64,000 bases of DNA, taken from NCBI GenBank assembly GCA_964019135.1, contig OZ025252.1, positions 47,900,959-47,964,958 of the forward strand, in the 5' to 3' direction. Origin of the DNA: Arenicola marina. Lineage: Eukaryota > Annelida > Polychaeta > Arenicolidae. The notes under the pieces were generated by a model that worked only from the letters and a program-made list of their open reading frames with translations, did no database searches and had not been told where the DNA came from. Both the position numbers and the translations under genes were made by a program. Positions 1-64,000 of this stretch are shown piece by piece. Position 1 is the stretch's first letter. Each line of letters opens with the position of its first letter.

Positions 1-319
1 GTGAAAGTATAGACATTATTTCTGCTGAAATGTCTTATTATCTTTTGATCGAGTGATCGAAGAGAACGGATTTGCAATTTAACGACTTGAGATTAAACTG
101 CGTTCTAATAATATTCCCGTGGTTTGGATTATATAAGGTGTCTAAGGCTATAAATGTAGAACACGCCAACTGACAAGAAAAGCATCCTCTTCCCAACAGA
201 TATTAATGGAAATGACCCTCCAACCTAGGTACTCGGTATCTATACCGCCGTCTTTTGTTGTTGTAAACATTATCTCATATACCACTTACTTACATTATCG
301 CTCATGGCCCTCTCCCCAG

Positions 320-808
320 GAACACGTGCGCGAGTGCGAACAGATCGTGTCCAACCACCAGACCTACACGGACTCCTACTCCCAGTGCCGGGAGTGGCTC
401 CAGACCCTTCTGGATCGGCTCCAGATCTGCACGGAGCCCTCAGCGGACAAGCACAGCATCCAGAACAAGCTGGACCGCCTCTCGGACCTTGACTCCACGC
501 GCGCCGAGGGCGAGTCCCGCGTGGCCGGCGTCCGTGACCTTGCGGACAGCACCCTCCCGCAGACGGCGCCACCGGGTCAGCAACAGATCCGGCGAGAGCT
601 GGACGCCCTGATCCATGACTGGGAGTCCTGGTGCGGCAACCTGAAGGAGACGAGCTCCGCGCTGGAGGCTGCCAAGGCATCTTGGGACGGCTTCGACGCG
701 CTGTACGACTCGCTCAGCAAGTGGCTGCGCGACATGGAAACCAAGGTCAAGGACTACGAACTCAAGTCGACGCTGGAGGACAAACGAACGCAGGTCGAAA
801 AGTTCAAG
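320..808 (+). CDS. Spectrin-repeat exon 1 (A+B fused)
   Basis: The exon lies between a CCCCAG acceptor and a GTCAGT donor, phase 0 at both ends. It encodes 163 residues from EHVRECEQIV to VEKFK. Its 489 nt equal one A exon plus one B exon, so the intron usually found between them is missing here. It carries the Ala-Asp-Lys (usual Gly-Asp-Lys) segment and the Trp-Leu-Arg-Asp-Met-Glu block. Bases 1-319 upstream are intron with nothing else recognised. Confidence 0.9.
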
Positions 809-3800
809 GTCAGTTGGACGCTGCCGTGTTTGTGATTACGCTTGTTGTCAGTTGTAGTAAACGGTTGTTGGGGCATGAACGATAATGCAAATGGATGGTG
901 TAACTTAAACAACTGCGTAACTTGGTGATGCTGTATATATAGAAAAGAACATGTTGCATGGAATATTTGATGCATGATGATGAAAAGCTCCTCCCACTTT
1001 ATAAGTACTATAACGGAAATAGCCTTTGGTTTCATGTTGGATATACTTTGTATAAATACTACTATTTCACTAATATATCTCAACATCATTATGGTCGCCT
1101 CCGTTTTTCACGTTTCGAATTGTTTTTAGTCTGAAAATCGTTTAATGCTTGTAAAGATAGACCCTAACATAGACCTGTTTATTTTGATACCTGAGGGATG
1201 TCCTCGAATGGCAACAGCGGGTGTTTTTCCTGTGGGTTATCGTTGCCACCAGGGTACTTAACCCATTTATAGCTACCTTTTAATGCCATTGTAATGTTCT
1301 ACCACCGCCCCCCCACCCCTTATCCTCGCTCGACTGTGGCCCACACCCCCATACCATACACCAACCATCTTGCCATATGGGCCATTGACCTTGACCTTTG
1401 ACCTGGATCGCTCAGACCTTAGCCCAGGCGGTACGCGACAAGCAGATTATGTTAAGCGAAATGTCGCTGAAACAGAGTCGCGTGCCCACTCTCCGGCCGC
1501 GAGAGGGCGCCACGCCGACTGGGCGCGGCCTCAGGACGGTCATGAACTTCAGGGTGTGTGCAGTGCTCACGTAGAACTCGTGTGGTGTGTGCGTTGGTGA
1601 CGTAGAACACATTACTCTCCGCGCGTGTACAATAACCTTGCTGACGTCACGAGTGGTTGTTGACTCGTAGTCTGTGTTGCCTCTGTTGATAACGGTCACA
1701 TCTGGCGTGTTGTGGTGGGCTCATAAATTCATCTCTAGTGTCCCTGTCGCTGCCGCAGCATTCAGCCAAACGATTCCATCTCTAACTGACCGCTTGCCCG
1801 TGTTGCCTGGATTTGCTACTTTAAGCAGCGTTAAATGTGTTTATTATTTAAACAGACCATCACAATGACCCTCCCGAACAGAGTTAATTACGAACTTCAT
1901 TATTTGTATTTGACACATAAAGGCTACCAGTCATACTTGCCCTTTGTATGTATCACTGACCACTGACTAGGGTCTTTTTGTATAATAAGTACGTAATAAG
2001 TCTGTTGTCTATGTGAGCGGGAGTGCGACGGGATACACCCCCCCCCCCCCCAACCTCTCCCCTTTACCCTCCTTTCAATAGTGACTAATTCAGTGCATGG
2101 CTAACAGTGGTAGTTCTTACATTCAACTCTAGAATCGAATTAATAGTAGGTTAATCGAGTAATATGCTAGATATTTACATGATTTAGTTATACTATTGCA
2201 AACTTAAAATACGTAGGTAGTTTATTTCGTGAATAACAATGTTGGTAATTCAAACTGATGTCAAAATCCTGCATGGTTGCGCGTCGCTTCCGTCGCCTCC
2301 TGCTGACCACCTGGTTGGATCTTCCTTAAACTTCCTTAAAGTTCGTCTAATTTGTGAATGAAGCGTTCATAATTATGATCATAAATACTTAAAAGTTAAT
2401 AACTTCTGCTTCATTCTGTGCCTCTTCTCTGTGGTCACCCTTGCTCTCGCCACGTGCTAGGAGAATGAACCAATCAAGTGTGAGAGTGTAATTAACGCCG
2501 GGCCTTGCCTTGTTAATACCTGATCTGTCTTTGTCCCGTTTGGCTTGCTGGGATCATGCTGACCACAGTCGGTGGAATATATAGACACACGTGGTGTATC
2601 GATTAAGTGTTAATATGATACTGAGGCGTCAGCCCGTTGAACGTTCTTATTGCATTTCATACGTGGCACAAAGTCACTTTATATTGCACTTGTTAATATC
2701 TTGTAAATTATAGCACGTTGTACTCGAAGTGGTTATAGCACATCGTTACGATATTAAAACTATATATACATATATCGGAATAACTGAAATGTTTATATTG
2801 TTAAAAGGTTCAATGTCCTGGTTGTGTTGGTTTCGTTGAGACCTTTGACATAAGTGTTGACCATGTTGTAGGCCATGCAGCAGGACATCCTCAGTCGTCA
2901 ACCGGAAGTGGACGCCATGAACCTCAAGGCTCAGCACCTCGAGGTCGGAGAATCCAAGATGGCGACCTACACGTCCCAGCTCAACGACCGCTACCAGCGC
3001 CTGAGGACCACCATTAAGGTAGGTCTGCGTGGGGGCTCGGGTGTAAATATATATATTGTGTACGTTTGGTTAACGAAAGCGTTTCTTCATACCATTCTCA
3101 ATTGTGCTAAATTCGAGCTCCCAATGGTCATTTGAAAATATCTACTCCAACCTTCTGTTGCTCTTGCTGGTGTCGCCGCAGATGTAGAACGTTATACTGG
3201 CGAACGTATCTATGCTAGGACATGGTGTTGGATGAAATTATTCATATAATGCTTGCAATGTATGTGACGTCACAGGAGGTGCTAGCCAAGTGGGAGGACC
3301 ACGTGACTGAACACGAACAATACGAGGAAAGCTACGCCGGATGTCAGCGCTGGCTGGGCGATGTGCGCATGCGCCTGGCCCAGTGCGCCGACACGGGGGC
3401 CGACAGACAAGTGATCGAGGATCGACAGACACGACTACAGGTACTGATCACGTGACTTCATGGCCGCGTGGCAAAGCCATGATTCTGTAGCTCAACCACT
3501 GTGAACAATCTTCACACTTTAATGAAATGTTGACGACTTTTGCTTATATGTGTTGTTACTGTGTCATTGTGGAAGAAATGTAGTTAACTTAATTAAGTTG
3601 TGTTTCAATCTCCAGGAGTTGTTGATTGAGAAGGACCAGGGGGCGCCCCGTGTCCACCAGGCCATCGAGCTCGGGGAGCGTCTCTACCCAAACACCGCCG
3701 TGGAGGGGCGCGAAATCGTCAGGCAACAACTCAGGTAGCGACATCTGGTGGCCGGGAAGGGGGACAAGTCACTGTCATGGGGCTGTACTATCCCAACGCT

Positions 3801-6800
3801 CTCAGTCAGCTCATCGGTTTTATGAGTTGTAATTTGTGGAGTAAACAGTCATTTTTCTTTTAACCATTCGAGTAAACAGTTTGAAATTTGCTAGCATTTT
3901 TTTCACCAGATGACTGACGTGGTTCCCTGCTGCATTTAAAAAAAAAGTTTGTTTTAACCCTTTGTTAAATCCCTTTCCTCATTGTATGATGTTTGTCCTT
4001 ATATATCCGGCAGGAGCCTGCGCGAGGCTTGGGAAGGTCTGAGTGACGAACTCTCGGAGAGCCAGCGCCAGTTTGAAGTGGCTCTCGTCCAACTCTCGTC
4101 GTTCGAGGACAGCTTCGACCAGTTCCAGAAGTGGCTGACGGAGACTGGGTCTCGGATCAGTCTGGACGCCGAACTCAAAGCCACTCTCCAGGAGAAGAAA
4201 CTCCAGCTGCAAAACCACAAGGTACGTCCTCTTGGGACGCCATACTCTAGAAGTTGTTATGTCATCGTGGTGACCTGTTCTGTCACACACCAGCTACAGT
4301 GCGCAGGTTAAACATTATGTTACGTGTTTCCCTCCTCCCCCGCCAGAGGCAGCACCAGGGCGGTAAGTTACATATTGCCCTTCGACCCCGCCAGATGAAA
4401 CACCTCAACTTTAACTAGCGTGTTTCCCTCCTCCCTCGCCAGGTGCAGCACCAGGATATCCTGTCTCACCAGCACGTGTTGGATTCGCTGTCGGAGCGCG
4501 CGCAGGGCCTGAGGCAGCGGGCCAAAGAGTCACGTGTCTCGGACAAGATCGCCGCCCTGACCAAGCAGTACCGCGACCTGTGCGCCTCTAGTGACGGCCA
4601 GCTGCGGCAGATGGAGGGCGGCGTGGCCGAACACCAGCGCTACCAGGACGCCTTCCTAGAGTGCCGTGATAAGATCTCCGGCCTCAGGGATAAGCTGGCC
4701 GCCTGCTCGGACACCACTGGAGATAAATTCGCCGTGCAGAGCAAGTTAGACGGAGCCGAGGAGCTGAGGAATCAAGCCGATGACCTTGACGTTAAGGTCA
4801 AGCATATCCGTGACCTCTGTGATAAGGCGATGGTTAACACGTCGGCGCCGGGGAAAGAAACGCTGAAGCGCGACGTCGGTGACCTTAATCGTGACCTTCA
4901 GGGGCTCACCTCGGATGTGGGCGAGGCAAAGGTTAACCTACAGGGGGTTCTGCGGCAGTGGCAAGAGTTTGAAGACTCCCATGATGCATTGCTGCAGTGG
5001 CTCCACCGCACGGAACAACAGGTCAAGGACACAGAACTCAAAGCGACGTTAGAGGAGAAAGAAAGTCAAGTCAGCAAACTCAAGGTCAGTAAATATTTAC
5101 TGGATTTTGTACTTTGTATGTAAATTCTTTGCCGAATTTGTATTCTTATCCGAATGTTCCGTATTCAGGAAGCAGCCTGCATATTAGCTGTCATGAATAT
5201 TGCTGATTGGTGGACTTAAATGAGTGTTATTTTTCATTTAACACAGGACTTGAGATCGGAGATCGCGACGAAGCAGAGTGACTTGGACACGTTTGGTGAC
5301 GTGGCGCAGACGCTGACGGCCACCAGCAGCGACATGCGGATAGCTAACTACGTCTCCCAGGCCGGCGTCCGGTACACTGCTCTCCAGGCCTCCGCCAAGG
5401 TCAGTGTCACATGGTCATCCTCAGCCCGAAGATACTGCTGTAGCGACATGTATGCTTGTAGTGTGGGGCTGCTTCATCTCAGATCAAACCTTCGGTAGAG
5501 GAATGTTTACATAATGTTAAGAATACAATGTTAACTTTATCTACATTTTATCTAAGTTTATCTAAATGAGGTCAAAGTCAACCAAATGTTATTGTCTAAT
5601 GAGTCCCGGCGACAGTTGCTTGCGTTATTTAAACAAAAAAAATACATGCAAAAATGTATGTATTAAAGGGAAATTCTATTGTGTGTATGGTAATTAATGA
5701 TCAGGTTATGTAACTTGACGCTTAACCCTGGACTTATTGGTTTATGAACATTGAGTGGCGTCAGCAAAGCGCAGGCTTCCATTTTGTAACTGGCTCTATG
5801 TGTTGATACAGGATCTTCTGGCGAAGTGGGAGCGACTTGTAGCCGACCATGTCGAATACAGGGACACCTACACTAACCTAACCACGTGGCTAGAGACGCT
5901 CAAGGACAAGCTAGAGGGCATAGCCGCATTGGCAGCGGATCGAGGGACGCTGGAGCAGGCCAAGGATCAGGTCTCGGTAGGTGGTCACCCAACGCATGAA
6001 GCCCGCCATGACTCACCCCCAGTAAATGTCACTATTCTATTATAGTATATATAATACAGGATGTGGTCATAATAGTAAGCTTAATTTTGGTGTCGAAGGC
6101 TTATTCGTCAATTATGGTTTACTATGGGTCTGGTGTGGTGTTTCAATCCAATATAAATTGTTGACCGTTCTGCGCGTTGAAAGATTACTGAATTATGGGG
6201 TCCATTGGGCTAGTGACATTCCCGATGGACGTGCGATGCTAACGCCCCCCACCGGTGTGTCCGGCCACTAACGCCCCCTATCGGCTCTGACAGCTCCTGA
6301 TGGCTGACCGGGACTCTGGCGTCGAGCGGCTCCAGACGGCCACCCAGCTGGGTGAGAAGCTCTACCCGGACACGGCGGCAGGGGGTCGGGAGGCCATCCG
6401 CCACGACCTGCGGGCCGCCAAGGACCTGTGGGACGGCCTGCTGGCGCGGGTGTCGGACCTGCAGCGCCGCATGGAGGCCGGCCTGGTGCTTTGGACCGCC
6501 TACCGTGAAGGCGCCGCGCAGCTGGACCAGTGGCTCGGCGAGGTGGACGCCGCGCTGCGTGCGGACGCCGAGCTGCGGAACACGCTGGCCGAGAAACGCG
6601 CGCAACTGCAGAGTAACAAGGTCAGTCGGAGGTCACTTGTGTAGCGCTGTTTCGCTTACCTCATTTCATGGTATTTGTATGGTTCATATTTCTGCGCTGG
6701 CAGCTTTATTTTATTTGGAAAGTGGTTTATTTTCATGTTAATATATTAGATTCCAACATATTCAGTATTGCTATATATTTGTCTCTGCAGGCTCTGCTGC

Positions 6801-9800
6801 AGGACGTGACGTCACACGGGCGGGTGGTGGACAGTGTGGTGGAGAAGGCTCAGTCCCTGCTTCAGACCGGAGATGACCCCCAAGTGACCCAGTTTGTCAC
6901 TGAGACCAGGGCCAAGTACACCGCTCTACACAACATGGCCAAGGTAAGCCTCATGTTAACGTTTTTTTCGCCCTAAGCGGTTTCTGATGATAACTACCTA
7001 AAATACGGAATTGTGAAGGTCAAGACCTCCTAACATAGCGATTGTTGAGGTCAAATACCGGTGGTGAGGTGAAATAGGAAATAATGTCACGACATCTTTA
7101 ACATTGCGGAAATTAATCCTGTGCTATATAACTCCTGGAATGTATGGGGGGTCTAGACCTGGTGAGGCCCCGGTAAAGCACTGTTGGCCACTGCAGTGAC
7201 CATATGATAGAGCGTGCGGCGGTGTTTCTGTTGCCCCAGGCGACCATTGAGATGTCTGAGCAGCGCGTGACCAACCACGCCCAGTACCAGGACGCCTTCC
7301 AGACGGCCTCTGATTGGCTGAAACTGATGCAGGACCGACTGAGCATGTGCAGCGACCTGTCCGGCGACAAACACTCCATCTCAAACAAGCTGGACAGAGT
7401 TCAGGTATCTGCATTGATGTGAAACGTGGCTTTAGCATGGATTTTAACGTGTATCGATGCTGTGTTTGAATCAGTTTTTTATATGAAAATAACTAAATAG
7501 CAAAAAAATAAATAAATAATTGTATTCAATATTATGTCTCAATGGTGAAGGCTCACGTCGAACTGGTGTCAGTTGGGGGTTCGTGTTAAGCATTTAAATT
7601 TATTGTGTGGTTATTGTACAACATGGTAGAGTACTGGCACTGTCACTGGGGCTGTGATTGAGACATACAGTCATATAAGACACTGTGGCACTGTGTCTGA
7701 GGCTCTGACTGTCAGATCAATGTCTTACCGGAGATCAAAGGCCATTTTGTAACGTATGTATCTCATGACGTCACAGGACTTGGCTGGTTCCCTGAAGGAC
7801 GGCGAAGACCGTGTGTCGGCGTGCGAGTCTCGTGCCCAGGTGGCGCTGCCGCAGACGGGGGCTCCAGGGAAACAGTGCCTGGAACGTGAGTTGGCGGGTC
7901 TGCGCCAGGACTGGGAGCAGTACTCCGCGGACCTGGATCAGACCCTCGCCCGGCTCCAGGCTACGCTGACACAGTGGCAGCGGTATGAAGAGGCCTACAG
8001 CGCGCTGGAACACTGGGTCAAGGACATGGAACGCCAGGTCAAGGACGCCAGTCTCGTGGCCTCGTTGGAGGAAAAGAGGGCGCAGGTCAAGAAGTACCAG
8101 GTAATTTGGGAGTGTTGTCTCTGTACGACCCAATGTGTGATCTATATGCCTACGGGACTCGCCGTGACGCCGGCAGAGCGCTTCCGACGGGATCTCAAGT
8201 GATAAGGGGTTCAAACCTCACCCATCTGAAACGTGTCTGAAGCCGTTACATTGCCATGGGAGGTCCCATGGCCCTGTGTGGCCCATGTGTGTACAAAGGT
8301 TACCTAAATAGGGATCTATCCATCATACTCTTTAATATTTGAATGTAGCAATAAATGTCATCACTGTTGTTAATGTTAGTCAGGATGGTATCAGCGGATG
8401 AAGATGTGTCATCCATCTTGATAATTTACGTGGCCTATACCTGACAATGGGTGGCATATACCTGACCAATGGCTGGCCTATAACTGACGAATGGCTGGCC
8501 TGTCGCTGGCCTAGGGCCTATCGCTTGCCTGTCGCTGGCCTACTGGCCTATCGCTGGTCTGTCATGGCATATACCTGACCAATGGCTGGCCCGTCGCTGG
8601 CCTGTCGCTGGCCTATCACTTGTCCTAACCATGTTTTGTGGACGGGTGAGAACACGTGTTTGATGGTTTCCTTGCTCGCCGCTAGGGTTTGTCGGAGGAC
8701 GTGGACGCCAAGGCTGACGACATCTCTGGCCTAGCCACTCAGGAAGACGTAAGACTGGGTTACAGCTGCACGCGTAGTCTGGGCGGCGGGCCTGGTGTCT
8801 GCCTCTGGGACCCTTATTTACTCCTTTCAGTTCCATAGATATTGGCAATGCTTATGCGAGCACGCCTTTCACTTTGTTTACGGTTTGTGGGATGCTTGAC
8901 TTACCTCATCCAACCCCTTTGTTTTTATTCACCCCCCACCCACCCCCCTACAACCTTATTGCTTATGGTACTATGGACCGTGGTATACCCTTTAGACCCC
9001 CCCCCCCCCCTTCCATCCTGTTGACCGTAGGTTTTGGTTTCTTCCTTGCTGTCCTATTAACTACTTCATGTGATGCCCCCCCCCCACCCCACCCCCGCCA
9101 TTACAACCAAGCATTAAGCCCGCTGATATCATGGGTATGTTTACATCATGTAAGCATATTAACATGTTTGTTTACAGTTTCATTTATAGGGTGGCGGCAT
9201 GAATTATGTCATTGAACTTTGTTTTTTCCCAGTGAAATGCATGGCGTTTTCGTTTTGTTTCATTTCCCCTTTTGAAATTACAGAATGTCAGACGACTACT
9301 TCTGCATTTTTATTTCCCTTTCCAACATTACTTCCTGTCACCCAATTTCGAAGTATAAAATAGAAGGTTGTTTATGGGCCTCGTGGCTAAGGTGTTCTCA
9401 CTATTATGATGCACGGCGAGGGTTGGCTTTGAGGCGAGGATGGCAGTTACATATAGATTAACATTGCATCACTCAACATGCCAGTATGCATTAGGGAAAT
9501 CTGGGACTGGCAAAAATAGAATCCCGCTTCAGGGTGCAGGGTGATTTGTGACTCATGCATGCGGTAACCTTTCATTGTTTCATTTACTTTAATTTGTGAC
9601 ATTGTAACTAAGCTCTTATTTACTGTTTAGCTTTGGTGTTTACTGGCTTATGGTGCGAATGGTCCTTAATAAAATATAACCCAAGAATTACCATCTGTCA
9701 TCTGTATACGACATAGACGAATATTGCCTGAATACTTTTACCAATAAGTGTGCCTTTTACTCTAAGTTGTTGTCCTTCGTAACTTCCTATCATGCTTGTT

Positions 9801-12800
9801 TGGTAGTATCGGAGAATATTTCACCGGGATGAGAAGTTTAATTCTAAGGCTCGCGTCTTACTGGGTCAGGTGTTCATTGATTTGTCACGTGATCGCAGGC
9901 GTTGCTGCAGAACGCGCGTGGGACGCAGACTGACGTGGATCGCGTCACTGACGAAGGTCAACTGCTGGCCCAGGACACCGGTGAAGGTCGTATCACTACC
10001 TACGTCACCCAGATCAGCAACCGCTACCAGTCACTGATCTCGCTGGTCAAGGTGAGAGCGCGCTGTGACCTCGTTACCAATGTCACCATCCTCTTTAGTG
10101 GTCTCCTCTCTCAACAGAAGCCTACTGACGGCATTAAATATGTGTGTCGTGTTTGAGATATACCGGCTCATTAAAGATACTTAATTAAAGACGAAGCTGG
10201 AGATTTTAAGCTAATTTACTAAGTTAATTTTAAACGTCTTAGTGTCATTGCCCGCTGACTTTGTCATCAATTTACCTTCAGTTTATCCTAATACCCACAA
10301 TGACTTTATCTCTACCTCCACCCCCCGCGTTACCGCAGGACCTGTTACGTAAGAGCGAGCAGCACGTGGTCGACCACGAGAGCTTCGAGGTGAAGCACAG
10401 CGAGGCACGCGATTGGCTGGACGCCGCCAAGGCGCGGTACGCCGGCCTCGTGTCCCTGACGTCATCGCGGGACGACCTGCAGACCAAGCGCACCGCCGTA
10501 CAGGTACAGCTTGGGTTATATGATCGGTGCCAAACTGTCTGTCTGCAGAAGTTGACGGTAATGCATTTAAGTTAAAAATTGTATTAGCAACACAGATTAG
10601 GACAGTATTTTTCTTTCACGTGTAGAAATGGTAGCGAAATGGAGGGAGATCTTGTTGTAGTCATGTACCACTGGTCAACCTAGTGCAACTGCGAACGATT
10701 AGCTTGAGTACGTGGCCCTGCATCATCAAATAATGAGATTAATGATGATTTACGTGGAGTCTGGATTTTAATGTCTTGCTGTTTGTTTGCCCTTGGCGGG
10801 AGTAGGAGTTGAAAGTCTTGCTGCTTGTTTGCTTTTGGCGGGAGTAGGAGTTGAATGTCTTGCTGTTTGTTTGCCCTTGGCGGGAGTAGGAGTTGAATGT
10901 CTTGCTGTTTGTTTGCCCTTGGCGGGAGTAGGAGTTGAATGTCTTGCTGTTTGTTTGCCCTTGGCGGGAGTAGGAGTTGGTCCAGGACAAGGACAATGGC
11001 TTCAGCCTGCTGAGCGTTGCCGTGGAGACCGGGGAGCTGCTGTACCCCAACACCTCGGCCGACGGTCGGGACCACGTGCGCCAACAGCTGCGCCAGCTCA
11101 AACACGACTGGGATGCCCTCTATGATGACGTCATGGCCTCGCAGCGCCACCTGGAGGTCAACCTGGTGCAGTGGACGTCGTTCGAAGAGAGCTTCGAGCA
11201 GCTGGAGGGGTGGTTGGTGGGGGTGGAGGGCCAGCTGGCCGCCGAGGTCCCCCTCGTGGCCACCTTGGAGGAGAAAAAAACACAGCTACAGGCCTACAAG
11301 GTGAGCACTTTCACTGTCACACAGCTACAGGCCTACAAGGTGAGCAATGTTACTGTCACACAGCTACAGGCCTACAAGGTGAGCACTTATACTGTCACAC
11401 AGCTACAGGCCTACAGGGTGAGCACTGACACAGCTACAGGCCTACAAGGTGAACACTTATACTGTCACACAGCTACAGGCCTACAGGGTGAGCACTGACA
11501 CAGCTACAGGCCTACAAGGTGAACACTTATACTGTCACACAGCTACAGGCCTACAAGGTGAGCACTGACACAGCTACAGGCCTACAAAGTAAACACTTAT
11601 ACTGTCACACAGCGACAGGCCTACAAGGTGAGCACTTATACTGTCACACAGCTACAGGCCTACAAGGTGAGCACTTATACTGTCACACAGCTACAGGCCT
11701 ACAAGGTGAGCACTTATACTGTCACACAGCTACAGGCCTACAGGGTGAGCACTTATACTGTCACACAGCTACAGGCCTACAAGGTGAGCACTGACACAGC
11801 TACAGGCCTACAAGGTGAGCACTTATACTGTCACACAGCTACAGGCCTACAGGGTGAGCACTTATACTGTCACACAGCTACAGGCCTACAAGGTGAGCAC
11901 TGACACAGCTACAGGCCTACCAGGTGAGCACTGACACAGCTACAGGCCTACAAGGTGAGCACTTATACTGTCACACAGCTACAGGCCTACAGGGTGAGCA
12001 CTGACACAGCTACAGGCCCACAAGGTGAGCACTTATACTGTCACACAGCTACAGGCCTACAGGGTGAGCACTGACACAGCTACAGGCCTACAAGGTGAGC
12101 ACTTATACTGTCACACAGCTACAGGCATACAGGGTGAGCACTGACACAGCTACAGGCCTACAAGGTGAGCACTTATACTGTCACACAGCTACAGGCCTAC
12201 CAGGTGAGCACTGACACAGCTACAGGCCCACAAGGTGAGCATTTATACTGCCACACAGCTACAGGCCTACAAGGTGAGCACTTATACTGTCACACAGCTA
12301 CAGGCCTACCAGGTGAGCACTGACACAGCTACAGGCCCACAAGGTGAGCATTTATACTGCCACACAGCTACAGGCCTACAGGGTGAGCACTGAAACAGCT
12401 ACAGGCCTACAGGGTGAGCACTGACACAGCTACAGGCCCACAAGGTGAGCACTTATACTGTCACACAGCTACAGGCCTACAGGGTGAGCACTGACACAGC
12501 TACAGGCCTACAAGGTGAGCACTTATACTGTCACACAGCTACAGGCCTACAGGGTGAGCACTGAAACAGCTACAGGCCTACAGGGTGAGCACTTATACTG
12601 TCACACAGCTACAGGCCTACAGGGTGAGCACTGACACAGCTACAGGCCCACAAGGTGAGCACTTATACTGTCACACAGCTACAGGCCTACAGGGTGAGCA
12701 CTGACACAGCTACAGGCCTACAAGGTGAGCACTTATACTGTCACACAGCTACAGGCATACAGGGTGAGCACTGACACAGCTACAGGCCCACAAGGTGAGC

Positions 12801-15800
12801 ATTTATACTGCCACACAGCTACAGGCCTACAGGGTGAGCACTGACACAGCTACAGGCCTACAAGGTGAGCACTTATACTGTCACACAGCTACAGGCATAC
12901 AGGGTGAGCACTGACACAGCTACAGGCCCACAAGGTGAGCATTTATACTGCCACACAGCTACAGGCCTACAGGGTGAGCACTGACACAGCTACAGGCCTA
13001 CAAGGTGAGCACTTATACTGCCACACAGCTACAGGCCTACAGGGTGAGCACTGACACAGCTACAGGCCTACAAGGTGAGCACTTATACTGTCACACAGCT
13101 ACAGGCCTACAAGGTGAGCATTTATACTGCCACACAGCTACAGGCCTACAGGGTGAGCACTGACACAGCTACAGGCCTACAAGGTGAGCACTGACACAGC
13201 TACAGGCCTACAAGGTGAGCATTTATACTGCCACACAGCTACAGGCCTACAGGGTGAGCACTGAAACAGCTACAGGCCTACAGGGTGAGCACTTATACTG
13301 TCACACAGCTACAGGCCTACAAGGTGAGCACTTATACTGTCACACAGCTACAGGCCTACAGGGTGAGCACTGAAACAGCTACAGGCCCACAAGGTGAGCA
13401 CTTATACTGTCACACAGCTACAGGCCTACAGGGTGAGCACTGACACAGCTACAGGCCCACAAGGTGAGCACTTATACTGTCACACAGCTACAGGCCTACA
13501 GGGTGAGCACTGACACAGCTACAGGCCTACAAGGTGAGCACTTATACTGTCACACAGCTACAGGCATACAGGGTGAGCACTGACACAGCTACAGGCCCAC
13601 AAGGTGAGCATTTATACTGCCACACAGCTACAGGCCTACAGGGTGAGCACTGACACAGCTACAGGCCTACAAGGTGAGCATTTATACTGCCACACAGCTA
13701 CAGGCGTACAAGGTGAGCACTGAAACAGCTACAGGCCTACAAGGTGAGCACTGACACAGCTACAGGCCTACAGGGTGAGCACTGACACAGCTACAGGCCT
13801 ACAAGGTGAGCATTTATACTGCCACACAGCTACAGGCGTACAAGGTGAGCACTGAAACAGCTACAGGCCTACAAGGTGAGCACTGACACAGCTACAGGCC
13901 TACAAGGTGAGCACTTATACTGTCACACAGCTACAGGCCTACAAGGTGAGCACTTATACTGTCACACAGCTACAGGCCTACAAGGTGAGCACTGACACAG
14001 CTACAGGCCTACAAGGTGAGCACTTTTACTGTCACACAGCTACAGGCCTACAAGGTGAGCACTTATATTGTCACACAGCTACAGGCCTACAGGGTGAGCA
14101 CTTATACTGTCACACAGCTACAGGCCTACAAGGTTAGCACTGACACAGCTACAGCTACAGGCCTACAAGGTGAGCACTGACACAGCTACAGGCCTACGAG
14201 GTGAGCACTGACACAGCTACAGGCCTACAGGGTGAGCACTGACACAGCTACAGGCCTACAAGGTGAGCACTTATACTGTCACACAGCTACAGGCCTACAA
14301 GGTGAGCACTTATACTGTCACACAGCTACAGGCCTACAAGGTGAGCACTGACACAGCTACAGGCCTACAGGGTGAGCACTGACACAGCTACAGGCCTACA
14401 AGGTGAGCACTTATACTGTCACACAGCTACAGGCCTACAAGGTGAGCACTTATACTGTCACACAGCTACAGGCCTACAAGGTGAGCAATGTTACTGTCAC
14501 ACAGCTACAGGCCTACAAGGTGAGCACTGACACAGCTACAGGCCTACAAGGTGAACACTGACACAGCTACAGGCCTACAAGGTGAGCACTTATACTGTCA
14601 CACAGCTACAGGCCTACAGGGTGAGCACTTATACTGTCACACAGCTACAGGCCTACAAAGTGAGCACTTATACTGTCACACAGCTACAAGCCTACAGGGT
14701 GAGCACTTATACTGTCACACAGCTACAGGCCTACAAGGTAAGCACTGACACAGCTACAGGCCTACAGGGTGAGCACTTATACTGTCACACAGCTACAGGC
14801 CCACAAGGTGAGCACTTATGCTGTCACACAGCTACAGGCCTACAAGGTGAGCACTTATACTGTCACACAGCTACAGGCCTACAAGGTTAGCACTTATACT
14901 GTCACACAGCTACAGGCCTACAGGGTGAGCACTTATACTGTCACACAGCTACAGGCCTACAAGGTGAGCACTGACACAGCTACATGCCTGCAAGGTCAGC
15001 ACTGACACAGCTACAGGCCTACAAGGTGAGCACTTATACTGTCGTAATCTGCCATAATCGTATTGTTAGCTGTTAGCTTACCATCTCTACATTCTACGCA
15101 CCGTGTTTCATCTGTCTTGTTTGTTTTCGGGAGCAGTTGTATATTTATAGGAGATGACCATTGACATGAGTATTTCGCTGTTGGTAACAGAGGAAAAAAT
15201 ATATCTGTTGACAAAAAACATATCGTGACAAAAGATTGCCAGACTTGTTTCATGGCGGCCATTTAGAAAGTAAAATATTCGGCTGTCACTGTCGTGGTAT
15301 CGCACCCTTTGTAAATTAATTCATTATTTGATGAATAGATTAGTTTTTATATTTTGTTGTTCAATGAGATGTCATTCTGTGTTCTTTATCTCTGCTGTTC
15401 TCTGTGTTTGCAGAATATCAACCAGGATGCCATGTCTTACCAGCGCGTTATCGACAGTGTCCTTGAAAAGGCGAAATCCCTGGCAAGGTCAAGCACTGAC
15501 CCTCAAGTCACCTCTAGGATGAGTCAAATCAATGATCGCTACGCGAAGCTCTGCCAGACGAGCAAGGTCAGAGGCGCTTGATACACCATTGCATGGCTGT
15601 GAGGTCTAAAGTACATATATTGTACATGTATCATGTACGCAACAACTTTCAAATTGCAATGATTAAAGTTATGGTAGCCTTATAAAGGGTCAGGCTTATA
15701 AAGTATGTACGACAGACAAATGGTACCTTGATAATAACCGCTCTTTGCCTTGTGTCCCTGTAGGAGTGCGTGTCTCGGTGTGAGTCAGTGGTGAGCGAGC

Positions 15801-18800
15801 ACCTGCTCCACCAGGGGTCGCTGTCCGAGTGCACCGAGTGGCTGCACACGTGGCGAGAGCGGCTCGACGTCTGCGCAGACTCCACGGGAGACCGCCACGC
15901 CGTCCTCAACCGACTGCAGCGTCTCGAGGTGGGTGTCCGCGCGTCCCGCTGGGGGGCGCTGGCTGGTGGTGTACAACTCGCTATGCAACACCCTGCCGTC
16001 AAATATGTATGTCTAATAGCATTTCGTTTAGGGTTTAGCTCCCGGTGTCACCCTCATGTCACCGACCCACCCATCTCCCACCCCCAAATAGGCTTGTACA
16101 CGGGTTACATATCTGTTGTTAGCACGTTAGCTAACCTTCGTGCTCATAATTCACATTTTTCGCGGTTTTATGTTTTAGATTACTTGCGTAGTAGATCGAC
16201 TTGCTGTTTGTAACGGGAAAATAATAATTTAGATCGCATGCATGTGTGTGTCTTAGTGGCTATTGTAACGTGGTTGTGGAAACGCATGCATGATGTAGTG
16301 TTTGCCTTTGTTTATTTTCATGTCCCTATTTGAATGATAACCAAACAGAGGCGATGTGTAAGTGGGGAGCATGCCGTCATGGCTGTACTGTAACCTATCT
16401 GTAGCTTCTTTCAGTGTATAGACGCCAAGCATCACCTCTGACGTCATCAAAGCATTCTCCCCTCAACGCTTTGATATTCTCCTGGCGTTCTATTATCTTT
16501 CACTACTAACACAACCTTCAGAGCTCAGATTCGATCAATCGGCTGTAGATGTGTGTAGCATCAAACTTATCATACTGTATGTTTTTGTTGTTTAATTAAA
16601 AACATGACTCATAAAGTGTTTCCAAATATCAGTTACGTGGCTAGCTTTGTCCATTGATGCAAATTTGCTTTTAAATGTGTGTGCGCGTTTAATTAGTTAG
16701 TTGTGATGTCTTGTCTGGTGTCTAGAAGTTTCTGTGTAATGTCGCGTACTATGTAGTAATCCTGAGTGAAAAGACACAGGTATATTTTACAATTTGAATT
16801 GGATACAAATTTGCTATACACAATTCGACTTACCTGGTAGGTGGAACAGCTGCTTTTTAAGATATGCCGCGAAGTTCGAGATTTGGACGAAGTCACGTGA
16901 TAATTCGTTTTCTTAGTGTGTGTGTGTTGTTTATTATGACGCTTTTCTGAATTTGTTCTGGGCCTTATGTGTAGCGTAATATTCTGTAACTGAATGAAGC
17001 TCTTGGTAAATGAAAGATCTTTGCAAAGAGAAGAAAGCTATACGTCGTTGTCAGGTAGTTGCCTCCCCTGTCGCCAGGTCGTACTTCTCTCATGGCTGAC
17101 CTGATAGGCCCCCTGACCAATGTCACACATGCTGTCACAGTGCATCTTGTAGTCATTCTCTGTGATTAGTATTACTCTTACCACTCCTAAGCACTCAGTA
17201 TGTCTTTCAAACATAAACAACACGACATGATTTCTATGATCCGAAGTACAACATTGTAACTATTTGCATGCGAGATATAGTACACGAAGAGAAATGATAA
17301 GCATGTATGTAGTTTACACAATGTTTACCTTGAGATATACTGCACCCGGCGGATGATGCTCTGTAGAATAGTTTCACATTGAGGTACAGTACATCCTGAT
17401 ATTGGATGCACTGTGACCCAGGGTGCCATGTCTTCTTAGTAGATTCCACGTCAACACGTGTTTATGGTCTAAAATAATCACGATATGAAAATTGAGATTT
17501 GCATTACACTTCCCTTTCAGAGACAATGTTCCTAGACTGGCTACATATACATATAGTAGTAACTCGCAGATTAGCTAAATATAACAAATCGACAAATATT
17601 GGTACAGCTCGTGTGCAAAAGTTTTGAATCATTGAAATCATAAGTTTAATTAGTTCATAATTTGCAGGACGTCGACAAAGCTCATGCCGAAGGTGAACCC
17701 AAGGTCAACCAGGTCATGACCTCCAGTGAGAAGGTCATGCTACGCACGCTGCCTAAGGGGCAGGAAATGATTCAGCGTGACCTGGAAAATATCAAATCCG
17801 AGTGGGAGACATTCATCATCCGCTTAACTAAGGTGTGTGTACTGGATGTAGCATTCAAGTACAAATAAATACAAATTAACGTAATTGACTCAGTAGTCAT
17901 TGCTTCACGCTGTATTCATGTATCATCATTTGCTTGTACATAAGAGACTAATGTGTGAAATTTCATTATAACCTGTCTTATATACTTATTCCGTGTCGTT
18001 CGTTTAAAAGTAAAACCGAACAAGACAATGCAGTATTTGTAGTCACTATTCACTATTACAATGACAGGCAATGTCTACTGCCCCAGTGTCTATACAATCT
18101 GTAGTGTTTGGGTCGTGAGGATGTTGAATCTGTTGTCAGACTCGGGAAGAACTCCAGACGTGTGTTCAGCAGTGGAAGGAATACGAGGACTCGTTTGAAC
18201 ACTGCGCCATGTGGCTCAAGGACGCCGAGGTCAAGGTCAAGGCCATTGATCTGAAGGCCACACTGAAGGAGAAACAAGATGTACTCCAGAAGTTGGGGGT
18301 AAGGAGACAAGAGTCAAGTGTTGACTTCTCTTCATCATAGCTCACGCGTTACTCATGCCTGCCATTTACTATGAAAGTCCATTTTTGTGGGCTCTTACAT
18401 GGAGAACAGTGTGAAGTGTACTTAAACTGGTTAGGCATGGGGAGTATGATATGTTGCGTTTGGTGACGACGCATGAATAATTTGTTTCGTTTTGAAGCTG
18501 ATTATAAGTATATATGTCTGTTACATAAATAATACATTATTTTTACGACAATGACCTGTTTTCAGAGCCTGAAGGACGACCTCCAGTCCTACCAGACAGA
18601 CGTGGATGAGCTGACGGACAAGGCGCAGGCGCTGTCAAAGACCTCCGGTGACACGAGGGTGGCGGGCCAGGCCTCCCAGCAGGCCACGCGCTACCAGACG
18701 CTCTCCCTCAATGTCAAGGTCAGTGCTATAGCCTGTAGCCGAAGCGGAGTGGTTATCATATGTGTCATTGATTATTACGGTATGGTAGTTGCCAGTATTA

Positions 18801-21800
18801 TCTAGTAAGCATTCGGTAAAAACGTCCTTTTACGGTAGTTTCGCTAACAAGGACATTGACCCTACACGATTCTTATTTATTTATTCTAGGAACGCTCAAC
18901 ATTCTGATAAAATTATATAACCTCAACGGGTTTGTTATTTTGAGGGTTTAAGGGAACAGAAGATGGATGTCTCTGTTTGTGGTGAATGTGTCTCTCGCGG
19001 TAACACTCCGGCCGTGTCTGTTGCCTGGACTCCCGGTCCCTGTCTCTCGCGGTAACCCTGGCCGTGTCTGTTGCCTGGACTCCCGGTCCCTGTCTCTCGC
19101 GGTAACCCTGGCCGTGTCTGTTGCCTGGACTCCCGGTCCCTGTCTCTCGCGGTAACCCTGGCCGTGTCTGTTGCCTGGACTCCCGGTCCCTGTCACTCGC
19201 GGTAACCCTGGGCGTGTCTGTTGCCTGGACTCCCGGTCCCTGTCTCTCGCGGTAACCCTGGCCGTGTCTGTTGCCTGGACTCCCGGTCCCTGTCTCTCGC
19301 GGTAACCCTGGCCGTGTCTGTTGCCTGGACTCCCGGTCCCTGTCTTTCGCGGTAACCCTGGCCGTGTCTGTTGCCTGGACTCCCGGTCCTTGTCTCTCGC
19401 GGTAACCCTGGCCGTGTCTGTTGCCTGGACTCCCGGTCCATGTCTCTCGCGGTAACCCTGGCCGTGTCTGTTGCCTGGACTCCCGGTCCCTGTCTCTCGC
19501 GGTAACCCTGGCCGTGTCTGTTGCCTGGACTCTCGGTCCCTGTCTTTCGCGGTAACCCTGGCCGTGTCTGTTGCCTGGACTCCCGGTCCCTGTCTTTCGC
19601 GGTAACCCTGGCCGTGTCTGTTGCATGGACTCCCGGTCCCTGTCTCTCGCGGTAACCCTGGCCGTGTCTGTTGCCTGGACTCCCGGTCCCTGTCTCTCGC
19701 GGTAACCCTGGCCGTGTCTGTTGCCTGGACTCCCGGTCCATGTCTCTCGCGGTAACCCTGGCCGTGTCTGTTGCCTGGACTCCCGGTCCCTGTCTCTCGC
19801 GGTAACCCTGGCCGTGTCTGTTGCCTGGACTCTCGGTCCCTGTCTCTCGCGGTAACCCTGGCCGTGTCTGTTGCCTGGACTCCCGGTCCCTGTCTCTCGC
19901 GGTAACCCTGGCCGTGTCTGTTGCCTGGACTCCCGGTCCCTGTCTCTCGCGGTAACCCTGGCCGTGTCTATTGCCTGGACTCCCGGTCCCTGTCTCTCGC
20001 GGTAACCCTGGCCGTGTCTGTTGCCAGGAGCTGCTGCGGCGCTGGGAGCAGTTTGTGGCCGACCACCAGCTGTATGACGGCAGCCACCTGACCTGCGCCG
20101 AGTGGCAGCAGGACATCGCCAACAGACTCACCGCCTCCCTCTCCACCGACGGCGACAAGTTCGCCATCCAGAACAGGCTGGCCAAGCTACAGGTCCGTAT
20201 CTGGGTCGGGTCACACCGGGGTCAAGGGTAGGTCGCCATCCAGAACAGGCTGGCCAAGCTGTAGGTGAGTATCTGGGGCGGGTCACACAAGGGTCAGGAG
20301 TAGGTGACCATCCAGAACAGGCTGGCCAAGCTACAGGTCAGCATCTGGGTCGGGTCACACAGGGGTCAAGGATAGGTCGCCATTCCAAACGTGGTGGTCA
20401 CCGTCAGGTCATACTCGCGCCAAGGCCAGTTGGTCGTGCATTTTACTGACTGTTAAGGATTATACTGTAACATTAGTCTAATATTAAGTGTTATCTCGTT
20501 TAATTTGTTTTTTACTATGCTATTAGTCCTATATATCCCCCCCTCCCCACTCCCCCAGGAACTGGCCACCTACCGGGATGAGGGCTACACCAAGCTCCAA
20601 CAAGTCATGGACAGCGGCCAAGTCGTCCTCCCCAATACCTCCACCCTGGGCAAGGACGCCATCAGCGACGACCTGCAGCGCATGCGGCAGGCATGGGATG
20701 ACGTCATCGCGCGCCTGTCCGAGGGTCTGTCGCGACTGGAGGGCGCCGCGTCCCACTGGGACCTTTACGACGAGGCGACGGTTGCCCTGACGACCTGGCT
20801 GGGGGAGACTGAGAGCGCGGTGAAGCTGGAGTCCGGGTTTGAGGCGACGCTGGGTGAGAAGCGGGGTCAGCTGGAGCGGACGCGGGCGCTGGCCATGGCC
20901 GTGGGGAGCCAGCAAGCCGCCGTGGCCGGCCTCAGGGACAAGGCCGACGCTCTCGCCGAGCTCAACAGGGACGCCGCCCTCAGCCGGGACGCCCGGCAGA
21001 TCACCAAGCGATACGACAGCCTCAGCGAGGCCGTCAAGGTCAGTCAGAGGGCGGCCCGGGTGCATGTGCAGTCTGTATGTGGCCCACGGTGGCCGAGTTG
21101 TTGAAGCGTTTAACCTTGACGTACGCTCTGATTTCTTGGGTCCCAAGATTTTATTGAAGAGGAATATGATATATATAAGTTAAAATATTCATAAGTTAAC
21201 ATAAAATGCACATGTCAATTTATATTCCCCCATATAGTTCGCTATGGTCCGTGACCGTGTTGAGACTACACTATTAAGGTTAATTATTGGTCCCAGTTTA
21301 TGACATTACCAACACTAGTCACTACACACACCACTTTGTTCCCGCCAGGAACTCGCGCGGCGCTGTGAGCTGGGCGTTAACGACCATCAGGTCTACCAGG
21401 ACACTTGTCAGGAGGCCCGCGATTGGCTGAACCTCGCCCACGACAAACTGGTATCGTGTGCAGATGTTCGGGGAGATAGACTCACTTTGGACGCCAAGAG
21501 AGACAAGCTGAACGTAAGTGTGGATGTCTATCAGTGGACAGTGTTATTATATAGCATAATGCAATACAGTATAATGACCTCATGAATTATAAACCAAGCG
21601 GGCAGGTATAATGATTCCCAACGATACAAGATATTGATAACTGGCTCAGTGATATTTTTCGTTCTTCTGTTCCATTGTTGAGCATTGTACAGCTCACGTA
21701 TAACTCCCGTTCAGGATATGCAATTTATTTGAAGATCTTAGCTTGTGATACCATTGACCACGTTGCCATGGCAGGAGCTGGTGCGGATGAAGACGGAGGG

Positions 21801-24800
21801 GTCGGACCGGGTGCGGGTGGTGACGGAGAAGGCGGGGGTGACCCTGCCCAACACCTCCCCCCGGGGCCAGGATCTCATCAGGGCCGAGCTCAAGTCGCTG
21901 ACCGAGGACCTCGACAGCTGGGAGACCAGCGTTAGCGAGACCAGCGCCCAACTAGGTCAGTGCTCGCAGGGGGGGGGGGCGGGGGTGGGGACTGCCTAGG
22001 GGTTGGCAGGAGAGGGGGGGGGGGAGTGTCTGTGATACAGCTGGGAGATCAGCGGGAGCGACACGAGCGCCAAGCTAGGTCAGTGCTCGCAGTGGTGGGG
22101 TCGGGGGGGGGACTGCTCAGGGGTTGGCAGGAGGGGGGCGGGGAGTGTCTGTGATAATCCTGTGACCTCGACAGCATATATTTGCTATTTGCCAAAAATT
22201 TCGCGTTTTGGATTGTTGTTGGATTGTCCATTGGTTACTTGTATAAAATAGTGTTTGGTAGAACTAACTGGTAGTTAATATGTATACTTTGTAAACTGTC
22301 AAGGTTTATTTGTGTCACTTACCGAGGCAATCTCACTGACCCGTGTTTCGGACCCCGTTCTCTCCCTCCCGCAGACAAGACACTGCAGCACTGGACGGCG
22401 TACGACCAGAGCTACGAACATCTGGGCGAGTGGCTCAAGGACATGGAGGCCAAGGTGAAGGCCGTGACCCAGCTCAAGGCCACGCTGGAGGAGAAGCGGG
22501 CGGTGCAGGACAAGTACCGTGGTTACCAGGAGGAGGTGGTCGCCAAGCAGGCCGCCTTCGACACCCTCACCGACCGCACCCAGTTCCTGCTCCAGAGCAG
22601 CTCCGACTCCAGGATCACCGCCCAGCTGACCCAGATCAATTCCAGATACTCGGCCCTCATGGCTTTCACCAAGGTAAGGACCGCCAGACGTCAGCTCGGC
22701 TTATACAATGTGTGATCTGTTACAATGTAAATTGAACACATGTACATGTATTACATATGTTTGTATGACGTCACGTATGTGATCCTGTGACTTTTAGGAT
22801 GTTACTCAAGTGCGATACTATGACCGATGTAACTGAACAAATATACAATGACTTGTATGACCTCGCTGAGATGTTGCCTTGTATGACGTCACTGAGATGT
22901 GACATAATGACTTGTATGACGTCACTGACTTGACGTGATGACCTGAATGACGTCACCGAGATAAGATATCATTACGTGTATAACGTCAATGTGATGTGGC
23001 TATGAACTGTATGACGTCACTGATGGAGCCGAGTTGACCTGTCTGACGTCAGTGATGGTGCTGATGTGACCTGTATGACGTCATTCATGGCAACGCTGTG
23101 ATCTGTCTGACCGGTATGACGTCACTGACGGCCCGCTGTGCGCGGTATGACGTCACTGATAGCCCGCTGTACCTTGTATGACGTCACTGATGGGCCGCTG
23201 TGACCTGTATGACGTCACTGATGACGCCGCTATGACCTGTATGACATGTATGACGTCACTGATGGCACCACTATGACTTGTATGACATGTATGACGTCAC
23301 TGATGGCCCGGTATGACCTATATGACGTCAGTGATGACACGCTGTGCCCTGTATGACATCACTTACGGCCCGCTGTGCCCTGTATGACGTCACTGATGTG
23401 ACCTCTATGACGTCATCGACGGCCCGATGTGCCCTGTATGACGTCACTGACGGCTGGCTGTGCCCTGTATGACGTCACTGACGGCCCGCTGTGCCCTGTA
23501 TGACGTCACTGACGGCCCGCTGTGCCCTGTATGAAGTCACTGATGACCCGCTGTGCCCCGTATGATGTCACTGACAGCCCGCTGTACCCCACAGGAGAGC
23601 CGGAAGCGGCTGGAGCAGCACGTGGAGGATCACGGTCAGTACGCGGCGGCCCGGGACCGGTGCCGGGAGCGCCTGGCCGACCTGGAGGCCCGCCTCACCA
23701 CGTGCCGGGACACCGCGGGGGACAAGGACGCCATACAGGCCCAGCTGGAGAAACTCCACGTGCGTATATAGGGGGATCTGGAGAGAGGGGAATGAGTCAT
23801 TTCATGCAAGAGTTGATGTTGTTTAATTCAGAAAGATGTAATTTATGGAAAAATAATGAAATATAAAAATATAACACCTGATTTTTGCAGATTCCTTATG
23901 ATGTTTGCATTGCTTTCTTTGTCTGTTGGATTACGGTTTGATAGATGTTCTGGTATTAAATGTCTCTTGGTTTGTTCAGGAGCTGTCGGTGCTGAGAGAC
24001 GAGGGGCAGTCCCTGGTGCACGCCGCCAGTACCTGGGGCGACAAGACGGCCAGCACGTCCTCCCCGGAGGGCCGTGACCTGATCCAGGAGGAGCTGGCGG
24101 CGCTCCAGGGCCGCTGGGACGCCTTCCTCTCCGGGATCAGCGAGACCCGCACCGCCCTGGAGGCCTGCCTCCTCCAGTGGAGCGACTTCGACGACAGCTC
24201 AGAGCAGATCCAGAGGTGGCTCAAGGACATGGAGAGAAGGGTCAAAGACACGGATCCCAAGGGTGACCTCGGCGAGAAGAAAGGACAACTGCAGCGAATC
24301 AAGGTACTTTTATGTTGTATTCAAACGCTTGCTATCCTCTTCATCTGAAGTCAACGCCAAAGTGAAATCACGTTAAAAAAGGAAAATATTTATGTTCATT
24401 ATATTTAAACCTCGATATCCGAATGATGTTATTGCTAAATAATCGTCCACCTAAAAATAAGAAAGACACACATGTATATTTATTGTTGTATTCAGTGGCT
24501 CTATTTGACGTGATTTGTTTTTGACTCGCTGTGGTTTGTCCCCTTTCGCCGCCAGGGTTTGTACCAGGACATCATGGCCTATGAGAACATGATCGATTCA
24601 GTCAGAACCAAAGCTGACGACCTCACGCTGAAGAGTCCCGGAAGTAAGCTGACGTCACGCAGTACCCGGATCATAGAGCGCTACGACACACTGAGGGAGA
24701 AGGCCATGGTAGGAACATGTCTGTCTGGGGCTCGCTGACTAACCAGTGTACGTTTTGGAGTTTGAATATTAAAGTTTTGAGTGACAGTTACAATTAGATG

Positions 24801-27800
24801 CATAAAAATCGCCATTGATTGATGAACAAATTATGCGCCTCCTCGGATTTCATTAGCATATCATATAGATATAAATCCAACGCCTCAAGAACTAATTATA
24901 TCATCTTGTGTTACAATTATTATTCATGATGGTACTATTGTCTGGACGACTGGTGCACGACAATAACAGACTCGCTGGTTGTTGTATGTCGCCTCACGGT
25001 GTCACGTGACTTGCAGGAGCTGGTATCCCGCCACGAGAGGGAGGTGCAGGAGCACCAGGCCTTCCACGAGGCGTGCGGCGCCTTCCAGTCGTGGGTTCGA
25101 ACCTCCAGGGAGCAGCTGGCGACATGCTCAGATACCTACGGCGACAGGACGACCGTGACCAGCAAGGTCGAGAAGGTCAAGGTCAGTCTATATATGTTTA
25201 TTTTTTGTGATGTGAATGTGAAAATCAGATGCGACAATGTCCAGGCTTTTTTAAAACAAAATTATCTTAAAGTTAAATTGGCGAGTGTTAACGCTTCGTT
25301 TCCGCCGACTGGTAAGGAGAAAAAAATTAAGGCAACCCGCCCCCAGCAATGTTAAGCAGAGCGCCATTTTGCCGGGAGCAGTGACGCGTATTGTGACTAT
25401 TCATGTGGCACCGCCTTATGTTATAACTCGCGGACAGAGAGATCAGGGCCACGATTTACAGATGAACAGTGGCAGTTCCAAGCCGCGCAGTAGAACATGA
25501 TCTTAGTGTTTAATGGAAATGTACCATCCAAACAAACTGATATACGTCTTGCGACGATGGACTCCACAACAATGCCATGATTGGAGTTAGAATCGCAGCT
25601 CTTTATATTAGCGATGATCACGCGCTCTTGTTTTGCTCACACAATAGGCGCAATTTCCGGTTTGAAGGCGGCGAAATCGTGCCCGGCGGTCACTTATAAA
25701 TTTTATTGTGAGCTAGAGACAGGACGAAAAATTCTGTAATTTGGAGGATAGACAATTGGGTATTATATGAATCGGTAAAGCAGCGTTAGAGGCCAGGCTG
25801 GCTTTTCACTTTAAATAATTTCCCGGTTTTGTATGGCTGTATGGCTGACAGGCTTTAGAGGACAGTCTGCCAGAAGGGAGTGAGCGCCTCCTGGCGGCGA
25901 AGACTGCCGGTGAAAATCTGATGTCGACCACTGCTAGCCAAGGTCACGGTCGTATCAAGCAGGAGATGGAGGTCATGGAACAGGACTATGGTGACCTCAA
26001 GGGACAAGTAGGTTGTAAGGGAGTTACAGGCCTGCGATTGATCCCTACTTTCCTACTTTGTCACTATTTTGTTGTTGTTTGTTTGTTTGAAGGAAATCGG
26101 GTACATCAGGAACACACCATAAGTTTCTGATTGATGCCCGATGACCTATGGCACTGGGTACTGGCACAGAGCAGGTATTATTCTGTATAATGCCTACTCT
26201 GTGGTACTGGAATGCATGTTATGTGGACTGGTCTCAAAGTGATTTATCCTGTTGTAAGGCTTAACGTCATCTCAGTAATTAAATATGCAGAAAACGCGTA
26301 TCTAATTTTTATGAGAATACCCTACTGGAGTCCCTACCTTTCCCTACCTTTTTCTCTTACTGTTCTAGCACAAGTCGCGCTGTTTGTCCATATGTTGTGT
26401 GAGGGATCAATCACGGGCCACTCTTTTAACTAATAGATTATATAAACATGTCATGTACCCACACTTAGGGTTGTTAACTGTTAACATAGCTTTCATATGT
26501 TTATTATCACCGTTTACTCTCTCTAAAATGCCTGTTTATGCAGCGTAAAGGTCCCATGTCTTATGTCTGTACCCGGTGTGTCAGGTGGAGGGTGCTCGGG
26601 CCGCCTTGGAGACATGCCTGGCCCGCTGGGGGGCCTACGAGGACGCCAGGGAGGCCTTCCTGGCGTGGCTGGGACGGGCGGAGGAGGGTCTCCATGCCGA
26701 CCAACAGCTGAGGGACACCCTGGAGGACAAGGAGGAACTCGTCCAGCGCTACCAGGTCAGCACACAGGCTCTTCTATCTGGATTGTAGGACTTGTTTGGT
26801 ATCCATGTTTTAGTCATCGGTATCCCCGCAATAATGTAGTCTTCAAATTTCTGTTATATCTGAAAGAATCTTTGGCTCATTGTCCCTGGAGGTCTCATTG
26901 TCCCTGGAGGTCTCATTGTCCTTGGAGGTCTCATTGTCCCTGGAGGTCTCATTGTCCCTGGAGGTCTCATTGTCCCTGGAGGTCTCATTGCTCTATTTGT
27001 TCTTCATGCACGCAAGTGTGGTCTGACACATTATAGTCATAATTATAGACAGATAACTTCTGTCATCTAAGGTTACTCTCCCGCTATGAACTACTTATGA
27101 TGCCCACAATTTGGTCATTGCTTCAGTGAGATATCACGGGTATGATGCATCCGTTCTAAGGCTGTCTAGATCTAAGAGTGGCAGTCACCCTTACCACGGG
27201 CAGCCGCCCCACCGGGCTCATTGGACTATATTACACATTGGCAGACAGGTTTCATGGATTGAGTTCCGTGTAAACACCATTTTATCGCCCTCTGTGTGAC
27301 CCCGTTGACCGTCGTCTGCTCCAGACTCACCTGGCCGAGGTCAAGGTCAAGCAGGACGAGATGGACGCCATCAGTGAGAAGGCTCAGGCGCTGCTGGAGA
27401 CCAACTCGGATGCCAGGATCTCTCACTCCATCACCCAGATCACCACCAAGTACCAGTCCACCGTATCCAAGGCCAAGGTACGGCACCTTGAGACAAGCCA
27501 ACCTTCGTGTCGGGTGTAACCCGGAGTAAATATTGTCTGAACACTTGGCGTGTGTCCTGTTCTATAAACCACTGTTCCATAGTACTAAATATGTATTTGG
27601 TTGAACCGATGCTACGGATGTTTAACTCAAGGCGCTTTAAAGGATATAAGTAATATTATACTCCGTATAATTTATATTTTAAGAGGAATTTGAGCAAATT
27701 GTGAAGGAACGGTTTGATTTCACAATGAAACAATACCCCTACACTGCAGTGTCTAATAGTGAATGACCCTGTCCCCCCTCCCCCCTACCCCCGTGTGGCG

Positions 27801-30800
27801 TGGCAGGAGCTGGTACGCCGCGCGGAGGCGTACTGTGCCGACCACCGGGCGTACGCCGCCCTCTCCCAGGCATTCCGGGACTGGCTGGCGGCCGCCCAAC
27901 ATAAACTGGCGGAGCTACAGGCCAAGCAGGGAACCAGGGAGGAGACAGAGAACAGACTCACCAGTCTCAGGGTGAGACAAACCACGGCCTGTCACCTCAA
28001 AGGGTTAAACTAACGGTATTATGTGTACAAGTGACTTTCTTGTAATTGTAGGATTCAGTTTAATTTGAGATTGCTTAAACTAAAGCCTTTTGTGTGGTAG
28101 AGTATAATTATGAAAGAGGAACATTGATTTAGGCATCGATGACATCATTTTTTAAATGTTGCGTGTGCAGGAGTTGCAAGTTGCCCTTGACCAAGGTCAC
28201 GGCAGACTGCGCACGTCGTGCGACCAGAGCGACAAGGTGCTGCCCAACACGGGGCCCGCGGGGTGCCAGCTCATCCAGCAGGAACTCGACGGCTTCCGCC
28301 AGGAGTACGACGCCATCAAGGTCAACATGGCCGACGCCAAGGTCACGTTAGAGACGCTGGTATCTAACTGGATGAGTTTTGAACGGGCGTTCGACCAGCT
28401 GAACGCATGGCTCAAGGACATTGAGGTCAGAGCCAAGTCGGATTCTGACATCAAGGCCGACCTCGCCGAGAAAAAGGCTCACCTGGAGAAAATGAAGGTA
28501 ACTCGATGGAATCGCTTTTCTTCAGTTGGTTTCAATGTTTTCTTCAGTTGGTTTCAATGTTTTCTTCACTTGGTTTCAATGTTTTCTACAGTTGGTTTCG
28601 ATGTTGTCTTCATTGATTCTTATTGTAGTAATATGAGTTGGACTTTGTCGCCAACTGTGCCATATGTATTAAGGTGGCCAAGCTTAACACTATGTACATT
28701 GTGGCGTTTTCCTTCCAGATGTTGCTCAAGGACATCAATCTTCACGAAGGTCACGTGGACGGTATCCGGGTGAAATCCGCGACGCTCGATGACCCGGCCA
28801 CGAAGGACGCTGTGGATGACGTCATCAAACGCTACACCACGCTGCGGTCCGGCACGGATGACCTCGTGACCCAGTTACAAGGTCACGTGACCGAGCACGA
28901 GGAGTACCGGGCGGCCTACCAGCAGTGCATGGAGTGGGCGCTGGTAACCAGGCAACAGCTGCAGCAGCTGCTTGACCCCTCCGGCTCCTCGGAGGTGGTG
29001 GAGAGGAAGCTGAAGCAGCTCGAGGTACAGGATCTCAAACAATTTACACCTACGCCGCGGACATTGTAATAAATCATCACTATTATGTATGAATGATATA
29101 TAGATATATTGACATATAGATCTATATCTCATATTAATAAAGATATAACATATGATCTAACCGAAGATCTAACATTCAAATGTAGTTTTCGGTACTAGAT
29201 ATAATACGAATGGACGCATTCATTCATCTAATTCAGCAGAATAATGGCATTTAACGTATCATTGCATTATCACCTGTTAAAAATTATTTCACCAGGCTGT
29301 CAAGGTGACCTTGCCGGAGGGAGACGCCAAGTTCAAAGTGACCCGGGTCCTGAGTGGCGGCGTCCTGGAGCACACCTCGACCCACGGCTGCGACCGGATC
29401 CGCCAGGAGATGCAGATCCTGACGGACGAGATGCACCAGCTCAGCGGCCTCTCCGGAGACGCCGGAGACGCGCTCCAGACCGCCATCCGGGCACTCAAGG
29501 ACTTCTCCGCCGAGCATGCGCAGTTTGAGACCTGGCTGGACGAGGCCGAGGTCAAGGTCAAGGCCACGTCTGCCGAGTTACAGTTCCAAGCCCCCGAGAA
29601 ACAAGAGGCGGAGTTTGAGGTAAGTGATAATAACAATATATCATAATAATGATAATAATAATAAATGGCCATCATAATAATAAATAATTATTGTGGTACT
29701 AAATAATGATTAGAATAATAACAACAATTCAGCGTTTCACCCTGTTTTTTAACCGTGACCTATATTCTTGCCTGGTATTGTACCTGACAGGTAGGTTTTT
29801 ATCTGTACGTGTTTGTTGCTGTCGCCAGAGTGTGTGTGAGGAGATCGCCTGTCAGAAGCCAAAGTTAGAGCGGCTGACGAGCATGTCAGAGAGCGTGCTC
29901 CAAGCCACATCCGACCTCACCGTGTCCACCAACATGATGCAGATGGCCACCCGCTACCAGACCCTTCAGGCCACCGTCAAGGTACGGCAGTATACCCCTC
30001 CTGCCCCCTCCTGACCCCTCCTTTCTAGTCCCATCTCCTCGCCTTCCCGCTTCCTAGTGTATTGAAAAACCTGGACAATTCGGAGGGTTCTTTTTTTCCA
30101 GGTAATGCAACTTTTTAAAAAATTAGGGTATCGCGGAATAGTGACGGAATTGTTCTAATGCCCAATAATTTATTTAGATATAGCAGCCTGCATGTGTAAA
30201 CAAAATTCAAACTTGGAAGCATATACGGTTTTACTTGAGATGGGGAAATAATAAGTAAAGAGGCAGGAGGAAAGCTCTGCTTCTCTTGGATCTAACATGC
30301 TTGGGGTACTTACTACCTTGGCTGATTATCTTGGCTGACCCGGTACTCGGATAACTTCAGCAGCAATATCTATGTTGTGTGGCTGTCCGCAAGGCGCAGG
30401 AACTTGTTATATGTCGCTGCTCTCTTGCCACGATCAGGTGGTATCTGTACTATGGCCCAGTAGCTAGTCTGTGTGTGGCATAGCGCCTTTAAACCCCTAG
30501 TACTGATGATAACATCTAGAACATTGCCTTCAAGCCTATGTCTTTATCGTTGCTGCAGCGCCTTCAAGGAGTAAGTTAACAGACACACCAGTCTTTGCTC
30601 TCAGCGTACGACGTTGCTTAGCGACGAGCTAAATGATGTGATGTGTATTCGCATGGAATCGTCTTTAAAGATGTTGATATTTATGCGTAATGTTGCGAAA
30701 CGCTTAGGTCTTTATTTGTTTTCATTTGCACGAATTATTTTGCCACATATTGAAAATGTATTAGTTGCAAACCGCGCGGTGGACACGTGTTCAGTACTTA

Positions 30801-33800
30801 ATAATGCACGTTTGTATCTCAGTCAGTCGTGTCTCTCGGGAGTAACCGTGTCGGTGTACAGAAAGTGTCATTTACCATGTGTCTGTGTCTTTGACCTCGG
30901 TAGCCTGACGTGAGTATTGGTGTGTGGGTAACCCTCCCCGGTGGCTGGGGGCAGACACAACGCTAAGGGTCCCACCAACACTCGTTGGCTCATATCATGG
31001 AACAAGGGGATTGTGTCTACAGTCGCATTCCCCTAAATATTTAAATCCCTGGCTGAAAGTTTTCATGGAAGTTGCTGATGTTTGAAAGGCTGCTTGGACC
31101 TCTTTTTCTCGACCATCCCAATCATTTATATTGAGCGATGTTCGCCTTATTTTGGTCCATATTTCTTGGCCTTCGTCAAGAAGTATGTTATGCGTGTGGC
31201 ACTTTGTTGCATTTTGTGGCATAAGTTGTCGTACGACGCGATCTGAATGCGATGAGCTGAAGTACTTTTTGTGATCTACAATATCATATATGTCATATGA
31301 CATTTTTGAATGTGTGCTTCGTCATTCCCAAAACGTTTTCTTTTGCTTTTGTTTTATTTCGGTAATTATGTTTAATCTTAATGATACTTGTTATCTGTTC
31401 ATGGTTGTTGTCTAGTGATTGTAAATCCGCACCAATTAGAAGAGAATACATGTGTTTGATGAAAAGACAACCTGTGTGTTATCTACAACATGAAGACAGA
31501 TTATCGTCGCAATAAATGACCCAGATAGTTTACAAAATCATTTTCCTTGCATCGGCTAATTATTTCCGAAACTATTTCATAAAAGGTGATGACCTCATCA
31601 GATTTGTGTTCAGAATCGTATTGTACTAAAACGTTGCCAAGTGCTTTTATGTCTTCTTAGAGGTTCATACGACTGGTAGTTTAGGATTTTACCCCTTCGG
31701 CAATTAAAACGTTGTATATAGCCGTAATGATATGGAGTGAATCTCTTGATCACCAGGCAACCTGAGTTACCGTAGCGACGCCGTGACGTGAGGCAATACA
31801 CTGTCACCTTGCACCATAACAGGAGGCCAGCAAGCGACTGGAGGAGTTTGTGGCCGACCACAAAGCCTTCCGACAGGCGTACGACCGCAGCGCCCTCTGG
31901 TTGGAGCATGCGCAGGAGAGGCTCCAGCCCTGTGATGACATCACAGGGGACACCCGCAGTGTGGAGCAGAGGCTCGACACCGTGAAGGTGAGTTCAGTCC
32001 CTGAATCATAATTAGTGTTAAGTATTTAATACTATTAATTATATTAATATATATCCCTTTGATTATCAAAGAAACAAAGCAGACATTAAATATGCTGTAG
32101 TTAAATGTGGAGGCCTGATAACCCAAGGGTTATGGCGATATCTTACCATCCTGACCTTTGACCTATTTCGGTCAACAGGAAGTGACAGTCGGGATGGACG
32201 AGGGTCAGCGTCGACTGAACGAAGCGAGCGAGCGCGGCCGGAAGTTACTGCCCCGGGCCTCACCAGAGGGCGCCACTGAGATAGAGACGCAGCTAGGTCA
32301 GCTCAATGACAAGTGGCGGGAGCTCAACGCGTCGGTCACGTCGTGCACCAGCCGTCTGGAGGCCCAGCTCGCCAGGTGGCGCGACTACCAGGACTCGCTG
32401 GACGGCCTCCGCCAATGGCTTGGTGACGTGGAGGTGGAACTCCGGGCGGGACTCGAACCTAAACTGGAACTGGTCGAGAAAAAGGCGCAATTAGAGAAGT
32501 TCAAGGTATGTTAATATCGGAACCAACCGTATTTATTAATTTTGATTTGAATTTTTTTTTTCTGGTATATCCCTGAAAGGGATACTATACATACAGACCT
32601 GATACATGCAAACACGCAAACAAGCAAAAGCTAAGAAAGTTCGAAATTAAAGCTTTTCTTTACCATATTTATCGGAATATGCGTTGGCATTGCCATGACG
32701 AACTAGACATAATGAGGCATAGTAGGTAGGTAGGTAGGTAGTTTATTTGCCAAAAAGGCCTTCAGGCCCATGGGACATAACAATGAACATAAATACATTT
32801 GTCACAAAATAATACATTTTCCGTGTTCTTAAATGTACGGCTGCGCACGGACACGTAGTAGGCATGGTCTAACATTTGTGTATTTATCGCTTGAATATTG
32901 TTGTGACAAACTTTCATCAAACGTTATGACACAGGTTTGGCCTTATGCCTGGCACTTTAAGAGGCCTGGATGTTGATGTTGATGTTGATGCTGGTGGAAT
33001 GCTAGTGTATGTTGTATCTCCCCTCACAGAGCCTGCTGCAGGCCATCGACAGCCACGGACCCGACCTGGAACACCTGGCGTCTCTGGTGGCTGAGCTGGA
33101 GGCCAGCTGTCCGGACAGAGACATCAGCCAATCGCTGACCGACCTCAAGGCCAGATACACCAAGGCCAAGGCCGAATGCCAGGTCAGAGCTGCTCATTTA
33201 CATGACGCGATCAATACAATAAAATATGCTTTGTGGACATATAAACACGGGTATGGTCAAATTCTTGTCTGTGTTCTATGTTATTTTCTATGTTTGCCAT
33301 CATTCAAAATTGCCAACGTATCCGAAATAGCGACAAAATATCGTTGATTTACACTATGCAACTTTCGTTTGACAACCATTAAACATCTTAGACGTCAGCT
33401 GAACCATTTAATGATTGGCGCCGACACTATGTATACTTAGATTCTCTACGTCACACAATCGTCCCCATGGTAACGTGTAGGTATTGATCGGGGACCTGGA
33501 GCGGGGGTGCGAGGCGCAGCAGGAGTTCCGGGAGTCGCTGCAGGCCTGCGAGAAGTGGATCCTGCAGGCGTCCTTCCGGCTCATGGCGCACAACAGCCTC
33601 AACGTGAGCAGCCTGGAGCTGACTGTGCAGCAGATCGACACCCACCAGGTCAGCCAGCGGGGGGTCATGTCACTCAAAGCTCGTCAATGGTGATCTGGTA
33701 AAACTGGTATTTCTGTGCCGAATAAGAAACAAAATTGTTGAATTTATCGTAAAACTATTAATTCACATAATTTTACTAATGAACATTGTACATAAAGCTT

Positions 33801-36800
33801 AATTCGTTGTCGTTGTACTCTTTATCAAAGTGTCCCCAGGGTCGCGTCTTTAAGGATTATCCTCACATGTGTTGTCTCTAGTTCCTCTCGCGTCGCACAG
33901 AAGTATTGGTGGCTAAGTACAGTCAGACACATTGCTTAGTGCTCAGTTGAGACGAGCATAGTTACTCGGTTATGCGGCGAGAGTTATGACATTAGGCGTC
34001 ACTATGATATACGATACTGAACCTCCCTTCCCCGAACACAATTGTGTAACTCTACTCCCCCCCCCCCTCCCATCCCTCCAGGCGCTGATGACTAGACCTA
34101 ACGAGGTGTACATATATATTGACTCTATCCCCCCCCCCCCACACCCAGGCGCTCATGACTGAGCTGGAGGACTACAGCACTGAGCTGACTGCCGTCAAGT
34201 CACGTGGTCAGCAACTGATGTCCCTCACTCAGCAGCTTCCGCAGCTGATTCAGCAGACGGAGACACAGCTGAGTAACCTTGACGACAGCTACGCCGCCCT
34301 GCTGGCCACGGGCACCCAGATCCAGGTACGAGAATGGGGGACAGGACAGGGGCGTTGTATGGACATAAACTAGACCATCACAAGCGTTGTGAGTCGTCAA
34401 CATGTAAATTCATTTACGAAGGGTACCGGCATTAAATATCGGTTTGGTGGAACTGTATCTTCTGAAATCCCCTTTGGTATTACAACATACTTACAGTTAA
34501 TTTAGTTTAAATTGTACAGTACTAAAATGCTATAACACATGCTAGGGTATCATTAGTTTACCAAGTTAGCTGTGTCTTGTGATGATCACCCAATACCTAA
34601 ACGATTTATAAGTGTTATGGTTCACTGTGTTCTACATATCGCGTTTCGCTTGGCTGCAGGAACGACTGTCTGAGGTACGAGCCCGGTGGGAACAGTACCG
34701 CCACCTACTGGACGAGTGCCAAGACTACCTTGAGGGGGAGGTGTCGCCATGGTTACAGGACCAGGGCGACGTACCCCAGGGGGACAGCGCGGCCAAGGCC
34801 CTGCAGCAGACCATTGCCAAGGTAACGCCACACACTCAGACAACAATTAAGTGGCGAGACTGCTAAGTTAAGGCTATATAGGTCAACTCACTTCTGTTCT
34901 AATAAGGAAAGATATGGAAATAGAAATTGCTGGGGATATGGAATATCTGTCTTACCCAAATGCGATTCCCAGGCAATTATCTTCCAATCCACATTCTTTC
35001 GGGTGAAATGATAATACCGAATGCAATGCGCGATGTATTAAATACCAAGGAAAGCACTGTATGAATATGCGATACCGGCCTTTTACCGGTCGTGAATCTC
35101 ATAGCGAGTACCCAGTACCTGTACGACCCTCGTCCCCTCCCCACGTAGGACATGCTGGAGCGTCTGTACAAGTACAAGGACGACCTGAACACGGCATCCA
35201 GCAAGTGCGACAGCCTGAGCACCTCAGAGGCCGACTCGGGCCTGGGGGCCTCCCTGACCTCCTCGCTCGCTGAGGCCCCGGGGGCGCCGTCCCTGCTGGG
35301 GCGGGCCGCCCAGGTGGGGCTGGCCCTGGAGCGGGCCCTCGATGCCCTGGAGGACCGCCTGAGCCGGCTCCGGGAGAGCGCCTTCCAGTGGGAGGCCGTG
35401 GACAAGCTGCGCGGCGAGCTGGCCGCCTGGCTCCAGACCAAGACGACAGACCTCCAGCAGACCATGGAGAAACCCGCCAAACTGCACGTGGAGGCGGCCG
35501 AACTGGAACTCTCCCATCTGGAGGTAATATTGCGTGTTTGTGTCCTGTTTAGTACATTGTATGCATAGTTAATATATTAACACACGTACAACGTCTGTGG
35601 GACAATATCGGATATGTACTAATAAATGTATACTGTTAATTTATGAGTACGGTTTATGTGGGGACTAGGATGCGTCATTCGAACTAAAAAAAGATAGGAA
35701 AGGATGTCTCATTTTGACGAACAAGATGATAGCAATAGTTTATCTCTACGTTCTGTCTGGCTAGGCACATTGTAAAGGTTAGGCGCTGCTTTACATGTTC
35801 ATGGTTTAGGAGACACACCCATACATTGTTCTCTCCAGGAGTTACGCGCAGACATCGAGCAGCGCGCGTCCACCCTGGACAAGCTCTCCACGCGCTACCA
35901 GCGCCTCTCCCCTGGGGACTCCACCCTGGCGGACACCCACGTGGGTCCCCTGAGGGAGGCCTGGGGGTCCCTGCTGGCCACGCTGGCCGAGCACGTGGAG
36001 CGGCGGCGGCGGTCGCTGGAGCAGTGCCGCGCCTACCACGCCACCCACCAGAGGGTCAACCTCAGCGTGGACGCCACACTGGCTCAGCTGCAGCGGGTGC
36101 AGGACGCGCAGAACATCACACTCCAGGACCGACTGCAGCAACTCAAGGTCAGTGACCGCGTGGCACCGTCCGTGCTCCTCATTCACCTATATATACACCT
36201 AGATAGGCAACTCATTATCAGCTATCACGTAAAGAGTCATCCTGACGTGGTCTGCTATTTATATAGATAGTTATCACACTGAGCTCGTTGAGTGAAGCCG
36301 TGATGGAGATGTGTTTGTCTGTATCTGATGGTAACAATCACATCGTTATTTCCGACACTACACGTTTGTTGCTGATCCACCAGAGTAACACTCCATGATA
36401 TAGATATGGACGATCTATGTCATGCCACGTCTTATTCTCGTTGGTCCTGTTCAAGATCAACTTTTAGAGCCACAAGAATCTCTCGCCATAATATAGATGT
36501 GACAGTCTATATTATGCTACATTTATTCACTTTTGTTCTGCTGCTCAAACCGACATTGTAGAGCCACAAGAATCTTACTCTGTAATATGGATGTGACAGT
36601 CTGTATTATGCTATGTATGTCCCCCTTTGTCTTGGCGCTGATGTTATATTGCAGGCGAACTGACTCTTACTGTCTATTTCACCATGGAATAGTGGATCGT
36701 GCTTACTGTAGCCTGGCCACTGAATGTTTTCTGTCAGCGCTCTTTAATGTTGTGATCAAAACATTCCATATGATTTGTATTTGTCTTCCTCCGTAATTAA

Positions 36801-39036
36801 GTTAAAGGCACCCACACTGGTATGATTTGCACCGAATGACCCAATGTGATTTTGATTGGGATAACCTAGTTCCGGAACGCAACGTTTGTATTATGATACA
36901 CAACAAATCCACGAAACAAATGGATCATCCAAGAATCTTATGAGCAGCTCCCAGAAGTTCACCTTTGGCAATATAACGGCTGTTCACTGTCTTTAGGTCC
37001 TGAGGTCACTGAGTGCATTCGTATCGGCGTGAGTGCCTTTATAGCAGTCATTATAGTGTGTATTTGCTTCAGTCTTTATGTTGTCCAACTTGCATTGTGG
37101 CTGCGATATGATGTAATAGTCTGTCATCGCAATGCAAGACATGATTTAATTGGACTTCCCAATCACAAACCAATTAAACATTAAATAGTTTTGTCTTGAT
37201 TTTTGTTTATTCCAGATCGTTTTACTTTGTTGTGTTGTAGAAGCCTTCACTATGTTGCACCTTTGGTTGTAGTACTGTAATTATTTATTACACGCGACAT
37301 AATTTGCGCTCATTACCGTACCGCACGCACCATTGGATGTTTACATAATGTGGGAACATTCTCAAGAAAAAGACGCTAAGGTGCCCCCCCCCCCCCCTCC
37401 CCCCCATGATGTACACGTGTTGAACACAGGTTGTACAATCAGTGTACACAAGTTGTGCACTGATTGTCTACATGTTGTATACCGATTGTATACAGGATGT
37501 ACACAAATTGTATAGGTTATGCACAAGTTGTACCAAAGGTGTAAACGGTTGTATACATATCTGCATTGGGTAGCCATTTTCTATGTGTGTGGTACATGGT
37601 CTATCCCCCCCCCCCCACTCCCTCCTTCCCTCCCTCCCTCACGACGCCTCCCCTTTCGCCCCACCCATAAATACCCCACGTCCTTCTTCCCAGTGGGTAG
37701 GGGGTTGTCCTTTTCTAGTCAAAGACAGTTCACATATATTTCACAGTGTATATAAGTATTAAGATAAGCATGTAAGGAATCCCTTTACATGGCACAATGA
37801 GAGTGCCCTTTTGTTGATGTAACCCTGGGCCGAGATATCCTGCCCCATTATGGCTGGGACGCCTGGACAATAGAACTACATTATGGACTTAGTTTTTGTT
37901 ATATATTTATATATATTGTAGGAATCCGGCTTTTAGACATTAGAATAGCAGACGGCGATTAATAACTTACTACAGGCTACGATAATATATATTTCATTTA
38001 TTTGTGAAACCTATATTATTTTGCGTCCTGCCAACCCTTCTCTCATAGAGAGAGCACCCTGACCCCTCAGCACGTAAACAGTTCACCATTTGTGCCTGTC
38101 AAACGCCACTGATCTGTGTGTTTGGTAATCAAACAAGATGTTTATTCACATTTTTTGCCCGGCTTTAAATTGCTTTTTACTCTCGCTGTGAAATCAACCG
38201 AAGCCTCTGCTGACAAGAAACACAAATATTTGCCATCATCTCTTGTCATGATGTTATGAATGGAAGAGAAAAATACAGACCGTTCAAGTTTTAGCTTGCC
38301 CTATCTGCCTCCCCCCTCCCTCCCACCGCCAACTACGTACCGGGTAAACACCTTGGAGCTAATAAGAATTAAATAGTTGATGTGTACCTGACAGACTGGC
38401 GCAATGGGAATAGAACGGGAGGAGTGAAAGACGAGGACAGGGCAGGGTTCTTAGGGGTGGCACACGGAACAGTAGGACAGGGTAGGTGAGGGCAAGGTTC
38501 GTAGGGGTAGCAGTGGAACATTAGGTAAACAAGAAGGCTAGGGCAGAATTAGAGGGGTGACACATGGAACAGTAGGACAGGGGAGGTGAGGGCAAGGTTC
38601 GTAGGGGTAGCAGTGGAACATTAGGTAAACAAGAAGGCTAGGGCAGAATTAGAGGGGTGACACATGGAACAGTAGGACAGGGGAGGTGAGGGCAAGGTTC
38701 GTAGGGTAGCAGTGGAACATTAGGTAAAAAAGGGGGAGGGCAGAGTTAGAGGGATAGCACGGGATAGTAGGTAAAACTGAAGGCTAAGGCAGAGTTGGAG
38801 GGGTGGCACACGGGATAGTAGACAGTAGGTTTTTTGTTATGCCGCTTTTTCGGCTGTGGGGACAAGTCCAGCTTGCGCCGGGCGCCCTACCACTGGACCG
38901 TGGCGAATCATTGAAGTGACTCGGTAGAGTATAGTATCTATGACGACATATAAATGGTGTCCCGGTAGAGGGGAGGAGGAGGAGGGGTTGGTCATATGGC
39001 CGTTAGGTTGATATTCTGTTTGTATGCACCCCCCCG

Positions 39037-39069
<33 letters not shown>

Positions 39070-42000
39070 ATTGTCCGCCGACGGAAGTCTTGTGGCGTCT
39101 GGAATCGATTTACCGACCCGCCGGTGTGCCTACCCTCGTCACCCCGGGCGGGGGGGGGGGGGGGGGGGGTGGGGGGGGTAAGGAGGGGGTAGCAGTCTGG
39201 GTGACTTGCTGGCGGGTGTGGACTGCATGGGCGACTGGCGCGCGGGGGTGAGCTGCCTTGGTCACCTGTCCCCGGGCAGCGAATGCCTGGTGGCCCCCCC
39301 CCCCTCCCTCCCTCTCTCCCACCAGGGGGCGCTGTGTGTGCCGTTCCTGTCAGGATATCGAGCTGCCCGCATTAAGACTCTTTAGCCAGAGATCGTGGCT
39401 CGCTCGGTCGTTTACCATGGCGGTCTGTGGCAGGCCGTTGCGAGGGGGAAGGGATAAAATGGCGAATAACCACTCCCAAGAGGATCTGAACGTCAAGGTG
39501 AAGCATTCATCAGCGTAGAGGCAATGCAAATAGCGGTCTGCCGTGCTCACGTTATGACGACCCACCCCTACCCACCACCCCAGTCAGTACCGCCCCATCC
39601 CCACCCACCGCCCCACTCAGTACCGCCCCACCCCTATCCACCGCCCCACTCAGTACCGCCCCACCCCTATCCACCAACCCACTCAGTACCGTCCCACCCC
39701 TATCCACCACCCCACTCAGTACCGTCCCACCCCTATCCACCGCCCCAGTCAGTACCGCCCCACCCCTATCCACCGCCCCACTCAGTACCGTCCCACCCCT
39801 ATCCACCGCCCCAGTCAGTACCGCCCCACCCCTATCCACCGCCCCAGTCAGTACCGCCCCACCCCTATCCACCGCCCCACTCAGTACCGCCCCACCCCTA
39901 TCCACCGCCCCACTCAGTACCGTCCCACCCCTATCCACCGCCCCACCCCTATCCACCACCCCACTCAGTACCGTCCCACCCCTATCCACCACCCCACTCA
40001 GTACCGTCCCACCCCTATCCACCACCCCACTCAGTACCGTCCCACCCCTATCCACCACCCCACTCAGTACCGTCCCACCCCTATCCACCGCCCCAGTCAG
40101 TACCGCCCCATCCTTATCCACCGCCCCACCCAGTGCCGCCCCACCCCTATCCACCACCCCAGTCAGTACCGCCCCACCCAGTGCCGCCACAAAACTGTAC
40201 TAATCCGGCTCGCGTTGGGCGGCTCGGCTTCTGGTATCCGCCCCCCCCCCCCTCCCCCCTCCCCTTGCCTGCCGCCGGCCTTCGGCGCCTTCCGTTATGG
40301 CACTAATCGGCCGCGCAGACCTCTGGTACCACCCACCTACCCACCTATCGAACTACCTACCTGGCTGGCTGTGCGGGACATCTTACCACGCTAGGTGGAG
40401 CCACGTGTGACTTGTCTGGGCGTGTCCCCCGTCACCCCCCCCCCCCCTCCCCCCCTACCCCTCTCCGCCTCGGCCCAGGCCAGGCGTCACTCAGGCGTTT
40501 GATGCAGGTGATAACCCAATAGGTCCATCCACCCTTACTAATGCTGCTACCGCACAAGTGATTCAATGAGTGGACCAGAACCCCTTGTCAACACCTAGAT
40601 TATACACACACTGACGCGGCTCCCCCCAACCCTCCGAGGTCTTCACGCCAACACTCGAGCTTCGCCTGACGCGGCCCTCGCCAGTAAGGTGCCTGCGTCT
40701 TACAGTATTTGTCCGTGACCGTCTAAGCGTCAGCGGACCCCGCAGAACAGGCCTTTCGTCGGACGTCTGTGGCCGCTGCCCGCCCCGCGCACTCCTACTG
40801 GAGCCAACAGCGAGAAGGACCGGGACCGGACGCGCCTGCAAGGAAAGCCCGCCAATTTTACCAAGCGCAGACGACATTTTGTGCGAGCTGCGAAAAACGC
40901 GGAGAGAGGACGTGTTTCGTGTTGATGGTGTGTCTGGGATTCCTGTCGGATCCGCGTCACTAGGACCTCCTTTCTGGATGACCCCTCGGGGGTCGTAGCG
41001 GGGTCCGAGCAACCCGCCGAGTACGGTGGTAGTGCAGTCTCAAGTGCCAGGATGTACTCAAGATAATGACGACGACGGCCAGTGACGCGGCGAGAGGTTC
41101 CTATATTTATTTGATGTCCAGTCAAGCGGCCGTCGCTGGATATGAAATAGACGTCACAGGTGGGTTGATAGTGTATTCCTTTGGCGGCATGGTTGTCATT
41201 TTCTCTATTATTAATTATCAGTTTAAAGTTAGGGTGTGGATAGAAAAGTAACTAAGGCAACGTTTAACATTGGTGTAGGCCTCGCCTAACACCGACAAGA
41301 CAGCTGACGTCTTGCTGATGTTCAGCTACATCTGACCTTTGAACAACGCACACATATGCTGATCAAAGGGATAACAATTTCGTTGACCTTGTTCAATAAT
41401 ACAAATAGTATCCTCAATTAATAAAATCGACCCAATTCGGTATGATCCAATAAAACAACAATAACATGTCTAGTTATAATATTAGTTTGGAAAACAAATA
41501 AACCCTATGGTAATACTGATTACTAATAGTGGCCTAAACATAGGTGATACCAAGAGGATCGGTTTGGTTTAGGGGCATGCCTATGGCCGTTATAACGATG
41601 TTGTCGCCCATGATTTTGGCGTAAGGTGATGCTGGCTATGCTTTTTTATACATGTCTTTAGCACCAGGAAAGGCCGGGTGTTCTCTGTGACCCTGATGCA
41701 GGGGGTGGAGGGCTGGGGCCAGGGGAAGCTGACTGTGGTACCCCAGCCAGGACCCGATGTCGATCGACCTGGTGGGGGGAGGGTGTGTGTGTGTACGGGG
41801 GGGGGGTAACAACGAGGGGCTGCCTGTGGGGGGGGTGGGGCTGATACCGAGAGGCTGCCTGGGTCGATACAGAGGTTGCGTGCACCTCTACGTGCAACAT
41901 TTATCGCGTGCATTGTTTAATTTTTGGGTCAGTTCATAGTTCAGTCCGCAGCAGGGCAGTGAAAACATGAATGGGGCGTGACCATTCACATGTATATTAC

Positions 42001-45000
42001 ATTGTTGGAAACCTCAGAAACAATAAATGATATATTAAAAAGCAAAAATATGGAAGAGTACGGTGTGGCTGTAGAGTGAATGTCACGGTGGTATACAATA
42101 AAAGAATTGACAGACAACGAGAAATTCGGGTCGTTATCAGGATTGAAGCACTTGGAGGCAAAGCCGAGAAGGTCAGCAATCCCGGTAAAGACTCACACTG
42201 AGGTCCCTGACCCCGGGGACATGTCTCCGCTCTTCCCTTCCTTCTCCCATGGACGCGATATGATCAGAGTTGGTTAAAGCGTCTTAAATATACAACCAAC
42301 CAGACTGACGTCCTTGTCTGACATATTAGGACCCGGACCTCGATTATTAACTATCGCAAATGCTGTTCCATTTTACACGTTTCCTGCCGCGCACTACATG
42401 ACCAATCGGTCAATTTGAGGCGTGAGTGTTAGGTGAGCTATGCTGGAGTCCTGCTTCGCGTTGACTGTAACCCATTGAATCAATTGATGTTTGTGGAATA
42501 TTAAATCTAGGCATAATAACCTGTGTCGGCTTAAATCGCTTCTTAACGCTATAGTTAGACTATAATGACGCTCGCAACTCTTGCTTTCTCACTCCCTCTC
42601 GGATGTCTTCGGCTTGCTTCTCCCGGCTTGTGCGGCTGTATGTAACAAGGGGCCAGGCAATGTAATCGATTTCACTATTGCTCCAACTGTATTCCTAAGA
42701 CTAGCTTTATCGCTGCCCTTCTTCGATGTGAGCGCCAACCATTGTTTCAGTATAGCTCACGTACTGCTCACACCTCACACGATGATCGAAATAGTGAGCC
42801 CATAATGGACTGGCAGATGCACGCACAACGACGAGACGGCCGCCTGTTTGAGCAAGCTCTCCGAGCACGGGCGTCTCACTAACAGCCAATGGCGTTACAG
42901 GGCGTGAGGTGTTATCTCACCACTATAACGTTAACAATGGTTGTGCAGTGTTATCACCGAGGGACGTGATCAGCGTACATAACACGAGGACCCGTCCACA
43001 GTATATGGTCCTTGCATGAAGAAGGTACGGGATGGACAGTGTTTTATCGTACTATAAAGGCGTTGCTATGTGCAGCATTCCCCACTGTGCTATCCCAGGC
43101 GTGTCGAACTGCCACCCTAGAGTCGCCTGTCGTATGAAACACTCTCCACTTTGGCGTCGCCGGCCGTATGAAACAATCTTCACTTTGGCGTCGCTTGCCG
43201 TATGAAACAATATCCAATTTGGCGTCGCCCACCGTATGAAACACTCAACTGTGGCGTCGCCGGCCGTGTGAAACACTCTCCACTTTGGCGTCGCTGGCCG
43301 TATGAAACAATCTCCACTTTGGCGTGGCCCACCGTGTGAACCACTCTCCACCCTGGAGTCGCCGGCCGCTAGGACGCCTTATTACTTGGTTGTGTTTTGT
43401 GGACCCCCACCCCCCCCCCCCCAACACCTCTCGGCGCGTACCTTTATCGTGTTATCGTGACAGTCTAGCTGTGATCGACAACATGGCGAAGGTCGCGGCC
43501 TCCCCACTTGGAGGGGGGCACCCGGCGGCCCTTCACGTCTCTGTGGGGCCGCTCGGGTGTTGGGTGCCACACCACTGCCAGTGCCACCCTGACCCGCCAG
43601 CCGACCAGACCACCCTCACCACCACCCTCAGCCTCACCCGGGTGACCGCCGCCGTCCGCTCCTACACGGCGTACAGTCTCACCGACCAGTGTGTCAGTAA
43701 CAGTGTGTACCGAGAGGAGTTTGCCTGGGACGGCGCGGCGTACTGCGGCGGCGGCCAGCGCGGCGTACAGGGATCAGGTGTACGGCAGGCTCGGGGCAGT
43801 ACGGCCTGTTGGTGTACGCACAACAGCCAGAGCGAGATTCGCCTCAAAATGACCAGGATACTTAAAGGAATATTGCGATCAGCGGTCCCCGACACAACGG
43901 TATGGATTGACCTGCGTCCTGGTAAAGCCTACAGTCAGATGTGCTAATTCGTACCCAATAAGCAGTGTTAAATCGTACCCAGTCAGCTGTGTCAAGTCGT
44001 ACCCAGTCTTTGACGAATAGCTTATAATTAGTACAATTAGGCGTTGTCGAGGTTCCTGAAGCTTCACCAGCCGTCTAAGTTGCGCGTGAGTTATATGTGA
44101 GTAATACTAAAACAATGGTACGCGTTATAACAGAACAACACCCATCTAGGTTTACGTTTCTGGGTCCCATCTTCCATGCAAGAACCCACGAAATGTATTA
44201 TTGTAGTAAACGTTAGGCGTGAGTAATACGTGAGCTATGCTGAAACAATGGTTCGCCCTTGCGTGGAAGACCCGTTTCTGGTACTTTCCCAGCCTTGCCT
44301 TCAGCACATGCCAACAACCACGGGTGCCCGGGGTCTGTGCCCGGGGTCTGTGCCCGGGGTCTGTGCCCGGGGTCTGTGCCCGGGGTCTGTGCCCGGGGTC
44401 TGTGCCCGGGGTCTGTGCCCGGGGTCTGTGCCCGGGGTCTGTGCCCGGGGTCTGTGCCCGGGGTCTGTGCCCGGGGTCTGTGCCCGGGGTCTGTGCCCGG
44501 GGTCTGTGCCCGGGGTCTGTGCCCGGGGTCTGTGCCCGGGGTCTGTGCCCGGGGTCTGTGCCCGGGGTCTGTGCCCGGGGTCTGTGCCCGGGGTCTGTGC
44601 CCGGGGTCTGTGCCCGGGGTCTGTGCCCGGGGTCTGTGCCCGGGGTCTGTGCCCGGGGTCTGTGCTTGCCTCTCGCCCTCGCCTGCCTTGGCCAATGTAC
44701 ATTACACGCCGTCCCAATCTGCTAACAGGCGTCTCAAGTGAAATCGACATGCCGCAGCCTTGTAATCGACACTTGTTCAATCAGCGCTCGCCGATCAGAA
44801 AGCTTGTAGCCGCTGACACTTCTGTTTGCGGTAGACTAACATTGACGCACTCACCGGGGGTCTCGCCCCCTCGCCACACGGCTTGTCACTCTCTGGGGGT
44901 CTCGCCCCCTCGCCCCACGGCTTGTCACCACTCTCTGGAGGTCTCTGAACTGTGGAGAGGCAGTGTTTTCAACGCCTCATTCATGTCCGCGGCTCACCTT

Positions 45001-48000
45001 GCAAGCTCTGTCCTGTCTAATGATAGTCCTCAAGTGTGTAGTCTCAAGTACCAAAATCTGGTGTCTTTCTGATATCAGACATCATTAAAAAGTTCTGTGT
45101 TATGGATACAAAAAAGCTTGTAGTGTATGTAAAGTGTAACGGGACAATTTGGAAATAATAATTATATCCTAGCAAAAAGAATGTAACACTTACTACCTAA
45201 ATATGTCCCATTCTGAGCTGCATTAATACCGGAAATATTAGATGTTTATAAAGAGCCATAAAGCATGAAGCTAGGCAAATGTGACCCCTTCAGCTAGGCT
45301 CATTACTTTTAGTAGTCCAGACCATGCACGTTAATTGTGCAATATTGTGGGATTTCTCCTAACTTTCCTATATTTAAAGTAATTTTTGTGGGGAAGTATT
45401 ATAATGATATATATTCTTCATGGCGATTTTAGTGAAACATTTGATTTCTTATTATATTTTGAACCGCTTCGTTATTGTTTCAGACCTCCGATAACTCTGA
45501 CACGAGCAAAGAGCGAGGCACCCAAACGCCACGCAAGAGTCGTCGAGATTCCCAGCATTCAACGCGCAAAAACGGAAACGGAAGTGCGGCCCGGAGCGTC
45601 TCGCCTAATCCTGGCAGTGGTGACCGGTCACCACAGCGGCCGAGCCGAATACCCAGGCTCAGTAAATCTAGGTCAAGGTCAAGGTCTGATTCGAGGTCAC
45701 CGAGACGGTCGCTGTCGGGCAGTCGCCTGCCACGTCCTGTGGGCACGCGCTCGCTCAGCTTGTCTCCCACGAGGACGTACTCAGCCGGGATCGCCTTAGA
45801 CCCAGAGCCCAGACCCGGAAGCTCGCCAAGCTGGAGAGGCGGGCGGAAGCTGCCGGATGTAGGTAGAGTCTCACTTCCGGAACTATGCAGGCAGGCCGAA
45901 GAGGAGGATTTCGCCGACGATGAAGGACCAAGGTCAAGGTCGCGGAGGCCAGGCAGCGGGCGCCTGCTTCCGCGGCCGGCGGCAGTAGGCGCGGGGGGTG
46001 TTGGGGCGTGGGGTGGGCCTGGAGACAGCGCCGGGACCGACCGTGTTAGCCACCCCGGGCCGCCATTGCTCCAAGGACGGGCGGCCGGCGGGTCTGGCAC
46101 TCCCGCGGACCCACTGTCACGCACCTTCCCCGGATCTCTCCGCTCCGTCAAGTTTGCCGTAACCTCGTCCGAGAACGGCTACGACGTCAGCGCCCCTAGC
46201 GAGAGCGACACGGATGGTTGCCCTGAAAACGTGGTCCAAGCCGTGCTGGAGGCGGACTTAGCCCTGCAGGAGAGGATGTCGGTGCGCACCGGGAGTGCGC
46301 ACGGCGCGGTGCCGGTCGACCTCAAGGACTGGTATCCACGGACCAACGCCGAGAACGCCCGCCTCCATGGCAACGGGACGCCGGTGCGGGTTATGTACAT
46401 CCGGGATGAGGACAGCGGGTCATTGACGGACGCCGCCAAACAGGCCCTCAAGGAGGCGCCCCCTGTCGGCGGACCCCGGGCCAGCCCGAGCCAAGGTCAA
46501 GGACAAATGGAGCGAACCAGTAGTCGCGTCAGCGTTGTCATTGACGACAGCCATGGATCTGAAGAAGTCTTCCGGATCACCAGCCGAGGAGGCGGCGCCG
46601 GCGGGGGAGGGGGAGGGGCGGAGAGTCCCTGGCTCAGCGGAAGTGGACGCTGCAGCGTGACCTCGCGAACCGGAAGCGAGGCGGGAATCCGGCGAGAGAT
46701 CGAGGTTCTGGAGCACAACGTCAGCCGGATGACGGAGGTGCTGCGTCCCCGGACCTCCGTGACCTCCAGCGACGTGGACATGTCTGGAGATCGCTATGAC
46801 GACGATGAGGATGAGAGGCGGTCCTGGCACTCCGGATCCACGGAGCCGGATCCCTGCCAGGACGTCGACACGAGGGAGCTGGGAACGCAGACATTACGTC
46901 ATAGGAGGACTCAGACTCCGGAGAATGCTAAAACACAAACTATGCACGCCAGTCGGCGGCAACTACCGTACGGACCCGGGAACACGGGGTGTTCCAGCGA
47001 GGACTCGGACGACGGGTGTGACGTCACTGACTTAATGAAACCCGTCCGACAGTCGGGCACTGGTTCCCTGCGCTCTACCCGCCGCCAGGAGGCTGGTGCC
47101 GGGGACATGGCTGGGTCCCTGCAACTGCGGGTTACTAAGGACACGACCCAGCTGCCCGAGTACCTGCAGGAGTACCAGCGGTACATGGAGTCGTGCGACG
47201 ACGAGGAGGGGGAGGGGGAGGCATCCGAGGGGGAGGGGGAGGCATCCGATGGGCAATTGGAGCCTGGGGATGGCGACAACGGCGCCCTGTCCCATAGCGA
47301 GGACGAGGACGATAATAGGGGAGAGAAGGCCAGAGACAATGGTGGTGGTCGTCATTTTTCCGCGCAGCGCATGGCACAGAGCTTTAATGGTGTAACAGAC
47401 AACGTATCAATGCCCACAAACGTCAGACTCACCCGTAGTAGTAAATGTAGCACCGTGCCTGGAGACTCTGCCAGCGGGGCTGCCGGGAACGATAACTTTA
47501 ACCACGCCGCTGACAACCTGGTCAGCGTGCACGACCACGTGTTCACGCACGAGTCGACGCGGATAACGCCCAAGATGGCCGCCGTTGTGAGGAGAGAAAG
47601 CGGCGGGCGCTCCGCGCCACGCGGCACGGCGCGCGCCGAGGGGTCCGACCCCCGAGTGCTGAGCACGTGGGCAGGCTCTGAGACAGCGCCACGTGGTCAC
47701 CATGTGAGGGGTGGCGGCGAGGGGGGTCAGAGTGCGACCCGCAGACCTCACAGCGCCATGGAGACGCCGTCGAGAGGCTTCGGGGAGGCAGACAGTGAGG
47801 AGGATGGCGACAGCGGGTTTGATCACGTGACCGGTTCACGTGGCCGCCCCCACCGGCCGGCCTCGGCACTCGCCGCGAGGTTGCGCCGTAAATCGGCCGA
47901 TAGGTATGAGGAGGAGCCAGATGCCCGGATATCGCGAGGGTTTCTGGGTGAAGTTCCGGAGGGATCCAGAGAAAAGCAGTCGTGGGAGATCCTGACCCGG

Positions 48001-51000
48001 GGAGGGAGTGCCCGGAGCGTGCGGCCCGGCGGTGGGGGTGGTGCGCGGGACGCCGCCCAGCAGACCCTCGTGGACGGCGCCTCGCAGACACCGCTCAAGA
48101 TCCGCTTCAGCGAGGCGGCGCGCGAGGGCGTCCCGCGAGGGGCCGCCACTGTCGGCAACACTTTCGTCATCGAGTCCGACTCGCGCGCGGCGTCCATGGA
48201 GCCGTGGACCCTGCTGGCGCCCCGGGATCTGGACATCTTGGCCTCCAGGGACTTCGCCACCCAGACCTTTGGCCAGTTCTACCCGGATTGGCAGATCCAC
48301 GCGCTGACGCAGACCGCTGAGTCCCGGATCCGGACTCCCCCTCCGGCGGAGCCCCTGCAGCAGGACGACTGGACCCAGACTCTGGATCACCGGGCCACGC
48401 AGACCTCCCCCATCCTCCAGCTACTGATGGCGCCAGGCGGCCGCTATAACCATGGAGACGCTGCCTGTGGCGGGAGGATGCGCGCGGCTGGTAACCAGGG
48501 TGATGACGTCATAGAGGATGATTGTTCTGGCACCATTGCGGCGCGGGGCGGAGGAGACATGTTTGGGAGGAGGGGCGGTTCGTCCCGGGTGTCTGAGATG
48601 AGAGCGTCGGTCGCGAGTGACGGAGAGAAGGAAGAGGAACGAGAGCAGGAACAGAAGCGTGGAGAGGAGGAGAGGAGACGCGAGGAAGGGGAGCGGGAGG
48701 AGCAACGGAAACGTGACGCGGCCAAGGAGGGTCTGGAGAAGGCGCGACTGTACGCGGAGCTGGAGAGGCTGAGGGGGGAGGGGGAGAAGCTGAGGGGCGA
48801 GGGGGAGGGGGAGAAGCCAAGCCGAGAGCGGCGGAAGAAGCACAAGGAGAAGAGGAAGTCACGTGGTGGTGGCGTGGCCACGCGGGACGCTGCCTCGGAG
48901 GCGGCCACGCTGACCTCTGACCTCACCCGGCGTGACGTCCTCAGACTGATGCTGAGCCAAGTGCGTCATCTCAAGCGGCAGGTGGAGGAGCGGGCGGGCG
49001 GGGGCGGGGAGCAGGGGGCCGCACCCGACAAGGCCAGGGCGGTGGAGACAGACAGCGCCATCGAGTCTGCGGCGGAGAATGAGGAGCGAGACAAGCTGTA
49101 CACCAGGCGGCGCCTCGAGCAGCTCTACAGCCGCTTTCAGCCGGACACCGCGACCGGCGTGGTGACCGACGCGGACGTCAGGGGGCGCCACCGGGAACCG
49201 AGACGCGGCCGGCGGGAGAGGAGACACAGTATTGAAAGTCTCCATAGTGACCATGGCGACGGGGACGGGGAGGATGGGGGGCGACCCCGGGAGCGCACCC
49301 CAAGTAGGGAGCGTTACCATGACCACTATGGGTACCTCCGGGAGAAGTACATCCCTCGCAGCAGGTGGAGCATGTACTCTCGGGAGCCGCCGGCACAGCG
49401 TTACCATGACAACGATGGGGGGTACAGGGAGGTGTCGCCGCGCCGAGCGATGACTCCACCGGCGACGTATGTGGGGGGTGATTACAGGGGCCCTCACCCC
49501 GACCACTACCAGTGGTCTGCCCCCCCGCGCCGAGACATCCCCGTGATGTCGGTGAGGCATGCACCCCCTCCCCCGCCACCCATGGCTCACCCCCGGCCCC
49601 CTGTCATGTACAACCCTCATTACGGGGCGGGCCCCCCCACTCACATGCACCCCGGTGTCCACTACCCAGCCGCCCCACCTCCCACGTACCCCCAGGGTCC
49701 GCCCTTGCAGGGTGCCATGCCCCCACGCACCATGCCGGGCACCCCCGTCCAGCTAGGCCACGGCGCCTTCCGCCCCATCGGCCCCACCGGCCCCCCACCC
49801 CTGGCCACCCCGGTACGGGTCACCCCTGTGGTGTACCTGACCGGGGCAGGGGTGAGCAACCCCCAGGCTGCGGCCGCCGTTCGGGGCTCTCCTCACCCAC
49901 CCTACATCGTGTTGGCCAGCCCCGCACCCCAGAACCCCCCTCTCGCTACCCCCACACAGGTGGGGACCCACTCGCCCCGCAAGAACCGCGCCCCACACGA
50001 ACAACGACCGTCGTCAGAGCGACCGTCGCACATGGACACCATCTCCAAGGCCACGAAGGCTGCCATGGAAATGAAATCATTGACGTCACAAATGTCCGTT
50101 CGCAAGTGATAACCCTGGCTTTCTAAGGACTTGTCTAAACGATGTTTTGACTTAATCGTTATGAGATTTTACACTAGTTAAGTAATAAATAATATTTATC
50201 TGTGATATTATCTTCTGCTGTGTATCGCCAAGTATTTATATTCTTACGTCCTTCCTGCTATTTTATAATAATTTCCATGGCCATCGCGATGAGTGTGTAG
50301 GTTATGTACGCTCGTGAAAAGGAAAAGTTCGACAATGTTATCCACACGCTTGATTGTCGCTCTAAATGTTGTAACGTTTGATTTGGACACTGTAGCCTAT
50401 TAATATACTTGTGGGCTAACGATGTATACGCTTAATATAACAAACGATATGCCTTTTTTTTAATCCAGTATAAACAGATATTTTTGTCAGTTATGAATAT
50501 ATAATTATCAACGTGTTTGGGCTTCGCTCTGGGATAGACTAGTCTATTCCCGCCACCAATATACCACACATATCAAGTGCCTGTCTCCTTGTTGGTCTCC
50601 GAGCCTCATAGGTATGGTGTGTCGCCCAACGTGCGTCGTCCAACGTGCGTCGTCCAACGTGCATCGTCCAACGTGCGTCGTCCAACGTGCGTCGTCCAAT
50701 GTACGTCGTCCAACGTACGTCGTCCAACGTACGTCGTCCAATGTACTACGCCCAATGTGCGTCGTCCAACGTACGTCGTCCAATGTACGTCGTCCAACGT
50801 ACGTCGTCCAATGTACTAAGCCCAATGTACGTCGTCCAATGTGCGTCAGGATTAAACCAATTAAATCCATTCTGCTATAGTGTCTTTAGTGTAGAAAACA
50901 ATGAACTATTTAAATGAGATGTTTTCATGCCATGTTCAGCATACGAATCCGTCCACTTTGACCCACTGTAATACCAGTGTATAGATATATATGTGTGATA

Positions 51001-54000
51001 TGAGCTTGTCTTTACCTTGCTCTCCTCTTGTTTTAATGACAGTATTATCTAGCACATTATCTATTTGCGATACGAAACCGTCCAACTGACTTCACTCTTT
51101 CCGACCTGAGATGACCTTGACCTTGGTGCAGGTATGCTTGTTCCTGTTACTACTCATACACCAAGGCTTTTCTTGATGATTCCACGTTCTATTTATTGAA
51201 ATAAAGCTTTTATTTTATTGAACATATCTTTTCTTTGATGTACTTTCGTCTCTCGCAGTATAGTATCAGTACGATTGAACTGCGGTTCAATGTGTGTCTG
51301 GGATTTGGTAGAGGGGGCTACTTGGCGTTGCTTTATAATGGGAGTGCAATACGTGTGTGCGCCTGAAGACCCACCGAGGGACTGTCCCTCCCCGTGCCCG
51401 AGTGACACCCTTGTTGTGTGTGCGCCTGAAGATCCACCGAGGGACTGTCCCTCCCCGTGCCCGAGTGACACCCTTGTTGTGTGGGCGCCTGAAGACCGAC
51501 CGAGGGACTGTCCCTCCCCGTGCCCGAGTGACACCCTTGTTGTGTGTGCGCCTGACGACCCACCGAGGGACTGTCCCTCCCCGTGCCCGAGTGACACCCT
51601 TGTTGTGTGGGCGCCTGAAGACCCACCGAGGGACTGTCCCTCCCCGTGCCCGAGTGACACCCTTGTTGTGTGGGCGCCTGAAGACCGACCGAAGGACTGT
51701 CCCTCCCCGTGCCCGAGTGACACCCTTGTTGTGTGTGCGCCTGACGACCCACCGAGGGACTGTCCCTCCCCGTGCCCGAGTGACACCCTTGTTGTGTGGG
51801 CGCCTGAAGACCCACCGAGAGACTGTCCCTCCCCGTGCCCGAGTGACACCCTTGTTGTGTGGGCGCCTGACGACCCACCGAGGGACTGTCCCTCCCCGTG
51901 CCCGAGTGACACCCTTGTTGTGTGTGCGCCTGACGACCCACCGAGGGACTGTCCCTCCCCGTGCCCGAGTGACAGCCTTGTTGTGTGTGCGCCTGAAGAC
52001 CCACCGAGGGACTGTCCCTCCCCGTGCCCGAGTGACAGCCTTGTTGTGTGTGCGCCTGAAGACCCACCGAGGGACTGTCCCTCCCCGTGCCCCAGTGACA
52101 GCCTTGTTGTGTGTGCGCCTGAAAACCCACCGAGGGACTGTCCCTCCTCGTGCCCGAGTGACACCCTTGTTGTGTGTGCGCCTGACGACCCACCGAGGGA
52201 CTGTCCCTCCCCGTGCCCGAGTGAAACCCTTGTTGTGTGGGCGCCTGAAGACCCACCGAGGGACCGTCCCTCCCCGTGCCCGAGTGACACCCTTGTTGTG
52301 TGTGCGCCTGACGACCCACCGCGGGACTGTCCCTCCCCGTGCCCGAGTGACACCCTTGTTGTGTGTGCGCCTGACGACCCACCGAGGGACTTCCCTCCCC
52401 GTGCCCGAGTGACACCCTTGTTGTGTGTGCGCCTGAAGACCGACCGAGGGACTGTCCCTCCCCGTGCCCGAGTGACACCCTTGTTGTGTGTGCGCCTGAA
52501 GACCCACCGAGGGACTGTCCCTCCCCGTGCCCGAGTGACACCCTTGTTGTGTGTGCGCCTGAAGACCCACCGAGGGACTGTCCCTCCCCGTGCCCGAGTG
52601 ACACCCTTGTTGTGTGTGCGCCTGAAGACCGACCGAGGTACTGTCCCTCCCCGTGCCCGAGTGACACCCTTGTTGTGTGTGCGCCTGAAGACCCACCGAG
52701 GGACTGTCCCTCCCCGTGCCCGAGTGACACCCTTGTTGTGTGTGCGCCTGAAGACCCACCGAGGGACTGTCCCTCCCCGTGCCCGAGTGACACCCTTGTT
52801 GTGTGGGCGCCTGAAGACCGACCGAGGGACTGTCCCTCCCCGTGCCCGAGTGACACCCTTGTTGTATGTGCGCCTGACGACCCACCGAGGGACTGTCCCT
52901 CCTCGTGCCCGAGTGACACCCTTGTTGTGTGGGCGCCTGAAGACCGACCGAGGGACTGTCCCTCCCCGTGCCCGAGTGACACCCTTGTTGTGTGGGCGCC
53001 TGAAGACCCACCGAGGGACTGTCCCTCCCCGTGCCCGAGCGACACCCTTGTTGTTGGCGATAAGTAGCAGTGCGCCATTAACCTGGTGTTGGGATCCTTA
53101 CAGTATAAAAAGATTGTCAATAAAATAGGATCTGTCTATAGTCACTCCCTACCCTCGGAAGGCCGCCTGTGATCTGCTACGAGTGGACACTCGTGTCTGC
53201 CTGTTACATACAGATACATACACCACATACAGACAGAGCTACCAGATGGCCTGGTAGTGACCGGCAACATGTACATACACCACATACAGACAGAGCTACC
53301 AGATGGCCTGGTAGTGACCGGCAACATGTACATACACCACATACAGACAGAGCTACCAGATGGCCTGGTAGTGACCGGCAACATGTACATACACCACATA
53401 CAGTCAGAGCCACCTGATGACCTGGTAGTGACCGGCAACATGTACATACACTACATACAGACAGAGGCACCAGATGACCTGGTAGTGACAGGCAACATGT
53501 ACATACACTACATACAGACAGAGCTACCAGATGACCTGGTAGTGACCGGCAACATGTACATACACTAACATACAGACAGAGCCACCAGATGACCTGGTAG
53601 TGACCGGCAACATGTACATGCACTACATACAGACAGAGCCACCAGATGACCTGGTAGTGACCGGCAACATGTACATACACTACATACAGACAGAGCCACC
53701 AGATGACCTGGTAGTGACCGGCAACATGTACATACACTACATACAGACAGAGACACCAGATGACCTGGTAGTGACCGGCAACATGTACATACACTACATA
53801 CAGACAAAGCCACCTGATGACCTGGTAGTGACCGGCAACATGTACATACACCACATACAGACAGAGCCACCAGATGGCCTGGTAGTGACCCGCAGGGCCC
53901 CATACCACCCCCTGCGGGCAATGCAAGTGCTCCAGTATTGAAGTGCGTAGCGTATCAGTTGTCTTCAAGTGCATCTAAATGTGTCACAACATATTCGTTT

Positions 54001-57000
54001 ATGCAACATTTTTCTTGGCAAAAAAAAAACTTGCCCCCAATATCTCCAGTGTGGAATGCCTCATATATCCACAAGTCAATTGATAAGTCAAACATAGTTA
54101 GATTAGCGTAGAGAGAGATGGTGCAGCGCGCGGTGCGTGATGGGAAAGTTGCTTTCGACATGTGGAGGTAACATTACGTGGTTGCGAAAAAAGGAAGGTG
54201 CCAAGAAGGTGAGCGATATAAAGTAAACTCTTGAAGTCAGCTTTCATCGCGGCCTCCCCACCCCCCGCCTCCCCCGCCTCCCCCTCCCCCGCTTTGAAAT
54301 CCAGAGAATGGAACTCTTGATTCTTCATTCTTAATTGTTAACAAAGATGGAGTACCTCGGGGAACACACCGCATTATGGGGCGCCGCATTATAGAGCCCC
54401 GCATTTTAAAAGAACACGTGAAGGGTGTCTATATCCAGTCGCCTGGTCTGGTGGCCCATTACAGAGAGAGTGGGGGGGGGTCGTCCCAGATGGCATGGTC
54501 CACCACGACGAGAACTGCTTCGCCAGACCTTATCTAAGAGAAAGCGACAGGACATCGATGCGATGACTTGCAATGTCTACATGTCTACATAACATGGAAT
54601 TACCTCATTGACACGGAATAAACTGCAAGCCATTATCTTACGTAGACGGGCGGATGCCAAGAGGAAGAAGGTGTTGGATATTATCGCATGGCACGCGATT
54701 CATCCACTGTCATACATTTAATATAATGTCATACATTTACATATACTGTCATACATTTACATATACTGTCATACATTTGCATATACTGTCATACATTTAC
54801 ATATACTGTCATATATTTACATATACGGTCATACATTTACATATACTGTCATACATTTACATATACTGTCATACATTTACATATACTGTCATACATTTAC
54901 ATTTACTGTCATACATTTACATATACTGTCATACATTTACATATACTGTCATACATTTACATATACTGTCATACATTTGCATATACTGTCATACATTTAC
55001 ATATACTGTCATACATTTACATATACGGTCATACCTTTAATCTACTGCAATTTTCTCTTCCTCAGCGCGTGAAGCTCGTATATCCATGGAGTCTGGCACG
55101 TGGATGCCACGTGTTTGTGGTTTGGTAACTTAGTAACGCCGTTCCTTGTCTCCTCCCCACAGGACCTGAGTGAGGCGCTGAAGGGGAAGAGGGGGGAGGT
55201 GGATGAGCTGAGGACCGCTGCGAAGGTCGTCACCCCGGACATCAGCCAACATGATGGCGAGCTGGTGCAGGACCACGTCAGGTAACCTTGGAGTGGAGTC
55301 CCAGTGTGTAATGTATGGCGCAGGACCACGTCAGGTAACCTTGGAGTGGAGTCCAAGTGTGTAATGTATGGCGCAGGACCACGTCAGGTAACCTTGGAGT
55401 GGAGTCCCAGTGTGTAATGTATGGCGCAGGACCACGTCAGGTAACCTTGGAGTGGAGTCCCAGTGTGTAATGTATGGCGCAGGACCACGTCAGGTAACCT
55501 TGGAGTGGAGTCCCAGTGTGTAATGTATGGCGCAGGACCACGTCAGGTAACCTTGGAGTGGAGTCCCAGTGTGTAATGTATGGCGCAGGACCACGTCAGG
55601 TAACCTTGGAGTGGAGTCCCAGTGTGTAATGTATGGCACAGGACCACGTCAGGTAACCTTGGAGTGGAGTCCCAGTGTGTAATGTATGGCGCAGGACCAC
55701 GTCAGGTAACCTTGGAGTGGAGTCCCAGTGTGTAATGTATGGCGCAGGACCACGTCAGGTAACCTTGGAGTGGAGTCCCAGTGTGTAATGTTTGGCGCAG
55801 GACCACGTCAGGTAACCTTGGAGTGGAGTCCCAGTGTGTAATGTATGGCGCAGGACCACGTCAGGTAACCTTGGAGTGGAGTCCCAGTGTGTAATGTATG
55901 GCACAGGACCACGTCAGGTAACCTTGGAGTGGAGTCCCAGTGTGTAATGTATGGCGCAGGACCACGTCAGGTAACCTTGGAGTGGAGTCCCAGTGTGTAA
56001 TGTATGGCACAGGACCACGTCAGGTAACCTTGGGGTGGAGTCCCAGTGTGTAATGTATGGCGCAGGACCACGTCAGGTAACCTTGGAGTGGAGTCCCAGT
56101 GTGTAATGTATGGCACAGGACCACGTCAGGTAACCTTGGAGTGGAGTCCCTGTGTGTAATGTATGGCGCAGGACCACGTCAGGTAACCTTGGAGTGGAGT
56201 TCCAGTGTGTAATGTATGGCGCAGGACCACGTCAGGTAACCTTGGAGTGGAGTCCCAGTGTGTAATGTATGGCACAGGACCACGTCAGGTAACCTTGGAG
56301 TGGAGTCTCAGTGTGTAATGTATGGCGCAGGACCACGTCAGGTAACCTTGGAGTGGAGTCCCAGTGTGTAATGTATGGCGCAGGACCACGTCAGGTAACC
56401 TTGGAGTGGAGTCTCAGTGTGTAATGTATGGCGCAGGACCACGTCAGGTAACCTTGGAGTGGAGTCCCAGTGTGTAATGTATGGCGCAGGACCACGTCAG
56501 GTAACCTTGGAGTGGAGTCCCAGTGTGTAATGTATGGCACAGGACCACGTCAGGTAACCTTGGAGTGGAGTCCCTGTGTGTAATGTATGGCGCAGGACCA
56601 CGTCAGGTAACCTTGGAGTGGAGTCCCAGTGTGTAATGTATGGCACAGGACCACGTCAGGTAACCTTGGAGTGGAGTCCCAGTGTGTAATGTATGGCGCA
56701 GGACCACGTCAGGTAACCTTGGAGTGAAGTCCCAGTGTGTAATGTATGGCGCAGGACCACGTCAGGTAACCTTGGAGTGGAGTCCCAGTGTGTAATGTAT
56801 GGCACAGGACCACGTCAGGTAACCTTGGAGTGGAGTCCCAGTGTGTAATGTATGGCACAGGACCACGTCAGGTAACCTTGGAGTGGAGTCCCAGTGTGTA
56901 ATGTATGGCGCAGGACCACGTCAGGTAACCTTGGAGTGGAGTCCCAGTGAGTAATGTATGGCGCAGGACCACGTCAGGTAACCTTGGAGTGGAGTCCCAG

Positions 57001-60000
57001 TGTGTAATGTATGGCACAGGACCACGTCAGGTAACCTTGGAGTGGAGTCCCAGTGTGTAATGTATGGCGCAGGACCACGTCAGGTAACCTTGGAGTGGAG
57101 TCCCAGTGTGTAATGTATGGCACAGGACCACGTCAGGTAACCTTGGAGTGGAGTCCCAGTGTGTAATGTATGGCGCAGGACCACGTCAGGTAACCTTGGA
57201 GTGGAGTCCCAGTGTGTAATGTATGGCACAGGACCACGTCAGGTAACCTTGGAGTGGAGTCCCAGTGTGTAATGTATGGCGCAGGACCACATCATGTAGC
57301 CTAGTAGTGTCTATACCACACATGTATATAAGTGTAGATATAAGCCTTTATTAAAGCAATATTCTCTGAATGTGCAATGCATAGGACATTCTGTTACCTC
57401 TTCATAGCATTTTTGCTGGCGCTAAAGCTGCTTAGACATGTTGTTAGGGTAAGATTGCCGAGAGGTTTAACATTGGTTAGCGTCTGACAACAACAGGCTA
57501 ACAATCGTCCTTATGTAAAAAGAAACAGTTTGGATAGAAATAAAAAAAAATGTTGTATACATTGAAAGCCCTTCTCACATGCCTTAAGTTGAGGTGATCT
57601 GTATGACCGTTCTCCGCCCGAGGGATGACGGCGTTACCTTTGCCCGTTACAGCACCATCGAGCGGAAGTTGTCGACGGCCGAGGAGCGCGTGGAGCGCCA
57701 CCTACAGGCGTGTGAGACGGTCGCCCAGAGCCTCGATTCCATCCTCGCCGACCTGGCTGAGTGGACCACGTGGCTGGAGGACACACGCCCCCTGGTGGCC
57801 AAGCACCCGGTCCTGGGGTTCAGCGTGGAGCAGATACAGAGCGTGCTGAGAGAGCACACCGTGAGTGTCTACTGGCTAAAGTCAAACAAAGAGCAATTAA
57901 ACTTAAAACTTAAATATCTACTTCCAAAACTGAAGACCGTGAGTGAAGCCGGTTCGGCCGTTTACATTTGATGTAATAGTAACAGCTAACAGCGCAGTAA
58001 AATTGCTATAAATTTAGTATTAGTAGCTTTGATGTTGATATGCTCGTCAGCCGGTCATCCTATTGCCTAACATTGTGTCTTCAATACCGCCGCGAACCCA
58101 TGTGTGGAACAGTGCGTGTGTCTATCTCTCCGGACCTTCTGTTTTTGGCGACCTTCTTTCCCTCCTGACCTCCCGTCTCCACTAACCTCCTGTTCCTCCG
58201 GATCTCCTAACCTCCTGTCCCCCTGACCTCCTGTACCTCCTGACCTGACCCCCTGACATCCTGTCCCTCCTGCCCTGACCCCCTGCCCTCCTGTCCCTCC
58301 TGACCTAACCCCCTGACCTCCTGACCTAACCCCCTGACCTCCTGACCTGACCTCCTGTCCCTCCTGACCTGACACCCTGCTCTCCTGTCCCTCCTGACCT
58401 GACCCCCTGACCTCCTGTCTGTCCTGACCTCTTGTCTCCCCTAACCTCCTGTCCCTGCTGACCTCCTGTCCCTCTTGACCTCCTGCCCCTCCTGACCTTC
58501 TTTCTTAGCGTGACACTGCTTGGCTACCATGCGAGAAAAGCATCTGATCACGCTTGAGTGTTTTGTTTTGTTTAATCGCCCACACCCTAATCTGTAAAGA
58601 CGGAGCACCCGATAGCTGGAAAACGGATCACTTTGCGTTCGTTCCATGTGTTACTGGCATCACTATCTTACATGTAAATATGTTGCTTGTATATATATAG
58701 TATGTCTATGTAGTTTTGTATATGTTGCTACCATTATTTGGGATTACTGTTACCGGCCCATGAGTTTCTCCTGTCATAATATTTATATTACCTCCTGGTA
58801 TGCCAAGCAGATATGACTGTGCTGTATGCAAACGTAAGATATTGTCTCACTCGTATCATATCAACTGTTCTATTTGCTACTGTATCTATCATGTTAATTG
58901 TTTATCTCATTTTACCAGAGATGACCTGCAGGTTGTAAAGGAAAATAATCACCCATGGTATTGCACCAATTGTATAACTGAAATATTTCCTTTTAATGGC
59001 ATAACTGAGACTCTGGCCTTCGAACTTGCTATCTCGTCTAGTAGTGTCAATAATTCTCGTATTCCATTGGTCGAGCTTGAAAAACAGTTGTTTAATCCAT
59101 TTGAGTTAAACTCGGACTACAACGTGCCGCTAAATGACACTGATCCTGATGTAAATTTCTATGTAGATTCATCCGTGAGCATGTCAAATTGCAAATACTA
59201 TTTAGAAGACTCCTTCAATGAGTCATGTGACGAATTTAGACCCGAAGATTTATCGTTTTCCATTATGCATATGAACATACGAAGTGCTCAAAAAAACTTT
59301 TCACAGTTTGGATCCTATATTGAAACCCTAAATCATGATTTTGCTGTGTATGCTTTTACTGAAACCTGGTTTAACGACAGTAACGTTGATTGCCATGGTT
59401 TGGACAGTTATCTCCCTGTCAATAGTTACCGACAAGACAGAACTGGTGGAGGGGTTTCAATGTTGATTAAATCAGGAGTTAATTTCAGCAAGCGATCGGA
59501 CTTAGATGTATTTAATGAAAATATTGAAGCTTTATTTGTGCAACTGGATAAGGGAGCTCATGTAAGCCAGAAGTCCATTTTAGTGGGTGTAGTTTACCGA
59601 CCACCGGATACCAACATTGTTGTATTTATTGAGCATTTAGACGAGCTATTGCATAAGATTAACTCTGAAAAAGTGGTTTGTTATCTCGCAGGAGATTTTA
59701 ACATTAATCTGCTCAATATGGACTCACATAGACCTACAGCTGATTTTATCGATTCAATGTTTAGCCATGCGTTTCTACCCGCCATAAGTAAACCGACCAG
59801 GGTAACGAGTACCACAGCCACACTGATTGATAATATCTTCACTAACGAGTGCGATATCAATTCTTCCCTGAAAGGCATTATGTATACAGATATCACAGAT
59901 CATTTTCCTGTATTTTATATATCAGAGTATGTTCAAATTAATGTTGACAGAGTTACCATCATGAAAAGGAATGTGAGTAAGCCAAATGTTGAGAATTTTG

Positions 60001-63000
60001 TTCATTGTATAACAAATGAAAACTGGGATAATATTATAGAGACACTCAGCACCCAGGAAGCTTATACTAAACTGCATCGTTCAATCTCTCTTATACATGA
60101 GAAATGTTTTCCTCTCACTATCTCCAGATCTAAATACCAAAACAGAAAGCCTTGGCTCAGTGCAGGATTAAAGGACTGCATATCTAAGAAAAATCGATTG
60201 TATTGTAGATTTATGAGACTAAAAACCAAAGATTCTGAACATGATTATAAAAAATATAAAAATAAGCTTTTATCAACTCTGAGAGCGGCTGAAAAAACGT
60301 ATTATCAGTCCGCCATAAAAGCCAATCAAAATAACTTGTTTAAGATGTGGAAAACTATTAAAGAGGTAGTAAACAAAAAACAGGGTCAGAAGTTTCAAAC
60401 GACATTTTCGATTAGAGGAGGACTGATTACAGATAGAAGCCAAATTGCTAATGAATTTAATAACTACTTTATTAATGTTGGTAAATCTATAACAAAAACA
60501 ATCCCAAATAATGGAGACTCCCCACTTACGTTTATGAAAGATACCAATAATAAGTCGCTTTTCCTCGAGCCAGTTACTAGTAGTGAAGTCCGGAATGCTC
60601 TTGCATCCCTAAAGAATAGCTCACCAGGATGGGACTCGCTAACTGCCAAAGTAATCAAAACGATTATAGATCCCCTCACCCAACCCTTAACCCATGTAAT
60701 TAATCTTTCATTTAGTGAAGGGATATTCCCCGAAGAACTTAAACGTGCAAAAGTAACACCTATCCTGAAAGGCGGGGATGGTAAATTATTTAATAACTAC
60801 AGGCCAATTTCAATTCTTCCAACATTCTCTAAAGTGTTCGAACAGCTGATGCAGAAACGCCTAATCAACTTTATTAACAAGTATGACTTACTACATAAAA
60901 ACCAATTTGGTTTTAGATCAAATCACTCTACTACCTTGGCCCTTTTACTTCTGCAAGACAAACTAACAACTGCTATGGAAATGGGGCAAACTACTGTTGG
61001 TATATTTCTCGATTTTTCGAAAGCCTTCGATACTGTTGACCATGATATATTGTTTCAAAAGTTAGACACATACGGCATAAGGGGGCTTGCATTAACTTTG
61101 CTAAAAAGTTATCTCAATGCCAGAGAACAGTTTGTAGTTTACAATAATACATCTTCGAACCGATCTCGAATAAGATGTGGAGTCCCGCAAGGTTCTGTAC
61201 TAGGTCCACTTTTATTTCTTTTATATATTAATGACTTAATGAATGTGAGTAAGCAATTGTTTGGAATCTTATTTGCTGATGATTCTAATTTCTTTATATC
61301 AGGCAAGGATATAAATAAAACGATTGAAACGCTTAATGGAGAATTAAAGCAAATACAGTACTGGTTACAAATTAATAAGCTTGCTCTGAATCTCGACAAA
61401 ACTAAATTCATGGTTTTTAAACCCAAGCGAAAGAAAATTAGTATCCAGAGCAATGTCATTATTTCTAGCCAAATTGTTGTGCAACCTACTACCACGAAAT
61501 TTTTGGGTGTACAATTAGATTGTGACCTGTTGTGGAAACAACATATAGATTATATTAAAAGCAAATTGGCAAGGGCGCTTGGAATAATCACTTGTGCAAG
61601 GAAAATTTTAACCAGTGACACCCTCCGGATTTTATATAATTGTTTTGTATCTCCATATCTATCATATTGCATTGAAGTATGGGGAGCCTCGTGTAATAGC
61701 TATTTAGCCCCTCTTATCTTAATCCAGAAAAAAGCAGTGCGCATATTGTCTGGAGTTAATAAATGGGCCCATTCAGCACCGTTATTCGTAATGAATAAGA
61801 TTCTACCGCTCACATCATTATACGAGCTCAGCGTTTTAGTATTTATATTTAAACAATACAATGGATTGCAACCTCTTATCATAAAAGATTTGTTTACAAG
61901 AAATGCTGACATACATACGTATAACACTAGAAGGTCGCAGCTATTACATGTTCCTAAACATAAGTGTCAATTGACGAAAATATCTATGAAATATAATGGG
62001 ATATATATATTTAATAAATGGTTTGGTAAATTAAACTTTCAATCATCGCTTCACCTTTTTAAGAGAAATACTAAGAATAGTTTGCTAAAGACAATCGATA
62101 CGAGTGGTTCAACCAATGTTAACGTAAATTGAATGTGTAAGTAGCCATAATTTGATGTGTACTGCAGCGCAACGATTGGGCCAAATCGATATACAATTTA
62201 GATTGTCGAATTACTGTTTTTATTTTTTCTTGTTTCTCCTTTTTTTTTTTTTTTTTTTGTTTGTTTTTTTTTGAGCAAATAAGCCTCGGCTTCTGCTCCT
62301 TGCCAACCTGTTCTTTATTATGTTAATCTATGTACTATCCATGGCAATAAAGATTCTATCTATCACCTCCTGTCCCTCCTGACCTCCTGTCTCTGCTGAC
62401 CTCCTGCCCCTCTTGACCTCCTGTCTCTGCTGACCTCCTGCCCCTCCTGACCTCCTGTCCCTCCTGTCTCTGCTGACCTCCTGCCCCACCTGACCTCCTG
62501 TCCCTGCTGACCTCCTGTCCCTGCTGACCTCCTGTCCCTGCTGACCTCCTGTCCCTGCTGACCTCCTGCCCCTCCTGACCTCCTGTCCCTGCTGACCTCC
62601 TGTCCCTGCTGACCTCCTGACCACCTGCCCCTCCTGACCTCCTGTCCCCGCTGACCTCCTTTCCCTGCTGACCTCCTGTCCCTGCTGACCTCCTGTCCCT
62701 CCTGACCTCCTGTCCCTGCTGACCTCCTGTCCCTCCTGACCTCCTGTCCCTCCTGACCTCCTGTCCCCCGTCTCCCAGAACCCTGCTGACCTCCTGTCCG
62801 TCCTTCTGCAGGTGATTGTGCAGCAGATAGAGTCCCGACAGACGCGGCTGGAGACGCTGCAGCGTCAGTGTGAGGGCATTCAGCATCTACTCAGCGCCAA
62901 GGAACGCGATGACCTCGACAAGAAACTCCGGGATTTAACAGAGGAGCTCAAGGCCATGAGACACCAGGCCGACGAGAAGCTGAAGAAACTGACGAAAGAG

Positions 63001-63619
63001 GCGGCGGTGAGAGAAGGCATACAAGGTGACCTGACCAAGGTCACTGACTGGCTGAAGGACAAGGAGGTGGTGATGGAAGGCGGCGTCACTCTGCCGCTCC
63101 ACCCCAAGGACTTGGTCCGGGAACTGGAGGCCAAGAAGGTACTGACACGGGGCCCTTCCACTAAGATTTCCTTTCTTATTTGCGCTTATGCTATAAACGA
63201 TTGTATTGCCTTGTCAGTGCAGCGACCCCCACACGATGGGAGATGTTTGCTCGCATCATTCAGGTTCTGCCCAATTGATCCGCACGGTGGCCTGAACACC
63301 ATCTATCCACCGCACGGAGCTAAAGCGATGGTTGTCATGGGTCCGCCTTCCATGTTAGAATGTCATTCTGTTATCCTCGATAACAACAGCGCCATCTGTT
63401 GTCGTGATGATGAAGCTCCTGGCATCCCGGCAGCAGCATTGTTAGAGGGAGGAGTGTAGCGTTCCCCGTTCCTTCACCTTCACCTGGTCTTCTTTCAGAG
63501 TCTGCTTTCCGATGTCAAGAGCTACGGCAAGACCATCGACCACTTCATGGCTGAAGGTCAAAAGGTCATAGAACAGAGCGAAAATGGCGACCGTGAAGCG
63601 ATGGAAGAGAAACTAAATG
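320..63619 (+). CDS. Giant spectrin-repeat gene, nesprin (SYNE1/Msp300)-like; internal part
   Basis: This entry gives the span of the whole gene in the window; the exons follow one by one. The product is a rod of spectrin-type triple-helix repeats. Exons come in three types: A (55 residues, with a Trp-Leu pair and a Cys-Ser-Asp, Gly-Asp segment), B (108-109 residues, with a Pro-Asn-Thr, Gly segment, a conserved Trp, and a Trp-Leu-Lys-Asp-Met-Glu region) and C (51 residues, ending in an Arg-Tyr then Lys). A+B+C is about 215 residues, or two spectrin repeats. Almost all introns are phase 0. Known nesprins link the nuclear envelope to actin, microtubules and motors through such rods. The family call is inference from repeat signature: no CH or KASH domain lies in the window, and a spectraplakin cannot be fully excluded. 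Both ends of the gene lie outside the window. Confidence 0.75.
809..2871 (+). other. Intron 1, 2.06 kb
   Basis: The intron is AT-rich with a short poly-C run near 2039 and a cluster of TGACCT-like half sites near 1385-1420. Open frames inside it show no spectrin-type sequence and no family I recognise. I see no mobile element with clear ends. Confidence 0.6.
2872..3018 (+). CDS. Spectrin-repeat exon 2 (C type, 147 nt)
   Basis: The exon starts after TTGTAG and ends before GTAGGT. It encodes 49 residues, from AMQQDILSRQ to the usual C-type ending (NDRYQRLRTTIK). It is two codons shorter than the usual 153 nt C exon. Phase 0 at both ends. Confidence 0.88.
3276..3440 (+). CDS. Spectrin-repeat exon 3 (A type)
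   Basis: This is a 165 nt, 55-residue A exon, starting EVLAKWEDHVTEHEQY and ending before GTACTG. Its acceptor GACGTCACAG overlaps a perfect TGACGTCA palindrome. Cys-Ala-Asp and Gly-Ala-Asp replace the usual Cys-Ser-Asp and Gly-Asp. Confidence 0.9.
3616..3734 (+). CDS. Spectrin-repeat exon 4 (first part of a split B)
   Basis: The exon has 119 nt and ends in phase 2 before GTAGCG. It encodes ELLIEKDQG to the start of an Arg codon and includes the Pro-Asn-Thr segment (LYPNTAVEGRE). Together with exon 5 it makes 327 nt, exactly one B exon. The same 119/208 split occurs in exons 48 and 49. Confidence 0.88.
4014..4221 (+). CDS. Spectrin-repeat exon 5 (second part of a split B)
   Basis: The exon has 208 nt and completes the Arg codon begun in exon 4. 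It continues SLREAWEGLSDELSE and ends LQLQNHK before GTACGT. The typical FDQFQKWL and LKATLQEKK segments are present. Confidence 0.88.
4323..4456 (+). repeat. Duplicated 3' splice site of exon 6
   Basis: The pyrimidine tract, CGCCAG acceptor and first exon bases (GCAGCACCAGG) appear at 4323-4360 and again at 4417-4456, about 95 bases apart. The second copy opens exon 6 in frame; the first is followed by GCGGTAAGT and is probably a decoy. Confidence 0.75.
4443..5084 (+). CDS. Spectrin-repeat exon 6 (C+A+B fused)
   Basis: The exon has 642 nt and 214 residues, equal to C (153) + A (165) + B (324) with no introns. It starts VQHQDILSHQ and ends QVSKLK before GTCAGT. It carries LAACSDTTGDKFAVQ, NTSAPGKE and a WLHRTEQQVKDTELKATLEE segment, so it shows a complete double repeat in a single frame and supports the assembly of the other exons. 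Confidence 0.93.
5247..5399 (+). CDS. Spectrin-repeat exon 7 (C type)
   Basis: This is a 153 nt C exon, starting DLRSEIATKQ and ending LQASAK before GTCAGT, phase 0. The 412-base intron after it is AT-rich and I see nothing in it. Confidence 0.9.
5812..5976 (+). CDS. Spectrin-repeat exon 8 (A type)
   Basis: This A exon starts DLLAKWERLVADHVEY. Two donors are possible, GTCTCG at 5971 and GTAGGT at 5977. I choose the second because it gives the family length of 165 nt and aligns the junction with its paralogs. The usual Cys-Ser-Asp is replaced by Ala-Ala-Leu. The 317-base intron after it holds nothing recognised. Confidence 0.85.
6294..6620 (+). CDS. Spectrin-repeat exon 9 (B type)
   Basis: This is a full 327 nt B exon, from LLMADRDSGVERL to QLQSNK before GTCAGT. 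YPDTAAGGRE is the Pro-Asn-Thr equivalent. It is very GC-rich compared with its introns. Confidence 0.9.
6791..6943 (+). CDS. Spectrin-repeat exon 10 (C type)
   Basis: This is a 153 nt C exon, ALLQDVTSHGRVVDSV to LHNMAK, with a strong GTAAGC donor, phase 0. Confidence 0.9.
7240..7404 (+). CDS. Spectrin-repeat exon 11 (A type)
   Basis: This is a 165 nt A exon, ATIEMSEQRVTNHAQY to KLDRVQ, with CSDLSGDKHSI intact. The 372-base intron that follows contains short AT-rich simple sequence only. Confidence 0.9.
7777..8100 (+). CDS. Spectrin-repeat exon 12 (B type)
   Basis: This is a 324 nt B exon, DLAGSLKDGEDRV to QVKKYQ before GTAATT. LPQTGAPGKQ is the Pro-Asn-Thr equivalent, and the block HWVKDMERQVKD is present. 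As at exon 3, the acceptor ATGACGTCACAG contains a perfect TGACGTCA. Confidence 0.9.
8150..8250 (+). repeat. Possible tRNA-derived SINE head
   Basis: GGCAGAGCGCTTCCG followed about 25 bases later by GGGGTTCAAACCTC resembles pol III A and B boxes of a tRNA-like SINE head. No clear 3' tail or target duplication is visible, so this may be chance. Confidence 0.25.
8430..8620 (+). repeat. Degenerate short repeat (TCGCTGGCCTA-like)
   Basis: Imperfect copies of an 11-base TCGCTGGCCTA unit alternate with longer copies of a segment containing ATACCTGACCAATGGCTGGC. The array lies in the intron between exons 12 and 14. Confidence 0.7.
8686..8748 (+). pseudogene. Possible fossil or optional C-type mini-exon
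   Basis: Between a GCTAG acceptor and a GTAAGA donor lie 63 nt in phase 0, encoding 21 residues that start GLSEDVDAKADDIS. This resembles the first half of a C exon (compare exon 29, GLYQD and TKADDL). Exon 14 already supplies a full C unit after exon 12, so this copy is surplus. It may be a truncated duplicate exon, or an exon used in some transcripts. Confidence 0.4.
8749..9898 (+). other. Intron before exon 14
   Basis: The stretch contains poly-C runs near 8995 and 9075 and AT-rich sequence. Nothing coding or mobile with clear ends is visible. Confidence 0.5.
9899..10051 (+). CDS. Spectrin-repeat exon 14 (C type)
   Basis: This is a 153 nt C exon, ALLQNARGTQTDVDRV to LISLVK before GTGAGA. 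It contains one RGTQT, which matches an LC8-type core, but inside a helical repeat where it is unlikely to be accessible. Confidence 0.9.
10339..10503 (+). CDS. Spectrin-repeat exon 15 (A type)
   Basis: This is a 165 nt A exon, DLLRKSEQHVVDHESF to RTAVQ before GTACAG. The Cys-Ser-Asp segment is replaced by LVSLTSSRDD, so this copy is diverged. Confidence 0.9.
10771..10979 (+). repeat. 42-bp tandem repeat ending at the exon 16 acceptor
   Basis: About five copies of a 42-base unit are present, each with TTGGCGGGAGTAG and GAGTTG. The last copy runs directly into exon 16: its GGAGTAG is the acceptor and GAGTTG are the first exon bases. Each upstream copy therefore carries a near-identical 3' splice site. 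Confidence 0.85.
10974..11300 (+). CDS. Spectrin-repeat exon 16 (B type)
   Basis: This is a full 327 nt B exon, ELVQDKDNGFSLL to QLQAYK before GTGAGC. LYPNTSADGRD and WTSFEESFEQLEGWL are typical. It is flanked on both sides by minisatellites built from its own splice junctions. The donor at 11301 gives the family length, so the first copy is the likely functional one. Confidence 0.9.
11281..15035 (+). repeat. 3.7 kb minisatellite of duplicated exon 16 donor junctions
   Basis: Roughly 100 tandem copies of the last 20 or so exon bases (CACAGCTACAGGCCTACAAG) plus the donor GTGAGCACT are present. Two unit lengths alternate: 39 bases (with TTATACTGTCA) and 31 bases (without it). Most copies keep AAG or AGG followed by GTGAGC, so the block is an array of 5' splice sites. 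A 39-base unit is 13 codons and stays in the exon 16 frame; a 31-base unit shifts it. Confidence 0.95.
15414..15566 (+). CDS. Spectrin-repeat exon 17 (C type)
   Basis: This is a 153 nt C exon, NINQDAMSYQRVIDSV to LCQTSK before GTCAGA. It follows the donor array by about 380 bases of unremarkable intron. Confidence 0.9.
15764..15928 (+). CDS. Spectrin-repeat exon 18 (A type)
   Basis: This is a 165 nt A exon, ECVSRCESVVSEHLLH to RLQRLE before GTGGGT, with VCADSTGDRHAV. Confidence 0.9.
15929..17667 (+). other. Intron 18, 1.74 kb
   Basis: The intron is AT-rich with no repeat array. Short open frames on both strands show no recognisable protein. Confidence 0.5.
17668..17832 (+). CDS. Spectrin-repeat exon 19 (first part of a split B)
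   Basis: The exon has 165 nt in phase 0, DVDKAHAEGEPKVNQV to IIRLTK before GTGTGT. With exon 20 it gives 324 nt, one B exon. MLRTLPKGQE replaces the Pro-Asn-Thr segment. The next intron (307 bases) shows nothing else. Confidence 0.88.
18140..18298 (+). CDS. Spectrin-repeat exon 20 (second part of a split B)
   Basis: The exon has 159 nt, TREELQTCVQQWKEY to VLQKLG before GTAAGG, with the typical MWLKDAEVKVKAIDLKATLK block. Phase 0. Confidence 0.88.
18566..18718 (+). CDS. Spectrin-repeat exon 21 (C type)
   Basis: This is a 153 nt C exon, SLKDDLQSYQTDVDEL to LSLNVK before GTCAGT. Confidence 0.9.
18990..20027 (+). repeat. 50-bp minisatellite ending at the exon 22 acceptor
   Basis: About 20 copies of a 50-base unit (GGTAACCCTGGCCGTGTCTG then TTGCCTGGACTCCCGG) are present. 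In the last copy TTGCCTGG is TTGCCAGG, which makes the AG of the exon 22 acceptor. Open frames on both strands across the array are by-products of the repeat. Confidence 0.92.
20028..20192 (+). CDS. Spectrin-repeat exon 22 (A type)
   Basis: This is a 165 nt A exon, ELLRRWEQFVADHQLY to NRLAKLQ, with DGDKFAI. The donor at 20193 is GTCCGT, an unusual +3 C. It is chosen because it gives 165 nt; further copies lie in the repeat that follows. Confidence 0.88.
20161..20395 (+). repeat. 72-bp repeat of the exon 22 donor junction
   Basis: There are just over three copies at 20161, 20233, 20305 and (partial) 20377, with a period of exactly 72. Each full copy has about 32 exon bases (CATCCAGAACAGGCTGGCCA onward) plus donor: GTCCGT, GTGAGT and GTCAGC in turn. 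Confidence 0.9.
20559..21038 (+). CDS. Spectrin-repeat exon 23 (B+C fused)
   Basis: The exon has 480 nt = 327 + 153. It starts ELATYRDEGYTKL, contains VLPNTSTLGKD and LTTWLGETESAVK, and ends LSEAVK before GTCAGT. Confidence 0.92.
21080..21170 (+). repeat. Possible tRNA-derived SINE head fragment
   Basis: GGTGGCCGAGTTGTTGAAGC resembles the start of a Ser/Leu-type tRNA. Similar stretches lie near 42258 and 63937 (each with GGTTAAAGCGTC). No clear B box or tail is visible. Confidence 0.3.
21349..21513 (+). CDS. Spectrin-repeat exon 24 (A type)
   Basis: The exon has 165 nt, ELARRCELGVNDHQVY to KRDKLN before a strong GTAAGT donor. CADVRGDRLTL is the typical segment. It has no in-frame ATG, so it is recognised only by comparison with its paralogs. 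Confidence 0.9.
21775..21955 (+). CDS. Spectrin-repeat exon 25 (first part of a split B+C)
   Basis: The exon has 181 nt and ends in phase 1 before GTCAGT. It starts ELVRMKTEGSDRV and contains LPNTSPRGQD. With exon 26 it gives 480 nt, like exon 23. Confidence 0.9.
21912..22098 (+). repeat. Duplicated exon 25 donor junction
   Basis: The last 44 or so exon bases and the donor with GTCAGTGCTCGCAG recur 123 bases downstream (donors at 21956 and 22079). The copies are separated by poly-G. Only the first copy keeps the family length. Confidence 0.85.
22375..22673 (+). CDS. Spectrin-repeat exon 26 (rest of B plus C)
   Basis: The exon has 299 nt, entering in phase 1 and leaving in phase 0 before GTAAGG. 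It encodes KTLQHWTAYDQSYE, WLKDMEAKVKAV and a C unit ending LMAFTK. Confidence 0.9.
22765..23590 (+). repeat. Intronic array with 19 perfect TGACGTCA (CRE/ATF) palindromes
   Basis: Imperfect units of about 30-45 bases (TGTATGACGTCACTGA then CGGCCCGCTGTGCCC) run up to the acceptor of exon 27. I count 19 perfect TGACGTCA octamers plus several one-base variants. TGACGTCA is the consensus full site for CREB/ATF bZIP factors; function here is inference. Confidence 0.85.
23595..23759 (+). CDS. Spectrin-repeat exon 27 (A type)
   Basis: This is a 165 nt A exon, ESRKRLEQHVEDHGQY to QLEKLH before GTGCGT, with CRDTAGDKDAI. Its acceptor CCCCACAG is the end of the CRE-rich array. Confidence 0.9.
23980..24303 (+). 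CDS. Spectrin-repeat exon 28 (B type)
   Basis: This is a 324 nt B exon, ELSVLRDEGQSLV to QLQRIK before GTACTT, with RWLKDMERRVKD. Confidence 0.9.
24556..24708 (+). CDS. Spectrin-repeat exon 29 (C type)
   Basis: This is a 153 nt C exon, GLYQDIMAYENMIDSV to LREKAM before GTAGGA. The following 308-base intron is AT-rich and empty. Confidence 0.88.
25017..25181 (+). CDS. Spectrin-repeat exon 30 (A type)
   Basis: This is a 165 nt A exon, ELVSRHEREVQEHQAF to KVEKVK before GTCAGT, with CSDTYGDRTTV. The 670-base intron that follows has no array or recognised element. Confidence 0.9.
25852..26007 (+). CDS. Spectrin-repeat exon 31 (first part of a split B)
   Basis: The exon has 156 nt, ALEDSLPEGSERLLAA to DLKGQ before GTAGGT, phase 0. 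Exons 31 and 32 add up to 327 nt, which supports both boundaries. The Pro-Asn-Thr segment is diverged (LMSTTASQGH). The following 577-base intron is unremarkable. Confidence 0.82.
26585..26755 (+). CDS. Spectrin-repeat exon 32 (second part of a split B)
   Basis: The exon has 171 nt, VEGARAALETCLARW to LVQRYQ before GTCAGC. AFLAWLGRAEEGLHAD stands where others have Trp-Leu-Lys-Asp-Met-Glu. Confidence 0.85.
26875..26993 (+). repeat. 18-bp tandem repeat
   Basis: About six to seven copies of TCATTGTCCCTGGAGGTC lie in the intron after exon 32. Confidence 0.9.
27325..27477 (+). CDS. Spectrin-repeat exon 33 (C type)
   Basis: This is a 153 nt C exon, THLAEVKVKQDEMDAI to TVSKAK before GTACGG. The next intron (329 bases) is plain. 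Confidence 0.9.
27807..27971 (+). CDS. Spectrin-repeat exon 34 (A type)
   Basis: This is a 165 nt A exon, ELVRRAEAYCADHRAY to RLTSLR before GTGAGA. The Cys-Ser-Asp segment is replaced by LQAKQGTREE. Confidence 0.9.
28171..28497 (+). CDS. Spectrin-repeat exon 35 (B type)
   Basis: This is a 327 nt B exon, ELQVALDQGHGRL to HLEKMK before GTAACT, with LPNTGPAGCQ and AWLKDIEVRAKSD. Confidence 0.9.
28512..28612 (+). repeat. Short TTGGTTTCAATGTTTTCTTC tandem repeat
   Basis: Four to five imperfect copies of a unit of about 23 bases start just after the exon 35 donor. They do not include the donor itself. Confidence 0.8.
28719..29024 (+). CDS. Spectrin-repeat exon 36 (C+A fused)
   Basis: The exon has 306 nt and 102 residues, MLLKDINLHEGHV to KLKQLE before GTACAG. 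The A part is a few residues short (LLDPSGSSEV instead of the Cys-Ser-Asp, Gly-Asp segment). Confidence 0.9.
29296..29619 (+). CDS. Spectrin-repeat exon 37 (B type)
   Basis: This is a 324 nt B exon, AVKVTLPEGDAKF to EAEFE before GTAAGT. LEHTSTHGCD is the Pro-Asn-Thr equivalent and TWLDEAEVKVKAT the late block. Confidence 0.9.
29829..29981 (+). CDS. Spectrin-repeat exon 38 (C type)
   Basis: This is a 153 nt C exon, SVCEEIACQKPKLERL to LQATVK before GTACGG. Confidence 0.9.
29982..31822 (+). other. Intron 38, 1.84 kb
   Basis: No array and no recognisable coding or mobile sequence. Open frames near 30614-30913 and 30995-31303 lack splice-site context and similarity to anything I know. Confidence 0.5.
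31823..31987 (+). CDS. Spectrin-repeat exon 39 (A type)
   Basis: This is a 165 nt A exon, EASKRLEEFVADHKAF to RLDTVK before GTGAGT, with CDDITGDTRSV. Confidence 0.9.
32179..32505 (+). CDS. Spectrin-repeat exon 40 (B type)
   Basis: This is a 327 nt B exon, EVTVGMDEGQRRL to QLEKFK before GTATGT, with LPRASPEGAT and QWLGDVEVELRAG. Confidence 0.9.
32724..32990 (-). mobile_element. Probable LINE 3' fragment in antisense
   Basis: A (GTAG)n run is followed by GTTTATTTGCCAAAAAGGCC and CTTCAGGCCCATGGGACA. Read on the minus strand this is a 3' end followed by a short simple-repeat tail, as in CR1/L2-like LINEs. No coding part remains, and the upstream end is uncertain. Confidence 0.45.
33030..33182 (+). 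CDS. Spectrin-repeat exon 41 (C type)
   Basis: This is a 153 nt C exon, SLLQAIDSHGPDLEHL to KAECQ before GTCAGA. It is the last exon of the strictly regular series. Confidence 0.9.
33481..33648 (+). CDS. Spectrin-repeat exon 42 (divergent A-like)
   Basis: The exon has 168 nt, VLIGDLERGCEAQQEF to QIDTHQ before GTCAGC. CEKWILQASFRL matches the Trp-Leu position of A exons, but the Cys-Ser-Asp segment is gone. From here the regular pattern breaks. The next intron (500 bases) holds poly-C runs. Confidence 0.85.
34074..34163 (+). repeat. Duplicated start of exon 43 with its acceptor
   Basis: CCAG followed by GCGCTGATGACT at 34078-34093 repeats the acceptor and first bases of exon 43 (CCAG, GCGCTCATGACT at 34145-34160). 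A stop lies just after the first copy in that frame, so the second is functional. Confidence 0.6.
34149..34325 (+). CDS. Spectrin-like rod exon 43
   Basis: The exon has 177 nt and 59 residues, ALMTELEDYSTELTAV to TGTQIQ before GTACGA, phase 0. It is helical and Gln-rich, and resembles a C exon with an insertion. The 334-base intron after it is plain. Confidence 0.82.
34660..34821 (+). CDS. Spectrin-like rod exon 44
   Basis: The exon has 162 nt and 54 residues, ERLSEVRARWEQYRHL to QQTIAK before GTAACG. The Trp and spacing are A-like. The following 327-base intron is plain. Confidence 0.85.
35149..35523 (+). CDS. Spectrin-like rod exon 45
   Basis: The exon has 375 nt and 125 residues, DMLERLYKYKDDLN to LELSHLE before GTAATA. 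It has a Ser/Ala/Pro-rich stretch (SEADSGLGASLTSSLAEAPG) near residues 26-45, then FQWEAVDKLRGELAAWL, which is B-like. The following 315-base intron is plain. Confidence 0.87.
35839..36147 (+). CDS. Spectrin-like rod exon 46
   Basis: The exon has 309 nt and 103 residues, ELRADIEQRASTLDKL to LQQLK before GTCAGT. It is C-like followed by A-like, as in exon 36. It ends in phase 0 and could join either exon 47 at 45484 or exon 48 at 55163, both phase 0. Confidence 0.87.
36148..38420 (+). other. First part of the large intron
   Basis: AT-rich intron. Near 37420-37560 there is a weak tandem series of GTTGTACAC-like words, and poly-C runs lie near 37383 and 37605. No exon with spectrin-like coding was seen. 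Confidence 0.5.
38430..38830 (+). repeat. 100-bp tandem repeat
   Basis: Three to four imperfect copies of a 100-base unit are present, each with GAGGTGAGGGCAAGGTTCGT and GTGGAACATTAGGTAAA. The later copies are shortened. Confidence 0.8.
38845..38960 (-). repeat. Possible tRNA-like SINE piece
   Basis: Read on the minus strand, GGTCCAGTGGTAGGGCGCCC resembles a tRNA A-box region. No good B box follows, so the call is weak. Confidence 0.2.
39417..39497 (+). CDS. Candidate alternative first exon
   Basis: An ATG at 39417 in good context (TTTACCATGG) and a second at 39459 share a frame that ends LNVK before GTGAAG at 39498, phase 0. It would read MAVCGRPLRG and MANNHSQEDLNVK, then join the phase 0 exon at 45484. 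The donor is weak (A at +5) and no TATA box is seen. This is a proposal only. Confidence 0.3.
39555..40195 (+). repeat. 33-bp Pro-rich-looking minisatellite
   Basis: About 19 copies of a 33-base unit (CACTCAGTACCGTCCCACCC then CTATCCACC) are present. Because 33 is a multiple of three, both strands stay open; I do not take these frames as genes. Poly-C and poly-G runs flank it (39040-39180, 40243, 40435). Confidence 0.92.
40560..41060 (+). other. GC- and CpG-rich intronic stretch
   Basis: Composition is closer to the exons than to the surrounding intron, with many CpG. No convincing exon or start is visible. It could be an untranslated first exon or promoter for the 45484 exon, which is speculative. 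Confidence 0.25.
41061..43080 (+). other. Intron without recognised features
   Basis: AT-rich intron with short G-runs near 41775-41840 and a tRNA-like word GGTTAAAGCGTC near 42271. No exon or complete mobile element is seen. Confidence 0.45.
43110..43370 (+). repeat. 34-bp tandem repeat
   Basis: About eight imperfect copies of CGTATGAAACAATCTCCACT followed by TTGGCGTCGCCGGC are present. Confidence 0.88.
43483..43947 (+). CDS. Unrecognised small ORF, 154 residues
   Basis: The frame opens with ATG in good context (ACAACATGGCG) and has GC-rich third positions like the real exons. It starts MAKVAASPLGGGHPAALHV, is rich in Thr, Cys and Gly in the middle (AYCGGGQRGVQG), and ends before a TAA. 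I recognise no domain. It could be a single-exon gene, an alternative exon, or chance in a GC-rich patch. Confidence 0.2.
   Translation: MAKVAASPLGGGHPAALHVSVGPLGCWVPHHCQCHPDPPADQTTLTTTLSLTRVTAAVRSYTAYSLTDQCVSNSVYREEFAWDGAAYCGGGQRGVQGSGVRQARGSTACWCTHNSQSEIRLKMTRILKGILRSAVPDTTVWIDLRPGKAYSQMC
44326..44665 (+). repeat. 13-bp GC-rich minisatellite
   Basis: About 26 nearly perfect copies of CCCGGGGTCTGTG are present. The unit is not a multiple of three and lacks stops, so several frames on both strands look open. The very high identity suggests recent expansion. Confidence 0.95.
45073..45483 (+). other. Intron just upstream of the large exon
   Basis: The stretch is AT-rich and ends in a pyrimidine-rich tract and TTTCAG at 45478-45483, a good acceptor. 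Confidence 0.6.
45484..50106 (+). CDS. Giant disordered terminal exon with multiple LC8 (TQT) motifs and an SxIP motif
   Basis: A single open frame of 1541 codons enters in phase 0 after TTTCAG and stops at TGA 50107-50109. Numbering from its first residue, eight Thr-Gln-Thr cores lie at 13, 468, 476, 484, 926, 942, 964 and 972, plus a Ser-Gln-Thr at 867. Sites such as RGTQT, RRTQT and RATQT fit the known LC8 consensus. SRIP at 54-57 in an Arg/Ser-rich stretch fits the EB1-binding SxIP motif. Other parts are acidic tracts (about 577-620), a Glu/Arg-rich helix (about 1045-1130), a short coil (RLMLSQVRHLKRQVEER, about 1150) and a Pro-rich region (about 1353-1473). No folded domain is recognised. 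It may be an alternative last exon of the spectrin gene or a nested gene; a microtubule/dynein-linked role is inference. Confidence 0.8.
50184..50189 (+). terminator. Poly(A) signal AATAAA after the large exon
   Basis: AATAAA lies 75 bases after the stop codon and is followed by T/G-rich sequence (CTTCTGCTGTGTATCG) near 50212. This supports 45484-50205 being a true 3' terminal exon. Confidence 0.7.
50206..50616 (+). other. AT-rich intron after the terminal exon
   Basis: I see no coding sequence and no array before the 14-bp repeat. Confidence 0.5.
50627..50850 (+). repeat. 14-bp tandem repeat
   Basis: About 15 copies of CGTCGTCCAACGTG and its GTAC variants are present. Confidence 0.92.
50860..51345 (+). 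other. Intron between two minisatellites
   Basis: Unremarkable AT-rich sequence; a stray AATAAA occurs near 51200. No gene seen. Confidence 0.45.
51350..53055 (+). repeat. 63-bp minisatellite
   Basis: About 27 copies of a 63-base unit are present (GCGCCTGAAGACCCACCGAG then GGACTGTCCCTCCCCGTGCC and GAGTGACACCCTTGTTGTG). Sixty-three is a multiple of three and the unit lacks stops in several frames, so frames of up to about 600 codons run on both strands. They show only the repeat itself. Confidence 0.95.
53205..53900 (+). repeat. 57-bp minisatellite
   Basis: About 12 copies of a 57-base unit are present (ACAGAGCCACCAGATGACCT then GGTAGTGACCGGCAACATGT and ACATACACTACATAC). It is again a multiple of three with open frames on both strands, which I do not take as genes. 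Confidence 0.95.
53901..54710 (+). other. Intron without recognised features
   Basis: Mixed composition with a C-rich patch near 54255 and a G run near 54471. No exon is seen. Confidence 0.45.
54713..55035 (+). repeat. 20-bp AT-rich tandem repeat
   Basis: About 16 copies of ATACTGTCATACATTTACAT end about 130 bases before exon 48. Confidence 0.93.
55163..55281 (+). CDS. Spectrin-repeat exon 48 (first part of a split B-like unit)
   Basis: The exon has 119 nt and ends in phase 2 before GTAACC. It encodes DLSEALKGKRGEVDEL to ELVQDHV plus two bases of Arg/Ser. Length, phase and split position are the same as in exon 4. The exon resumes the rod after the 19 kb gap. Its donor is the seed of the array that follows. 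Confidence 0.88.
55265..57296 (+). repeat. 2 kb minisatellite of duplicated exon 48 donor junctions
   Basis: About 38 nearly perfect copies of a 53-base unit are present. Each copy carries the last exon bases (GCAGGACCACGTCAG) and the donor GTAACCTTGGAG. The first copy gives the 119 nt exon, matching exon 4, so the rest are intronic duplicates of a 5' splice site. Confidence 0.95.
57653..57860 (+). CDS. Spectrin-repeat exon 49 (second part of a split B-like unit)
   Basis: The exon has 208 nt, entering in phase 2 after GTTACAG and leaving in phase 0 before GTGAGT. It encodes TIERKLSTAEERVERH, EWTTWLEDTRPLV and ends VLREHT. Exons 48 + 49 = 327 nt, the B length. The intron before it (57297-57652) is plain apart from the array. 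Confidence 0.88.
58180..58496 (+). repeat. CTCCTGACC-type minisatellite, left part
   Basis: Imperfect units of 17 or so bases (CTCCTGTCCCTGCTGAC and variants) are present. The same array continues at 62365 on the other side of the LINE, so the LINE inserted into it. Confidence 0.88.
58497..62364 (+). mobile_element. Full-length CR1/Jockey-type LINE inserted in a minisatellite
   Basis: The element is bounded on both sides by the CTCCTGACC array. It has about 300 bases of possible 5' leader, one uninterrupted long frame, a T-rich 3' untranslated region (poly-T near 62241) and a 3' end AATAAAGATTCTATCTATC with short tandem character, as in CR1-group LINEs. The left edge is inferred from where the array stops. 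Any target duplication is hidden in the repeat. An unbroken frame suggests a recent insertion. Confidence 0.85.
58800..62132 (+). CDS. LINE polyprotein: PHD finger, endonuclease, reverse transcriptase
   Basis: The frame has 1110 codons. Residues 7-58 hold a PHD-like zinc finger (C7, C10, C23, C26, H31, C34, C55, C58). The apurinic-type endonuclease spans about 150-375, with HMNIRS (N159), TETW (E188), GDFNIN (298-303) and TDHFPV (H368). The reverse transcriptase spans about 590-880, with NNYRPISILP near 665, LDFSKAFDTVDH near 737, PQGSVLGPLLF near 796 and the catalytic FADD at 825-828. This is the toolkit for target-primed insertion. No separate nucleic-acid-binding first ORF was found. The AT-rich codon use differs sharply from the GC-rich host exons. 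Confidence 0.93.
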   Translation: MPSRYDCAVCKRKILSHSYHINCSICYCIYHVNCLSHFTRDDLQVVKENNHPWYCTNCITEIFPFNGITETLAFELAISSSSVNNSRIPLVELEKQLFNPFELNSDYNVPLNDTDPDVNFYVDSSVSMSNCKYYLEDSFNESCDEFRPEDLSFSIMHMNIRSAQKNFSQFGSYIETLNHDFAVYAFTETWFNDSNVDCHGLDSYLPVNSYRQDRTGGGVSMLIKSGVNFSKRSDLDVFNENIEALFVQLDKGAHVSQKSILVGVVYRPPDTNIVVFIEHLDELLHKINSEKVVCYLAGDFNINLLNMDSHRPTADFIDSMFSHAFLPAISKPTRVTSTTATLIDNIFTNECDINSSLKGIMYTDITDHFPVFYISEYVQINVDRVTIMKRNVSKPNVENFVHCITNENWDNIIETLSTQEAYTKLHRSISLIHEKCFPLTISRSKYQNRKPWLSAGLKDCISKKNRLYCRFMRLKTKDSEHDYKKYKNKLLSTLRAAEKTYYQSAIKANQNNLFKMWKTIKEVVNKKQGQKFQTTFSIRGGLITDRSQIANEFNNYFINVGKSITKTIPNNGDSPLTFMKDTNNKSLFLEPVTSSEVRNALASLKNSSPGWDSLTAKVIKTIIDPLTQPLTHVINLSFSEGIFPEELKRAKVTPILKGGDGKLFNNYRPISILPTFSKVFEQLMQKRLINFINKYDLLHKNQFGFRSNHSTTLALLLLQDKLTTAMEMGQTTVGIFLDFSKAFDTVDHDILFQKLDTYGIRGLALTLLKSYLNAREQFVVYNNTSSNRSRIRCGVPQGSVLGPLLFLLYINDLMNVSKQLFGILFADDSNFFISGKDINKTIETLNGELKQIQYWLQINKLALNLDKTKFMVFKPKRKKISIQSNVIISSQIVVQPTTTKFLGVQLDCDLLWKQHIDYIKSKLARALGIITCARKILTSDTLRILYNCFVSPYLSYCIEVWGASCNSYLAPLILIQKKAVRILSGVNKWAHSAPLFVMNKILPLTSLYELSVLVFIFKQYNGLQPLIIKDLFTRNADIHTYNTRRSQLLHVPKHKCQLTKISMKYNGIYIFNKWFGKLNFQSSLHLFKRNTKNSLLKTIDTSGSTNVNVN
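62365..62810 (+). repeat. CTCCTGACC-type minisatellite, right part, reaching the exon 50 acceptor
   Basis: About 25 copies of CTCCTGTCCCTGCTGAC and variants run to within a dozen bases of the acceptor CCTTCTGCAG. The pyrimidine-rich unit supplies a very long polypyrimidine tract. Confidence 0.9.
62812..63138 (+). CDS. Spectrin-repeat exon 50 (327 nt)
   Basis: The exon encodes 109 residues, VIVQQIESRQTRLETL to LEAKK before GTACTG, phase 0. It is strongly helical with heptads (LDKKLRDLTEELKAM) and DWLKDKEVVMEGG. The reading frame stays open for 107 more codons into the intron, so intron retention would give a tail instead of an immediate stop. The intron (360 bases) is otherwise plain. Confidence 0.88.
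63499..63619 (+). CDS. Spectrin-repeat exon 51 (C-like start)
   Basis: The exon has 121 nt, SLLSDVKSYGKTIDHF to MEEKLN, ending in phase 1 before GTGAGT. Only the first part of a C-like unit is here. The next exon must start in phase 1, beyond the window. Bases 63620-64000 are intron with a tRNA-like word near 63937. Confidence 0.85.
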
Positions 63620-64000
63620 GTGAGTTATAACGGGATGGAGGAGAATCGTCGCTGCCTTGGGTTCGCTCGACAGATTCTGTTATTGACAACATATTTGCCC
63701 CATCGACACAAATTCTGTTACTACGTCGGTAGCTATGTGTTGTCTTTATCGTAATTTCAATATTGTAATCGAATTTTGTAAATATATTTAGGTATCGCAG
63801 TGCTAATATATGTAAGTGGCACCGCACAGTTACCTCTTCGCCTGACATACTATTCAAATAAACTGAATATGTGGGTGTTATTATGGCTAATCCTTGCTTC
63901 CCTGTGTTCCCAGATGGTTCGCTTTACCGCTGTAGTGATATGACTGGCATAGGTTAAAGCGTCCTTCTCCCAGTGACAACATTCACCGGACTAACGCCAA

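Follow-up and report, generated by a model that had tools for sequence, protein, structure and literature searches.

Tandem arrays that straddle exon-intron boundaries in Arenicola marina are mainly a donor phenomenon. In the full nesprin gene and seven myosin loci of one genome, TRF arrays that include 4 or more exon bases, our criterion for an array lying on a junction, were present at 20 of 192 splice donors, compared with 3 of the 192 acceptors (Fisher P 3e-4). An earlier note had proposed that minisatellites of the nesprin gene nucleate on splice junctions. Clustering at exon edges beyond chance stands, with the excess at donors and the acceptors at background level. The genome-wide enrichment test which that note suggested was run on this sample of eight loci. 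We consider it probable that the arrays belong to the boundary-spanning minisatellites known as "mirages", that the donor excess comes from a bias toward the intron start and that the extra donors are unselected.

The window, a stretch of 64,000 nucleotides (contig OZ025252.1, positions 47,900,959 to 47,964,958), covers part of a giant gene that is probably a SYNE1-like nesprin; according to the gene model it measures 189 kb and extends beyond the window. Profile searches of ten open reading frames gave PF25034 matches in five, every one under the curated cut-off, and PF00435 over its cut-off in one, while a CH-like start and a KASH-like end were picked out by eye rather than with a profile. 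In the gene model, the nesprin exons form a regular series of 153, 165 and 327 bp. The complete sample comprised 193 exons. For nesprin, 134 exons were kept after exclusion of predictions shorter than 60 bp, those outside the gene and those in uncertain stretches (in window coordinates, -63600 to -62900, -44100 to -43500, -37800 to -35900, 1400-1560, 8680-8750, 43000-50200, 81900-93100 and 122800-123030). For myosin, 59 exons were kept; predictions not reading as myosin in L026, L028, L029, L030 and L031 were excluded, and the donor of one exon in L028 was placed by eye at the array edge.

All eight junctions named in the earlier note, whose exon numbering we retain, carry a duplication or an array, each on the + strand. 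On the acceptor side, exon 6 (4443..5084; 642 bp, in the gene model a fusion of 153, 165 and 324) has an extra copy of its acceptor (4443) at 4323..4359, recognized in the sequence as a polypyrimidine tract, CAG and about 13 exon bases (local copy score 28). At the acceptor of exon 16 (10974), 5.2 copies of a 42-bp unit (10763..10979) include 6 exon bases and keep TAG/GAG intact in the 5 counted copies. The acceptor of exon 22 (20028) is abutted by 20.8 copies of a 50-bp unit (18989..20029) which take in just 2 exon bases; TG stands in 19 of the 20 counted copies, and AG is found only in the exon-touching one. A degenerate copy of the exon 43 acceptor (34149), 67 bp upstream at 34057..34093 and with 11 of 12 exon bases in common, was seen by eye; both automatic copy scans missed it and it lies outside the automatic counts. 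On the donor side, the exon 16 donor (11300) carries the array at 11280..15043, which has a 39/31-bp unit, includes 21 exon bases and ran to 97 copies in a unit walk, and the exon 22 donor (20192) carries 3.1 copies of a 72-bp unit with 32 exon bases (20161..20383). The exon 25 donor (21955) is part of a two-copy duplication, its second donor-region copy lying at approximately 22036..22175 with the copied donor near 22078. The exon 48 donor (55281) starts 38.6 copies of a 53-bp unit with 19 exon bases (55263..57309), and none of its 37 extra copies has lost GT. Exons 16 and 22 are thus flanked on both sides, as had been claimed. Two more arrays lie close to junctions and hold no exon bases: one with a 31-bp unit (22878..23589, + strand) stops 5 bp short of the acceptor of the exon at 23595, and one with a 22-bp unit (28516..28612, + strand) begins 19 bp past the donor at 28497.

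The claim that the exon-touching copy is the one giving the family exon length held wherever it could be checked. It gives 327 bp for exon 16 (10974..11300; gene model), 165 bp for exon 22 (20028..20192; gene model) and the sum of 642 bp for exon 6, while exon 48 (55163..55281; 119 bp) reaches 327 together with the 208 bp at 57653-57860, and exon 25 (21775..21955; 181 bp) reaches 480, or 327+153, together with the 299 bp at 22375-22673. Exon 43, at 177 bp, has no family length for comparison. The proposed growth of the arrays into the intron was likewise borne out. The balanced set of four acceptors and four donors, on the other hand, masks the donor bias, which became visible once the whole gene was scored.

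Under a uniform-birth model, in which each array was represented by its shortest fitting TRF period, 5.0-6.0 junction arrays are expected per side. The donors exceed this three- to four-fold (P 3e-7; 5e-6 in a re-run with stricter filters and the uncertain intervals taken out of the free length), and the excess survived four stricter filters. The acceptor count in the eight loci is indistinguishable from this background, its deficit not being significant in any subset or under any filter (P 0.065 to 0.59). This model superseded two earlier kinds of null: one restricted to insertions at most 6 bp from the junction (2.4 expected against 19 observed), and those allowing 15 or 30 exon bases (8.0 and 13.0 expected against the same 19; P 4e-4 and 0.06). 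Local copies spanning the junction were found at 22 of 191 donors, where swapped neighbourhoods predict 0.3-0.7 depending on the threshold, and at 4 of 192 acceptors, where they predict 0.34; a second, independent copy scan gave 21 of 191 and 3 of 192. In L030, an acceptor-adjacent array places 88 CGCCAG copies upstream of the true acceptor.

Arrays in general concentrate toward the 5' end of introns (TRF, eight loci). We could place 117 of 158 arrays, leaving out introns that overlap four uncertain intervals and arrays not between kept exons; two of the 117 fall beyond relative positions 0-1 because arrays overlap. Of these intron-placed arrays, 36 begin no more than 20 bp from the donor and 13 meet the acceptor by the same 20-bp test, with 10.4 expected in either case. 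Among the 54 arrays of at least 150 bp, 20 are at the donor and 6 at the acceptor, each against 2.4 expected, so that the splice-junction claim keeps, by position, a small acceptor excess in this size class (P 0.04). Arrays not touching a junction also favour the intron start: of 90, 46 lie in the opening 30% of the intron and 25 in the closing 30% (P 0.017). The 20 donor arrays have units of 18-83 bp, are longer than the others (median 680 vs 107 bp, P 1e-6) and hold more copies (13 vs 4), the largest reaching 97 copies and 3.8 kb. Seventeen of 22 donor arrays have their junction 25%-60% of the way along the unit (KS P 0.007); this band was picked post hoc and is not relied on. Donor-like motifs showed no clear excess in purely intronic units (14 of 109 ranked among the highest 10% of shuffles; KS P 0.07).

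Could selection alone have produced this pattern? If arrays were born uniformly, and duplications of exons and acceptors were purged while those of introns and donors survived, no donor bias at birth would be needed. The strength of the difference between donors and acceptors, the family lengths given by the exon-touching copies, and the TG that replaces the acceptor AG upstream of exon 22 are all consistent with such a filter. However, purging other classes cannot raise donors above the intronic background, non-touching arrays crowd the intron start in the same way, and purging of acceptor copies is unsupported by the acceptor counts, which are not significantly under background. We therefore regard a pure filter as unlikely. 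Still less probable is a bias in persistence, by which purifying selection would keep the first copy clean as a template that re-seeds the array, and boundary arrays would outlive purely intronic ones. The greater length and copy number of donor arrays argue for it, but acceptors should show the effect equally, and they have little or no excess; enrichment also extends to near-donor arrays lacking exon bases.

The state of the extra donors bears on another proposal of the earlier note, selection for spare splice sites, whereby additional sites would strengthen U1 recruitment or serve as a reserve for weak ones. Of 428 extra donor copies, 412 retain GT. Mean conservation is 0.97 for GT and 0.94 elsewhere in the unit (P 0.04 in a simple test that includes indel columns and CpG sites), with substitutions per site of 1.8% for GT, 2.3% for exonic and 4.0% for intronic positions. 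Once indel columns and CpG sites were removed, both GT bases were unchanged in 11 of 17 arrays vs about 9.8 expected. The first impression of selection had come from the array at 11300, where GT is intact in 96 of 96 extra copies; it was undercut when 15 of the 31 usable sites there proved equally unchanged. Since GT surpasses the remaining unit positions in conservation by a slight margin at most, selection for spare sites is unsupported. Donors with and without arrays do not differ in strength (P 0.49), which also speaks against donor weakness as the cause of the arrays, and in 11 of 20 arrays a switch to the second donor would bring in a stop codon. All this makes selected spares a very improbable explanation.

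We give next to no credence to the remaining proposal, that homologous exons, repeated and rich in GC, promote unequal exchange at their borders: the regular nesprin series fits it, but it is largely refuted by the myosin-head genes, whose exons form no such series and whose donors carry arrays at a similar rate (7 of 59 vs 13 of 133 in nesprin), and both exon edges should respond alike. A genome search with the units of the exon 22 and exon 48 donor arrays, in which very common words were skipped, matched each unit only to its own array, which also speaks against exchange among homologous exons and indicates that the two units were made locally.

Returning to the mirage reading with a bias at intron starts, we envisage that a stretch of about 20-80 bp straddling the end of an exon and the start of the intron is duplicated in tandem, and that the array then expands into the intron, presumably by slippage or unequal exchange, up to 3.8 kb. 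The exon-proximal copy probably remains the working donor, as exon family lengths and protein homology suggest, and the remaining copies would be skipped. Donor-side duplications might survive since the 5' splice site nearest the exon would prevail. Acceptor-side boundary arrays are no commoner than under uniform birth. The donor excess would then reflect a bias of birth or persistence at the intron 5' end, most plausibly transcription-coupled instability at intron starts, for example R-loops on G-rich non-template DNA, and the extra donors would be by-products rather than selected spares. The R-loop idea may draw some support from one weak test, coding-strand G-richness, which was found in 15 of 20 donor arrays vs 53 of 127 others (P 0.04). 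Apart from their arrays, introns with donor arrays are short (175 bp vs 359 bp in introns without arrays, P 3e-5), a feature that the favoured explanation does not predict.

It is tempting to go further and to speculate that 5' splice sites are hot spots of tandem-array birth across the A. marina genome, with about 1 in 10 donors bearing an array and a transcription-coupled process duplicating intron starts far more often than intron ends; taken as a whole, we hold this reading only tentatively. If the pattern is genome-wide, splice donors would be a defined site of DNA instability, and the birth of minisatellites would be tied to transcription or splicing. A natural competition test would come with it, in which the machinery must pick the first donor behind an exon although as many as 96 further donors, nearly identical and with an intact GT, come after it. 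Gene predictors are liable to err at array-bearing donors: our own first pass called false exons within arrays.

Several known systems resemble these arrays. Ordinary intronic or subtelomeric VNTRs share tandem units of 10-100 bp, and the nesprin locus sits some 2 Mb short of the end of its 49.9-Mb contig; the A. marina arrays differ in containing exon bases and splice signals, in beginning at the donor and in recurring in myosin genes on other contigs. In the Rogers model, introns are gained by tandem duplication of AG/GT segments, as is reportedly the case for potato RdRp. Splice signals are copied by tandem duplication there as in A. marina, but the A. marina introns are mostly at family positions and have been enlarged by duplication. 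Earthworm metallothionein genes likewise have large minisatellite arrays inside an annelid intron, the first; the portion of that report available to us does not mention copies spanning boundaries of the sort seen in A. marina (PMC12783039).

The closest parallel is found in amphioxus, and there the phenomenon, which the earlier note did not know as described, is already on record. According to the accessible parts of two reports, "mirages" are boundary-spanning minisatellites in Adh3, the globins BflGb6 and BflGb9, troponin C and PGBD5, with units of 10-160 bp, splice signals in many copies and the authentic copy at the exon (PMC3087553, PMC3902484). As far as the text of the mirage paper goes, either boundary can duplicate, the two haplotypes of one gene have 6 and 3 units, and RT-PCR suggested normal splicing. 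The A. marina copies also span the boundary with exon bases, on both donors and acceptors, keep GT almost throughout and have unit lengths inside the amphioxus range; the acceptor AG is kept in 5 of 5 counted copies at 10974 and lost in 19 of 20 at 20028. A. marina differs in being an annelid, in the size of its arrays, in its strong donor bias, set against what those parts of the amphioxus reports describe, and in that its arrays are known from DNA alone. The order of the mitochondrial genes agrees with an annelid and ruled out a cephalochordate, the host that the mirage literature had first brought to mind. We found no earlier account of a strong preference for intron starts in the published literature that we searched. 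The kind of array is thus already described, and what appears new, as far as our searches show, is its occurrence in an annelid, its scale and its preference for donors; boundary-spanning minisatellites are not confined to lancelets.

The gene crossing the window (G000:C5:47900959-47964958, in an assembly of 867 Mb) is one that we call nesprin, a name that its sequence suggests through spectrin-type matches, an exon series and CH-like and KASH-like ends. Pfam Spectrin or Spectrin_SYNE1 matches were found in five of ten scanned window ORFs; all five PF25034 scores lay under the curated cut-off, and one PF00435 score exceeded that model's. An exon finder based on dynamic programming over codon use and splice signals recovered phase-0 exons in a regular pattern of 153, 165 and 324/327 bp, together with fused (489, 642 and 480 bp) and split (119+208, 156+171 and 165+159 bp) members; exon calls draw on homology and family lengths as well as on coding frame and splice signals. 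With flanks of 100 kb added on each side, the gene could be followed between a start resembling a CH domain, at about -60,100 in window coordinates, and a KASH-like end at about +128,200, both judged by eye. A plus-strand open frame of 1548 aa (45463-50109), for which no Pfam match was found, is probably a giant exon. The plus-strand frame of 1122 aa at 58764-62132, with endonuclease and reverse transcriptase domain matches, is a LINE-like element within an intron of the gene.

Elsewhere in the assembly, the mitochondrial contig (15,942 bases) carries on its plus strand all 21 tRNAs found and the scanned protein frames, in the order nad4L, nad4, nad1, nad3, nad2, cox1, cox2, cox3, nad6, cob, atp6, nad5; nad2 was assigned from its position and a general profile, the nad6 match lies under its curated cut-off, and the scan covered protein genes other than atp8. 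This matches all four annelid features stated in passages of PMC2639372: nad6/cob following cox3, an atp6 placed between cob and nad5, an interchange of nad5 with nad4L/nad4, and nad3 lying between nad1 and nad2. The gene order thus identifies the host as an annelid. Strong protein-kinase matches with in-frame TAG/TAA occur on the small contigs C443, C465, C504, C330, C652, C497, C684, C232 and C609, which look like DNA of an organism, such as a ciliate, that translates these codons into amino acids. Among the matches listed, contig C3 holds dozens of kinase-like single open frames, mostly of about 280-320 aa, and C5:5402476-5437356 at least five kinase matches with identical scores, spaced by about 8.5 kb.

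The nesprin gene contains 113 TRF arrays of period at least 10 (63.8 kb in total), of which 19 touch one of its 267 junctions: 14 donors and five acceptors. Since the series of homologous exons in nesprin was to be avoided, we added seven stretches with Myosin_head exon clusters (4 + 3; 63.7 kb, 59 exons kept), chosen by exon density ahead of any view of their repeats. At C4:367768-384767 several exons match the same myosin head stretches, an arrangement comparable to the alternative-exon clusters of muscle myosin genes.

Across the pooled 192 donors and 192 acceptors, with an array scored if it included at least four exon bases, arrays were present at 20 donors (13/133 in nesprin, 7/59 in myosin) and three acceptors (2/133 and 1/59). 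This difference gave a Fisher P of 3.3e-4 in the pooled set and 0.06 in the myosin set alone; P values assume independent arrays, and all counts come from eight loci of one genome. A TRF-free scan for local junction copies found 22/191 donors and 4/192 acceptors, where swapped neighbourhoods gave 0.3-0.7 expected, and ungapped scans at four settings found 18-21/191 and 1-3/192.

Some boundary arrays are to be expected even with no dedicated mechanism, since a duplication straddling a junction may survive through the copy that still yields the correct exon. We estimated this expectation as the chance of the junction bond falling inside the birth unit, based on those arrays of these loci that lie wholly within introns. 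It amounts to 5.0 per side, or 6.0 with uncertain stretches removed, and the donor count lies above both values (P 3e-7 and 5e-6, respectively). The excess persisted with strong splice sites only (18/180 vs 5.6 expected), arrays of at least 150 bp (20/192 vs 3.4), units of at least 25 bp (19/192 vs 4.6) and all filters combined (18/180 vs 2.8). The two or three acceptors of the pooled set showed no significant deficit against uniform birth (P 0.065-0.59 over subsets and filters). The earlier note had proposed that minisatellites nucleate on splice junctions, naming eight in nesprin; a duplication or array is present at all eight, and the general claim holds for donors, while acceptor counts are not distinguishable from expectation. 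At the named acceptors, the exon 43 copy is degenerate and was missed by both automatic scans, and the exon 22 array merely abuts the exon, with TG in 19/20 copies versus AG in the exon-touching one. In the myosin locus L030, a 53-bp unit repeated about 88 times (L030:1-4689, reverse strand) ends 4 bp before an acceptor, placing 88 CGCCAG motifs upstream of the true site; acceptor-like copies are therefore not always harmful.

The bias extends beyond the exact donor site. In array-free intron coordinates, in which 117 of 158 arrays could be placed, 21 arrays begin within 0-6 bp of the donor, where 4.5 are expected, and 15 at 7-19 bp, where 5.9 are; the acceptor side has six and seven against the same expectations. 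Of the 54 arrays of at least 150 bp, donors have 20 and acceptors six, against 2.4 expected on either side (P 2e-12 and 0.04, respectively). Even the 90 arrays without junction contact lean to the intron start (the first 30% of intron length holds 46 of them and the last 30% holds 25; P 0.017), so intron starts in general are favoured. Compared with intronic arrays, those at donors have a greater median length (680 vs 107 bp), larger units (55 vs 24 bp) and more often a G-rich coding strand (15/20 vs 53/127; P 0.04). Introns with a donor array measure 175 bp once arrays are removed, compared to 359 bp for the others (P 3e-5), and 912 vs 416 bp with arrays included. Donor strength did not differ with the presence of an array (P 0.49). 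Two donor units searched genome-wide had no match elsewhere (the search skips very common words): the first gave one match and the second 17 overlapping ones, all within the unit's own array.

One of the causes suggested earlier was selection for spare splice sites. In the 20 donor arrays, GT is kept in 412/428 extra copies and is on average slightly better conserved than the rest of the unit (0.97 vs 0.94, P 0.04); the same does not hold for the wider splice window (P 0.38), and the first copy scores slightly above the others as a donor (P 0.06). For the 17 arrays that have seven or more extra copies, substitution per site, computed without indel columns and CpG sites, is 1.8% for GT, 2.3% for the exonic rest and 4.0% for the intronic rest. 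In 11 of these arrays every copy retains both GT bases unchanged, where each array's share of unchanged sites gives about 9.8 by our own arithmetic. The copies share a common ancestry, so such small differences are not strong evidence, and we read selection on extra copies as little or none. Use of the second donor would bring a stop codon in 11/20 arrays, a stop-free in-frame stretch in four (donors -2813, 11300, 75367 and 105236) and a shifted or ambiguous frame in five; correct expression would therefore need the first donor in most cases. The other suggested driver, exchange or slippage at repeated homologous exons, is largely contradicted by the myosin donors, which bear arrays at a rate (7/59) similar to that of nesprin (13/133).

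The arrays may have grown by slippage or unequal exchange, with the exon-proximal donor presumably the one used, and transcription-coupled instability, for example through R-loops, could account for the donor bias.

In the open-licence literature we found no annelid case and no report of a donor bias. The nearest annelid paper, on earthworm metallothionein (PMC12783039), deals in the portion available with intronic minisatellites and does not describe boundary-spanning ones there. The earlier note knew of no description of the phenomenon; the amphioxus mirages (PMC3087553, PMC3902484), for which the former paper states that duplication is possible at both boundaries, place boundary-spanning minisatellites among the kinds already known.
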